64,000 nucleotides of DNA. Source: Rhynchonema sp. JSB1_4 (lineage: Eukaryota > Nematoda > Chromadorea > Monhysterida > Xyalidae). Positions 1 to 64,000 of this stretch are shown in pieces; the first letter of the stretch is position 1, and each line of letters starts with the position of its first letter. The position numbers and the translations under genes are program-made. The stretch is from the NCBI GenBank assembly GCA_030248065.1, contig JASAMV010003808.1, positions 1-64,000 on the forward strand. The letters run 5' to 3'. The notes under the pieces are model-generated. The model saw only the letters and a list, made by a program, of their open reading frames with translations, made no database searches and had not been told where the DNA came from.

Positions 1-1587
1 TTGTTGCTATTGCTTGTTTGCGCAGTTGTTTTTATAGTGACCTCTGTGTGCCGTTTTTTATTCTCAGCCGTCGTGTATTCCGAATGCTGTGAATCAAGCC
101 ACTGTACAATGTCTGCATGCAGGCATGTACCTAACCATCACCAATTTAGTAGGTGCTAGGGTACTTCAGAGGCAGCTATAGAAGTTAACCTTTCCCAGGA
201 AAACCGAAGCCGTGTGCGCTCACGCGGTTTCCCCCTTGTCTTGGCTGGCTGCTGCTTAAACTGAATTGCATTATCTGGAACTAATTCACAATTTATTTGT
301 TCATCGACCACATCGCTGCTCGAAAGCAGTTGTTTTCGTCTCGCCTTCTCTACTACTCTCGCAGTATGTGGTGCATCACACTGGGAGCGCTCAGCCTACT
401 CCTGCCTGTGACGCAATCAAGTCCAATTAGCCAAGTGCCGCCATCATGCTGAATTGTTTCTTTTCGGTTTTATACCCCATATGTCTGACAGGGAATTTTA
501 CTATAATTACAGTGTACTATATTGTATTGATAAATCCTTACACAAGTACACACCGCGAGGTGGCACAATCACCCATAATGAGCATAGATTTGGTTGCGAC
601 TGTAGCAAAATATTTCGATGGGTAATGGTATTTCGTCATTGCGACTGACAAAACGAAAGAACGTGCCGGTGGTTGTGGGTTGGTGCCAGTTTTCATTACT
701 GAATGCCGTGTTTTGTGTGTAGCTGATTTTCAGTGATTTGATTTTCTGATCTCGATTTTAGTGCAAAGTCCGAGTCCCAAGCCTCGTGGCCGGCGATCGA
801 CTGCCAACGATTCCATGATGGTAAGCACCAGTTTTTTTGAACACGGCTTGAATTTTTACGCGAGCATGATATACCAACTTGCACGGCGTTATGTAGTTTG
901 CGTTTGAACTTTTACAAATTTCATTTTTGAACTTCACAGCAAAGTAACGTTTTCGAACCAAAAAAGATCTGCTTATATTTCAGAACTTGTTGCCACGAAA
1001 AAACTGCGTCTGCGAGGATTGTTCCGCCGAGCACGCAGCTTGGTGATGTTTCACGGACACACAGAACAGACAAACAGACAACGACGAGTGTCAACAGAGA
1101 TTGACAGCCGACAACCGCACACAGAAATGCACCGATGTGAATCGGCACCGCATACGCTGCTGGACTTGGGATGAAGCATTTGCAAGCTTTGTGGACTTAT
1201 GGCAAAAATCTGCTTCCAGCTGACCTATAGAATCGGCCAGTTAGCACCTCACTTTTTTCAGGCACAGCTTTCGGATAGTATGTTACTTTGGTAGTATCCG
1301 TATAGCCTTGTTGTGCTCTTCTCATATCCTGTCAACATGAGGCATAAAAAATCGGCGCATGGTTCCGCTGCCAACAGTATAGCACGGAGACTGTAGTCTG
1401 TCCACATGCACATACATATAGTACAAGCACAACTAACGGATGTCAACGATTTGCATAATGTAATATTAAATTTATCGATGTGCCAATATCCAGGCACGGA
1501 CAGAAACTCCCCGACTGCAGCAAGAGCACGTCAAAAGGTAAAGGTTTATTTGCCCCTTGCAAATGGTTATCCAACGTCGAACTGGAA
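1..1587. other. 5' region with no gene recognised
   Basis: I see no exon with family resemblance and no supported RNA gene before the calmodulin-like start at 1588. Short open frames occur on both strands but have no matching splice sites or recognisable protein character. The stretch may hold promoter or 5' UTR exons of the next gene, or the end of a gene outside the window. A copy of the common 9-mer GATGTTTCA lies at about 1045. Confidence 0.5.
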
Positions 1588-3006
1588 ATGGCCAAAAACG
1601 CAGCGAAAGAGAAAGGCGCCAAAGTGGTCGAGCCTCAAATCGGAGTGAGTTTCGCTCATTTGCCCTGCAATATCATTTTCGTTTCGTTTTATTTGATTAA
1701 TTTTCCACTTGTGATCAATTCCAGGCCGAGCAGCTGACCGAATCCCAGGCGGCAGGTTTGTCCATTCATTCCATTCACTGCTGGTGTTTTTTCGCACTCA
1801 GAAGACCCGATCGTTCAAAAAAAGTGCGCGGGAAACAGTAATAGACCCCGGGGAGAGAAAAAAGAATTTTTCTAGTCAAAGGCCTGTGGACTGCAATAAG
1901 TGGGAATGTTTCCGCAAACGTGCTTCGAGTGCCAATTGGAAGGGGTTAGGGCTTCAATCAATACTTATCCGTGATCGCTGGCCAATTCCATGCGTTTTTC
2001 CTACTATTCAGTCGAGTGCGGAGAGCACGACATCAATATTTTGAGAACATTCTTCCAGATTTCAAAGCGGCCTTCCGTGTGTTCGACAAGAATGGCGATG
2101 GCAACATCAATTCGAAGGAGTTGGGCACGGTGATGCGATCGTTGGGACAGAATCCGACCGAAGTCGAACTGCAGGAAATGATCAATAAGGCTGATGCTGA
2201 TGGTCGGTCGATACATTATAGCATAAAACCAGCCTGTGTGTTATTTTTGGAATAACGATGACCTGGTGCTTTTTCTCCCATCTGCAGAAAGAGGTCGAAA
2301 CCAAAAAACGCGCATTTCTGCTGCGTATACGCAATTTACAAGGCCACCATGAGCCGAACAAGCGTGACAAAAGATTGAATGCAGCCTGATTTTTCAAGGC
2401 AATGGCACAATCGACCTGAAGGAGTTTCTCGGCATGATGGCACGTAGTCTCGCAAATGTCGACTCGGAGGAGGAGGTCAAGGAAGCGTTCAGGGTATGCA
2501 ATGGAAGAGGGCCTGAGAACAAACCTAAACCAGACTTGTGTACGCTTAGGCAAAGGTTGCCAAACTTGCCGTTAGCCAGGGGCTCGAGCGTCTCTGACGG
2601 GTTCGAGCTTGCAAAATCAGGCAACTAATGTAACCATCCTGATAATCAGGTGTTGGACAAGGACGGCAATGGAGCGATATCGATCGAGGAAATGCGACAT
2701 GTGCTCAAGAATGCTGGCGAAACGGTGGAGGATGATGAAATTGAGGTGCGTTATCGTGCTTGTTGTTTACAAATGAGATTGTTTCATTTGTGCGTGTTTA
2801 CACCCCCCTCAATGAAGCACCAGCGTTATACATTATACTTCTAAGGCCATTATCAGCAGCGCAGACAAGGACGGCGATGGACAGATCAAGTACGACGGTA
2901 CGTTACGACGAAATCACCTTTTAAGATCAGAAATGCCCGATATCGGATTTTGCCTTCATCCTCAGAATTAATTTCAGAGTTCCACAGGCTGATGACAGGC
3001 GTATGA
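1588..3006 (+). CDS. calmodulin-like EF-hand protein
   Basis: Seven exons keep phase: 1588-1644, 1725-1755, 2059-2202, 2399-2493, 2650-2745, 2846-2897 and 2978-3006, giving 167 residues. Four complete EF-hand loops are visible, each with Asp at position 1 and Glu at 12: [36 protein letters not shown] and [12 protein letters not shown]. The linker around [15 protein letters not shown] is calmodulin-like. It should bind Ca2+ and act as a cytosolic sensor. It is not canonical calmodulin: it has a 19-residue charged N-terminal extension ([12 protein letters not shown]...) on its own exon, lacks the usual central-helix sequence, and ends in GV. The start is the first ATG in frame in that exon; an upstream in-frame exon cannot be excluded. 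Confidence 0.92.
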
Positions 3007-3163
3007 AATGCACCAATCCATGTTTGGCACGTTTCGTCGACAACAATAGATGTTCCTTGTACATGCACTGTGGTTGACACACTTTGTTTCACACTGTTGA
3101 ACACGAGCTTAGAGCTATGTATATATATGTACGTTTGAGTGTATATGGACACCCCCTGTCACA

Positions 3164-3169
3164 AATAAA
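3164..3169 (+). terminator. AATAAA poly(A) signal candidate
   Basis: An AATAAA hexamer lies about 160 bp after the calmodulin-like stop codon and before the next gene, so it probably ends that transcript. This is position-based inference. Confidence 0.5.
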
Positions 3170-3723
3170 GTGCTGTTTGGGAGGCCGCAGTTTGAAAAAA
3201 ACACCAGTATTTTTGCTTCACTGTGTCGACGCCCTCATCAACAATAATCTTGAGAAACCAAGAGCGTCAACCGATCAAAGACAATGAAAACCCGTTTGTG
3301 CGTGGGCTTCGTGTTTATATGTATACCTCGACTTTTACTCATTGAAGTTTCTTGCGAATAAAAAAACTCTCTCATGATCGGTGTTGTTATTTCAAGGTCC
3401 TTGGTAAATGATGAGACCAAGGTACGTTATATCTTGCAGAACATTGGGGGACAGGTGTTGCTTTGAATGTCAAAAAAGCTGCGTGTGAATGGGTCGTACA
3501 ACGAAAACATTGGTTTGTCGTTATTCGTGATAAGGCGCAACAAGCTGTTATTTTAAAAGGTCGGCACAGGAAACATACACAGTACGGGCTTTTTTGCCGG
3601 CATTGGCCTTGTTTATATGTACATATAGCTGACACAAGTTGTGCTGTTAATATTTTTCGAGTCGCTGTTGTGACAAACGCAACGCAGAGTGGTGCATTGA
3701 TAAACCCACCCCTGGCATCCCTA

Positions 3724-5840
3724 ATGACATCTCTTGTGCCAATATCAACTGCCAAAATCGGCATTGTCGGACTGGGTAACGTTGGCAAATTGGTGGCATC
3801 GAATGTGCTGCGAACGGGCCTGAATCTTCAAGGTGTGCTCATGCGTCATTTTGGCTAGTGCATTTTGATTGCGCCGGTGTTTACCTTCACCCCAGCCGCG
3901 TGTTGCTCGCACTACGGCGCTCGATGCGGGCTAGTATTTCCTAAACTCTCAGTCAGCTGGATGTGCAAGTTCACACCAGGCGGATGTGTGTTGCGACTTT
4001 CATCTAGTCGATCTTTTCATGTCCAAACTGTCACACAAGCGTCTTCACAGCTGCACAACGTGCACTCATCTGGCGAATTCAGGCATTTACGATATCAACA
4101 GCAAGGAAACGGAGAAGTTTGCCAAGTCCAACAAAGTAAAAGTGTGTGCTGATGTTTCCCAATTAACCACCGACTGTGACGTCATTGTGACTGCATTGCC
4201 GTTGCCTGACGATGTACGACATGTAGTAGAACATCAGGTGGTAATTGGAGAAGTTTTGAAAAGGTTATTGTATGATAACGCATGGGCACTGGTGAAAAGC
4301 TCAATTGTACACCAATACATAAATTTTTTTCATCGTTTTTCATCGCTTTGTGTCAGATGCTGCCTGCAATGCGACCAAACTCAATTTGGATCGATCATTC
4401 CACCACCGATTACGAACAAACACTTCGTCTCACTAATGAGGTTGGCAATGTTTTGACCAGTGTGTTGTCAGCCAAACTCGCCATTTGATCATGTGTTGCA
4501 TTTACCACCGTTACGAATTGTACAACGGTGTGCCCTTTTTCGATTGCCATATGTCAGGTTATCGTCGGTGCGAATGCGCAACAAATGTGCACGTGGCCCG
4601 AAAATGATTTCACTGCACACATGTATACAGGTACAATCCAAAGCTCAAAGTCACGTCCTGGAGGCACCGGTGACCGGAGGCATCGCCTTGCTGCGTCAGG
4701 GTATGATGACCACATTGGTCGGTGGTGACCGCGCGCTGTTTGACCATTGTAAACCGTTGTTGAGTGCCAGCTGTGCGAATCTGCTCTACACTGGTCACAT
4801 GGGCACAGCCACGATCACCAAGGTGTGTGTGTCACATTCATATGCGTGCACATGTGAAACATCAGCCAGCTAGCTAGACATTCACAGGTGCTGTCAAACA
4901 TGCTGGCCGGTGCGCACACAGTGTTGTGCGGCGAAGCACTGATGTTGGCAAAAAGGGGCGGAGTCGACCTACGGGCATTCTTTGACGGGATTCGACTGAG
5001 CGCCGGCAACAGTTACGTGTTCGAGACCGAAGTGCCCCTGATCTTCAATGGCACCTACGACCCCGAGTTCAGTCTGCAGTTGCATTGCAAGGACTTTGCG
5101 CTCGGCAGTGCCATGGCCAGAAAGTTGGTGTCGCACTCATAAATACTAATTGTGTCAGCTTATCATCGGTCTCGCCCGCATTCAAAAAGTTGAATACCTC
5201 TGGGCCGAGTCTTTAGGGCTATAGTCTTTTCTTCGTGATTACCAATCTACATGCGGTATGTATGAATTTGCTGGCCAAATCATTTCGCGATCTCAGGTTC
5301 GACAGCCCAATCGAAGTGTACGCGTTGATCGAGCAAATTTACAACAAAGCCAGAATTAGGGTATGTACAGATAAGGCCGAATTCACAATGCATGCGCGTT
5401 TGCACGTCAACCTGGCTGTACTTCACCACTGCGTGCTAACGCTCAAATGCACAAGCGCACATGCCCAATGCGAGCTGGTGCGAGTCAAGTGCGATCATTC
5501 GAAGTGTGCTCTCGTCTGATGGTGTTTTACTGACGCATATAAGGCCCAGTGTACCGGATTCATGGCAGGCTTTCTTTTCAGCCCATGGGTGGTCTGAATT
5601 TAAAACCTGCGGCGCACGTCAAAGTCCTAAGGCCAGACAAAGTTTATTTGCTTGCAGTACGGCAACGCGGCTGGTTCATCGCATCCACCGAAACTGCTCG
5701 AGGAAGCCATAAACGACACTCTACAAATCCCTGGTTTCGAACGATGGACGTACTCAATCGAACAAGTCACCGGCGGCAGTTTGGGTGTGGTGCAAAGGAA
5801 TATTGACGCTCAAGACGAAAAGAACCCTTTGGAATGTTGA
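3724..5840 (+). CDS. 3-hydroxyisobutyrate dehydrogenase-family NAD(P)-dependent oxidoreductase
   Basis: Exons 3724-3832, 4083-4237, 4357-4440, 4631-4822, 4888-5123, 5297-5360 and 5658-5840 join in phase to 340 residues, normal for beta-hydroxyacid dehydrogenases. Near the N-terminus is the dinucleotide fold motif IGIVGLGNVG. The family substrate motif appears as EAPVTGG, and GHMGTATITKVLSN carries the catalytic Lys (about 180) and the following Asn (about 184). The C-terminal helical half contains the expected HCKDFALGSAMA helix. The family oxidises 3-hydroxy acids such as 3-hydroxyisobutyrate in valine breakdown, usually in mitochondria; the exact substrate cannot be read here. The protein starts nearly at the Rossmann strand, so a targeting presequence would need an unseen upstream exon. 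Two donors are unusual (GTTGGC at 4441, GTTGGT at 5124). Confidence 0.9.
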
Positions 5841-5935
5841 CCAGCATTCTCATACTTGTCGTGAGAGCTGTTATGGCCGATTGTCTTGTAACTAATACTT
5901 GTACATGCAATGGACAATTCCAATTTTAAAGATGG

Positions 5936-5941
5936 AATAAA
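5936..5941 (+). terminator. AATAAA poly(A) signal candidate
   Basis: AATAAA occurs about 95 bp after the dehydrogenase stop codon, a normal distance for its 3' end signal. Confidence 0.6.
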
Positions 5942-7314
5942 ATTATGGGGAGGAGTTTTGTGTATACGTACATAGTTCCCTACTGTGTTTGCAGCTGCAA
6001 ACTGTTAATGCTGCTGCGACTTTTACACATCATCAGGCAATCAGTGAAAGTGAGGCGTCAGAGTTGACATGTGACCAGCGAGCAATGACGGCACTGCAGT
6101 AACGACATGTCCGTCAGACCAGAGGACGTAACACAGTATACATACGTATTATACACGATGTGAAAATTGAGACATGGTTGGCCGCGGGTGGATACCGAAC
6201 CTCCAGTTCAAAGAAATTCAGTTCGCTGTTCTGCTGTTCGGTGAAATTAGCTAACGAGGGTGACCAAAAGTGCACATTTGCTTCGTGGGCTTGTTCGTCG
6301 TTAGCATAATGGTGGTAACCCCTTATTGGCTGCAGAAATGAATCTGGTCGAACATCTTTCTGCGTGTTGTGAAACAGTATCAGACATGTTCGCTTCTTTT
6401 CCTGTATAGTTCTTAACCCATTGAACAAAAAGAAAACTGTGTGCTTTTGGGTGCCAAACCAGGCGTCGTCAACAGAGATTATGTATACCTACTACCAGGG
6501 GCTGTGCGTCACTTTGTGCGTTCGCTTTTGTTTGTTTGTGCACGTCGCGCTGGTGTAATTTCACGTTCAATTGCACAACGCACACCACACCCAAGTTTCG
6601 GCTTGTTTGTTTGCTCTTGTTTCGAACCTTGTGTTTGGGGATTTTTGTGCTGCGCGGCTGATGGAAAACGCGTTTTCACACACTTTTGTGTCAAACTCTG
6701 GCAGTACAGAGGAGAAAGGTGGCAGGGGCCAACAACACCACCAACCACCAGGTACACATGATGAACTTATCGCCCTTATGTCTGGTTGGTCTAAGCATTG
6801 TTGGCAAAGTTTGCCACACCCACACCACAATGCAATATTTGCAAAGAGACGCTTGCGCTTTTGGGACACACACTCTCGCTACAGATCAGATCCATCACCC
6901 AGCCGCATATACTGCGTTTGCGTATGCACTGCGCGTACAATGTACATGTTTGCGCACACGTAACCTAAAATGAGATAGATGTTCTCTCTGCGGCTGGCTG
7001 CGGCGATGCTACCATAGTGTATACTGGTATAGCGTTCTCCGGCTGACTCTACGATGTTTTGTATTCAGTGTCTGACGCTGCGGCTGGCTGGGCGCACACA
7101 TAAACTTGTATATCATCGTTGTTGTTGTCAGACTGAAACATTTCTGTGCAGCTCGGCTTTTTTTGGCGTTTTCTTATTCAATTTCCGGTCGTTGGCATCT
7201 CGCAAGTTGTTGCGCATTTTTTATTTCGTTTTTGTGAGCATGCTGTCAACCAGGTTGTTTCGAGAATGTTTACATGGTTTTCTCTGCCTTTCAGATCGAC
7301 AAAAGTCGATAAAA
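5942..7314. other. intergenic region with no gene recognised
   Basis: Between the dehydrogenase 3' end and the drebrin-like start I see no exon with supported protein character. The last few hundred bases before 7315 presumably carry the promoter and 5' UTR of the drebrin-like gene; a pyrimidine-rich tract ending in CAG lies just before 7295 and could be the acceptor of a 5' UTR intron. Confidence 0.5.
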
Positions 7315-10300
7315 ATGTCGATCGACCTGTCGACCCACAGCAACGAGCTGCTGAGTTTGTACAACAAAGTGCTGAAAGGCGATGAGAAATGGTCCGGTGA
7401 CGGCAATACTTTGTTTGAAGATTGATTGGAAACCTTTATTTCGTGTTTCAGGGCCTTGTTTTGCTACGAAGGCAAGTCAAACACGCTCAAAGTCGAGGAC
7501 AGTGGAGGTCCGTGGGTTCATAATTTGTTCCTTATGCATCCAGCTTCTTTCCTGACTTTCAAACTGACTTTAAAATGACTTTATAAAAACTGATCATCTC
7601 GTGTCACACAGACGGCGACATTGACGATTTGTGCAGCAACTTTAGTTCGGGCAAGATTCAGTACGGCATCACAACAGTGCAATGTCCGGCGTCGAAACAG
7701 CCGAAAGTGCTGCTCGTTCACTGGGTGCGTCATCAAAACACTTTTTGACTGTATAGTCCAACCACGAGCTCATGAGACGACTCGTTTTAAAGCTTGCTCG
7801 TCCAGATTCAAAAATGCGCCGGTTACACGGGTTTTCGCAAACAAAAGAAAGAGATTGAGCCGAGAGACATGATGACAAGTTCCAGCTGGCTGACCTCAAT
7901 TTGTTGCGTGCTTACGCGAACAGCAACGTGGCTCAACACACAAATGTTTTGGGAGTCAAAAGGGAATTGCCGCACTGAGATGGAGAGCGTGTTTTTAAAA
8001 AATACTTGCGTTTCTCTTTCTTTCATTTCCGAAATACGTGGAACCGGAACATTGTTGGATCCGTACAAGTTAACTTCAAAATAACTCGTCTCATGAGTTC
8101 GTGGTTGGACTATACATAGCTTGTGTTTGCCAAGCGCGACCATACAGTTTTCCGTCTACGATGCCCTGTTTCAGCAAGGGGATGGTGTGCCAACGACGCG
8201 ATTGGGTGCCTGCGCGTCGCACATTACCGAGGTGCGCAAATTCTTCAAGGTTGGTTTTGGCGACACACGAGCATGGGGTTCGTTTGTTCACGTTTGAACT
8301 GCAACTTCACACTTTTTGAAGGGAATGCTAATTTTTGTGATCAAATAATGTGACCAATGTAGCTGACCATAGACAGTTTGTGTGAAACATCACCATGTCC
8401 TTGTAGGGTGTGCACATCATTCACCATGCGCGCAACGACGACGATGTTGAGCTGGATGTGATTATGGCAGCTGTGAACAAAGTCATCGGTAAGTTCGATG
8501 TTCCACATTTTTTCCAAAAAACCAGAGTTCCGACAACCATGTCACACGTAAAGTGTGAAAGCCCATCTGCTTTTCACTTGAAGCGTACACAGACTACATT
8601 AGTCTAACAGGCTGATGTTTCACGTACACATACATAAGTGCGATTTGCAGCTCCGTTTGCCACTGGCACGGTGCAACAAACAATGGCACCCGAACATCAA
8701 GTGGTAGGATCGGTGTACAAACGTGTCGTGCCCTCAATGGACCCGTCGCTAACCACGAAACGGGACGAGTTCTGGTCGCAAGTCGAGGTGAACCAACTGA
8801 TGTTTCATATGCATGGCAGTACCTATCTATTTTAGAATAGTATGAAGCACCATCCAGCAAAGCAGCGAGAAAGAGGAGACTGTTTGCGTTGGGAATAGTA
8901 TATTGTGTAACGTGGTAAAAAGTATTGGTCCTTGGAAGACAGCAACACAAACCAGGCTATTCTGAGCTGATCGAAATTTGTCTTTCAAGCACCATCCTGG
9001 AAACATGACCACCCCCGTGTTTGATGTTTCACGACTTTGGGTGTTCGCATTGCAGCGTGAGGATCGCGAGCGGCAATCGGCCGAACAAAATCGCTTATCG
9101 GCACAAATGCGCGACCTTGAGCTGGAACGCAAACAACTGTCGGATCGATTGCACGAACAGCAACAGATGCACGACGATAAGCACAGACACACACATCAGG
9201 CAAGCTGATGTTTCATTGCAGGATTTCTACACGTATAGATGGACCGTGCCTCCGTGCCAATTGGACTCGCACGAAACTGACGTGTATACAAATGTGTAAT
9301 GAAAATATAATAAATGAGACTTCACCGATCACGTTGCGTTTTTGACCCATAGCTCGAGTTTTGATCAATAGTGGACGTTTCTGCCATGAAACTGCAAATT
9401 GTAGATTGAATTTCTTCATGTTCGCATACAATTTATGTGCGTCCAACTCCGTAACAGATGAAAAGTTATGCAGTCGACTTTTCTTATGATTTCAGTCACG
9501 TAACTTTCACAACAACAACAATGTCACAAAATCACCCGACCCGCCTGCTGGTATGAGTCAGCCATCGAAGGTGGCCAAGAGATGGCCACCCGTCCAGACG
9601 ACACAGCAGCAACCGGTTGTTGCTGATGTTTCACACACAAATGGTGCTAGCGAACAGAACGGACATGCACACGTTGCGGCACAAGAGGTACGGCACATTT
9701 GGTGCATCAAGGTAAATGACAAACCACATGTTTTCGTCGCCAACAGTTTATTGGTTAATGAGTTGGAAAATGACAGGAAAAAACGTCTGCAAAGTTCGCC
9801 CCATACGGTTATAGTTATTGCTGGTGTTTCAGCTTAATTTAAACCACAGCCTGATCCTGAAGCCAACTTGTGATGCGTGCCACAAGCACCACAACCTTTG
9901 ATGGTGATGCGTGCTTGATGTTGCAGAGCGCACCACCCCGAGTTCCGAGTCCAACTGCCGCAGAGCCATCGGTTGTTGTGAGTGAGTCTAAGCAGCAACC
10001 GCCTGCCGCCCGTCCGACAGCTGCATTCAGCAACATGTTGCCGGCACGCACAAAACGCGAATCATCGAATTCGGACCAGGATTGGGATGACAAACTGCCG
10101 ACCAACAACACTGACGCCGCTGATGGTGAGCTGGCGAAATTCTGGAACTTTTATGATATAGTGTACATTACACAGAAGTTGGCGGGTTTTTTGCCCGTCG
10201 CAAGTGCATGGCTGATAAGAGGAAAAGAAGCCGCTAGTGGGCTGGTGAGATTTTGCTTTGTCGGACCTCACCTACTGTATTAGCCTTGATCTTGCAACGG

Positions 10301-11472
10301 GATTACTGATACTCTTCCAATTGCCAAATTTGACAACAGCCTGTTATGTTGTCAAAGTTTTGGCATGTATATATTATTGCAGTGCCATCCCCAGCCCAAC
10401 AACCCCCAGCGCAACAGCCACAGTCCGAGCCCGCCAGCCCGGAACCGGCCCAGGAGCAACAACTGCCCTCAACGAAACCAAAACCCGTACCGGGCGCTGG
10501 CGTGCAGGCCTGGGCCTTATGGGACTATCAAGCTGGTTAGTGCCAATGGTATGATTATACTGATAATGAAAGACTTTGTACACGTGATGAATATACTGTA
10601 TGGCACAAACGGAACACAGGAGACAAAAAAGCGGCAACTGTTCTAGTATCCGGCCAATATCCTGACCGTCGGGTTTGGTGCGTTGAAGCCGAGACCAGGG
10701 TTGGGCAAAAAACGTTTTTTTTTAAAAAATTGTTTTTTTTTAAAAAAACGTTTTTTTTTTAAAAAATGTTTTTTTTTAAAACGCCCAGATGACCAAAATA
10801 TGCCCCCAAAAAAATTGGAAAACGCTCATGTTGCGAAGAAAACCTGGTTAAATGAAGTAATTCTATGTGTTCTGAAGCAAAATAAACGGGTTTCAACCCT
10901 TTTCTAGCGAGTTGCTAAGATCCCATATCAGACCCGCATCGTGGGACCAACTTTGGCCGGGGTCATCACTGAAAGTCAAACTCCGTATATCGACGTATCT
11001 CGACAAAGTAAAAATTGGTCGAAATTTTTTTGAAAAAATGGGACAAAAAATTGATTTTCCTTGATAATCAGGGTACGTTCCCTGAAAAATCAGGGAAAAT
11101 CAAGGAAATTCAGGATTAAAAAAAACGAAAAACGACCCAGGCGTTTTTTTTAAAAAAAAACGTCGTTTTTTTAAGAAAAAACGCCGTCGTTTTTTTTGCC
11201 CAACCCTGGCCGAGACTGCCCCAAACGTTTACTTAGCTAGTCGGCCCTGCCGCTGTTATGGCAACCGCTGTTTTGTCTCTGTGAGAACGCGCATGAATTT
11301 GTGAAATGTGATGCAAATCGGTCAACTTTTTCCAGCGGACGATACGGAGATCTCGTTCGATCCCGGTGACGTCATCAAACAGATCGAACAGATCGATCCC
11401 GGCTGGTGGAGGGGTGAAGCGCCGAATGGTTACATCGGATTGTTCCCTGCCAACTTTGTTGAACTGCTATGA
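7315..11472 (+). CDS. DBNL: drebrin-like protein (ADF-H domain, coiled coil, C-terminal SH3)
   Basis: Eleven exons keep phase to 454 residues: 7315-7391, 7452-7507, 7612-7724, 8175-8249, 8407-8488, 8651-8787, 9056-9199, 9496-9687, 9927-10125, 10383-10535 and 11336-11472. Residues 1-135 form an ADF-homology domain ([15 protein letters not shown], then [14 protein letters not shown], then [15 protein letters not shown]). Next comes the VGSVYKR segment, a charged Gln/Glu-rich helix (about 181-228), a Pro/Gln-rich linker, and a C-terminal SH3 ([38 protein letters not shown]). Family members bind F-actin and link it to endocytosis through the SH3. The exon ending at 9199 is followed by a GC-AG intron, the only choice that keeps frame. 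The last intron carries a hAT-type MITE. Confidence 0.97.
10696..11208. mobile_element. hAT-type MITE in the drebrin-like gene
   Basis: The 513-bp element begins CAGGGTTGGGCAAAAAACG and ends with the reverse complement, CGTTTTTTTTGCCCAACCCTG allowing for T-run length. It is flanked by a perfect 8-bp duplication, GCCGAGAC, at 10688-10695 and 11209-11216. An 8-bp duplication and termini starting CAG are hAT hallmarks. The interior is A/T homopolymer-rich with no transposase. It sits wholly within the last intron (10536-11335), so it need not affect the protein. Confidence 0.95.
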
Positions 11473-12731
11473 TCGTCACGAACACAAACGGACAGCTAGG
11501 TCGTATGTCAAAACTATGTATATGCGTTCACTTCCATCATTGTCATTTTAAAAAGTAAACAATTGTTCTGGCGGTCCATCACACGCATCCGCTATATTGT
11601 GATAACAACGATTTTTTAAATTATTCGTTGCTGTTTGCAGCCAGTGTTATAATGTATATACATACTGCATTACTCGAGCATTGTTTTGCGGAAGTCTCGC
11701 AAAAATAATCGGATTTGCTAATTCAAGTATACTGTATGCACCGCGAATTGTTGCAATATAAACACCTAACCAAGTGCTTCTCAAGGCTCAAGCCATGGTG
11801 CGATGTTTTATTGATGACACATGCAATCGTACGCACTATGTTAAGATACAGGGTTTAATCGAGTCGATCCGTTAGACGATAAGTATCAAAAACACGGCCT
11901 GTGGTCAAATCAAGTCGTCAAATCACATGCATATTTTTTCTCGCGTTCATTTGGGGCTCACGTATTATTGCTTGATTTGACGACAGAACGCCATAAAACA
12001 CCTTCCTACACGCCGGAAGTGAGTCGCACGTAATGAGGGTAGGGTTGTGTTCCGTGAGACCACAGTTGTCCTGCGTTGGTTGTGGCCAGCCATGCTTCGC
12101 ATCAGAATCAATTAGCAACAGCGAATATTCATTTTCTTCAATCCAGAGAGCAGAAGCGGACATACACCCCGGCGTGCATGCGCGGTACAGATTTAGTCCT
12201 ACGCACTCCCTCCCAGTGGCTTGTTCACGAGTCATTTACCGAGCACATGATATACCTTTTCATGATTTGTTATACCTAATCCCCTGCACGTGTCTACCAC
12301 CTCATTGTGGTGTTGGTTGGTACATGTGTGTTTATGGCGGTCGATTGTGGCACCCTGTCGCCCGGCAACCACCAGCCCAAACGCGCCTGCATGCACGCCG
12401 GTCCGACTCATGATTCCGTTTGTTCCAATGGTTCACATGCAAGCATTTAGTACTGGCTGCGCTGCGTCAGCTCAGGCACAGGCTGGGGTAGTGTGCACAT
12501 GTGCGCTATCTGCTCGGTGGTGCCGCTATCATTGCATTACTGCGTAACGCTGGCCTAAAAATCATTGTGAATTTGGCTCGCCATCTCTGTGACCGCTGAT
12601 TTATCTCAGTTTTTCTCAAACGAATCAAAGTCTCAAAGTCTTCTTTTTGGACAGGCCTTCCCAATCCGAATTTTGGCAAAGAATCGCAAAATATGTCCAA
12701 ATTTAGTGCCACTGGCGCATGAGTGGCGACA
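11473..12731. other. intergenic region with no gene recognised
   Basis: After the SH3 stop codon I find no exon with family resemblance until the doublecortin start. The first part should be the drebrin-like 3' UTR and the last part the promoter of the doublecortin-domain gene. Confidence 0.5.
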
Positions 12732-14691
12732 ATGAGCAGCACAAAGGAGTTGCAGTCACTGGCCAAGTTGGTGACAGTGTTCTGGCTGGGTGACGAGCGG
12801 TGTCCACAACGATGCACCTACATTCTACGTTCGCCATCCTCAATGTCTGACGATGCCCCGGTCACCACCATTGGGTCGCTCCTCCGCGACTTGGTCACGA
12901 TTTTCAAGCTGTCGCCCATTCGCGAAGGCGATAATGATGACAAACTGCGATTGTCGGATGTGAATGGGCGAACGATGCAATCATTGAATGAGCTACTCTG
13001 CTATTCGCCATCCACGTTCATACTCACTCGCGACAACGTCGAAGGTGCGTCGAGTTGTTCAAATTCAAGTTTCTAAGGGTTCGTCTTTTTGCCTTTGTGC
13101 CGTGTTTGACTCAGGTCGTTGAGTGTCCTCGACTGGTATTGCTCACACACACAGTTAAAGCGCATGGACTCGCCTCAAGCTAACATTAATTGAGCCCGAT
13201 GAATTTCCATCTCTCCTATTGAGGCGACATGTGAGTGTCAGCATAACTGCCCTACTAATCAGCGCAGTCAGCAACACGTGCTATCTGCCAACTCTGTATT
13301 GGCAAGCAATTGCAGGTGGTCTAACGGCAATCACGAACAGCAAAGTCCGGCTGACACAACAACGTGGCAAGTCGGCCACATTGAAGAACAGTCGTAAAGT
13401 TTGCGTCGACGGACGACAGAGTTGGATCTACGGCGAGAGTCAACTTTCGATTGACAGGCCACAGGAAGACAAACTGATAATTGAAGACCGTGCGAAACGA
13501 TCGACTGAAAAACGAGCAAAGTCGAACAAAAGCAACAAGTCAAAGCAGAAAACAACAGAGCCGGAGAAACAGGATCGACCGGCTGAACTGTCGGCGGACT
13601 CTGCCAAACGCGCCAGCTCAACCGAAAGACAGAGATCGAAGACACGAGCCTCCAGACAGGACACCTACACCAAGAAGGAATCGAATAGAAAAACGCCAAC
13701 TGACAGCGAAAAGTCAACGGAACCCAAAACTGCGGATGAAAAAGCGGATAAAACAATGGCAACTGTAGAAATCGACAAACAGGCTCGTGGCGCTCGATCC
13801 ACATCCAGGAGTAAGGAGAAAATAAAGGACGAGAAAAAGGTCAAAAAGTCAAAAACGAAAAAGAAAGAGAAGAGCAGCAAGGAGAGAAAAGAGAAAAACA
13901 AGTTGAAGGAGACGGCCAAAGTTGATGAGATCAGCTTGGATACAAAGCCTGACACATCTGAAGCAAAATCAAGCGAACCGCCTGAAGAACCGGAACCGAG
14001 AGCACCTGAACCAGACAAAATTCGTGTTTTGCAAGCGAAAATGGAGTCGGGCGAATCGTTTCTGGACAAGATGTTGCAACAGCAGCAGCAGACGGCAGCG
14101 GGGCAGCGTCACGCCGACGACCGATCACTGGCACCTGTTGTTGTCCATAAATCGACTGCCGCAGCCAAAATCGATTGGTCATCGATCGAAATCGGGCCCG
14201 ACACCGACCCGTCGATGTTCATGTCTGCGCACGGACTCATCAGATCCAGTCCCAGACCAGCACCGGCCCCTGATGATGACAATCGCGAGAAAGACGCCGA
14301 TGACGAAATTGAGAAGCGGACGACGCCGCTACCAAATATGCCACCAACCTGGACGGTGGAGGTCGATACCTCATCGGTGCTGATGGCCGTCACGAATGAG
14401 CATCCTTGTGCGACTGACGAACGCAGACGCACCGCCGTCGACCAGCAGCTGAATCAAACGAGCGTCGATTCCGGTTTCGAAGCGTCCGTTGGACTCGTGC
14501 CCTCCATGAAATCGCAGGATCCTACTTCGGACAAGGACTTTGATGTGAACAACAATAACACCGGCGAGATTGTCGACAGCAAAGCGACGGTCAAATTTGG
14601 AAATACGAAGGTGACTCGGACCAAAAAGACCGATCGTCGTGCATCAAGATCGCCGCGTGCGGAATCGAATAGAACTCGAGATCGCGAATAA
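12732..14691 (+). CDS. doublecortin-domain protein with long charged tail
   Basis: Two exons, 12732-13044 and 13316-14691, join in phase 1 to 562 residues. Residues 10-100 resemble a DCX domain: VTVFWLGDERC matches the usual xVxxNGD strand, TTIGSLLRDLVTIFKLSP the central helix, and DVNGRTMQSLNELL the strand-helix before the final YVxxG-like turn. DCX domains bind microtubules. The rest is low complexity: a Lys/Ser/Glu-rich stretch (about 165-340) and an acidic, Pro-rich part with a repeated-Gln run, probably disordered. The basic tail could also contact microtubules. The domain call rests on pattern only; the exons and stop are firm. No kinase domain is present, unlike DCLK or ZYG-8 proteins. 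Confidence 0.75.
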
Positions 14692-15423
14692 CCCAGTCAG
14701 AGCAATCCTTCACTCCTAAACTGTGTATTTCGTCTCAGATTCTCGTGTTTTTTCCTCGTGTTCAATTTTTTGCTGATACTTGAAAATGTGGGCATCTACA
14801 GGTACTATGTGTCTGTTATGTCTTCGGTGGGGTATCCGCATGGATTTTTGTTCACGGTTTATCCTTCATGATACAGAATTTCACGGTACTGCGTCCCCAA
14901 GTATAGTGTACACCAAGAGATTTTTTCACACAAACTAAAGCATAATAATTCACAGAATACACAACCGCTGATGTTTCACGCAAGCAGTATAACAGGCTAC
15001 CGTATGTAAGCGACACCGGGGGCGAGCTGTTCAGAGGCAAAATGGAAGTAGAAAGTTCACACAAGGACCGAAGTTGAAAAACAACAGCACATCAAGGACA
15101 AAACACGTACAGTACCTACTTTTGTTACACTCAGGCAGAACGTAAAAACGGTTAATACGTCATGCCAATTTTCTCTTGTTTTGCATTTCCATTGAAAAAC
15201 TAAGCACGATCTCTTTACCCATCCGTTAAGCTGTACACAATACGATTCACAAAATTCAACTGCACTCACAGACCAGTGAGACATTTTGTGCATTCTACGC
15301 TCTGCCGTTTGGTGCGTTGAATGGGCTGCTTTGACTGAGAATACGATAAGAACTACAGTACATATTGCCATTGGTCTGCGAATGTTAGCTGAATTTCATC
15401 ATCACACGTCCATACGCTAACGT
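14692..15423. other. convergent 3' intergenic region
   Basis: This lies between the plus-strand doublecortin-domain gene and the minus-strand secreted-protein gene, so it holds both 3' UTRs. I see no further gene. A GATGTTTCA 9-mer occurs at about 14970. Confidence 0.5.
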
Positions 15424-18400
15424 CTATCGTCCACCACCGAAGAAGCTCGCCGCACTGCTCTCATCAAATGTGGGATGACAGGACGCGTCCAATAGTTTGT
15501 TCAGCGTCTTCTTTGCAATATCGCTCGCGCTCTCTTGCTGAAAACAAGGTGTTGCAGCTGCATGTGTTTTAAGATGGACTCTTAGTCCTCGTGTGGACAG
15601 TTTGGTGACATGAGCAAACTTTTCTTCCCTGCGTAAAACTGCTGTGATTATAGTTGTAGCAGGTTTGAGCATTCGATTAGTTCCAGTTAGCTTGCAGAAG
15701 CACGCTGATCGAAGATACAATATGGACCTTGTTGTATCTCCAGTGAATAAGTATAGGCACTCATTCTTAATGGGTCAAGCAGACTACAGTCTAGTGAAAC
15801 ATCATCTTCAGACTAATGTACATACCTGAGTTGAACAATCGCCGCAAATAAATCCAGCCCATTTCTCAACGAGTTCGTCCAAAATCGATTTGAACACTTC
15901 GAGCGCGTCGGCGAGCCCGGTCGGTTTTGGCACGTCGGTTGGCTTGGAGTAGGCGATGAACGCTTTGATCACTGAAACATCACAATGCGCAACTGAACGC
16001 AACTAATGCTTGTGTTCAGTACTGATATGAAGATGGCACGACACGGTTCAAAGAATTGTTGGGGCAAATGTCAGGCCAAGCAGTGAGGTATCGGTCATTT
16101 GCTGATTTGCGGTCGTAAAGAATTGAGTCAAAAGGACAGCACAAGATTTTTTATGTTGCTCCATGTTCATATAAGCCAGAGTTTGTGTTCAGATTTCGCC
16201 TTGTAACATGTTCGCTTTATTCTCACGTTTTTGAGTATGGTTGTCATTCTAACATGAAGATTGGGATAAAAATTACGCAAGCACCGACCTGCTGATTTGA
16301 CGTTGTTGATCTTTCTCTTCATACCATTCTTGCCGTCCCATTCTGACGATCGACCGACGTTGTCGTAGCATTTCTACAATGAAAATAAACAACTTTGTAG
16401 AGAACGTGTTTTGGCACAAATAAACTGTGTAAACTCAAATGAACAACTTTAATACAAATGGAGACGAAGCCTTCAGTCTCCGTCAATCGATAGACAATGA
16501 ACTCTATGCAGTGAATGAGAATATGCTCACCTCGAACTCGCACTGCCAATCACCACGGACGAATGTCTTTTTGAGCTCTTGCCAGTCGTTGAGTGCGCTG
16601 AGTCCCTTCTTGAATTCCTCCTCTGCGCATTTGCACGCCGAATTGCGTGTCTTCTCGTAACGATCCTTGCACTGCGCACTGCCGCTGACCGAACTGCAAA
16701 TTTGCTGAATAAAGCTACGTAAATGCATCAAAGGTCATCCTACAAGACACAAAGCCACCGGATGGGGTGAACTTCGTTGGCCTTTTCAAAGCGATCCACC
16801 CACACGCGCAAGCAATCAAACCTTGTAAAGTCGAAGTAGACATGGCCAATTGTGAAATGGCTTGATGGGTCAATGATAGGACATTTTTGTTTGCATGAAG
16901 TACAGTCAGTATAGTCGCTATAGCGACTGACTTGACTGCCGAGTTATATTCGCGTGTCACTCGAAGTCAATTTTTCAGCGCCAGTCGTATAGCGAATATC
17001 GTGACAACGACTGGTGACTGCATACAATTGGTTTCAAAGGCCCTACGTGGGAAGACATGTCTCAACCATTTTGCGATTATCCCAAACAAACAGCCTTACC
17101 CAGGCACAGCTTCGCATTCGCGTCTGCTTTCACAAACGCTCTGATCGAAATTGCTGATATGATTGGTAAGACAATTCAGCAGTCTATCTCGTTCGGACAG
17201 CTTTCCGTCGCACCTACACTTCTTCAGATGAAATCGCGTCATGATGTGGTAGAGAAGCACCTGTTTGCTGAAATATACGTAGTTAAAGGGGATGATTTTC
17301 GTAGTAACTAGACAATTACGCGTGCCTACGGCCCGGGTTTGGGCCGTTCAACGCTTAGCATTTCGTTCATCAGATGAACGACTTTGCATCCCGTTAACAT
17401 CTGCGAAAGCATCCACAGAGATTTAGCTCTCTGTATCCCGTTAATCTTTGCGAATGCAAATAGTGGACTCACACTTCTTCAAGCTCAAAGTTTTCGAATC
17501 CGGGAATTTCGGGCATGTTGTATGGTGGTGAGAGTGGACCACTGGGTGGGGGATAGTCGACGATGCAGTCTTCGATCTTGCGCTCGCCGATTCCCTGAAG
17601 AAGAAAGTACTAACACCAGAACTACACAAGAGATGTTTCACGGGAGCATAAAAAACCAGCTCGCTGGTGTTTTGGAGTCACGTGGAATTGTGGTGCATTC
17701 GCTCTGACGATGACCTGGTGCGCACTGATTGTGACTACAAGTCGAAGCGGAACACCAAAAACAGTCTGTACGCTATACATTGATTGAAACATCGGCGCAG
17801 CAGACGGACATCCAACCTTGAAGTATCCGATCATACAAGTGCCGACATCCTTGGGGATTTCATCCAGCAGCTCAAAGATCAGATCGGCCGCGTATCGATA
17901 CTGACAATTGCGTTTTCGGTCATCTTTCGGGAACGAGCACGGCAGGAATGAGTCCAGCGCCTTGTCCAATTCGTACGATACCGAGCCGCAACCTTCGCTG
18001 CAAGATCGAGGTACACAGTATTGTTGGCACAGTACCCCGCGCAAAGCAACAAGCGGGCAAACGGGACTTTTATTTTGAGTGTGCACATGCGTCTTGCTTG
18101 ACGATTGACGATGTCATTAGCCCACCAGCTGGCAGACGCACGAATGTTTGAATAGGATTGATTTCGTAAACTCGGGAACCAGTTTAAATTGATGACTAGT
18201 GATCTTAATTCGGATGCGAGAGTGCAGACACCCGACGGACTAATCAAACAAGCACCAACTTGGCGAAGCATCGTTGCGACGCTGCCTGCACCGCGGGATT
18301 CGCCTCCTGAATGGCGTGATCAACACTTGATTCGATCTTCTCAACCAAACATTTGAGGAACTCTGCAACACAGAATTTGGCAACAATTGATGGAATATAA

Positions 18401-19105
18401 CAGCGATGTGCCGGTAATCTTGAGTGGAGATCTCAATCTGGAGTGCCACCCACATACACACACACACCCACTCAGTTGCTGAAAAAACATGCATCCACAC
18501 CCACACATATTTGTTGATTGGACACCACTCCGATACAAAGAAAACTGTCTGGTGCCGGTAGCTTGTTTAGACATGCCACACCATTTTTTAACGTGAAAAC
18601 ATCAACGTTGAACAAAATTTGGCTCCTATTATTAACGTTTTGGTGCGGGTCACACACACAATTGAAAAAACCTGCCTGCCCACCCACACGGTTGAAAGTG
18701 CCACCCATGCGCACACCCACGCACACCCATATCCACACCCACGTCCTATCCCTGGTCGTGAGTCGACCAATCACACAGATGTTGCCTCGCATTTAGACCG
18801 ATGGAGCATTTGCTTGTCTGTCTATTGGTGAACGGCAATAGGATCCAAAATTCAAATCTCTCATCGAACAGGCTCATGACCAACTTTCGAATTGATTGTG
18901 GCAAATGTCCTGCGGCAGTTCGGCCTGCTCTGCCTTTTCCGTCCAGTATTTGTCACATCGACCTGCCAACGCCGTGCTCGCGTACAATGTAAATGACTGA
19001 AACATCATAACACACTCAATGAACAGCCCAAAGACGGCATTTGGCTTTGATGGAATGTAAGAAAGCGCTTAAATTCCAACTTACCAAAAACTGAAGAACT
19101 TTCAT
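15424..19105 (-). CDS. secreted cysteine-containing helical protein, family unknown
   Basis: Nine minus-strand exons keep phase to 351 residues: 19105-19085, 18996-18885, 18362-18260, 17997-17817, 17594-17475, 16704-16531, 16373-16289, 15971-15826 and 15537-15424. The first 18 residues, MKVLQFLSFTLYASTALA, are a typical signal peptide. The mature part alternates predicted helices with paired cysteines (CDKYW, ICHNQFEKFLKC, CFANEGCG, CQYRYAADLIFELL, CMIGYF, KCAEEEF, FICGDC). There is no transmembrane segment or GPI-type tail, so it is probably secreted. I do not recognise the family. A Pro-rich linker (about 150-170) separates an N-terminal and a C-terminal cysteine half, which may be two copies of one fold. 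Three donors are GTTGGN and two acceptors end in GATGTTTCAG. Confidence 0.85.
18421..18750. repeat. CACAC/CCCACAC-rich simple sequence
   Basis: Two clusters of CACA and CCCACAC words lie at about 18450-18510 and 18650-18745 inside the second intron (minus sense) of the secreted-protein gene. They are low-complexity sequence and not coding. Confidence 0.6.
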
Positions 19106-19880
19106 GGTTGTGTGTCCAACGGTACGTGCGCTGAATGTGTAGTGTCAGGGATAATTTCCAGCTGAGTTAAAATTATGTTTGCTCAGACAGTACCTGAAAG
19201 TTGCAGTTATTAAACGCAAAGATGCAAAATCTGTTTATATATTCTAATTTAGTTGTTGGAAAACGTGGTGAGCGGTTCTTGTTATTCTTACAAACAACAA
19301 ACAAATAATATAGTAATAAACGCGAGAATCGCCTATTTTTTACTGTTTACATCCTTCAATTCCCAAAACATAAAGTGCAAGTTTCGCAGTGTGACGCATT
19401 TGTGCACGACGGTGACGCAAGCGGTAAGAAAGCAGCAAGGCGACTTTTTTTTGTAAACAGCCGATGTACGGCCTAATGATGTACACCTAATGTAACCAAC
19501 TGCAAACTACTAATGCACGTGTAAAATTGTTGATAATGTCACACGCGCGAATATCTAGTGTATCGGACACACGCCCCCGCAGCGATCATAAGTTCCGACA
19601 TACAGTACAGTAGATAATAGTAGACTTCCTGAAGAAAGATATCATCATCTTTAAGCGCCCAAACTCAGCTCTCGTGTATCCTGCTGGATGTTCTACAATC
19701 AAACACTGGAGCTCCTACATCAATATGATACTCTAATGTGCACATGCTGTATTTCCGCTAATTGAAGTCCCCTCCAATAGAAGCCCCCGAGTCTGGCATA
19801 CAAGGACCAGCACATGCATGAGCATGCAGTGAGCCCGAAAGTGTGATACAATCACCTACAACATGCGATGCACATGTATG
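19106..19880. other. upstream region of secreted-protein gene
   Basis: No gene is recognised. The part next to 19105 should carry the minus-strand promoter and 5' UTR. Confidence 0.45.
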
Positions 19881-20162
19881 GGCAATCCATCGGCTCATGG
19901 CAAATTTTAATACACACATCGCATGCAGCAGCACACGCCACTTTTCTAAACAAAATGTACACTGGGCGAATGTCATATGTACTTGGATGACCGCTTTTTA
20001 ATTTATCCGATTTTCATTTGCTACTTGCGATAACACTTTTCTGCACTGTTGCAGAATTCGGCGATGTTTCAACGGATAACTGTAGAGAATAGATGCATTC
20101 ATTGATGGCAATGTAGCACGCAGCAGCCTGTGTGTGCGAGTGCCATGAGCTGGTGGATTGCC
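19881..20162. mobile_element. MITE family GGCAATCC, copy 1
   Basis: The 282-bp element starts GGCAATCCATCGGCTCATGG and ends in the near reverse complement CCATGAGCTGGTGGATTGCC. A second copy at 57801-58078 matches along its length, including GACCGCTTTTTAATTTATCC and GAATAGATGCATTCATTGA in the interior. Both copies are followed by TATA-like flanks. It has no coding capacity, so it is a non-autonomous DNA transposon. Confidence 0.88.
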
Positions 20163-22532
20163 TATACATGCATGTACATCCATTTGCATGAACACGTGGC
20201 ACTCAATTGCAATCGGTACTGCACAGAGCTCACTTGGACAGAACATTGCTGAAAAATAGAAGCTCCCCTCGAATTGAAGCCCTCGGGTCAGAGGGTGGCT
20301 GAAGAAAGAAGCCTAGGGTTTCTCGTAGAGGAGTACGGAGATTGAACATGACTGAACATGAATATAGAGCCAGACGAAGATAACACAAGAAATTTTTGAT
20401 TTGTGTAATACATTCTAGACACACTCTATCAGACGGTTACATCTAGTGCTTCATGCTTTTCAAAAATGGAAACTCCACCAACAATAGAGGATTGTTGTAC
20501 TGTAGCTGAGGAAAGAATGAACTTAGAGTAGTGACGTTTTACGTAAGCATAAAACCAGCTCGTGTTTGTTTCTGAGGCCAAATGGCCATGTGGTGCCTTC
20601 AAACTGACGATCATCTTGTGCACCGCCCGCCTGCGAGAACAGTTCGGAACGGGCAACCAAAAACATCTTGAGTAAAATGATGATGAGGATAAATAAGGAG
20701 ACAAAAAGTAAAAATATGTAGGTACTTTGGTGATGGTTCATGGCAGTGTATAGTGTGCAACTGCGGTGCATTTCGTCTGCAGTGTACATACAGGTAGCTC
20801 AAAGTGAAATTGCTTGTGTGTGAATAACATCTAAAGGGCAAAGTCAACGAGTTACAAAAAGTACAAAATGACTTTCTGAATCAATAATGTTGCCGTGCGT
20901 AGGACACACAAGGCATGCAACCTACACATCTCACTGATGTTAATTGTGCACAACACATTGATTCACCCCGCACGTGATTACTTTGTGACTTCAAGGGTGA
21001 AAAAACGACTCGTTCACTTTCTGCGATGGGAATCGACAATCATCAGGAAACATCAATGAAACCGAAGAGAAATTATAATATACAGTACATATGCATAGTA
21101 CCTATGTACATGTGTATGCATCACATGTTTACTTGTGCAATGATAACGCGTGCGCGGAGAGTGAAAGTTACCGCAGCGAAAAAGTGTCTAGAAACGGGCG
21201 AATATGCGTTCGAAAATTACCAAAAAAGCCACCCGTTGCAATACAATATGATGAGTATTATATCTGTTGCCGCATCTCATACTGGATTGTTGGGTCCTTG
21301 GGGACCGCCTTGATGAAGATCCCCAAGCTATTAGTTGTCATAGTACGTGAAAAAAGTGTGTCATCGAACACCAAAACGTTACTTGTCAAGAACCTCATCT
21401 CACCCAGAAAACTGACGTTTTTCGTCCTAATATCGATTGGAAGCAAAAATTGTACTGTTCACGTACATAATGATGGCGGAAAGTCAATATAAGCTGGCAG
21501 AAGTGAACACCTACCCTTACCCATACAATAGCAGCTACCAATACCAAATGCATATTCCGTGAGTTCGAGTATAATCATGTAATGAGGAAAGAAAAGTGAA
21601 AAGTGCAGTCTTGCACAATGGTAATAATGGGGGAACAGTGTGGGTGCGTGTGAATGCATGAAAGTTGCCCAAAGTTCAACATAAGCACAGAAACTGGTCC
21701 TTCTTCTTTTCACACTTTTCTGGTGAAGTTTAAAATTTTCTTGCACGAGTATATGTACATATGTCGTGTTTGCAATTAGGTAAATGTAAATCGGTGACAT
21801 CGTATGCAAGTCAAATCAATCGGTAATTTTGTATAGTTTGTTGTATGGTTGCGCGTAGGAGTTTACATGTTCATATTTTCGATATGTGTGCAAAGAATAC
21901 GTATACAAACAGTAGTAGGAAGCTGGTCATTGCAACTGTAAGTGGGTACCAACAGTGTGATTGTATAGGAATGCTTTATTTTAACCTCTTGCTTGTTGAG
22001 AGAGACTACACTCATGCCCAATAAGTGAATGACAGCCGCAAATTCATTCGCGCAAGGTTGTACGTCACGCCGAGCTGCCGATGACGCGAGACTGGGCGGA
22101 AATGGGCATAGTGCAGGTGGCGTGCATTTTTCTGGCATGATGGTCGTTTGGTTTGTGTTCGGTTTCAGGTTGACTAAATAGACTTAGAACGTGTGTTCCA
22201 CCAGCTCAGCAAAAAATAACAGCGTCAAAATCGTTTTGAGATGGATGAGCAGCCCGGGTTGCCTGTTCTGTTCAGTACTTTCTGCAGCAAAGCTCCAGAA
22301 TAACGAAACCAATTATAATACTATTTGTATTCTACTTTTGTTATTTCCGCAAATTTGGGTTCAATCACTCAATTTGCAATGAAGTGTCGGATAAACTAGG
22401 CCAGGAATGTACCAATGGATTTGTCGATGTTTAGAAAGCCATATTGCACGTGTGCAACGATCAATCAGTCATTTGTATGATGTAGACTTGTCAGATAGGT
22501 AGATAGGTATTCGTCATTTTGTTACGTTTTCT
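20163..22532. other. intergenic region with no gene recognised
   Basis: I find short open frames only, with no recognisable domain and no chain of exons that closes in phase. Confidence 0.45.
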
Positions 22533-23890
22533 TCATTTCTTGTTTTCATCCATCATCGGAATCCAGTGCGACTGGGCCGCGCCACCACCCGGCGCGTTGT
22601 CCGGCGGTTCGGAGGCACCCACCAGTTCTTGACCCTCACTTCTTCCTCCTGCTCCTCCGCCTCCTTCTCCTCCGGATTCCATCGGTGTTCCTCCGCCATA
22701 CGCCCCTCCTTCACCTGAAATGGACGATGTTTGCACAAACTAGTCTTATGTGGATTGTTTCCTCATCTCGACGTCTGCTACAGCGCAACAAAATATCAGG
22801 GGCAAGATAGGTAAAATTGTCGCAACTGACACGGCTACCTGCGGGTGAGTTTTTTGTTTTGCCAGCGTGGCACAAAGGCTGTTGTTCGAAATGTACAGCG
22901 CATCAACCCTATCACAAAACGCGATCCAGACTTAAAACCGAGTTTCAAGTCCATATCCACTAACCGCCTGTGTCCATGCCACCCCCAGCTGCCTCATTCA
23001 TCGGCGGCGGGCCTCCCTGATCGTCCTTGGGTGCACCGCGTTTGCTGAACCAACCACCGAAACGTGATTGTGGCTTGTTCTGTGGCGCAAAAAACCGACG
23101 ACTTTTCAAGCTGAAGCAGCAATAACCATCGACTTGTGCGTTACCTGACTTTTGTCCCCATCGTCCCTGTCGCGGCCACGACGACCCCAGCGCGACTTGC
23201 GACGTGTCTTGGGCTTCAAAGGAAGAAACTAAATGAATTTCCTTCGAGATTCAGGCAACTAACTGCGCTCAAACTGACATCGTCGTAATCGGACTCGCCC
23301 CTCGCCAATCGGTCGCGACGTCGTTGTTCGCGCAGCTGCTCGTCGCGTTTGTTCTTCCACAAAACGTAGATCACCGGAACCGCGATGAATGTTACTGCCT
23401 GTGCGTGAGCGTGCATAAAACTGTGAAACATCAGGAATGGTCTAATCACGCGCTCTTTTTGAAGTCCATTTCAATGTCAAAGGAAACGTGAATCACATTA
23501 AGCAGCTGACAGGTCACATTTGCGATTTGGTACTACATTCGCACTGACGATGACCTGATGCACCCAAAACGAACCTCGAGCGTGACGATGAACGCCAGCA
23601 CGCACACCAACGCGGTCGACGTGCAATTGTCGTCGTCAGCTGCCAATACTGAAACATCACTCGGTTACGGCCGTTCGTTGGTCTTGTTGTGTTTCAATAA
23701 CGCCAAAGTTAGATCTATTTTCCCTTGCGGTTGTCTCGAAGAGGATGACGGTGCGCTACTGCCCCGGCTCTGGATTCCTCGATTCCCGAAATTTGTAATT
23801 TCCAAAAAGTTTAATTACCGTAACCCGAGCCGAACCTGTTGTGAATAGCAACGCCAGCAGCCAGAGATATCGCAGTGGAGCAGTGGTCAT
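22533..23890 (-). CDS. small single-pass membrane protein with Arg-rich and Gly-rich tail
   Basis: Six exons join in phase to 204 residues: 23890-23836, 23648-23575, 23398-23279, 23213-23145, 23079-22965 and 22714-22533. An N-terminal signal peptide (YLWLLALLFTTVLA) is followed by a very short ectodomain with one Cys (DDDNCTS). Next is a hydrophobic span of about 25 residues (ALVCVLAFIVTLE plus AVTFIAVPVIYVL) ending in the stop-transfer WKNKR. The cytoplasmic part has an Arg-rich helix (LREQRRRDRLARGE), a second basic patch (KTRRKSRWGRRGRDRD) and a Gly/Pro-rich end. Family unknown. Basic and Gly-rich patches could bind RNA or membranes, but that is speculation. The acceptor at 23649 ends in GATGTTTCAG. 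Confidence 0.82.
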
Positions 23891-24601
23891 GATCAGTGGT
23901 CAGGTATGATAGTGGATAAATTACTTGGTGCTAAAATTGCAAAAATGATACGTCGGACTTTTTCTGGTTTTGTGATGCTGCATTTGAGTGTGGCAAACGT
24001 GGCATCCAGTGTCCGAAATTATCAAGCTAAACATACACTATATTTTTTATCCAAAAAATTTCCAAACACATGAACCAGTGGCGGTATCAGAAAAGTGCTT
24101 TCTATAAATTGTGTGGAAAATAATAATTTGGGATGTAATAATCACAGATCAACTACGTCATTCAATTAAGACACAAAAACGAGTCCTCAATGAGTCAGAA
24201 ATCACAGCTCGTCACAAAGAATGTTTTATATTTTCGATGATTTTGGGCCGTTGGTCTTTGATTTGGCACTTTTTACTGAACGGTCTGAAAGGAGTTCGAT
24301 AAAAATCTTCAGAAATTGAATTGTTCAAGTTTTTTTGATAGGTAGAACTAGAACCAACCAGAACTTCGGTTCGATGAGCCTTCTGTTTCGTCAATATCGT
24401 CTGCCGTTTGGTCTGTACGTCTTAAACACCAAAGAGCACTTTAATTAAAGTTATTAGCATTGCCTCCAGGTTTGATACGGATACACAACTTTACTTAGTT
24501 TTTCAATACCAGCTATACAGTATTTCCTTTTTATGCGAGTCAAAGGAAGCCGTGTCAACGTTGGACGCCAACTCCCAGCTGAGGTCGGAAGTCCATGACT
24601 C

Positions 24602-24740
24602 CCTTTGAAAATGCAAAGAAAGAGAAATCACGCGTGACGCGCACGCTGCCAACGTCACCAGAAGCCTGAAGCAGTATTTCGTGCACCGTATTTTTACGTG
24701 GCGTGTGACGTCTGATTTCTCTTTCTTTGCATTTTCAAGG
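24602..24740. mobile_element. short inverted-repeat element (139 bp)
   Basis: The ends are reverse complements over about 28 bp: one end reads TTGAAAATGCAAAGAAAGAG and the other CTCTTTCTTTGCATTTTCAA. No coding capacity is present. It lies downstream of receptor A. The same AAAGAAAGAGAAATC word recurs at about 42267. Confidence 0.7.
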
Positions 24741-24833
24741 TGAATCGCACAATTTTGACCTTAGCTAGGAGCAACCGGGTCGCTCGTTGAGTGGGTGTTT
24801 GGACCAATTTTATAAGGAAAGACTATGTTAATA

Positions 24834-27800
24834 TTACTTTTCTGTCCTGTCCATCAGCCGAACAAGTATGCCGACTCCCGAATGTCTATTCATAGCACAA
24901 ACGAACTCGAATTTCGCGTTATTGTTCGCAAGTCCAAGTTCGATCATCATTTGTTGTTCCTGTTCGTCGAGATGGGCCATTCCCATTGGTTGTTGGCCAT
25001 GTTTTCGTTCCTTTGCCTTTTTTTCCATCGGTTCACTCTTTTCGCCACTTTCGACAGATGGCGATTTCGGAATGTGGTCGCGGGGAGATCGGTACGATTT
25101 CGACACTTGTTCGTTTTCGATCTGATGATTGAATCACCTACTTTTTCATGTTTTTTGACTGACTGTTTTATTGATTTGACGAATGATAATGGATTTGTTC
25201 TTTGAGTAGTTAATAAATTGACCATTGATTGTTTGATGTAACGACAGCTTCGCTTTGATTGATTGTTTTGAAGTTTCTCGGCTATTCAAAATTGATTGAT
25301 TGGCCCTCCCGCAGGCTTACCGTTTCTCTCGGTTCATATTGATCAAACTCTTGTTGTACTGTTGGGTGGACAGGTGGCACTGGCTAAAAAATACAATGGT
25401 GTTCGCTACATTCCCTTTCTTTCATAACACATAAACTGAACTGACCGGGGTTGATCGACTGCTTGATGCACCATCATTTTTGCCTGATCTCGTCGATCGG
25501 ATCGATTCAGCGACGAGGCGCACAGCGTCTTGCTGGAACATGATGTTCATTTTTTTAAATGTTTTTAGGTATACCAGACCCAAACACACCAATTTTTCCC
25601 GTTCCTTTCGTCGTTTCCTTTTCGCAATCAACTTTATCACTTTCACGCCGATCACCGTTGTGGCTGCGAGCAACAGCAACGTTAAAGCGGCCGTCACCGA
25701 GATCAGTACGATGAGCGCAGTGGTGGAACTCGTGCTCTCCGCTGTGTCGGGGACTGAGAGGGGGTTTATAGGTCAAGAAAAGAATGCCTGGAACATGCGG
25801 AGACAAAACGTGGCACCAATAAGAAGCGTTGAAACGCCCACTTTTCTCGCATTTGCTCAATTCATCGATCCACGCGCCATTTTCACACGTTGTCGACGCA
25901 GTGTCGCCTGTGCATGTGCACACAAACAAAAGCAAAACGTTTGACTAAAGTATCGGGGTGAGCACCAAACGATCGAACCGTTTAGACGATGGTCTTGGTC
26001 GCACGTTACAGACACAATAGTTGATTCGGCATATCGATGCTGCGTCGTTGGCTTGTCCCATTTCACTGGTTCGTGACTGTAGTTGTAGTTGGTGGCATCA
26101 GTCTTGGAGAATTCAATGCAGGCTGCAACAGATAGACACCAGCTGGAACCACAAGACACTGACAGTGGAACTTCCGTAGTTCATTCTATATACAGTACCA
26201 GCTGCAACTCTGGGTGAATTCTGCACGTACGCATACAGCACGCGTACGTACGCGTGCACGCCTGTGACGCCTTTGGACAGAATGCACACACAAAAGTCTA
26301 GGAGGCCGAGTACACCGTGTGCACTGCGTACACAGTGTTGAAGCGGTCAAAGGCGTGCCCGCGGTGTACGCGTACGTACGCAGGCGTACGCGTGCACTGC
26401 GCGTGCACCGCTGGGCGGCTTGTTTTTGCGCAACTGCACATTATTGGTTTATTTTGCTCTCTCACAATTATCAATGATTTGTCTTTGTTCACAATGCCGA
26501 AACGAAATAAACCGGCGATTTCTGTGCGAAAAGTCAAGCAACAAGTCCGACAGCTGCAAATCCTGAACCGCGAACGTGGTGGTCGTAAAGTTTCACATTT
26601 TGTGCGAGAGACCATCCAAGAAATGCGCAACATGGGCTACAGCAACATTGTGAACAAAGACAAATCACTGATAATTGTGAGAGAGCAAAATAAACCAATA
26701 ATATCCAGTTGCGCAAAAACAAGCCACCCAGCGGTGCACGCGTACGCCTGCGTGCGTACGCGTACACCGCAGGCACGCCTTTGACCGCTTCAACACTGTG
26801 TACGCAGTGCACGCGGTGTACTCGGCCTGAACCAGAAGAACCAGAACCCGAAGAAATGTCGCACCGACGAGCACGTCTGTGAATCGAACAAGTAGAATCG
26901 AACAGAAATGTGACTATGCTTCACAAGGCGCGTTTCTGTTCGACTCTCACATTGTCCCACAGTCAACCATTTTCTGAGAATACTGAACAAACTTGGTTTG
27001 CACGTGGCTTCAGTCTCATTCCATCCTTGTTCAGTGCACTCGACTTCAAGTGGATGTGGCGAAGTCGCATCGGTACTTTGAGGAGCCAAGCACTTGAAGA
27101 ATGCTTTGGCACCGATTGGGTACATTTCGTTGGCGAGTTTGGGTGGTGCAATTGAGGTCATCGTCGTGTTGTCAGGGTGCGGTATGGATGACGGACAAGC
27201 TGAAACCAAATGGAATTAACCAAAATCGTGGTCTTTTACCGTGGTATTCTAAATTTGATCTCACGCTTGGCACATCTGAGCTCGGTTGGATGGTTGTTGT
27301 CTGTGGGTATCCATTGATGGTCATCTTTGCATTCGACGGTCACCGATTCGCATGGGACTTCAGGACAGAGCGCTGCTGTTTGTTTGGTCCAGAACAGACC
27401 ATCTTGACAGGACAGCTTCACCTGGAAGTGGAGCAACTGTAAATTGGAATGAAAAGTTGCTACAATTAAAGTTCAAAATTCCGTGCCTGTGTGTTGATCG
27501 AGACAAGACTCTTGTCTCCCGCTGTTACTTGACGCGTTGACGGTTCATCAACCGAAACCTGATAACTTTTTTCTCTTGCTTTCAAAGCATTGTAGTTGCA
27601 AGCTGAATTGGGGAACAAACTTTCGGATGAGAAATAAGAAAATACTCAGCAAGGCTCGAACCTTTCTGACACGTCACCGAGGTCGACCATGTGCCGTCTG
27701 CCTTGCAACTGACCGACTGCTTGACCACGTAGTTCGAACTGATTTGGGCGAAAGACAGATCGTTGCACTCGATATCAAACGGCCTTGACCCAGGAAGAAT

Positions 27801-30800
27801 GTGGTGGGAGCCGATTTGCGATGCGGATGGATAGACGATCGGTTTGGCATTCAGATCAGTCTCGTGTAGCTTGAGGCACGCTTAAGAGGGGATGAAGTTT
27901 GTCCAGTGCGACAGGCTCCATACCGAATTGTGCGCACATAAAGAAAGATGTGCACTCAGCTTTGATGCATTGATCCGCACTTGACCAGGTGCCTTGGTCG
28001 CAAGTGAACTCCCTTGTCTTTTGACCGTCGGAATCCCAAACAAGAGAGTCTTGACATTCAACGCTCAACGTTGTCCCGTGGGTGTAGTGCGTGTCGCTGC
28101 CTTGAATCTTGCCTGGACCTGATGTCTTGCGGATAGAATGCTTCGACGTGTTCAGCTGTTCGCAACCTGCACAACGTTTGGTTAACAAAATGGAATTACA
28201 AAAGTTAAAGAAGTGCGAGTTGCAGATTCTGCTCATGTCCGGGAAGACCATCGCGGTTTTGTGGCTTGGATGAACCCACTCGCTGGTGTTTTCTAGACGC
28301 TACAGGTTTGGCATTGTCCGTTTCCGATGTTTCGTGAGTCTCAATATTAACCTTTGACGCATTTCATTCCTTCCGCCCATCTCAGCAGATGTCCTTTGCC
28401 CTCCACACACTTAACAGACTGCGTTGTGGCTGACAGCCCAGTGACGTGATGATTGGTCTCACATTTGACGGTTGATATTTTACCTCTTGCGAACTTTTTA
28501 TTTTGTTGATGGTCTTGAGTGGCTTGGTCAACCTTCAGTTCTTTGTCGAAGCAGTCTGGGTAAAAACACAATAACCTTTATGCGGGTGTGCTTCGAGGGT
28601 ACGGGGTGCCGCCAATGACGCGTGGTGGGGCTGCAGTTTCAATCCAAAACCGCGGCTGCCTGGTTCTCGTCAGTTCTAACAATCAAGTCCGTACACTGTT
28701 TGCAATTGTGGTACGTGAGGTTTCACTCAAAGTTTTTAGGTATAGTTTGGTGCTGAGACCAGTGATGTACATAGTTGGTCCGAGCACGAAAGCTAGCTAG
28801 CTGGAGGGGTCCGGTGCAAGAAAGCTAGCTAGCAAACCGCGGGTACCCCGGGTGTTGGTCCAGAAGTAAAAACAGGGGTATGAAAATTGGTCGAAATTAT
28901 GCCAAAATAAGCCTTAAGACACTTTGCCAGAGAAAATCGAACGGTGTTCATACAACATGGGTCAAATTTTATCGAAATCGAGTTTTCGCCATGAAACAAT
29001 TACGTAGGTCGGGGGTATTACGTACACAAAATATTTTTTGAATACTCCCTGTATAAGTCGAGATACGGCTCAAACAAGGAATTTTGGATCTGAGCTCAGA
29101 AATAACCAAGGAAAAATTTTTTTAAATTGTCATAACTCGTTCAATAAGTGGAATTTCGGGAAGCTGTTTTCACACAATTATAGATAAATGTCTCAGTATA
29201 GTGCATGTTAATAACTGTCTCCCTGCTACGCACAGGGTGGCCCAGAAAAAAAATTCAATTTTTTTCAAAAAAATCGATTTTGAGGTCAACTTCAGACCTT
29301 GTCGAAAACTGGCCGCTGTCGCTTCCGGCTAATCCATGGGTACTCGCGAGTTGCGCAAGCGATTCTGTCACTAAAACAGCAAAAAAATCCGTTTTCATTA
29401 ACACAATTTTGCGCAGCGCCACGTTGAAAACACCCCCCAGCACTGATATCGCACCCTCTGCATGCGCCAGGCAGCCAGCCTGTGACCGTGTGTGCGTGTT
29501 TTATTAACACGCTGGCTGGCTTGCGCATGTGTTGGATTCTTGTTGAACAGCTGTTAATGTGTGATTGCGATTAAAAATATGTTGAAAAGTGATTTTATTG
29601 CACATTTGCGGCAGGTTTTAATTCATTTGTATTGCATTACCTTTTGCTTTGTTTCTGCACGCGTGAAAAACGGAGTGTTGAGCTGTATGTACCGGTATGT
29701 ATGCCAACCTATTCATACTGCAGTGTACAGTTCATGTTCTGCCACTTTCGCGGTTTGAAAAAAATTTATGCTATTCTTCTGCTGGTTGGGATGGAAAATG
29801 TATTTACGCGCCAACATGAATAAAAACTTTTTCCGATAGCTCATAGCGCAACGTACGTGTAGGTATGTACAGTATACGCATTACAACAAATTTTTTCAAA
29901 GGTCAGAACGACGGCTTTCAATGTATCGAGAAATTGGTTATTTGCTTGAGAATCCGTGATGTGCTTTGGTTTGTCAGCCAAATTCATCCAATTCAATCCA
30001 CCAGCCAGCATCACATGGCACTTAGGCCATATAGTGACCACATAAAAAGGTGCAGTCGCCGGTCTCGTTCTTGGTTTTCAGTTCGATCCTCTTTTTGATC
30101 GGAAACGGATTCTTATGTGACGCACGCACTTGAATAAGGCAGCGACATTCATTTTGTAAAATTGCGTATATGATCAGATTGAAAGGGCAATTCATGAGAT
30201 TCCAAGAACTGCGATCTACAGTGCCTTATTTTATTTACTTCCATTTTATTTATTTCCACTTTATCGTCAAATGTGACGAACTCATAAGTTCGCTGCTGAG
30301 ATCCCAACACATTCAGTCGTTCCAACGACTGAAGATGTGGCACTTGTTGTCGCCATCGACGGCGTACACGTGCGTCGACACAATCAGAAACGGTGCGTCT
30401 CTTTCTTGTTCGGCATCTCGGACCTCGTGTGTCTGATAATGGTGGATGCATCTGAAAAACAATCGATTCCTATATTAAAGGCACAGCCGTACTTTACAGT
30501 CTTAGACCATACGGTATCTCCCTGAATTCTTACACACCTGAAATGTTTCAGGTTACTGTAGCCACGTCTCGCGCGGTTTTCGAGCGAAGCCGATAAACAA
30601 CACACCCAAACGCGGGCCTGACCAAACGCGCGCTAAATGTTTCGTGCTCTTGGCACTTTCACAAACAAACCACGCGCGACATGGCTACAAATTTTTTTAT
30701 TTGCACGGAACACGGAAATAATTCCGTGAACATTATTGCTGTTCGCGTCAACACACAAACTTTTGACTTGAGCACGCTGGCTTTTGTCATCATCACTCGA

Positions 30801-33800
30801 AAAGCACCGTTTGCATGCCTGTGTTATTACCGTGTTCCGTGCCACGGAAATATTTCCGTGTTCCGTGATTTTGAAAATTTTTCACGGAACACAAAACACG
30901 GAAATATTTCCGTGTTCCACCTAAGTCCGCCCTAGGACTGCAAAGTATGGTTGGTTTGCCCATATGTTTATCTAGGTATGCATACGATGTGATGCATATT
31001 GGTATGATATCTAAAGAGAGACAGTATACTACGAGAATGCTTGCACGGTAACTCGGGAGTTGTAAGAAACGACTTCCGTTCGCGTGCTGGACTGGGTGCA
31101 TGAACTGAAAGCACAAATTAACGTGCACGCGCATGCGCACGCAACTTCCTATTGCAAAACGCAGGCAGCGCACGTGCAAAACGTGAAGTTACGAACTTCG
31201 ATCTTTTGCCCATTCTTTGCACTATACAGTTGCTTTCGCACGCGTATGCACGATACTTTCAGCCTAGCTTTGCACATGGTACCGTAGCTTTCACACACAG
31301 GTGCGTGCCTATAGATAGGTCAGTAAAATTTGCGGTATGCTAACATGTGTGATAATGCAGTTATCCCCCGTGCTTTTCATGGCAAGCTTTCTGAATATGA
31401 CAACACCAATTTAGCAAACTATAGTGCGGAAATGGGAAATCGAAATTCGAACAACAATATTCCTCTTGCCTGAATAGATGATTTCGACATTTGAACAGGT
31501 CCTGCAATTGGACCTGTCGTCATTCATCATTTGGCCGCACGAGTTGGAGCGCTGAGGTCAACCGTTGAGAGCCGAATCCTGGCGTGCTGTGGAATAGTTG
31601 GCCCGTCAAATACACGTGTATCGTGCTCATGTTCCAATTTATCAAAACTGAATATCCTCGACATGCATTCAATTCAAATGCAAAAATGTCGCAGTGCTCA
31701 CTCTCTCACTCGCGCACTCAGTTCCTATTTTAGCAGTATAAATAATTACAATAGCACACGTAAATACCCGAACATTACCCTCAATTTCTCTTTCATTAGT
31801 ACGTGGAGGAAGGGAACAAACCAGCCAGCAGCAACACAAAGTGTCATGAGCTGACGGATGGACTATACATACGTGCAGCTCAACACTCCGTTTTTCACGC
31901 GTGCAGAAACAAAGCAAAAGGTAATGCAAAACAAATGAATCAAAACCTGCCGCAAATGTGCAATAAAATCACTTTTCAACATATTTTTAATCGCAATCAC
32001 ACATTAACAGCTGTTCAACAAGAATCCAACACATGCGCAAGCCAGCCAGCGTGTTAATAAAACACGCACACACGGTCACAGGCTGGCTGCCTGGCGCATG
32101 CAGAGGGTGCGATATCAGTGCTGGGGGGTGTTTTCAACGTGGCGCTGCGCAAAATTGTGTTAATGAAAACGGATTTTTTTGCTGTTTTAGTGACAGAATC
32201 GCTTGCGCAACTCGCGAGTACCCATGGATTAGCCGGGAGCGACAGCGGCCAGTTTTCGACAAGGTCTGAAGTTGACCTCAAAATCGATTTTTTTGAAAAA
32301 ATTGAATTTTTTTCTGGGCCACCCTGTGCGTAGCAGGGAGACAGTTATTAACATGCACTATACTGAGACATTTATCTATAATTGTGTGAAAACAACTTCC
32401 CGAAATTCCACTTATTGAACGAGTTATGACAATTTAAAAAAATTTTCCTTGGTTATTTCTGAGCTCAGAACCAAAATTCCTTGTTTGAGCCGTATCTCGA
32501 CTTATACAGGGAGTTTTCAAAAAATATTTTGCATGCCACTTATTTTCGATGTATGTAAACGTTTTTTGGCATAAACTCCAAAACCGCCAAATTTGGCCTT
32601 TTTCGTTCGATTTTCTCTGGCAAAAAGTCTTAAAATGCATATTTTTGTGCATGTGAGAGAACGTTTCAGCGAATTTGACCATTTTGGCCCATAAAATGGT
32701 CATTTTGACACTAAAATCAACACTTTTTTGACTTGATGACGGGAGCAAAAAAGCTAGCTAGCCAGTTTGGGGGTATATGTTCGGGAGCAAGAAAGCTACC
32801 TAGCAGTTGGGGTATTACCCCATACCTCCCAACTACATACATCACTGGCTGAGACTGTACCATCATGTATTTGGGGCTGGATCTGGACTGTCCGTCTCAC
32901 TGACGAGACCCAGTATTAGACTTTGGGTCGAACCGCCGCAGCCCCAGCACGTATCGTATGCACCCGTGCCCTCAAAGCACTACGTTTACCACCTTTGTCA
33001 GGTTTATGGGTGCCTTCGAAGGTACTCAACATTTAAATCAATAGGCTAATATTATATAGTGGCCAAATCACTTCGTGAACTCACAGTAGCCCAGAGTGAA
33101 CGCGAGAATTAATATATGCAATTCGGGGTAAGTTGACGAAGTGATTTGACTTGATCACTTGAGTTGACCACTGTAATATGAGCCACGCCACGTGGAAACC
33201 AACAACATTTGGCTTCGTCCTCACAGTCAACACAGAGTTCTTCATCCAAGCATGTTTGACCGCAGATTCCATTCGTTACGTCGCGACATTGTTTGCACAC
33301 TCGGTTATTGATCTCTGTTTTCAGTGTGCATGGTTCGTTCCGATTGTACACGACTGAGTAGGGCTGACAGACTGAGCAAGATAAACTCGTTTCAACAATG
33401 CATTACGTGATCATTCTGTTGCCGAAAAACAAAAAAATGTGCTTGCATTGACAGCTTAGGGCGAACTTGTGGTTAAATCCGGAATCCGGAAACCGGAAAT
33501 AGTTGCATACAAAAATACAAAACATTTTCGGACTCCGGAAATATTTCCGGAAAACGCAGAAATTTACATGCAAAAATAATGCGTTTTCCGCAAATATTTC
33601 CGGATTCCGGTTTCCGGATTCAACCTAAGTCCGCCCTTAGAAAGGAATCTTACACGTCTTGAAGCGGTAGATGCGGCAAAGGTCAATAACTCTGCGATCG
33701 TCTGTTGACTGTTGGGTGGCAGTCAGCTGGCATTCACCGGTTTGATCTTCGGGAACACGTAGGTCCATTGAAGTGGAATTAAAAACAATAGAGCAACAGT

Positions 33801-34142
33801 CTGTAGCAGATGAACGTGATTGCAGCGTGGCAGTGACGCAGGCACGCTGGCATTCGGCGAAGCTTGCTGTGTGAACTTGGGTCAACGGAGATAGTTCCGA
33901 GCCACACTTGAATCCTAATCTTTCAATTTGATCGGCAAGTGCTCCTGACAGACGGTCAATTTTAATTAATATGGTACAGTTTTAATTTTGATTAATAATT
34001 TTAATGTAACAATTTTAATTAATATGTTCCCGATGCTCATATTTGCACGCTCACCGGTGGTACTGACCAAGATCACCAACACAATTGCAGCTGCATAACG
34101 ACCATCATACACGATGACAATTTCCGGCTGTTTTTTAACCAT
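24834..34142 (-). CDS. receptor A: PAN + Cys-rich + 6 CCP/sushi domains + TM
   Basis: Fifteen exons in phase give 822 residues: 34142-34055, 33944-33654, 33371-33204, 28555-28352, 28166-27960, 27880-27662, 27602-27487, 27421-27265, 27199-26993, 26122-25979, 25907-25842, 25753-25590, 25532-25446, 25383-25321 and 25121-24834. Order: signal peptide (1-29), PAN-like domain with ATDCCSIVFNSTS (30-126), Cys-rich domain (127-182), six CCP modules (183-622, each bounded by phase-1 introns, with the C..C..C..W..C sushi pattern), a TM helix (TALIVLISVTAALTLLLLAA) with stop-transfer KRKRRKERE, and a tail of about 145 residues. It is a type I cell-surface receptor; its ligand is unknown. The donor after the exon ending at 27960 reads CTGAGT instead of GT, while receptor B has GTAGGT there. 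Retaining this 79-nt intron shifts frame and truncates the ectodomain. A 4.1-kb hAT element sits in intron 3. Confidence 0.82.
26303..26828. mobile_element. 526-bp long-inverted-repeat element in receptor A intron
   Basis: The ends AGGCCGAGTACACCG and CGGTGTACTCGGCCT are reverse complements, and inverted pairing continues through GTGAACAAAGACAAATC-type sequence to within about 100 bp of the centre. The centre holds a short open frame starting MPKRNKPAISVRKVKQQ, which I do not recognise. The homologous intron in receptor B (37793-38067) lacks it, so it inserted after the A/B duplication. Adjoining 26180-26300 is also absent from B. Confidence 0.85.
26915..27560. repeat. block nearly identical to 37990-38635
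   Basis: Exons and introns of receptor A here match receptor B at an offset of 11075 bp with almost no differences. The block covers CCP5 and most of CCP4. Flanking exons of the same two genes differ clearly, which points to recent gene conversion or unequal exchange limited to this block. Confidence 0.88.
30476..30960. mobile_element. nested MITE remnants inside the hAT element
   Basis: The left part (30478-30600) and the right end (30940-30960, GGTTGGTTTGCCC) match the GGCAAACCAGCC family seen complete at 35476-35728. Between them, 30690-30940 holds sequence of the CGGAAATATTTCCG family, ending in CACCTAAGTCCGCCCT. This looks like three insertion layers. Confidence 0.65.
31098..31285. mobile_element. 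diverged copy of the GTGCACGCG hairpin element
   Basis: This contains AACTTCCTATTGCAAAACGC and TACTTTCAGCCTAGCTTTGCA, which align with parts of the clearer inverted-repeat element at 36390-36602. It lies inside the 4.1-kb hAT element. Confidence 0.55.
33458..33637. mobile_element. AGGGCG.. CGGAAATATTTCCG hairpin MITE, copy in receptor A intron 2
   Basis: The 180-bp element starts AGGGCGAACTTGTGG and ends CAACCTAAGTCCGCCCT. Its body is built of CCGGAAATATTTCCGG-like palindromes. Flanking TTA on both sides suggests a TA-type target. It ends 16 bp short of the splice donor of the exon ending at 33654. It is related to 39864-40194. Confidence 0.75.
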
Positions 34143-34254
34143 CTCGAATCATATAAAAGCAAAAGTTACAGTGAAAATAAAGGAATTTTAAACAGTTTTT
34201 GGCTTTAGTTTCAAAGACTTTTCAACACATTCGGTGTATTGCATACCTAGCTTT
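34143..34254. promoter_or_regulatory. shared head-to-head promoter, pair A/L1
   Basis: Only 112 bp separate the start codon of receptor A (minus) from that of L1 (plus). The interval is A/T-rich and includes ATATAAAAG near 34152. Both genes must be driven from here unless one has an upstream non-coding exon. The same layout recurs in pairs B/L2 and C/L3. Confidence 0.6.
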
Positions 34255-35100
34255 ATGACCGCCCTACTCCTGTTGTTCTTTATTTTGGTCGCCATTATCA
34301 CCGGATTGAATGCTATTGAATGTTTCCACTCTGGCGGTGTTGAATCGGAATGTGGTCACTGCGTTATGGTTAGAGTAGACAAATGGGTTGGGCGCAAATA
34401 TGTAACTCACAAATGTAAATTTTCCTACATAATAATTTCAGAATTTTTATTTCGAGCCCAAGTCGAACAGCATATTCGACTCTACGTTCCATTGCGTAGG
34501 GAAAAGTTCGAGCAGTTGCAAAGAGGGTTGTGACAAAGATTCACCTGAAACAACCGCTCACGGCCACATTTGCTCCTGCTGCACGGACAGTTGCAATACT
34601 GAACAGACTTGTCGGCAGCTCTGCGTTCACAAGCTAACGGGTCTGTTTGCCTGAGAAACTCGCTGTAGGATCTCAATCTTAACGAAAATAGTTTATGCCC
34701 ATTAGCTTATCCAAAGTGTCGTAAATTCTCCTGTCTTGTACTAATTTTCAGATATTACGTACTCAAGAAACGGTACGAGCCCTGAAACCATGCTAGAAAA
34801 GTTAGCAAAATTTTTCAATATGTGATTAATTCGACAGAGCAAAGGACCGCAAATGGATACCGTCGACGTGTAATCCCCTGGCTTATAAAAAGTAAAAAAA
34901 AACTACGTCAGAAGCCCCATCGTCGTGTACTTCGTGATCGGTGGAGTGGTCGTTGCCGTGCTTCTGGGCTCTGCCATTCTGATCGCCTTGCTGGTCATAA
35001 CGTCGTGAGTTACGCTTCGATTTGCAAGATAAATTTATGTTGGCAACAAAAACCGTGTATTTACACTGTTTATTTATGTACTTTCAGACGAAAAGAATGA
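34255..35100 (+). CDS. L1: Ly6/CD59-like single-pass membrane protein
   Basis: Four exons join in phase to 140 residues: 34255-34368, 34442-34644, 34912-35004 and 35088-35100. A signal peptide (LLLLFFILVAIITGLNA) precedes a Ly6/uPAR-type domain with paired cysteines and the signature CSCCTDSCN near its end. Next comes a C-terminal TM helix (VVYFVIGGVVVAVLLGSAI) and the short tail SRKE. Ly6 proteins are extracellular three-finger folds; most are GPI-anchored, this one appears to have a TM anchor. Exon 2 could also end at a GTCTGT donor, but only the GTTTGC donor at 34645 keeps the TM exon in frame, and this leaves a shorter juxtamembrane stretch than in L2. The last coding exon is 13 nt in all family members here. 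Confidence 0.8.
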
Positions 35101-35219
35101 AAATCCACCACAATGGTGTTTCTTGTAAAAAAAGAACGATCTCGAAAACCGACGATTTTTAATCATGCAGACGACATGATCGGAAACTTCAAGAATATCC
35201 ATAAATTATATCTACCAAA

Positions 35220-36110
35220 AACGAGCACTAAAATATTGAACCGAAAGTGATATCAATTGCGTGAATGAATAATACATCTAAATCGAGAAAGACGCGATCA
35301 GTTTGTTTCAAACAAAATTTATTCCCTTGTGACACAAAACCAATAACCTCTGTCTTCAATTGTACATTAGAAACTTCGGAAAAAGTACAGGACGCAAAGT
35401 GAAATTATTTATATTTTGAGGGAGCCAATCGATCTGTGAAATGCAACTTAAAGAAATACAAATAGCTTGTTTTAAGGCAAACCAGCCGTGCTTTGCAGTC
35501 TTATACCACATCGTATCACCCTGAATTCTTGCACACCTAAAATGTTTCGGGTTACTGTAGCCACGTCTCGCGCAGCCAAGCCGATAAACAACACACACAA
35601 ACGTTTCATGATCTTGGCGCTTTCACAAGCAAACCAGACGCAACGTGGCTAACCTGAAACATTTTAGGTGTATAAGAATTCAGGGTGATACGGTATGGTC
35701 TGACACTGCAAAGTATGGCTGGTTTGCCTACAGCCGCTTGCAAAATGTTCATTCTTCCTTGAGATCTTGACGTTTGGCCACGGGTCAACGGGATTGCTCA
35801 ATCTTGGTACCGTGCCTGAGCGATTGTGGCCAATTTCTTGAAGCATCAAAAACCAATTTCGAAGGTGTGCGAACTGTACGTCTCATTTTTTGTGCCTTCG
35901 AGTTACCGTACACACCATGTCATTGTGAAAAAAGAAAGAGTATGTTTTGCGCGGCTGGATTTTGAAGGATCCACATCATCGATAAAATGACGTCAGAGCA
36001 ACGTGTGTGCCACGCGAACACCGTCGGGTCACGGTAGCCAGCACGTCGCAATAAAAACCACGTTTGTGACTGTTCTCTGCGAAATAAACAGCATTTCTGC
36101 GTTGCTGATT
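35220..36110. repeat. Ly6 3'-flank sequence, duplicated at 50040-50660
   Basis: Outside the MITE at 35476-35728, this flank aligns with 50040-50660 in the same orientation. Shared words include CCAATCGATCTGTGAAAT and AAAATGACGTCAGAGCAACG. The copy at 50040 lacks the MITE and so preserves its empty site. Confidence 0.8.
35476..35728. mobile_element. MITE family GGCAAACCAGCC, complete copy
   Basis: The 253-bp element has ends GGCAAACCAGCCGTGCTTTG and CAAAGTATGGCTGGTTTGCC. The arms share CACCCTGAATTC and GAATTCAGGGTG and meet around ACTGTAGCCACG / CGTGGCTA. Related ends occur at 30478, 46850-46925 and 48060-48219. It is absent at the homologous site near 50265. Confidence 0.85.
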
Positions 36111-36389
36111 TGATGAAACGCTGGCGTCTCAACGAGCGGTATTGTAAAACTCAAGAACAGGTGACACCCGATAGTGTTAGATGGAAAGGGCAAGAGGACT
36201 TCGTTCGGATCATTCCCAGAATTCTCAGCAAAGCAAAATGTCATAGTTTTTTAAAAAAAATCTTTATCCACGTTCATGAAAAGTTTCACCTTGCTCCAAG
36301 AAACGAAAAATGTTGCATGGTTTACAAAATACAATACCTTCTGTAAAGGTTTCCACAGGTTTAGCGTAAATTTTGACAAAAACACAGTT

Positions 36390-36602
36390 CCGGGTGCAAT
36401 TCTAGGCTGAAAGATGAAGTCGCGTGCACGCGACTTCCTAGTGCTACAACATAGGGAGCGCACGCCAGCGCACGCGCAAAACTTCGCGTGCACGCGCGTG
36501 CACGCGAAGTTGCTTCGACTTTTGCCTATACTTTGCACTGTTTCGCACGCGCGTGCACGCGCGTGCACGCGACTTCAACTTTCAGCCTAGAATTGCACCC
36601 GG
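36390..36602. mobile_element. GTGCACGCG inverted-repeat element
   Basis: Terminal arms CCGGGTGCAATTCTAGGCTG and CAGCCTAGAATTGCACCCGG are exact reverse complements; the arms continue through GAAGTCGCGTGCACGCG. The interior is rich in alternating CG/GTGCAC steps that favour Z-DNA. It lies downstream of receptor B. A diverged copy is at 31098. Confidence 0.85.
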
Positions 36603-36721
36603 TACTGTATGCTCTCGTTCTTGGAATACGGTTAATTCTGTTACTTTTCAGCCAATAAAACAAATAGTCGCACTTCCAGAATAGAAAGAAATATGGTGTA
36701 CAAGGATCTTTCATATTTTCT

Positions 36722-39700
36722 TTAGTTTTCTTCCGAGCCCGTGTCACTTTTGGTCGATTTCGATTCATCCGTGCGTTTTTCGTGCTCACGAGCGGCCGCT
36801 TTTGCTTTCTCCGCCAACACTCTGCGATCGAAATTGAATAGGTTGAGAACAGATGGTTGCGACCAATGAAATTGGTCTGTGTTCTCACCTAAAGCTGGGT
36901 AAAGATTCAACACTTATAGCAAACTAACATTTCTGCCTCATCCTTGACTGTGTGCTCCGGTCCGCCGCCTATCGACATCATTTCACTCAAAGTCGTCGAG
37001 GTTGGCATATCGACTGCTTTCGCCAGCTGAAACTACACGCCTGATTCATTTTATTGTTGAAATTTTGCAAAATAAAGTGGTTCAAATGGTTCGCAAGAGT
37101 GTGGCCAACCTGTGGTTGGTTCAACGGACTGTCATAGGCTTCGTCGTCCGTGTTTCCTGTTCGCTTCGTTTTGGTACTGTTCTCCGGTCCGGTCTCAGTC
37201 GCATCTTGTCTCTCGAGTTTTCTAAATGAAGCGGCGGCAACGTTGCCATGTGATGTATGCATGCACCGTAGTATTCTATCAAAATATTGGATGTGCAACA
37301 ATCGCGAACTTGTTGTTTGGTCGATATTTGTTCCACCATATTAGGAACGCAATCAGGCCTACTCCGATCACCCCCAATAGGAAAGCTCCGAAGACCATTG
37401 CCAACATAGTTGACCAAGACAGTGGTTTGCTTTCAGCCACTGAAATGGTAATGGCCGCTCAAACAGACCGTAATTTGTGAAAATGATGCAATACCATTGG
37501 AACATCAAATGCTCACTTTCTACGCATTTGCTCAATTCATCGATCCATATGCCGTTTTCACACGTTGTCGACGTAGTGTCGCCTGCGCACACAAACAAAA
37601 GCAAAACGTTTGACAAGAAACATCGGGGTGAGCACCAAACGACCGAACCGTTTAGACGATGGTCTTGTTCGCACGTTACAGTCACAATAGTTGATTCGGC
37701 ATATCGATGCTGCGTCGTTGGCTTGTCCCATTTCACTGGTTCGTGACTGTAGTTGTAGTTGGTGGCATCAGTCTTGGAGAATTCAATGCAGGCTGCAAGA
37801 GATAGACACCAGCTGGAACCACAAGACACTGATAGTGGAACTTCCGTAGTTCATTCTATATATTTTGTATAATTTTTGGAAGTTAATTTTGTTTGACGAA
37901 CATTCATTGACGTCTCACGAGAACCAGAAGAAATGTCGCACCGACGAGCACGTCTGTGAATCGAACATGTAGAATCGAACAGAAATGTGACTATGCTTCG
38001 CATGGCACGTTTCTGTTCGATTCACATTGTCCCACAATCAACCATTTTCTGAGAATACTGAACAAACTTGGTTTGCACGTGGCTTCAGTCTCATTCCATC
38101 CTTGTTCAGTGCACTCGACTTCAAGTGGATGTGGCGAAGTCGCATCGGTACTTTGAGGAGCCAAGCACTTGAAGAATGCTTTGGCACCGATTGGGTACAT
38201 TTCGTTGGCGAGTTTGGGTGGTGCAATTGAGGTCATCGTCGTGTTGTCAGGGTGCGGTATGGATGACGGACAAGCTGAAACCAAATGGAATTAACCAAAA
38301 TCGTGGTCTTTTACCGTGGTATTCTAAATTTGATCTCACGCTTGGCACATCTGAGCTCGGTTGGATGGTTGTTGTCTGTGGGTATCCATTGATGGTCATC
38401 TTTGCATTCGACGGTCACCGATTCGCATGGGACTTCAGGACAGAGCGCTGCTGTTTGTTTGGTCCAGAACAGACCATCTTGACAGGACAGCTTCACCTGG
38501 AAGTGGAGCAACTGTAAATTGGAATGAAAAGTTGCTACAATTAAAGTTCAAAATTCCGTGCCTGTGTGTTGATTGACACAAGATTCTTATCTCCCGCTGT
38601 TACTTGACGCGTTGACGGTTGACCAACCGAAACCTGATCACCTTTTTCTCTTGCTTTCAAAGCATTGTAGTTGCAAGCTGAATCGGAGAACAAATTTTCG
38701 GATGAGAAAAAAGAAAATACTCGGCAAGGTTCGAACCTTTCTGACATGTCACCGAGGTCGACCATGTGCCGTCTGCCTTGCAACTGACCGACTGCTTGAC
38801 CACGTAGTTCGAACTGATTTGGGCGAAAGACAGATCGTTGCACTCGATATCAAACGGCCTTGACCCAGGAAGAATGTGGTGGGAGCCGATTTGCGATGCG
38901 GATGGATAGACGATCGGTTTGACATTCAAATCATTCTCGGTTAGTTTGTGACAAGCTGGAGGAGGGGGTGAAGTCTGTTTGGCGTGACAGGCTCCATAAC
39001 GAATTGTGCGCACATAAAGAAAGGTATGCACCTACCTTTGATGCATTGATCCACTTTCGACCATGTGCCTTTGCCGCAGGTGAACACCCTCGTCATTTGA
39101 CCATCGGAATTCCAAACGAGAGAATTTTGACATTCAACGCTCAACGTCGTCCCATCAGCGTAGTGCATGTCACTGCTGTGAATCTTGCCTGGGCCTGACG
39201 TCTTGCTGATCGAATACTTTGACGGATCGAGCTGTTCGCAACCTGTGCGGCTGTTTGGTCAACCCAAACGTTAAAAAAATGCTCGTGGCAGTAAGATCAT
39301 CTTGGTTTTTTAGTTGGTGAACCTTCTAATGTCTTCCAGACGTATTACTGTTTTGGCATTGCCAATTCCTATTATTTGTGAGATACAGAACGACTGTGTT
39401 TGTTGCGCGTTTGAAAATTAACCTTTGACGCAAATCGTTCCTTTAGCCCATTCCAGCACGTGGTTTTTACCCTCCACACACTCAACAGACTGCGTTGTGG
39501 ATGACTGGCCAATGACGTGGTGGTTGGCCTCACATTTAACCATAGATGTTTCTCCTTTCGCATACTTTTTGTTTTGTTGATGATCTTGAGTGGCACCACG
39601 AATCTTCAGTTCTTTGTCGTAGCAATCTGCGTGGAAAGTGTGACTTTGGTCAGAATTTTTTAATCACATGCTGGGGCATTCACGAAGCTTGTGTTCAGTT

Positions 39701-42700
39701 TTGAATTTGCTCGCAATTTTTAAACACGAATATACGCAGACGAACGAACATACCACCAACCCTAATCTAATCTTGCAAAGGAGCATATATATAAAAGAAG
39801 TGTTTTTCGTGATAAAGAGCAGGGCCCGGTCCACAGAAGCGGATTACCTTAACCTTAACACTAAGGGCGGACTTAGGTTGAACACGGAAACCGGAACACG
39901 GAAATAATTCACATACAAACCAGTTTCGTGGATTTCCGTGCACGGAAATATTTCCGTGACACGGAAATATTTCCGGTTTCCGTGTTCTGTGTTTTTTTTA
40001 TTTTCACGGAGCACGGAAATATTTCCGTGTCAATAGTTGCTGCTTGCGTCAACACGCGGGCTTTTGACGTCAGCACGCTGGCTGTTGTCATCATCTCTGA
40101 GAAAGCACCGTTTGTGCGCCTGATTCGTTTCCGTGTTCGGTGGCACGGAAATATTTCCGTGTTCCGGTTTCCGGGTTCAACCTAAGCCCGCCCTAGCATT
40201 GACACTTCAACTAACACTAACATTGACACTTACACTAACACAAGCTTTGACATGAAAATAAACACAAAAGAGAAAATCCTTCGTTTATGTTAGTGTTAGT
40301 GTCAACGTTAGTGTTAGTGTAAACGTTAGTGTTAGTGTAAGCGTCAATGCTAGTGTTAGTGTCAAGGTTAAGGTAATCCGCTTCTGTGGACCGGGCCCAG
40401 GAGCATGTTAAAAAACCGATCGAAATTGTGTTTAGAAGAAAATTTGGCGCATTCGTTCTCTTTGCCCACCTCGCCAATCTTCTGCAGATCATAATATCTA
40501 TCCATACTACGAACATAGGAACTGAGTGTGTGAGTAAGTGAGTGAGTTTGGCGACATTTTTCGTTTGTCGACATTTTTGCATTTGAGTTAAATGCGCGGC
40601 AAGCGTGTCGACGATATTCAGTGTTTAGTGAGCTGCTCATTACCAAGAAAGGTCCGTAAAAATAAATAATAAATATAGGAAAGCGTAAAACTAACAATAG
40701 TAACTATCTTGGTAAATGGATGCTTTCCAACGGGCTAACGGAATGCTAAGTGGTATATCTCTGAGGATGCATTCTGAGGCCGCTTTCACAATCATCCGGT
40801 TTCCGGTTTCCGCAATTCAAATCTCAAAAAATGAAATCCAGTTTCCGGAATCCGGTTTTTATTTTAAGGCTTCCGGCTGCCGGAAAGTGCTTTCACAATC
40901 ATCCGGTTTCCGGTTTTGATGACTTGGATGCGGCTTGACGGTGGCTGCCCAAGTTTTATATTACCTGAAGCAACCGCATCCATTGTCCAACTAGTGGCGA
41001 GACATAACGCACTTCCGTGCATGGTACAAAAGGTGACTCTGCTCGTTTTTCACAGCTCTGTAGTTTGACTGCAAGTCAAATTTGGGGCCAAAAAATTGCT
41101 CGACATTGATGAGACATCGGTCGGATGGACACCTTATGTACTTGTACCTGTATGTACACAATTGTATGTACCTGTGTAGCATTTGGACCATTCAAGGTTT
41201 TCCACATCTTTGACGTTACGTGCTTTTGTGAGTGTTTATCTTTCGTGGTCAGAGCTGTTGAGCACGGCAACATTACGCCAAATGTTTCTTCATGCGGAGG
41301 TGTGGTATTATTATAAGTGTACTGTTTTGTACTGTACCGTATAAGTATAAGTCTGTATGCCAATCTGCCCCATCTTATGTTCTGACTTGGGAAACCTGAC
41401 CGTTGCAATTTTCAACGTATATTTTTATTCCAGGAGGCTTCTTTATTCCGTGAGGCTTAGGCTTGTGGGGTTTGTAAACCTCGCCCGTCTCACGCCACCT
41501 CACACGTATCACTTGTCGTCAGGCTTAGGCTTACACTGAGCGTATGCTCAGTGTAAGCCTAATGAACGAAAACAACATAATGCGTATAATGTAAATTGAA
41601 CTCCATGAACCTTCTTAGCACCGCCACGATACGTATGTAGTTGTTGTGGTCGAGAAATCGTTGACGCGACAAGCGACGACAAGTGTACGCTTTAGCCTAT
41701 CCTTGAACAAGCCATACAAGATTGATGTTTCAACGAGAAACATACGTAACGACCTGGGACGCGTTTGTGGCCCTTCAGTATGGAAAGGGATTTTTTGGTT
41801 ATGCGGTGCTGATTATCGATGTCCTTTTCATTTGCAGCGCATTCTGAACCAGGGACCCAAAATAATTTGATGGACCGAAGAGTACATGAACCGAAACGAA
41901 TTTGGACCGAAAGGTGACATGGACCGAAAAGTACTGCGGACCGAAAAGTACGCGAGACCGAAAAGATACGGAATCGCTGCAGATATCAATAGTAGTCGGC
42001 GAAGCAGTGGACAAAAAACATTAAATGGGCCAAATTTTCTTCTAAACACGATTACAATCAAATTTTTGATTCCAGCAGTTTATCACAAAACGCATTTTTT
42101 TAAAAATTCGCCAAAAACGCGTAAAAATCACATTTTCTCTTTTAGTCCATTAAATATGCGCATTTGCAATATTAGCTCGGCATATCTATACTACTAACAC
42201 ACGAAGACGTATAGGCAAACTACGCCAACACGAGCCCGATTTCGCAGGTGGTGTAGTTACAAAACGCAAAGAAAGAGAAATCCTCATGCACCATGTTGTA
42301 TATTCTACAACGTGCAACATTTCCCAAATCAGCAGCCACGTGTGAATGTTTCACCAATCTGCCACCTCCTAAATCGGGCTCGTGTTGGCGCAGCGTTACT
42401 ATATGTGTGTACTGTGTGTATGTATGTAGCCCCCTCCCTCGGAAGGGCGGACGGGTCAATTTTCACGGGTAGCTTTGGGTATGCTAACGGGTCTTCGGGG
42501 GGGGGGGGGGCACGGCACGGGCGCGGCGCTGTAGACGGGCCGTAGGCACGGGTCCCGACTAGTTCATGTTTAAAAACCGAACAAAATACAGGACTCTGTA
42601 GGGGTACATTAGTCGCTTAGTGAGCGGTATGTACGTAAACAGGTAGAAAAAATCGGCTATGAATGGCACTAACAGCATTTGCCGTCGTCTTCGCATGCAA

Positions 42701-44026
42701 CGCAAATTTCGTCATAGGCACACGAAAAACCGCAAATTCCGTCTGTTACATCACGACATTGTTTACACAGCTTGAGTTGAGCTTGGCCTTCTGTTTTTAG
42801 TTCGCATCGATCGTTTGAATTGTATGTGATTGCCGAATCCGGGCGACACGTGGTATGTCCGAGATCTGCGTAGGTACCGTGCCATACTGTCCAATCATAA
42901 GAACCAACCGCCTACAAAGAAGTGAACGGAAGTGCACTTTCGGTCACTTCTCTGGCCGATGTGGTTTAGCATTGGTGTGATTGTCCTGTGCTGCCTGTGG
43001 CTCTCTGTCTGACACACGCCGGTCAGAAAAGTGACCGAAAGTACACTTCCGGTCACTTTTTCATAGGTATGGTTGGACAGTACGGAATGTCATCGAATTA
43101 AAACGCACTCTTATTAGTTCAAAAGCTTGGAGACGGGCATTTATTTTTGGACTAGTTGAAATTTGGCAGCGAATAAAACAAACCCACTTGAAAGAATACG
43201 TCAGGCGGCATGAGTATGCGGAATAATTAGGATTCAGGCTATACTGAACAGGCTGTTTTTTCAGGTACCAAAATAACCAAGTTTGATTCCGCCTATGCTT
43301 TACCCGAAATCACGGTCTGGTTCCAGTTAGATACAGCTGGTTCTGGTCGACAAGTTTTCTGTTCAATTGGACGATTCTATGCTTTTGCGCTATGATTCGA
43401 TAGTCTGGATCTCGGTCGAAACATTGACATGGAAATAGGCTGCGCATATCTCAGTCACAAAAAACAAATTATAAGACAAACTCCTTCACTGCCTGCAAAA
43501 AATGTCTGTCCTCACTTGGTTCAAGAAAAAAAAGTCGGCATTGGTCGTGCTGATCATTCCCCCAACGTTTAGCATCGCGTTTCTTCTGCGTGACAGTCAA
43601 TTGACATGCACCGCTTTGCTCAGGTGGGATAAAATGTTGCTTGCTTGTGGAATTGAATACTATTGAACAACAGTCAGTGGCAGATGAGCGTGATTTTTGT
43701 GATGCGTTGACACACAAGGACATGCAATCCTCATAGGTCGTTGAGCGAGCTTCGGTTATTGCAGAAAATTGCGAGTCGCATTTGTAACTGTTACGATGAA
43801 CTCGAAGTGCAACAGTACCTGCAGCAACAATATATCAGTTTGTAAAGTATAATCCTTCAACGTTGTTGTTGGTCTTACACAACACATACCCAATCCTATA
43901 CTGACCTTAAAAATTTGCAACTGTATATTTCGAGCAAATTCGCTGGGCAAAATACTTACCAATTGAGTGGAATAACATCACCAACAGCACCGCGGAGAGT
44001 ATTTGCACTGAGTAGCTGTCAAACAT
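36722..44026 (-). CDS. receptor B: PAN + Cys-rich + 6 CCP/sushi domains + TM
   Basis: Exons: 44026-43960, 43818-43516, 42865-42674, 39626-39423, 39242-39036, 38955-38737, 38677-38562, 38496-38340, 38274-38068, 37792-37649, 37582-37517, 37439-37310, 37221-37110, 37026-36929 and about 36890-36722. Signal peptide (1-22), PAN-like domain (23-123, ATDCCSIVFNSTS), Cys-rich domain (124-187), six CCP modules (188-627), then TM (MLAMVFGAFLLGVIGVGLI). The membrane and tail exons are unrelated to those of receptor A, although the ectodomains align exon by exon. The tail is Ser/Thr/Asp-rich and ends GSEEN. Phase closes through the exon ending at 36929; how the last exon joins is unresolved. The intron after CCP4's first exon is GC-AG (GCACGG), as in A. 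A large repeat-filled intron (39627-42673) separates the Cys-rich and CCP parts. Confidence 0.82.
37990..38635. repeat. block nearly identical to 26915-27560
   Basis: This is the receptor B partner of the conversion-like block in receptor A, at an 11075-bp offset. Exons and introns are equally conserved. Confidence 0.88.
39822..40398. mobile_element. GGGCCCGGTCCACAG foldback element with tandem GTTAGT repeats
   Basis: The ends GGGCCCGGTCCACAGAAGCG and CGCTTCTGTGGACCGGGCCC are exact reverse complements and extend through GATTACCTTAACCTTAACACT. The right arm holds tandem GTTAGTGTTAGTGTCAAC-type repeats and the left arm their complement. A second MITE is nested in the left arm. It sits in the long intron of receptor B. 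Confidence 0.88.
39864..40194. mobile_element. nested AGGGCGG.. hairpin MITE
   Basis: The arms AGGGCGGACTTAGGTTGAAC and GTTCAACCTAAGCCCGCCCT are inverted, and the body is rich in CGGAAATATTTCCG. It lies inside the foldback element at 39822-40398, splitting its ACTAACAC-type repeat at a TA. It must therefore be the younger insertion. Confidence 0.85.
41838..41965. repeat. short tandem GGACCGAAAAGTA-type repeat
   Basis: Six imperfect copies of a 12-20 bp unit containing GACCGAAA occur in a row inside the long intron of receptor B. They show no coding sign. Confidence 0.65.
42440..42566. repeat. GC-rich dispersed repeat with G14 run
   Basis: A run of 14 G (42497-42510) is followed by GCACGGCACGGGCGCGGCG and GGCCGTAGGCACGGGTCCCG. 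The reverse complement recurs at 58202-58254. The shared segment ends at CTAG-like sequence in both, so this may be the end of a larger element. Confidence 0.65.
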
Positions 44027-44178
44027 GACGCAAGCTAACTCATTTTCGGTTCTTCACACTGCACCATCCTGTATTGGAGTTAAAAAATTAATGCTTGGAG
44101 TTTTGAGTTTACTTTAACCTTAACATTCCAAATTCCAATTTATAAATGTCGAACCATTTTTGACGCACTGTGGTCAAC
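44027..44178. promoter_or_regulatory. shared head-to-head promoter, pair B/L2
   Basis: A 152-bp A/T-rich interval separates the start codons of receptor B and L2. It is nearly the same length as in pair C/L3, which suggests a conserved bidirectional promoter. Confidence 0.6.
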
Positions 44179-45001
44179 ATGATGCTTTCAACTGAGGTGC
44201 TGCTGCTGATTATCCTTGTGGCAGTTGTTTGCGAAAATGAATTGGATTGCATCTACAACAGTCTCGGCACACAACATAATCTCAACAGATCGAAGTGCCA
44301 TGCTTGTGTAATGGTTAGCCAAAAAAGGGTTTGATGAAGCATTCTTGATTGGTTACTGTTGAAGCACCGCGTCTGTTCAAACTGTCGTCATTTCTGCACC
44401 GTTTAGGAATTCGCAATTGAACACACGACAAACACCATAAACACCATGATACTCTATTGCGACTCCGATGACAACTCACCTCCGTGCAAATCAACCTGTA
44501 GTAAGCACACCAAAATGGGGGTCGACACCCACGTGTGCCAATGCTGCACCGACAGATGCAATACGGAAGAAACATGTCGACGGATTTGTGACCACCCACC
44601 GCCAACAGGTAAGCGGAATGAGCTCTCTTTGGTCACGTACATGAGTAGCGTGCCGTTACACTGTGGAATTTTCGGAAGTTGTGTTTATAACGAACTCACA
44701 AGGATGTGTCATTTCAGTCAAACTTCCTACCAAACAAATACTGTCTTGAAATCATGAATGGACTGCAGTTAACATTCCGTCATAAATGCAGATGCACCTG
44801 TCAAACCCAAAAGTCCCATCATCGTATACTTCGTGATCGGTGGAGTGGTCGTTGCCGTGCTTCTCGGCTCTGCAATCTTAATCGTCTTGCTGGTCATAAC
44901 GTTGTGAGTTTGTGTTTTGGTTGCAGAACCCCATTTATGAAAACGAGACGGTACATTGACACCAAAACTTTCAATTACATATTTTCAGACGAAAAGAATA
45001 G
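44179..45001 (+). CDS. L2: Ly6/CD59-like single-pass membrane protein
   Basis: Exons 44179-44313, 44407-44608, 44792-44903 and 44989-45001 give 153 residues in phase. Signal peptide (STEVLLLIILVAVVC), Ly6-type domain with about ten cysteines, signature CQCCTDRCN followed by CRRIC, a Pro-rich stalk, TM helix (IVYFVIGGVVVAVLLGSAI) and the tail LRKE. The TM exon is almost identical to that of L1 although the domain exons differ, so the anchor is under more constraint or was converted. A second ATG directly follows the first (44182). It is the partner of receptor B. Confidence 0.88.
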
Positions 45002-45079
45002 AAATCAGCAGCAATGGTTGCTCTTGTAAAACACCCAACGATATCTTAAAAACTGACCATTTTTACTACACAAACGACA

Positions 45080-46178
45080 TTATCGTCGGTATCAGTAAAA
45101 ATAAGACCAACCCCCAAACCACTTTTTCGAGAAAAAAGCGTTTGAAGTTGGCCTGACCGCATTTCCAACACGGTTTGGTTCGGTAGGCTGATGTTTGGCA
45201 TGGCTACGTAAGGGAGCTTGCTGATCATCATAGAAACAAAAGTAGACTTTGAAACATCATATCCAAGCAAAAACAAAGCTATTTGTCGGTTGGTTTTAGT
45301 TCACAAAAAAATAAATATAGACCAAGCCCCTTGGCGGAGCAGTTGAAAACCGAAAAATAGTCCAACCCCCATTTTCTCTGCCATTTATTTTTCGCCTGCT
45401 TGAAAATGATTCAATACGGGGTTCATGAAAACGTCTTAAATGCAGCATTATCATTCAAAATGCTTGTTACAGAGGTGGGAATCAGGTTACCTCGGTCCGG
45501 CATGGCCGGATTCAGAAAAAGTCAGCCCGGTCCTATCCGGCCCGATTTTTTGGGCCGGGTTTTTCTGATTGTATTTTGAAGCAAACGTCGGGTGTGAAGC
45601 GATTGGTTTCTGTTTGTTGAAATCATTGATATTTACACATTGAAAACATAAAGAAAAACATCAAAAAGCTTGTCTGTGAGAAGCTTCGAACTCGTGGCTC
45701 TCACAACCACAGTCAGATATGCTTGCCACTGTGCTAAAGACGCCGACAGCCAAGCCGCCTTACGATACATTATAAACGTAATGATCGGGCCAGCAGCGAC
45801 GCACTCACCGAGAGAGCGTAAAGTCCCTAATACAACACACACACACAGCTGGGGTATTATGCAACAATCATGTGCTGACTGAAGCAATCTTGTGTGTGTG
45901 TGTGTGTTGGGGTCGCGTGCTTTGGGGCTTGGTCTTTTTTGTCCGCGAAAATTCCTCCGCCAACCAACTTGGTTTTCTTTTTCAAAAATAAGAAACTAGA
46001 CCAACCCCCAACGGGGACTAGCAGGTGTTTTCAACATGCTGTAACTCAATGTACATAGCGTTTTGAGACAAAATTTTTGGTGAATGTTTAGAATAGTTTG
46101 CCAGCTACACGCTGCACACAAAAAGGGGGTTGGTCTTTTGTTGGGGCTTGGTCTTAATTTTACTGATACCGACGTTAT
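45080..46178. mobile_element. 1.1-kb inverted-repeat element after L2
   Basis: The element (45084-46174) has ends CGTCGGTATCAGTAAAAATA and, inverted, TTTTACTGATACCGACG, with CCAACCCCCAA / TTGGGG sequences following. It is flanked by TTAT on both sides (45080-45083 and 46175-46178). It interrupts the 3' flank of L2: the flank before it still aligns with the L1 flank. No transposase is evident. Confidence 0.82.
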
Positions 46179-46454
46179 AACCGCGCTCATACCAGCAGTT
46201 GTTTTGTGTTTTTCTACTGGTTGTTCTTGAATTCAAACGCCCTACCCAGTTTATCCCTACCATTCTTTTTCTCTTTTACTCTCTCCATGTAAGCTGCGGC
46301 GGTATTGTATTCTGGATCTGTTATTGAGTCAGTTTTTGGGCCGGCTCGTGCCCGTATGTGAACCCTAGTTATACGTGTGAAGTAAACCAAACCACGCAAG
46401 TTGCGTTCGGAACCCGTGGTTTCTGTCGTTCGACATCATCTCGTCGCCGTTTCT

Positions 46455-47505
<1,051 letters not shown>

Positions 47506-49364
47506 CCACAGTTGCCTGTATGTAGCTGTGCAGGCCCAGTCGTCGGACTGTTGCTAGGGTTTGCCGCTGTCTGCCCTGTACTGTGTTGGGGCAGTGTGCA
47601 GTGTTGAGGTTCCTGAGTTTTGAGCGTTCCTGAGCGTTGAGGTTCCTAACTAACCAAACACTTGGGTTTTGTGTCTGGACGACTCGAGGGCTGTCCAGCA
47701 CACCTTAAATCGCCTGGTCCGTGAACCCCTGGCATTTTGTCGCCAGAATTTTCGCACATAGTTTTTGCTCACCGTCAACCCCCTGGTCGGCAAAATAGGT
47801 CTGCATTGAACTCGTACACTGCAATCAAGCTCGTGCTCGCTCTCGTTATTTAAAGCTCAGCTTTCTTTATCGCGTCAGCGCGTGTTTCATTCGCGTTTGT
47901 TCCACAGTTACACAACGGGCTTTCCATTTCTTCACCTCAATTATTTATTCACTTTCCATAAAACACCGTATTTGCGGGGCCCCGTCTGGCAGTGTGACAC
48001 AACAGTACTGGAAACTTCATCACCACCCATAAAGGTACCCACCCGAAAACGTGGTATCGAAATTTAACAGACACACACAAACACACCCTAAATGTTTCAT
48101 GATCTTCTTCACGTGCAAGCCACGCACGACGTGGCTACAGTAACCCGCAACATTTTAGATGTGTAAGAATTCAGGGTGATACGGTATGGTCTAGGTCTGC
48201 AAAGCACGGCTGGTTTGCCTATAGACCTATTTTCATCGTGATTGGGTGCCAGCTTCTCAGATCAAACCAACTGCCAAATACTTAGCCACATCATGTCAAA
48301 CGTTTGCCACGTCTCCGTGTTTTGTGCACCCGAGCTACGCTGTATTTTACGGGGGTTAAAAAAATTTTTACTCCAACCCCATTTAAAAAATTTTTTTAAT
48401 TTAATTTTTTTATTCCAGCCAAAATCTGCCCAACGCCATAAAAAAAATGAGCGCTCAAGCACAAAATAGGGGTATTTTTGGTACATAATGTGTTCTAAGT
48501 GCATACAAAGCACAGGTGATACGAAAACCAAGCTATCCAAAGGTCGATAAGTACCAACCATGGTCAGGTGCACACCCGTTGTGTGGTGCACAGCACTGCT
48601 GGGTGCGGTTCGATAAGCTGCGCCGCTGGGTGGATATAGCGCAGGATAGACTGAAAGAGTGAAACGTCAAGTGAGGTTAAAGGGTATATAATTCAGTTTC
48701 AGCACCACATGTCAAAGGGCAAATGATGTGTATGATAGGCGGAGTTGTTTTCTTTACTTTGGCAACTCATTGAAAAATTCGATCGTCACGAAAACTCACC
48801 TGAAAAATTAGCGCTGAGAACTCGGTCCAGGCATTTTCCGTGAATGGGCCGGGCCCGGCCTCTTTTTCATTTAATGGACAACAGAACGAGCGTTTGGAAC
48901 AACGAATTGGATGTCGTCTGAAAGCGTTCCAAGTTGATTTCGAAACGGATGCGACGCAGAATAAAAAGTAAAAATTCTGGCGATTGAAAACCAACCATAA
49001 TCGAAGTCCTCAAGCTTCGCTTCCAAATAGATTTTCAAATGCGTAGTCCCATTGAACTGCTTTCGGCATAACAAACATCGTATCAACGCAGTATGAAAAC
49101 ACCAAATACGGCAAAGCGCTAACTTGAAAATTATCCAGTTTGGCGATCCTCAGCCAACAAAAATGTTTCGTTGCAATTCCCGCTTTTTTGGCAGAACCAC
49201 AAGTGATTAGTTGTTTTGTTACAAATAACTTGTGGTTTTTACAAGTGTTTTGTAATTAATCGATAAAACCACAAGACTTTTATTCAAATACCACAAGTAA
49301 TTTGTGGTTTCGTCATAATCACAAATCTACTTGTGGTTTTAAAACCACAAGTCCTTCCCAGTGA
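47506..49364. other. repeat-rich region with no gene recognised
   Basis: This holds the right part of a GGCAAACCAGCC element (48060-48219) and, at about 49193-49357, a cluster of inverted ACCACAAGT / ACTTGTGGT words that is probably a small MITE. I see no supported gene. Confidence 0.5.
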
Positions 49365-50015
49365 GTTAATTTTCTTCTCTGAGCCCGAGTCACTTAGTCG
49401 ATTTCCTTTCATCCGTGCGTTTTCGTGCTGACGAGCATCCGCTTTTGCTTCCTTCCGCCAACACTCTGCGAACGAAATTGAGCAGGTTGCGAATAGATGA
49501 TCGCGTGAATTTCGTCTGTGTTCTCCCCAGAAGTTGGATGAAAACTCAACACTTAGGAACTAACATTTCTGCCTCATTACTTACTATATGCTCCGGTCCG
49601 CAGCCTATCGACATCGTTTCACTCAACGTCGTTGACGTTTGCACGTCGACTGCTTTCGTCAACTGCAATTATACATGCCTTATTCATTATGTTGCTGAAA
49701 TTTTGCAAAGCAAGCGTGTCAACGATTGGTAAGTGAGGTGAATCTGCAGTTGGTTCAATGGGCTGCCACAGGCTTCGTCGCCCGTGTTTCCCGCAGTTCG
49801 CTTCGTTTCGGTACTGCTCTCCGGTGCTGCGTCAGTCGCATCTTGTGTCTCGTGTTTTCCAAATGGAACGGCGGCAACTGTGCCATGTGATGTATGCATG
49901 TATACCTTGGTTTTCTGTGCGAATATTCGATGTGCAACAATCGCGAACTTGTTGTTTGGTCGATATTTGTTCCACCATGCCAGGAACGTAATCAGGCCCA
50001 CCCCCAGTGGTTGAT
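49365..50015 (-). pseudogene. truncated receptor tail (copy of receptor B TM and tail exons)
   Basis: On the minus strand this begins inside a TM helix (VGLITFLAWWNKYRPNNKFA) matching receptor B, then follows with the B-like tail segments (TKRT.GNTGDEACGSPLNQ and TTLSETMSIGCGPEH) and last-exon sequence. The front of the TM helix and the whole ectodomain are missing; sequence breaks at about 50015. Compared with B, the acceptor before the tail exon is lost and its donor reads ATTCAC instead of GTTGGC. It is non-functional. Its right neighbour is Ly6-type 3' flank, as expected if one deletion removed the ectodomain and the partner Ly6 gene. Confidence 0.78.
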
Positions 50016-50039
50016 AAAAAAATTTGTTTGAGTTCCATT

Positions 50040-50660
50040 ATAAAAAAATTGCATTATCAATTGCATGAATGTTTGAAAAATTCAGCAAAATCTAGAAAAA
50101 AGTGATCAGTTGGTTTCAAGCAGAGTTTATGCCTGACCCAATACCAATAAGTCGTCTTCATTTATACAACTGAAGTTAGGAAAAAGAACCGCGCAAATTT
50201 GAGATTATTAAATGATTTGAAGGGAACCAATCGATCTGTGAAATTCAGCTCGAATAAAATACAAATTACCAGTATAGGTGTTTGCAAAATGCTCATTCTT
50301 TATTGAGATATCGGCAGCAACGGGATCACGTAAAGGGAAGTTTGGTGCACTGGTCTCGGCGATTGTGCCCAGTTTTTTAAACCGTCAAAAACCACTTGAG
50401 AAGAAACCACACCACAGTTTTCTCCACCTGCGTTACCGTACACGCCACGTACTTAAAAAAGAAAAACGAATAAGATTTTATGTGTGCTGCTGGATTTCAG
50501 AAGAACACACTTCATCTATTGATACAAAATGACGTCAGAGCAACGTGTGTGCCACGCAAACACTGTCAGACTACGGTACGCACCACGTTGCAATAAAGAA
50601 TTCACGTTTGTGATTGTCCTCTGCGAGTTTGATCCAAACTAAGCAGCATTGCCCCGTTGC
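50040..50660. repeat. orphan Ly6 3' flank, matches 35220-36110
   Basis: This aligns with the sequence downstream of L1 but has no Ly6 gene beside it. It lacks the MITE found in the L1 copy. It marks where a deleted Ly6 gene once ended. Confidence 0.78.
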
Positions 50661-51214
50661 TGTTGGCGAATGCAACTAGTGAGTTTGACTCTTCCTTCCC
50701 TATGAATGGTTTTCAACAGATGCCAGAACATTTGCTTAGTGTGCCGTTCACAGCATGTAGATTGGAGACAAACTATTCAACTCAGTGCTTTCGGACACTA
50801 TCGATGTTTTTATCTAATTAGCCACCAGAAGCAAATGAAGCAGATTTTTTCAATACGCGTTGTGCTGTTTCATATTGTTCGCGAAAATTGGGCTTTGTCA
50901 ATGTCAGGCCTATGTACTATGCTACTTCTTACGACTCGTGGTCGCCAACGCAAGTCCAAGATCAGATCACAAGCCCATCGATTAATCAAAGAACGCAGGC
51001 CAATTGCACTAGTCAACTTCAAAACGAGATCAAATCAGAAGAATATTTCTCGATAAGTTTGTAAAGTATCCATTTGGCAGATTGATTCCTGCTTTGGTTT
51101 CAAATCCATTCATCATAAATCATGGCTGTGGTCAAAATTGTGGGAACAATAGGCTTGTCAAAATATAAGTTATACACGGTTTCATAGCCTAGTAAGTCAT
51201 CAAAAATTTCACTT

Positions 51215-54200
51215 TCAAGCTTCATACATGTATTCACTTCTTGGCATCTGAGTCTCTTTCTGCAGACCTTTTGACTTGTCCGTTTTGGTCACACTATGTT
51301 GCGACTTTGCGTCACTTTCGGTGGGCTCACGATGGCTCTTCTCAGTTGGTGTCGTTACTTTCGGTTTGTCTTCTTTCTTTTCCGTTTGATGTCGTTTGCT
51401 TCGGCGATAGATCCAGTAGCCGAATGCGATTAACGCGAGCAGAAGCAACAGCGACAGCACAAGGATGAGCACGATAGATAAGGTGTTGAATGGGCTGGGA
51501 TGCACTGGAAACAAAACATTGATCGCAATGACATTCAATTTCGTCAGTTTTCCACAGACAAGGTGTCAGTAAGAGTTTTCAGAATTTCGCCACGGGCAAA
51601 TTTGGCCTTGGACGTTCACACAACATTTTTATCCGAAATCGGAGCGTAGATGATTTGCCAGTCAGACGATGTCAATCAGTAGCATATCCACTGACAGGTA
51701 AAAGTGACTGACATGCACAAGTGACTGTTAAAAACATTTGTTCCCCAAATACCAACTGGGTACGCAATCGGGCACGTTGTAGTACCATTCGTTGCCCCTG
51801 CATTCCACCACCGGGTCGTGTGACATCTGTGCAGCCCAACGGTAGTCGGCCGCACATTGCAATGCTGCCCTGGTGCCCGTCTTGTACAACTCGGTGTGCT
51901 GGATTGGTTCGGGCGTCGGCGGCTTTAGCTCGGTTGCACACGGCAATTTGATTGGCGCCGCACAAACTGAAATCGGGTAATTGATTGAATAGCTAATTGA
52001 TTAATTGGTTTGTTAAATGACTCATTGGTTTATTGATTGCCAGTTGATTGGATAATACCGTTTGACTGAATGAATGATCGAACGAATAATGAGCAGTGAA
52101 GTGGTTCAACGTTTCCTACATTCCGTGCATTTCGATTTTGTTTGTGGAGTCCACTTGTTGTCGTGTTCGCATTCGGTGGTGATTGTCTTGCAGTCCAAAC
52201 CAGTCGGGCACAATTTCTCATCGTCCCAGTACAGACCCTTTGCACATGACAGTTTCACCTGAAAAGCTGCTGTGGATGTTTCCAGTAAATTGAGGTGGGC
52301 CTCGCTGTCTTTGCCTGAAATCCTTTCGGCACCAGCAATTTGTCATTGTCGGTCACCGCGTGTTTGGCATCGAGCGAGATGTTAACCCGATTTTTCGTCT
52401 TCTCCTCCTTCATAGCGCCCAAATCGCAAGCTGAAGTGGACACTCATTGAGATTGAGAGGATAGAAATATGCATAAAACTCACACGAAAGACCCTGGTAT
52501 TCAGGCACCTGGAGTGCATTTGAACTTGCGCCAATCGGCGTCCCAGATACCGTTTTTGCAGGCAACTGGGGTGTTTGGCAACGCAACCGCTCCTGCGTTG
52601 ATGTGACCCTGTTTGCACTGAAGCATCACCGAATCCCCTGATTGACGCAGTAGTGGATGCTTGGACACGTGACCCCTGACTCCGAGCGTGTAGCTGAACA
52701 GCAGGTGGTTGCTGGACAGCTCAGCTGCGTCAATTGCGTCGCAACCTGAAATTTTGCTCGAAAATTATTCCGAAAAGGATAGTATCAGGATATTTCAAAT
52801 CAGTGCATGGCAAAGCATGCCAATCTTTGACTGGTTGCTCACTAGACACCACCTACCCATCACGCATTGCTTTGGTGCTGTCCATTCGAGTTCGTCCATT
52901 GCATCTTGTCGACGGCACCAGATGGCTTGTTTGGTGCTGGCTGTGCCCTTGACGTGGTGTCCTTCATTGCATTCAATCTGCAACAGAATGTGGAATTGAT
53001 CATCCTTTGTCACTCTGTTACTGCCAGATTAACTTGTTTCAATCATTGATTGATTGCCTGGATAATAACGTATTGCTATTGGATTACCCACTTCGATAAA
53101 ATCGCCATAACCGTGTTCGTGCTCAACAATGTCAGCAGCCAGTTCCTTGAAATTTTCAATCTTGACACTTGTCGGCGATGGACAGACTGAAATGTAAAGT
53201 CACAAAAAACTTTGGAAGGCACATTATTATTGTTTTCTTAACAAAACAATCTAACTTTGCACACATTCGGGCACAAAATAGTGCCATCCGTTGACGGTAC
53301 ATTCCATCACTGCTGGATGGGGTATCATCGCTGCCCATTTGTGCTTGGCTTCACATTTGATGTTGATCTTGGTGCCGATCGAGTACAAGTGGTTGGTGTC
53401 ATTCAGCGTTTTCGGTTCGGGTGGGACAATCTCGGTTTTTGGTGGCAGTTGTGGAGAGTCGCAGACTGGAAAGTCAGGGTGCCTTCACGTTCTGAATGTC
53501 ATCTACAAACGTTATGCATACACCACGCAATCAATGGGCATGATAACAAACATAGATTATTGATCGTTTCAGCAGCGGTTTCTCCCTCTGATAAAATGAC
53601 CAATTGAATAGATAAATACACAATGAGTTTTACGTTCGACACATTTCCATTCGGTCGGATCGTTCGAGTCCTTCCTGACCCATTCACGATTTTGATTGCA
53701 TTCGACGGTGACCGAGTCGCATTGATCGCGATTAGGTGGACACAAGCGTGCGAATTTGTCGGTCCAGAACAGACCGGATGGACAGGACAGAATCACCTGC
53801 AAGATTATTGCTTCAAAAAACGTATTGTGTGAAACATCGTCGTGCATTTAAACCTGTGTATCAACCGTCACCAATTGCAGGCCATTCACGGTCACGGCTG
53901 GCTTCGATGGCGCACCGTTAACGACACGATTCGTGTGAAGTTGGTGAATTAAAGCGCCGAAATCGCAGGCTGAAGAAATTTATTCCTCTTTTTCAAAAAT
54001 GATGCCTTTCAACTGTACTTGTAACCAACATTGTTCGCACTCAGTCACATTTATCTGCCAGTCTCCTTTGTTAGTGCATTCCATGGTTTGACAATCGCGT
54101 GAAACATCAGCCGGCCAGATGTAGGGCAGCACGCACTCAACGGTGACCTTGGTGCCAATCGAGTACAGCTCGGAGGTGCCAGATACTGGACAAGTCGCGG

Positions 54201-57200
54201 ATTGGATAGCCGTATTCGAGGGAAGCCATTGGTTCGGTGAAGAACAGACTGAAATTACACATGTTTCAAAAGCTACATTTCAGTCTTAGTGCAAAGCAAC
54301 TTGTTTCTCACGCTCAGAGCATTTTAACTGCGAGGCAGCTTGTCCGTCCCTGGGTGTCCATTGATGGTGCAGGTCGCAAGCGATCGCCACCGAACTGCAG
54401 TTGACTTGTTCGGCGGGACACAACTTGGCGGTGTCGGACGTCCAAAACAGACCAGGCAGACATGACAGCGCGATCTGCAGTCGAGAATGTAGGCACAGTT
54501 TTTGCGCACACAACCATAAAATTCGTCAAGGAAATTGCATCACCTCAGTTCCTGAGGGCACAAGCTGCTTGCCATCTGCCGACACGGGATCAATCGACGG
54601 GGCACCAACTGTAACGCGGTCGTTCTTTGTGGTTTCGTGCAGAGCGACGACATCGCAGGCTTGAAAATGATGAGTTTTTTTACAAATGTTTGTTGAATGA
54701 GAATAACTCTGAATGTCCGCTCACCAGGTTCGCATTTGTAGTTCTCCGGCGTGAGCAAGCCTGCCCAATTACCATTTCTGCACGGCAAAGGTGCATCCGC
54801 CCAGGCACTGCCCTTGGCGCGAATATGACCCTGTTGGCATTGAAATTCGATCGTGTCGTCGGCCCGGCGTAGATTCGGCAGCGATTGAATCACACCCTGG
54901 CTGCCTAGAGTGTAGCTGATCAACACGTTGTTGTAAGCGAATGCTTGCTCGTTTTGGATGTTGGGGCAACCTGAAATACCTGTGCTATCAATAATGGCGC
55001 AAGCGAATGCGCCCATTTACACATTTCACATGGAATGGAATCGGTCCCGAGACAGTGACTTATAAAACCATAGGGCAACATTCCACGAATTCTTCAGGAC
55101 CCAAACTGCTAGTTTCATCAAGATTACGAATGCGAGAGTTATTTTAGGTACAAACTCCAGACTTACATCTGAAGGGCCCGCATTTCCGGGCCCAAACTTC
55201 TCGGACAGACCAAGGGGGACTGAACTACCTCTCACCTAGTAATTGGTAACTCCAAGATGTATATAATGGGAACTCGCCTTGTACACAGTTTTTCGCATTT
55301 TGCCACTTTGGTTCAAGGCCCACCAATTCACATTTGATTGTTTGCTTGAAGTTGGATTCGCCTTCGATGTGATAGGACACGCTGATACACGACAATTCGG
55401 TGTGGCTGGATTGTGGGAACATCATCTCCGGTTGTTTCACGTTTGTGATTGTATCAATTGGAAGAACGCAGGCTGAACAGGAAGGTGAAAAGCTCGCACC
55501 TTATCTGATTTCGGCACTTTGGCAACATCCTTTAAGCAGTCTTCGTATCAGCAAAAAAGTTGTTCATTGAATATTTTGCTGGTGGTTGGAATTGGTATGC
55601 TCTTATAAAAATCTCGTTTTCTCCAGAAATTCACGCGATTCGCCAAATGATGCGAGAGGTTAAAAAACACGAATTCCAAGTTCCACACGCTTCTCTGCAG
55701 CCCACCTTTCTCACACGAGAAAGTATCTGGTTTTGGCGACCATTTTGGCTCCGTGTGACCAGCGATGCAGCGGATGAACTTGGGCTCGCAACCACCTGCT
55801 TTGCAATCATTCTGGTCGGACCACATAAATTTGCTGTCGGCATCGGAAATACATGTGACCGAAATCTGTGGCGAAAAATGAAAACCAGATTATGATTTGT
55901 TCTTTTCTACCTCTAGAATGTCAGACATTTACCTTTTTGTCATCACTGACGTCAAAATAGTCATCAAGGATCAGTTCTGGTTGGACAGCCTTGACATTGT
56001 TGCCGAAGCCACGATTCAACTCATCGAAACTGCAGACTGGAAATGTTAAGATGTTTCATAAATTTTATTGAACTCAGAATTTTCAAAAAGATCAACCTTT
56101 CTTGCACGCCTTCCGGTCTTCCCATTGGCCAGTTTCCTGACACTTGATGGTCTGTATCTTTGCCTGCAGATCGGGGACATACGATTTATTCTGACAAGTC
56201 AGGGTCAGGATGGTATCCGTGTAGTAGAGAGGGTGATCGGTGGCGTATTGTGCTGGAGGCTCGCTTTCAACAATAGTGATTAATAGATTTTTGTCAGGCT
56301 CGGTTGCTGGGCTGTACTTTGAGCATGCTGCAAAAAACCTGTTTTCAATAAGAGTGATGAACAAGAAACTTTTTTTTGTTCAACCTTTTTTGCACAGAGC
56401 GGCATCAATTGTCAAAGTCGTTCCCTCAACCGGCTTCCAAGCCCCGCCTTCACATTTGAACGACACTTCTTTGCTCGTGATATCCTTCATCTGCCAGATG
56501 TAGTTCTGTTGAATCTTGCAGCTGAGCTGAGCTGCTGAATTGGCGATATGGTACGACTGTGACTTGCTCTGAAATTAGCTAAGTATAACTTCTTGTTGCT
56601 AGTAAGTTTGATCAGCCGAATTTCACCAACCGTGAAGTCGCTGTTGTCACTGTATTTGACATATCTGCCCTCCTTGTCAGATGCGTCTGGGCAGCCTGCA
56701 CACAATGCAAAGTGACTGAACAGTTTCGTCTGGAGATGACATCATTCTTTTCGGGCTCGCCCAGATAGACCCGAAACCCGAAATGCAATTTTTTCTATGT
56801 CCATGTTTTGGGTTTCGGGTTTTTGAAAAAAAAACCCCGAAACCCGAAACACAAAGCATGGTAGTCGAAAATGTTTCGGTTTTGCTACTTATAGCTGACG
56901 CAAATATTAATACAGTCAGCCAAAACATTTTCGAACATCATGCTTCGTGTTTCGGGTTCCGGTTTTTTTTGAAAAACTCGAAACCCGAAGCACGGACATA
57001 GAAAAATTCGTATTTCGGGTTTCGGGTCTATCTGGCTGAGCCCTTCTAAAATGCCTGTCTTGTTTAACCTGGTACACATTCCGGTGCATCTTTCCATTGC
57101 ACATCCTGCCCAGCGCCCTGGCGATTGCACTCAACGTCCATCGATGCTTTGGAGGTGGCCTTGAAGTGATACCCTTCTTTGCAGGCAATCTTGTGTATGC

Positions 57201-60200
57201 CGACGGGGTAGGATGGCTTGCCAATGGGATCAACGTTTTGGATGTTGGTAGCAAGGCAAACTGTTTTTGGTTGTTCAGGTTTTTGTAAATATCAGAGAAC
57301 GTGAAATGACACCACAGACTTACAGCATTTTTCAGTTGCGCAGGCAGCACACACCGGCGCGCAGTCGAAATCGCAAACGGACTCGGTGCGGCACTGCTGA
57401 CAGAGACTGCCATTGGAGACACAGTTTAGGTTCGGATTGTGGTTCAAGGTGCACCCTGGAGGAAAGACAGCCTGCGTACATTTTGCGTTTTGCATAATTG
57501 TTTCTCAACCAACCATTCATCGTTATCAGTCCGAATTCTACGCATCCTATAGTTGAGGCGACTCCTCTGTCAGACTGTTCGTGGTTGTTGAGTTTGCATG
57601 TGCTCGTCTCTGTCCAATATGAGATGGAACAGCAATCAGCGGATCGATTGTACGAGTTCTCAGTTTGTGCGATGCAGCGTTCGGCACAGTCTTCTTCTGA
57701 TATATTTTCAATTGCATTTTCGGTTGCATCTGGGGCAGTACACCCCTTACGATGAACGAAACCGACATGCATATCGTAGATCGCAACTGGAAGAAGTATG
57801 GGCAATCCATCGGCTCATGGCACTTTTTATACACACAGCGCATGCAGCAGCACACGCCATTTTCTAAACAAATTGTACACTTTGAGCAAGTGTCATACTT
57901 TGATGACCGCTTTTTAATTTATCCGGTTTTCATTTGCTGCTTGACATAATACTTTTCTGCCCTCTTGTAAAATTTGGGGATGTTTCAACTGATAACTGCA
58001 GAGAATAGATGCATTCATTGACGCCAGTAATGTAGCATGCAGCCTGTGTTTGCGAGTGCCATGAGCTGGCGGATTGCCTATACAATGAATTGTTCCAAAA
58101 GGTATGAGATAAGCTTTATTTCGCTTAGTTCATCGAATGTAATATATTTTTGAGTGGAATCGTGAAACTTGTTGATGTTTTGGGATGATCTAGTTCTGAA
58201 CTAGATGGGACCCGTGCCTACGGCCCGGCTACAGCGCCTCGCCCGTGCCGTGCCATAAACACATACACATACACACATACGTCTTCCTGTTTTAGTACTA
58301 TAGGTATAGATGTGTACATAACCCCAACAAGTAAGCTCCCAGTGCGCAGGGTTTTTTGGCCTGCCGCGGTTTGCGCTTGACTGAGGCCAAACCGCCAACC
58401 CGCCATCGGATTGTTGTGTTCAGCACACAAGGTATGCTGTTAGCACAATCAAAAGTGCATAGAGCACACCTGGCAAAAAGTGATCGAAAATGCTTTTTAT
58501 TGGTATGGTTGGCCGCTATGGTGCGTACTTGCCAGTACAGTAGCCATCATAACACTACGCCATGTGCTGACTTGGTTCGGCCTGCTGGCTTTGGGCTTGG
58601 TATCAACACATGCATGTACGCGCCATTAAAAAGGGCTCGGGACATAACCGAAGGAAGAGCAGCAGGACATATTGTTATATGCCGTTTGGAAAGCATTCTG
58701 AGAGCAAGCATTCTGAGAGCCTATGTCACGTGACGGCCATATTTCTCGAGAACACAAGTTTGTCCCTAAATCTTGAGGTCGCGCTTTGCGATGCAGAAAT
58801 AAGAATGTAATGGAGAAATAGAGCATAGTCAAAAGTACCGTAAAGTAGGGTTCTTAAATTTTGAAACTCGTGGCTACCTACCTCTGTGACAGGCCTAACA
58901 GTCCATTAAATTGCTACTTAGCTAGTTACATTCATTGACAGAATTGTGACACATTATGGCCACCGATTGCGTTGCATTCGAAATAAAAAATTTTAGAGAA
59001 ACGACTGTGTTAACAACCTATCAAGGTCAGAAGACGCCAAGGTCTACAGATCTCTCGGGGCAGCCATGCTAACCTGAATAAGATATTCAGCTATAATTGC
59101 TTGCTGTTAATAGCTATTGAAAATGTGGTAGCACCAAACAATGTATCTCGGGGGTAGCTTTCGAACGATATGTGACAAGTCCCAATAAATTTTTACACTT
59201 GAGGGCAGAGGCCAAAAAATGCTTTTTTGATGATTCTGGAATGAATCGTCACGTCACCGAGTGCAATTTCCGAATTTTGACCGTTTCTTGTCCATAGTAT
59301 GAGATAGTATGGGCATGTCATATATCGCTCGATAGCCACTTTGAAGCTACCTCGTTTGATGCTATCAAGTGTGCAATAGTGTTTAACAGTAGCGACTTAT
59401 GGTCAATTATCTTATTCAGGCTGGCATGGCTGCAGCAGCCGGTCCATGGAGTTTGAAGTCTTGAAACTCTCTAGATTGTTGGACTGTGAGCTTGCCTGAC
59501 TTTCTCGTTTCCAATAGATGCAACACGAGGCCTATTTACATCATATTTCTGTAAATGAATGCAATTAGGCAGTTTAGGGGGAATTTTTGGGTGTTTATCG
59601 TCCTGTCACGCCGCTACCTAAGTGTTTCCAAATTTAAAAACCTTATTTTCTGATACTTGCAACAATGCTCCATTTTTCTATTGCATTTTCATTTCTACAA
59701 CACAAAGCGGGGCCTCAAAATTTACAGACAACTTGTGTTCTCGAAAAATGTGGTCGATTTTGTCTCGGTCGGCATAGCTCGGTGTAAACGTGAAACATTG
59801 CCTGTTATTAACGTGGAATGTTTCAAGTTTACACCGAGGTCTATCACACTGAGCTGTCGACCGAGCTTTCCACCGACCTTTACACCCAACTGACCATTAC
59901 ACCGTTTCGAAAATATCACCCTATGTCTAGATGCCACAAAACAACGATTATGGCACAAAATATACCCATGGTAGCAGGATTGTTTCAAAAAAGTGGTTAA
60001 TTAAAAAAATTTTAAAAAAATAATTTTTTTTGAAACTCAGATTTTGCTTCTTTTTAATAAAAAAAAGTTGCCCAAAATGGGCTGAAATGTCCAAAAATGG
60101 CCTTTTTCGAGGCAAAAAATTGGCACTTTTTTCTGTGGACGGGACAATTTTTCCAAAATCGCGCCTGCGGCGCCCTGTATTGTCCCCAAATCCGTACAGG

Positions 60201-61608
60201 GATGCGCGGGGCTGGTCTTTTAGAGTGATGTGGCACCGATAATGTACTACTGCATGCTGCTGCACATGTATATATGCAGGTATTATGGTGCAAAACCGGG
60301 CGCGCAAAGTCGATCTGACACGCAAGATTTGGGCTGTAATCGATATTTTGATGGTCGTATGTCAGATATTCGGCATTAGATGCATTAAAATACGTTGTAC
60401 AGCATGCTACAATATATTAGAGTAACATCGTTAGTGAACATCAACCTCACACTGGTCGGAGACCATAGAATCTGCACAATACTACCGGGTGTCACCGGCA
60501 CCGCACAAGTTGGGTCTCAGGCGAAAATTTTTCAATTTTTGAAAAATATGTTGTATCGATTTCATTTATCCTGAAACGTCGTTTGCAACACTTTTCTAAT
60601 AAAAAAATTTTCGTCAAAAAAATCAAAAATTTTTTTTTTTAAAAAAGCTCGTTAATAAAAATTTTTTTTTCAACCCTGCATGGTAGGGTCAGGTGATGTC
60701 AACGGTAGCAATTTTTATGCAAAAATAGCACTTTCAAGGCAAAGATAGAGAAATTCTCGAATTTTAAAATAATGAAAAGTTTTTATTAATTTTTGGAACG
60801 AATTTGTTTAAAAAAACTTTTTTGTAATAAAACAAATTTTATTGAAAAGCCACTGGTTTCATTGAAATTGGTTAAGGTCGCGATATATTCTCAAATCCAA
60901 TCAAATGTACGTACTTATCAGTTCGAGTGCAGCAATTTTTCACATCGAGAACCGAAATTTTTGTGATCCGGAATAAAAAAGGTACAATTAAAATGAAAAA
61001 GTAAACAAAAGTGCCGAAGAAAGTCAAATAAGTGCCCCCGAATAACTCCCTGGTGGGGCGGTTATTCCGAAGATTTTCAGATAAGCCTACATTTCAGCAA
61101 TGTTTCATCTATTCAGACACAGTGGGGGCTTACTTGGGAAAACTATTCTTTCTGAAATCTCAAATCCGATCTGTCCCAAATAAGCCCCTAGGGAACTTGT
61201 TTAGCATTCTCCCTTAGAAATGTCTAAAAACTAAAAAAGTTGAAAAAGTTCAAGTACAAATTTTTTAAATCCAACCGTAAAATGATACAGAATGGCTCCA
61301 TCATTCCTCAGATTCATCAACTTCTTCTAGTAACTATCTCAGTATTTTTTGCAGTCCGGTGGGCTGTGGCTAAGAGGCCAAAAACTCCTCAAAAAAAGCT
61401 AAAAGCACACTGGCACCCTACCAGCTGACTTGTTAGGGTTAAGTTACGCAGGTATAGTCGCGTACCCACACCTGGATACTCTGCGTTTTAGGAAAAATTC
61501 TTTTGAAGGTAGATTTTTTCAAGCAATTCAGGTTCGATATGGAATCTGCAAAAAAAATTGGTCACCTGCACATAAAGGCAGCATCAGAAAGAGGCAATGC
61601 AGTTCCAT
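51215..61608 (-). CDS. receptor C: PAN + Cys-rich + 14 CCP/sushi domains + TM
   Basis: Twenty-four exons close in phase to 1339 residues: 61608-61566, 57786-57514, 57455-57324, 57260-57069, 56695-56631, 56568-56385, 56327-56097, 56036-55933, 55865-55706, 55472-55278, 54970-54725, 54659-54544, 54474-54312, 54248-54030, 53969-53854, 53796-53634, 53465-53256, 53186-53092, 52977-52857, 52745-52509, 52430-52315, 52258-52120, 51966-51757 and 51504-51215. Signal peptide MELHCLFLMLPLCA, PAN-like domain (15-105), Cys-rich domain (106-149), then 14 CCP modules (150-1243). Modules 2, 4, 7, 9, 11 and 13 are split by a phase-0 intron; the others are single exons. A TM helix (LSIVLILVLSLLLLLALIAF) precedes a Lys/Ser/Thr-rich tail ending SEYMYEA. 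Two GC-AG introns and several GTTGGT donors occur. The signal exon lies 3.8 kb upstream across repeats; its phase and its distance to L3 support it. Confidence 0.88.
56753..57043. mobile_element. GGGCTCG..CCCGAAACCCGAAA inverted-repeat element
   Basis: The ends GGGCTCGCCCAGATAGACCC and, inverted, GGGCTCAGCCAGATAGACCC match over about 30 bp. The body has repeated TTTCGGGTTTCGGG words in both orientations. It lies in the receptor C intron between CCP1 and CCP2. Confidence 0.85.
57801..58078. mobile_element. MITE family GGCAATCC, copy 2
   Basis: This is the partner of 19881-20162, with the same ends and interior. It begins 14 bp upstream (minus sense) of the acceptor of receptor C exon 2, leaving only the pyrimidine tract CTTCTTCCAG. 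A branch point in the MITE itself, or very close to it, would be needed for splicing. Confidence 0.87.
58200..58260. repeat. GC-rich dispersed repeat end
   Basis: GGGACCCGTGCCTACGGCCC and CCCGTGCCGTGCC match the complement of 42510-42560. It sits in receptor C intron 1. Confidence 0.65.
58741..59750. mobile_element. 1-kb inverted-repeat element in receptor C intron 1
   Basis: The left arm (58741-58830, with CTCGAGAACACAAGTTTGTC) and the right arm (59660-59750, with GACAACTTGTGTTCTCGA) are inverted copies of about 85 bp. No coding capacity is seen between them. Confidence 0.7.
59762..59921. mobile_element. GGTGATATTTTCG hairpin MITE, partial copy
   Basis: This matches the central and right part of the complete copy at 63351-63576, including GTGAAACATTGCCTGTTATT and CCGTTTCGAAAATATCACCC. 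The left arm is missing. It abuts the 1-kb inverted-repeat element. Confidence 0.8.
59990..61565. other. A/T-rich part of receptor C intron 1
   Basis: Homopolymer-rich sequence with many short A and T runs. I recognise no exon or element until the signal-peptide exon of receptor C at 61566-61608. Confidence 0.5.
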
Positions 61609-61762
61609 GTCCAAAATTGATCCGATAGAGTGATGATTGATGAAATATCCAAATGATCAAGTTTCAATAATAATAAAATAAAACGACTATTTTTACAAAT
61701 CTGGCTAAACAAATCTTTCACGAAAATTTTTCTGTTTCTTCAAAACATTGACTAAAATCAGC
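61609..61762. promoter_or_regulatory. shared head-to-head promoter, pair C/L3
   Basis: 154 bp of A/T-rich sequence lie between the start codons of receptor C and L3. The part next to L3, with AATCTTTCACGAAAATTTTT, recurs before L4 (63785-63812), so it is a conserved upstream element of these Ly6 genes. Confidence 0.62.
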
Positions 61763-62570
61763 ATGCACCCGTCTGTTCTGCTGATCATAATTGCGCTGAA
61801 CTCAACATTTATTTGCAAGACAGCGAATTTGACATGCGCCGTAAAGAACTATCACGATGCTGAGATTGGGAATCAGACTGACTGCGCATGCTGCGAAGCG
61901 GTAAGCAAATCAATGATTCCAGAAGTCTTCAACAACGAACTCACTGTTCATACGTTTCAGGCATTTATGCCAGAGAATTCGGATTCACCATCGGAACTCA
62001 GCATTGTTCTGCAATGCATGAAGAACCATACTGACTGCGTACAGATTAACTCGTGTTTCGAGAGAACAAACGGGGGCGGACGATGCTTCTGTGATAACAA
62101 AGACCAATGTAACTCCCTGGAATACTGTCAACACAAATGCTACCCAGGTTTGGTGTCTGGGTCGAATTTTGGGAACCTGTTGTGCTTAGGACAAACCGCA
62201 AGTAGATTCAGACCAATATCTAACGGCAACTACCGGCCAATCTAAAATTACCTCCCAAGGTTATCAAGATTCTCAATGTAAAAGCGAGGCATGCATTCTT
62301 GCAAATTCTATCCCACTTCCAGTATCTTCGGTATCAACAAACAATGACTCTGCGACAAGGCCGACCGATAAGCCAACGACGCCCAAATCCGATACGATTG
62401 CGTACATCGTGATCGCAGGGGTGATTGTGTCGGTCGCTTTGGCCTCCGCCGTCGGCGTAACATTTCTAGTCATATTTCTGTGCGTGAGTTTTTTTAGAAA
62501 GTATTGGCCCAATATATAGTCAGTATCAGAGCGCACTAATGCTAGTTTATTTTTCAGAAAGAAGGATTAA
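61763..62570 (+). CDS. L3: Ly6/CD59-like single-pass membrane protein
   Basis: Exons 61763-61900, 61961-62147, 62323-62479 and 62558-62570 join in phase to 164 residues. Signal peptide (SVLLIIIALNSTFICKTA), Ly6-type domain with ten or more cysteines and the signature CFCDNKDQCNSLEYC, a Ser/Thr/Pro stalk, TM helix (IAYIVIAGVIVSVALASAV) and the tail LKKD. Exon number and the 13-nt last exon match L1 and L2, but sequence is more diverged. It is the partner of receptor C. Confidence 0.9.
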
Positions 62571-63350
62571 GTCCGAATCTCGACGCCGACGTGCTACTTT
62601 TGGTCCAAAACATATGCATTCTTGACCATCTTATTGCCCAAGAAACTAAAGCCAAATACCATAAAACCTTCAATATGAGCAAACAATATTTGATCTAAAA
62701 TGACTCTCGACTTGACAAATGTGATCAATTGTATCACCAATATATTATGAAAGAGAAATTATCCCCTGAAAAATGATACGGGCTATCAGAATTGCATTAT
62801 TATCTCGCTCGACCGATACTTCCCCAAAACTTATGATTGCAAGAGTTTTGAATTTTGAATCTGACCAAATGCGTGATACAAGAAATAAAGGGAGTACTGG
62901 TGCACATGTTGACGCATGCATTTTGATGTCTTTTGCAATACTTTTTTGTCGAATTGCTATCGTTGGTCCCAACGCTACACTCGCTGCTTGTTCTGCATGT
63001 TGACTGCTATAATTGGTTAGAATTGCCAACAACACATATTTACCCGTTTTTGCCAAAAATGTGCCACGTAATCCACGCAGCGTTACCGTACCGCATTCTC
63101 AGCTGATTACCGTAATCCAATTGAACTGCTTGGTGGTGTATTCAATACTATGGATGGGTTGCTGACATATGGCGAACAATATTGCGAGCGATTTGGTAAA
63201 TTGAATAAAAACTTTGCGGTTCGAATCATCGGACCAGCCTTTTATTGCAGTTGAAGGCGATATTAGCTTGGTGTTAGAATAGTGTTTTGGTGAGTCGTTG
63301 ATGTAACTGAGTGGCATTTATATGCATACGTGCATAACATCGCCGACGTT

Positions 63351-63576
63351 GGGTGATATTTTCGAAACGGTGTAAAGGTCAGTTGGGCGTAAAGGACGGT
63401 GTAAAGTTCGGGCGAAAGCTCGGTCGGCGTAGCTCGGTGTAAACGTGAAACATTGCCTGTTATTAACGTGGAATGTTTCAAGTTTACACCGAGGTCTATC
63501 ACACTGAGCTGTCGACCGAGCTTTCCACCGACCTTTACACCCAACTGACCTTTACACCGTTTCGAAAATATCACCC
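63351..63576. mobile_element. GGTGATATTTTCG hairpin MITE, complete copy
   Basis: The 226-bp element folds almost end to end: GGGTGATATTTTCGAAACGG against CCGTTTCGAAAATATCACCC, with the arms continuing through GGTGTAAAGGTCAGTTGGG. No coding capacity. It lies where the signal exon of a fourth receptor might be expected. Confidence 0.9.
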
Positions 63577-63823
63577 AGTCCGACATCCCTAGGTTGTTCA
63601 CAACAATCGTTCGCGTCAAAAGTGAATCAAGGTACAATGCAGAAAAAGTGAACATTCCAGTGTTTAATGGACTGTTCAGAAAAAAGAGTTTATGTGCAAA
63701 ACCAATAGTCGTTTGCCCTGAATTCTGATTCAAATATCACACTGGCTAAAATTTGAGAATATACTATTTTTGCAAACCTGGCTTTGCAAATCTTTCACGA
63801 AATTTTTTTTGTCTAATCTCAAC

Positions 63824-64000
63824 ATGCACCCGTCTGTTCTGCTATTTACAATTGCGCTGATTTCAACATTTGGCGTACAAGTGTTCACGTTCACGCAACG
63901 TTTTCTGTTGTCCTTTGCAACATTTTCGTGTTTTTTCTTCGGCTACTTCGTTTCGACTCGGAATCGCCCGTTTCAATTCTGCAGACTTTTGCATTTTGAT
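63824..64000 (+). pseudogene. L4: start of a fourth Ly6-like gene, partial or broken
   Basis: The start MHPSVLLFTIALISTFG closely copies the L3 signal peptide, and the preceding 70 bp match the L3 upstream region. After about residue 17 the frame stays open but no longer resembles a Ly6 domain (no cysteine pairs). The copy is therefore either broken by an insertion or diverges in a way I cannot judge because the window ends. Confidence 0.5.

What the first reader, a model, noticed from the sequence alone, without database searches (positions are those of the whole stretch)
24834..62570. Tandem head-to-head pairs of a PAN/sushi receptor and a Ly6/CD59-like protein
Three times in 38 kb a large CCP receptor on the minus strand and a small Ly6-fold membrane protein on the plus strand start 112, 152 and 154 bp apart. 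Both partners keep their exon plan in every copy. Such strict pairing suggests co-expression and possibly a cell-surface complex. CCP and Ly6 folds are the two folds of vertebrate complement regulators (CD46/CD55 and CD59), and PAN/CCP proteins also appear in self-recognition and adhesion. A recognition or defence role is inference only. I know of no described two-gene system with this layout.
Basis: partly seen in the sequence, partly recalled or inferred. Interest (0 to 1): 0.95.

Follow-up and report, generated by a model that had tools for sequence, protein, structure and literature searches.

The report
Head-to-head receptor and partner gene cassettes
In this invertebrate genome two unrelated cell-surface genes, a large receptor and a small cysteine-rich membrane protein, sit back to back with only 112-179 bases between them in four places on two contigs, an old paired cassette that suggests the two proteins are made and work together, though nobody has tested it.

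Summary
The layout is real. New: a fourth pair on another contig, C1160, 179 bp apart, with proteins diverged to 22-29% (receptor front end) and 24-30% (small partner) identity. So the cassette is old and was kept, not a recent local accident. Receptors run signal - PAN-like - Cys-rich - CCPs (6, 6, 14, 4) - transmembrane - tail. The small partners share a Cys pattern and intron position. Corrections: PAN_1 scores only in copy C; Sushi in B, C and the C1160 copy; no test supports Ly6/CD59 homology. Exon number is not constant. A and B are saturated at silent sites in front but identical in CCP4b-CCP5, introns included: gene conversion. A fifth receptor is a mosaic. Best reading: an old, co-expressed receptor/partner cassette. 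Self-recognition is possible (Dictyostelium tgrB/tgrC has this layout); complement regulation has no support.

The parts
34143..34254 (.). 112-bp interval between the start codons of pair A (putative shared promoter)
   Evidence: 30% GC
44027..44178 (.). 152-bp interval between the start codons of pair B
   Evidence: 36% GC
61609..61762 (.). 154-bp interval between the start codons of pair C
   Evidence: 27% GC
24834..34142 (-). receptor gene A: signal exon 34055-34142, PAN-like 33654-33944, Cys-rich 33204-33371 (end set by hand), six CCP-like modules within 25843-28555, TM exon 25590-25753, tail exons 25321-25379 and 24834-25121
   Evidence: TM hydropathy. The automatic model put spurious exons in the 33.2-28.6 kb intron and missed the TM; mended by hand
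36722..44026 (-). receptor gene B: signal exon 43960-44026, PAN-like 43516-43818, Cys-rich 42674-42865, six CCP-like modules within 37524-39626, TM 37309-37439, tail to 36722
51215..61608 (-). receptor gene C: signal exon 61566-61608, PAN 57514-57786, Cys-rich 57324-57455, 14 CCP-like modules within 51753-57260, TM and tail 51215-51504
   Evidence: Pfam Sushi E 1.3e-12, 5 stretches; PAN_1 22.7 bits, cut-off 21.4; signal exon
34255..35005 (+). small Cys-rich protein gene A: exons 34255-34368 and 34442-34640; TM stretch 34910-35005
   Evidence: TM
44179..44904 (+). small Cys-rich protein gene B: exons 44179-44313, 44407-44608, TM exon from 44792
   Evidence: TM
61763..62570 (+). small Cys-rich protein gene C: exons 61763-61900, 61961-62147, TM-bearing exon from 62212; 3' end uncertain
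   Evidence: TM
26840..28561 (.). receptor A tract 86.9% identical to B 37917-39632, with 300 bp at 100% (26947-27246 and 38022-38321), introns included: gene conversion
34909..35011 (.). small-protein TM exon A, 89% identical to B 44808-44910 although the ectodomains are about 40% identical
49366..50022 (-). relic of a receptor 3' end (B type, 80.7% DNA identity to 36722-37365)
63809..63871 (+). relic of a C-type small-protein first exon; no divergent receptor start beside it

Best explanation
Each pair is an old two-gene cassette. One short AT-rich interval between the start codons acts as a two-way promoter, so the same cells make both a type I receptor (PAN-like tip, Cys-rich module, CCP stalk, TM, tail) and a small Cys-rich membrane-anchored partner. 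The two most likely meet at the surface of the same cell as receptor and co-receptor or cis-partner for an extracellular ligand. Adjacent placement keeps the two matched N-terminal ectodomains together while unequal exchange and gene conversion reshape the outer parts (CCP number, TM and tail). Shown: layout, architecture, a diverged fourth pair on another contig, conversion and mosaics. Inferred: shared promoter, co-expression, physical complex, ligand.
For: Three pairs at the stated spacings against 0 of 150 simulations reaching three. Fourth pair on C1160: receptor ATG 30095 (-), small-protein ATG 30275 (+), 179 bp, with signal / PAN-like / Cys-rich / CCP / TM order and Sushi E 7.5e-11. PAN-Cys-rich identity to A-D 22-29%, small-protein identity to A-C 24-30%, so the pairing predates strong divergence. 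Silent sites between A and B are near saturation in PAN (dS 1.81), Cys-rich (2.27) and small-protein exon 2 (4.08). All 4 receptors whose 5' end could be read are head to head with a small-protein gene, and 4 of 5 such small-protein genes have a receptor. A single enhancer between two head-to-head genes can drive both in C. elegans (PMC12239621, passages).
Against: No expression or binding data. The three intervals share no clear motif. C1160 has a second small-protein gene (exon 1 at 31665, exon 2 at 32224-32445) with no receptor of its own. Fragments of single partners exist: 49366-50022, 63809-63871, and C3482 5200-5256. Receptor D on C3482 has no candidate first exon in its 790 bp upstream, so its partner is unknown. 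The C1160 small protein ends in a weak hydrophobic tail (best 19-residue mean 1.63), so a shared anchoring mode is not shown. Adjacency can persist by inertia.
Confidence: 0.5

Rival explanations
1. Duplication by descent only: two unrelated genes fell side by side once, and block copying carried the accident along. They may share a promoter but have no joint function.
For: The spacers 35.25-36.08 kb and 36.72-37.37 kb recur at 50.06-50.63 and 49.37-50.00 kb, so whole units were copied. The four pairs are not independent events. Single-partner relics and an unpaired small-protein gene exist.
Against: The pair survives at saturated silent divergence and on a second contig in a locus that otherwise shows insertions, relics and mosaics.
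Confidence: 0.33
2. A self/non-self or gamete recognition locus: the two ectodomains are matched receptor and ligand acting between cells, linked so that matched alleles are inherited together, as in tgrB/tgrC.
For: Same layout as tgrB/tgrC: diverging membrane-protein genes, several pairs, fragments, recombination without strong selection. Here the N-terminal ectodomains of both partners are the most diverged parts, while the outer parts are converted or swapped.
Against: No polymorphism data. dN/dS is 0.13-0.25 in the PAN, Cys-rich and small-protein exon 2 of A vs B and 0.18-0.37 in C vs D: constraint, not diversifying selection, though saturation blunts the test.
Confidence: 0.1
3. Synaptic or receptor-clustering accessory proteins: a CCP scaffold and a small Cys-rich modulator of acetylcholine receptors, as for nematode LEV-9 and animal Ly6 modulators (recalled).
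For: Domain classes only; a review of CCP proteins at synapses was seen in a search listing (PMC9083331).
Against: Ly6 homology is not supported; LEV-9 is secreted (recalled) while these receptors have TM segments.
Confidence: 0.04
4. Complement regulators like CD46/CD55 and CD59.
For: CCP modules in one partner.
Against: No Ly6/CD59 match in any test; A, B and C small proteins have TM segments rather than CD59's lipid anchor (CD59 anchor recalled); PAN and Cys-rich tips are foreign to CD46/CD55 (recalled).
Confidence: 0.02

Closest known systems
Dictyostelium tgrB/tgrC allorecognition pairs (PMC12324515 passages; PMC5288501 passage)
   Same: Two different membrane-protein genes, diverging from one short shared promoter (523 bp for tgrB1/C1), several pairs per genome, partial copies and recombination around them, no strong selection signal.
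   Different: Amoeba rather than animal. I ran no sequence comparison with TgrB/TgrC. Spacers here are 112-179 bp between start codons. No polymorphism or recognition data here.
[quoted passage not shown] elegans mtl-2/T08G5.1 and cdr-1/F35E8.10, PMC12239621 passages)
   Same: Two genes on opposite strands share one 5' region; one enhancer can drive both.
   Different: Those are single pairs of metal-response genes; here one pair type recurs and encodes two surface proteins.
Vertebrate complement regulators CD46/CD55 and CD59 (recalled)
   Same: CCP modules in one partner.
   Different: No Ly6 homology detected, TM anchor in three small partners, PAN and Cys-rich tips, head-to-head pairing.
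Botryllus histocompatibility locus proteins, including sushi-type fester (recalled; PMC12065747 seen in listing)
   Same: CCP-bearing surface receptors in a recognition locus.
   Different: No head-to-head small Cys-rich partner known to me; no sequence comparison run.

Membership tests
CCP/Sushi receptors | Pfam Sushi over cut-off, several modules, TM segment | tested here: met
   C 1.3e-12 with 5 stretches; B piece 1.1e-5 and C1160 copy 7.5e-11; A identical to B over CCP5, though whole A and whole B gave none; TM hydropathy 2.67-3.26 in A, B, C and the C1160 copy
PAN/Apple domain | Pfam PAN_1 over cut-off | tested here: inconclusive
Ly6/uPAR (three-finger) domain | sequence or fold match to the family | tested here: inconclusive
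   No Pfam match, no PDB sequence match at E 10, hhalign probability 0.3 to CD59, over the 6 columns of the CN motif only; structure model mean pLDDT 38, and it included the putative intron. Fold not testable from it
Ly6/uPAR (three-finger) domain | terminal CCxxDxCN-like motif near the end of the domain | tested here: inconclusive
   A, B and C1160 have C.CCTD.CN, C has CFCDNKDQCN; all are followed by two more Cys (CN-x4-C-x3-C), which I do not recall in Ly6
Bidirectional gene pair | opposite strands, 5' ends under 1 kb apart | tested here: met
   112, 152, 154, 179 bp between start codons; transcription starts unknown
Bidirectional gene pair | co-expression from the shared interval | not testable with these tools
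   no transcript data
tgrB/tgrC-type allorecognition locus | diverging pair of different membrane proteins with repeated copies and fragments | tested here: met
tgrB/tgrC-type allorecognition locus | high allelic polymorphism and matched heterophilic binding | not testable with these tools
   one genome only, no binding data
Vertebrate complement regulators | CD59-type Ly6 partner with lipid anchor | tested here: inconclusive
   no CD59 similarity beyond a 6-column motif; A, B, C carry TM-like segments; the C1160 copy ends in a weak hydrophobic tail that could be a lipid-anchor signal

The most novel reading that the evidence does not exclude
An animal counterpart of tgrB/tgrC: a recognition system in which a PAN-CCP receptor and a small Cys-rich surface partner are inherited as one non-recombining cassette around a shared promoter, with matched ectodomains in the middle and exchangeable stalks, membrane segments and tails outside.
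Probability: 0.12. Interest if true: 0.88.

Novelty: new variant of a known kind. Interest (0 to 1): 0.6.

Why it matters
If the pair is functional, genome layout alone names both partners of an unknown surface complex. Neither the receptors nor the small partners found a relative among about 5.8 billion proteins at that tool's sensitivity. The architecture also makes a general idea testable: head-to-head placement shields two matched ectodomains from recombination while the rest of both genes is reshuffled.

Tried and rejected
Dropped as artefacts: spurious exons of the automatic receptor A model inside the 33.2-28.6 kb intron and a 9-bp exon (61480-61472) in the C model. The C string scanned still held those 3 residues.

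Pattern hits on C1053 and C5584: two of the five matches of the looser Cys pattern were read and judged by eye not to be such genes.

Positive selection: no support. dN/dS is 0.13-0.37 where dS could be estimated; CCP4a (4 replacement, 0 silent) and CCP6 (3, 0) have no silent change, too few to judge.

Shared promoter motif: the 4-sequence alignment has 25 invariant columns of 295 and no clear block; the bacterial-type scan means nothing here.

Homologues: searches found none at E 10 (in one search only the 7971 candidates sharing most words were scored). UPAR_LY6 in the whole genome: one marginal match elsewhere with a stop inside, none in the window.

Other CCP genes: four fetched 10-kb loci (L047-L050) gave CCP hits but no PAN, Cys-rich or small-partner hit at E 0.05. 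Twenty further loci could not be fetched, so unpaired CCP receptors as a control were not surveyed. Weak Cys-rich/CCP hits on C895, C512, C3165, C915 and C4917 were not read. The Sushi list (102 matches, 150 of 304 candidates scored) did not include the window's own contig but did include C1160.

Literature: searches gave listings only; no paper on this pair was seen in them. Passages only were seen of PMC12324515, PMC5288501, PMC12239621.

Full report
Setting. The window is bases 1-64000 of contig C2328 (81185 bp) of a 204-Mb eukaryotic assembly in 5747 contigs. Its mitochondrial COX1 reads with Ser at AGR, Met at ATA and Lys at AAA, that is code 5; stretches such as HFLGLQG look nematode, perhaps enoplean, to me, but that is recall and no call tested it.

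The observation. Sequence reading and a small exon-chaining script give three receptor genes on the - strand and three small genes on the + strand whose start codons face away from each other with 112, 152 and 154 bp between them. A scan with no use of domain identity, for a signal-like first exon with a phase-1 donor on one strand and one with a phase-0 donor on the other, returns these three loci only. In 150 Markov-simulated windows the mean is 0.27 and the highest count 2. The settings were fixed after seeing the pairs. Copy C's first exon is 3.8 kb from its second; that intron holds repeats found elsewhere on the contig (57796-58084 and 59975-60678).

Anatomy of the receptor. Signal exon; one PAN-like exon with a CC-containing core and a C-x-L; one Cys-rich exon ending in about KCC; CCP-like modules, some split by an intron; TM; tail. 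CCP-like modules by Cys count: A 6, B 6, C 14, C1160 copy 4 (first half of C's ninth module added). Sushi is over cut-off in C and in pieces of B and of the C1160 copy, PAN_1 in C only. Whole A and whole B gave no Pfam family. TM segments of A, B, C and C1160 have 19-residue hydropathy means of 2.67-3.26.

Anatomy of the small partner. Signal exon carrying the first three or four Cys, a phase-0 intron at the same place in A, B, C and the C1160 copy, then an exon ending in D-x-CN-[ST]-x3-C-x3-C. A, B and C then have a TM-like segment (2.64-3.14), the C1160 copy only a weak hydrophobic end (1.63). The last exons are uncertain. I call it Cys-rich rather than Ly6: Pfam, PDB sequences and hhalign to CD59 give no support, and the structure model was uninformative.

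Beyond the window. Protein searches with A, B or C sequences found no other small gene. The pattern for C.CCTD.CN found A, B and one on contig C1160, with no match for the reversed control; a looser form added two more, judged unrelated. Around the C1160 match, a receptor starts at 30095 on the - strand and the small gene at 30275 on the + strand, 179 bp apart. The receptor has the full order of parts. Its PAN-Cys-rich part is 22-29% identical to A-D and its partner 24-30% to A-C. A second small gene follows on the same strand (exon 1 at 31665; exon 2 at 32224-32445, 40% identical) without a receptor. So 4 of 5 small genes with a readable 5' side, and 4 of 4 receptors with a readable 5' end, are paired. 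A fifth receptor, D, lies on C3482: its PAN-Cys-rich part is 58% identical to C and its TM and 3' end are 97% identical to B at DNA level. Its 5' end was not found in the 790 bp available, and a small-gene fragment resembling C lies beyond its 3' end.

History. A and B: PAN dS 1.81, dN 0.46; Cys-rich 2.27, 0.31; CCP1 0.57, 0.18; CCP2 0.56, 0.12; CCP3 0.09, 0.03; CCP4b and CCP5 no difference; small-gene exon 2 dS 4.08, dN 0.57; small-gene TM exon 0.32, 0.05. Introns in the CCP4-5 tract are identical too. CCP4a and CCP6 show 4 and 3 replacement but no silent changes. This is an old duplication with recent conversion of the membrane-proximal part, and constraint rather than diversifying selection in front. 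Unit spacers recur, and single-partner relics remain at 49366-50022 and 63809-63871. A and B have unlike TM exons while B, D and the relic share one: tails are exchanged.

What it most likely does. The repeated, old pairing, the short spacer and two signal-bearing proteins point to one co-expressed surface cassette. I put 0.5 on a functional receptor/partner pair and 0.33 on mere co-inheritance, because copies are related by descent and a 10-kb block can stay together without selection. Self-recognition gets 0.1: tgrB/tgrC shows that exactly this layout can serve it, also without a strong selection signal, but no polymorphism data exist here. The complement reading gets 0.02.

Novelty. The layout is known from tgrB/tgrC; the protein pair is not known to me, and the searches listed no paper on it. 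Neither receptors B and the C1160 copy nor the small-protein profile found a relative, but that database search is word-based and its coverage of animals is unknown to me. I rate it a new variant of a known kind.

Noticed in passing
L047 (C1071:22000-31999), L049, L050: Tandem and inverted genes that by eye combine a C-type-lectin-like front (L047, L050), CCPs and an EGF-like part; not tested with Pfam.
   Followed up: no
L048 (C5228:15000-24999): A long run of CCP-like exons with a TM-like segment near 8.2 kb, weakly similar to receptor A CCP1-4; its 5' end was not fetched.
   Followed up: partly
L053 (C544) 6508-6690 and 5335-5529, and C4698:16976-17179: PAN-like stretches similar to receptor A's PAN with an in-frame stop, two on C544 and one on C4698; possible fragments of the family.
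   Followed up: no
window 28904-29691 and 31870-32645: Inverted repeat, 92.5% identical arms, inside the large intron of receptor A; looks like a mobile element.
   Followed up: no
window about 46930-47360: Long CA/TG microsatellite between small gene B and receptor C.
   Followed up: no
window 19876-20168, 57796-58084, contig 74312-74606: Three-copy dispersed repeat, one copy directly upstream of receptor C's PAN exon.
   Followed up: no
window 13159-14691 (+): Long Lys/Glu/Ser-rich open frame of 510 codons.
   Followed up: no
window about 3415-4873 (+): Open frames that by eye resemble 3-hydroxyisobutyrate dehydrogenase (recalled).
   Followed up: no
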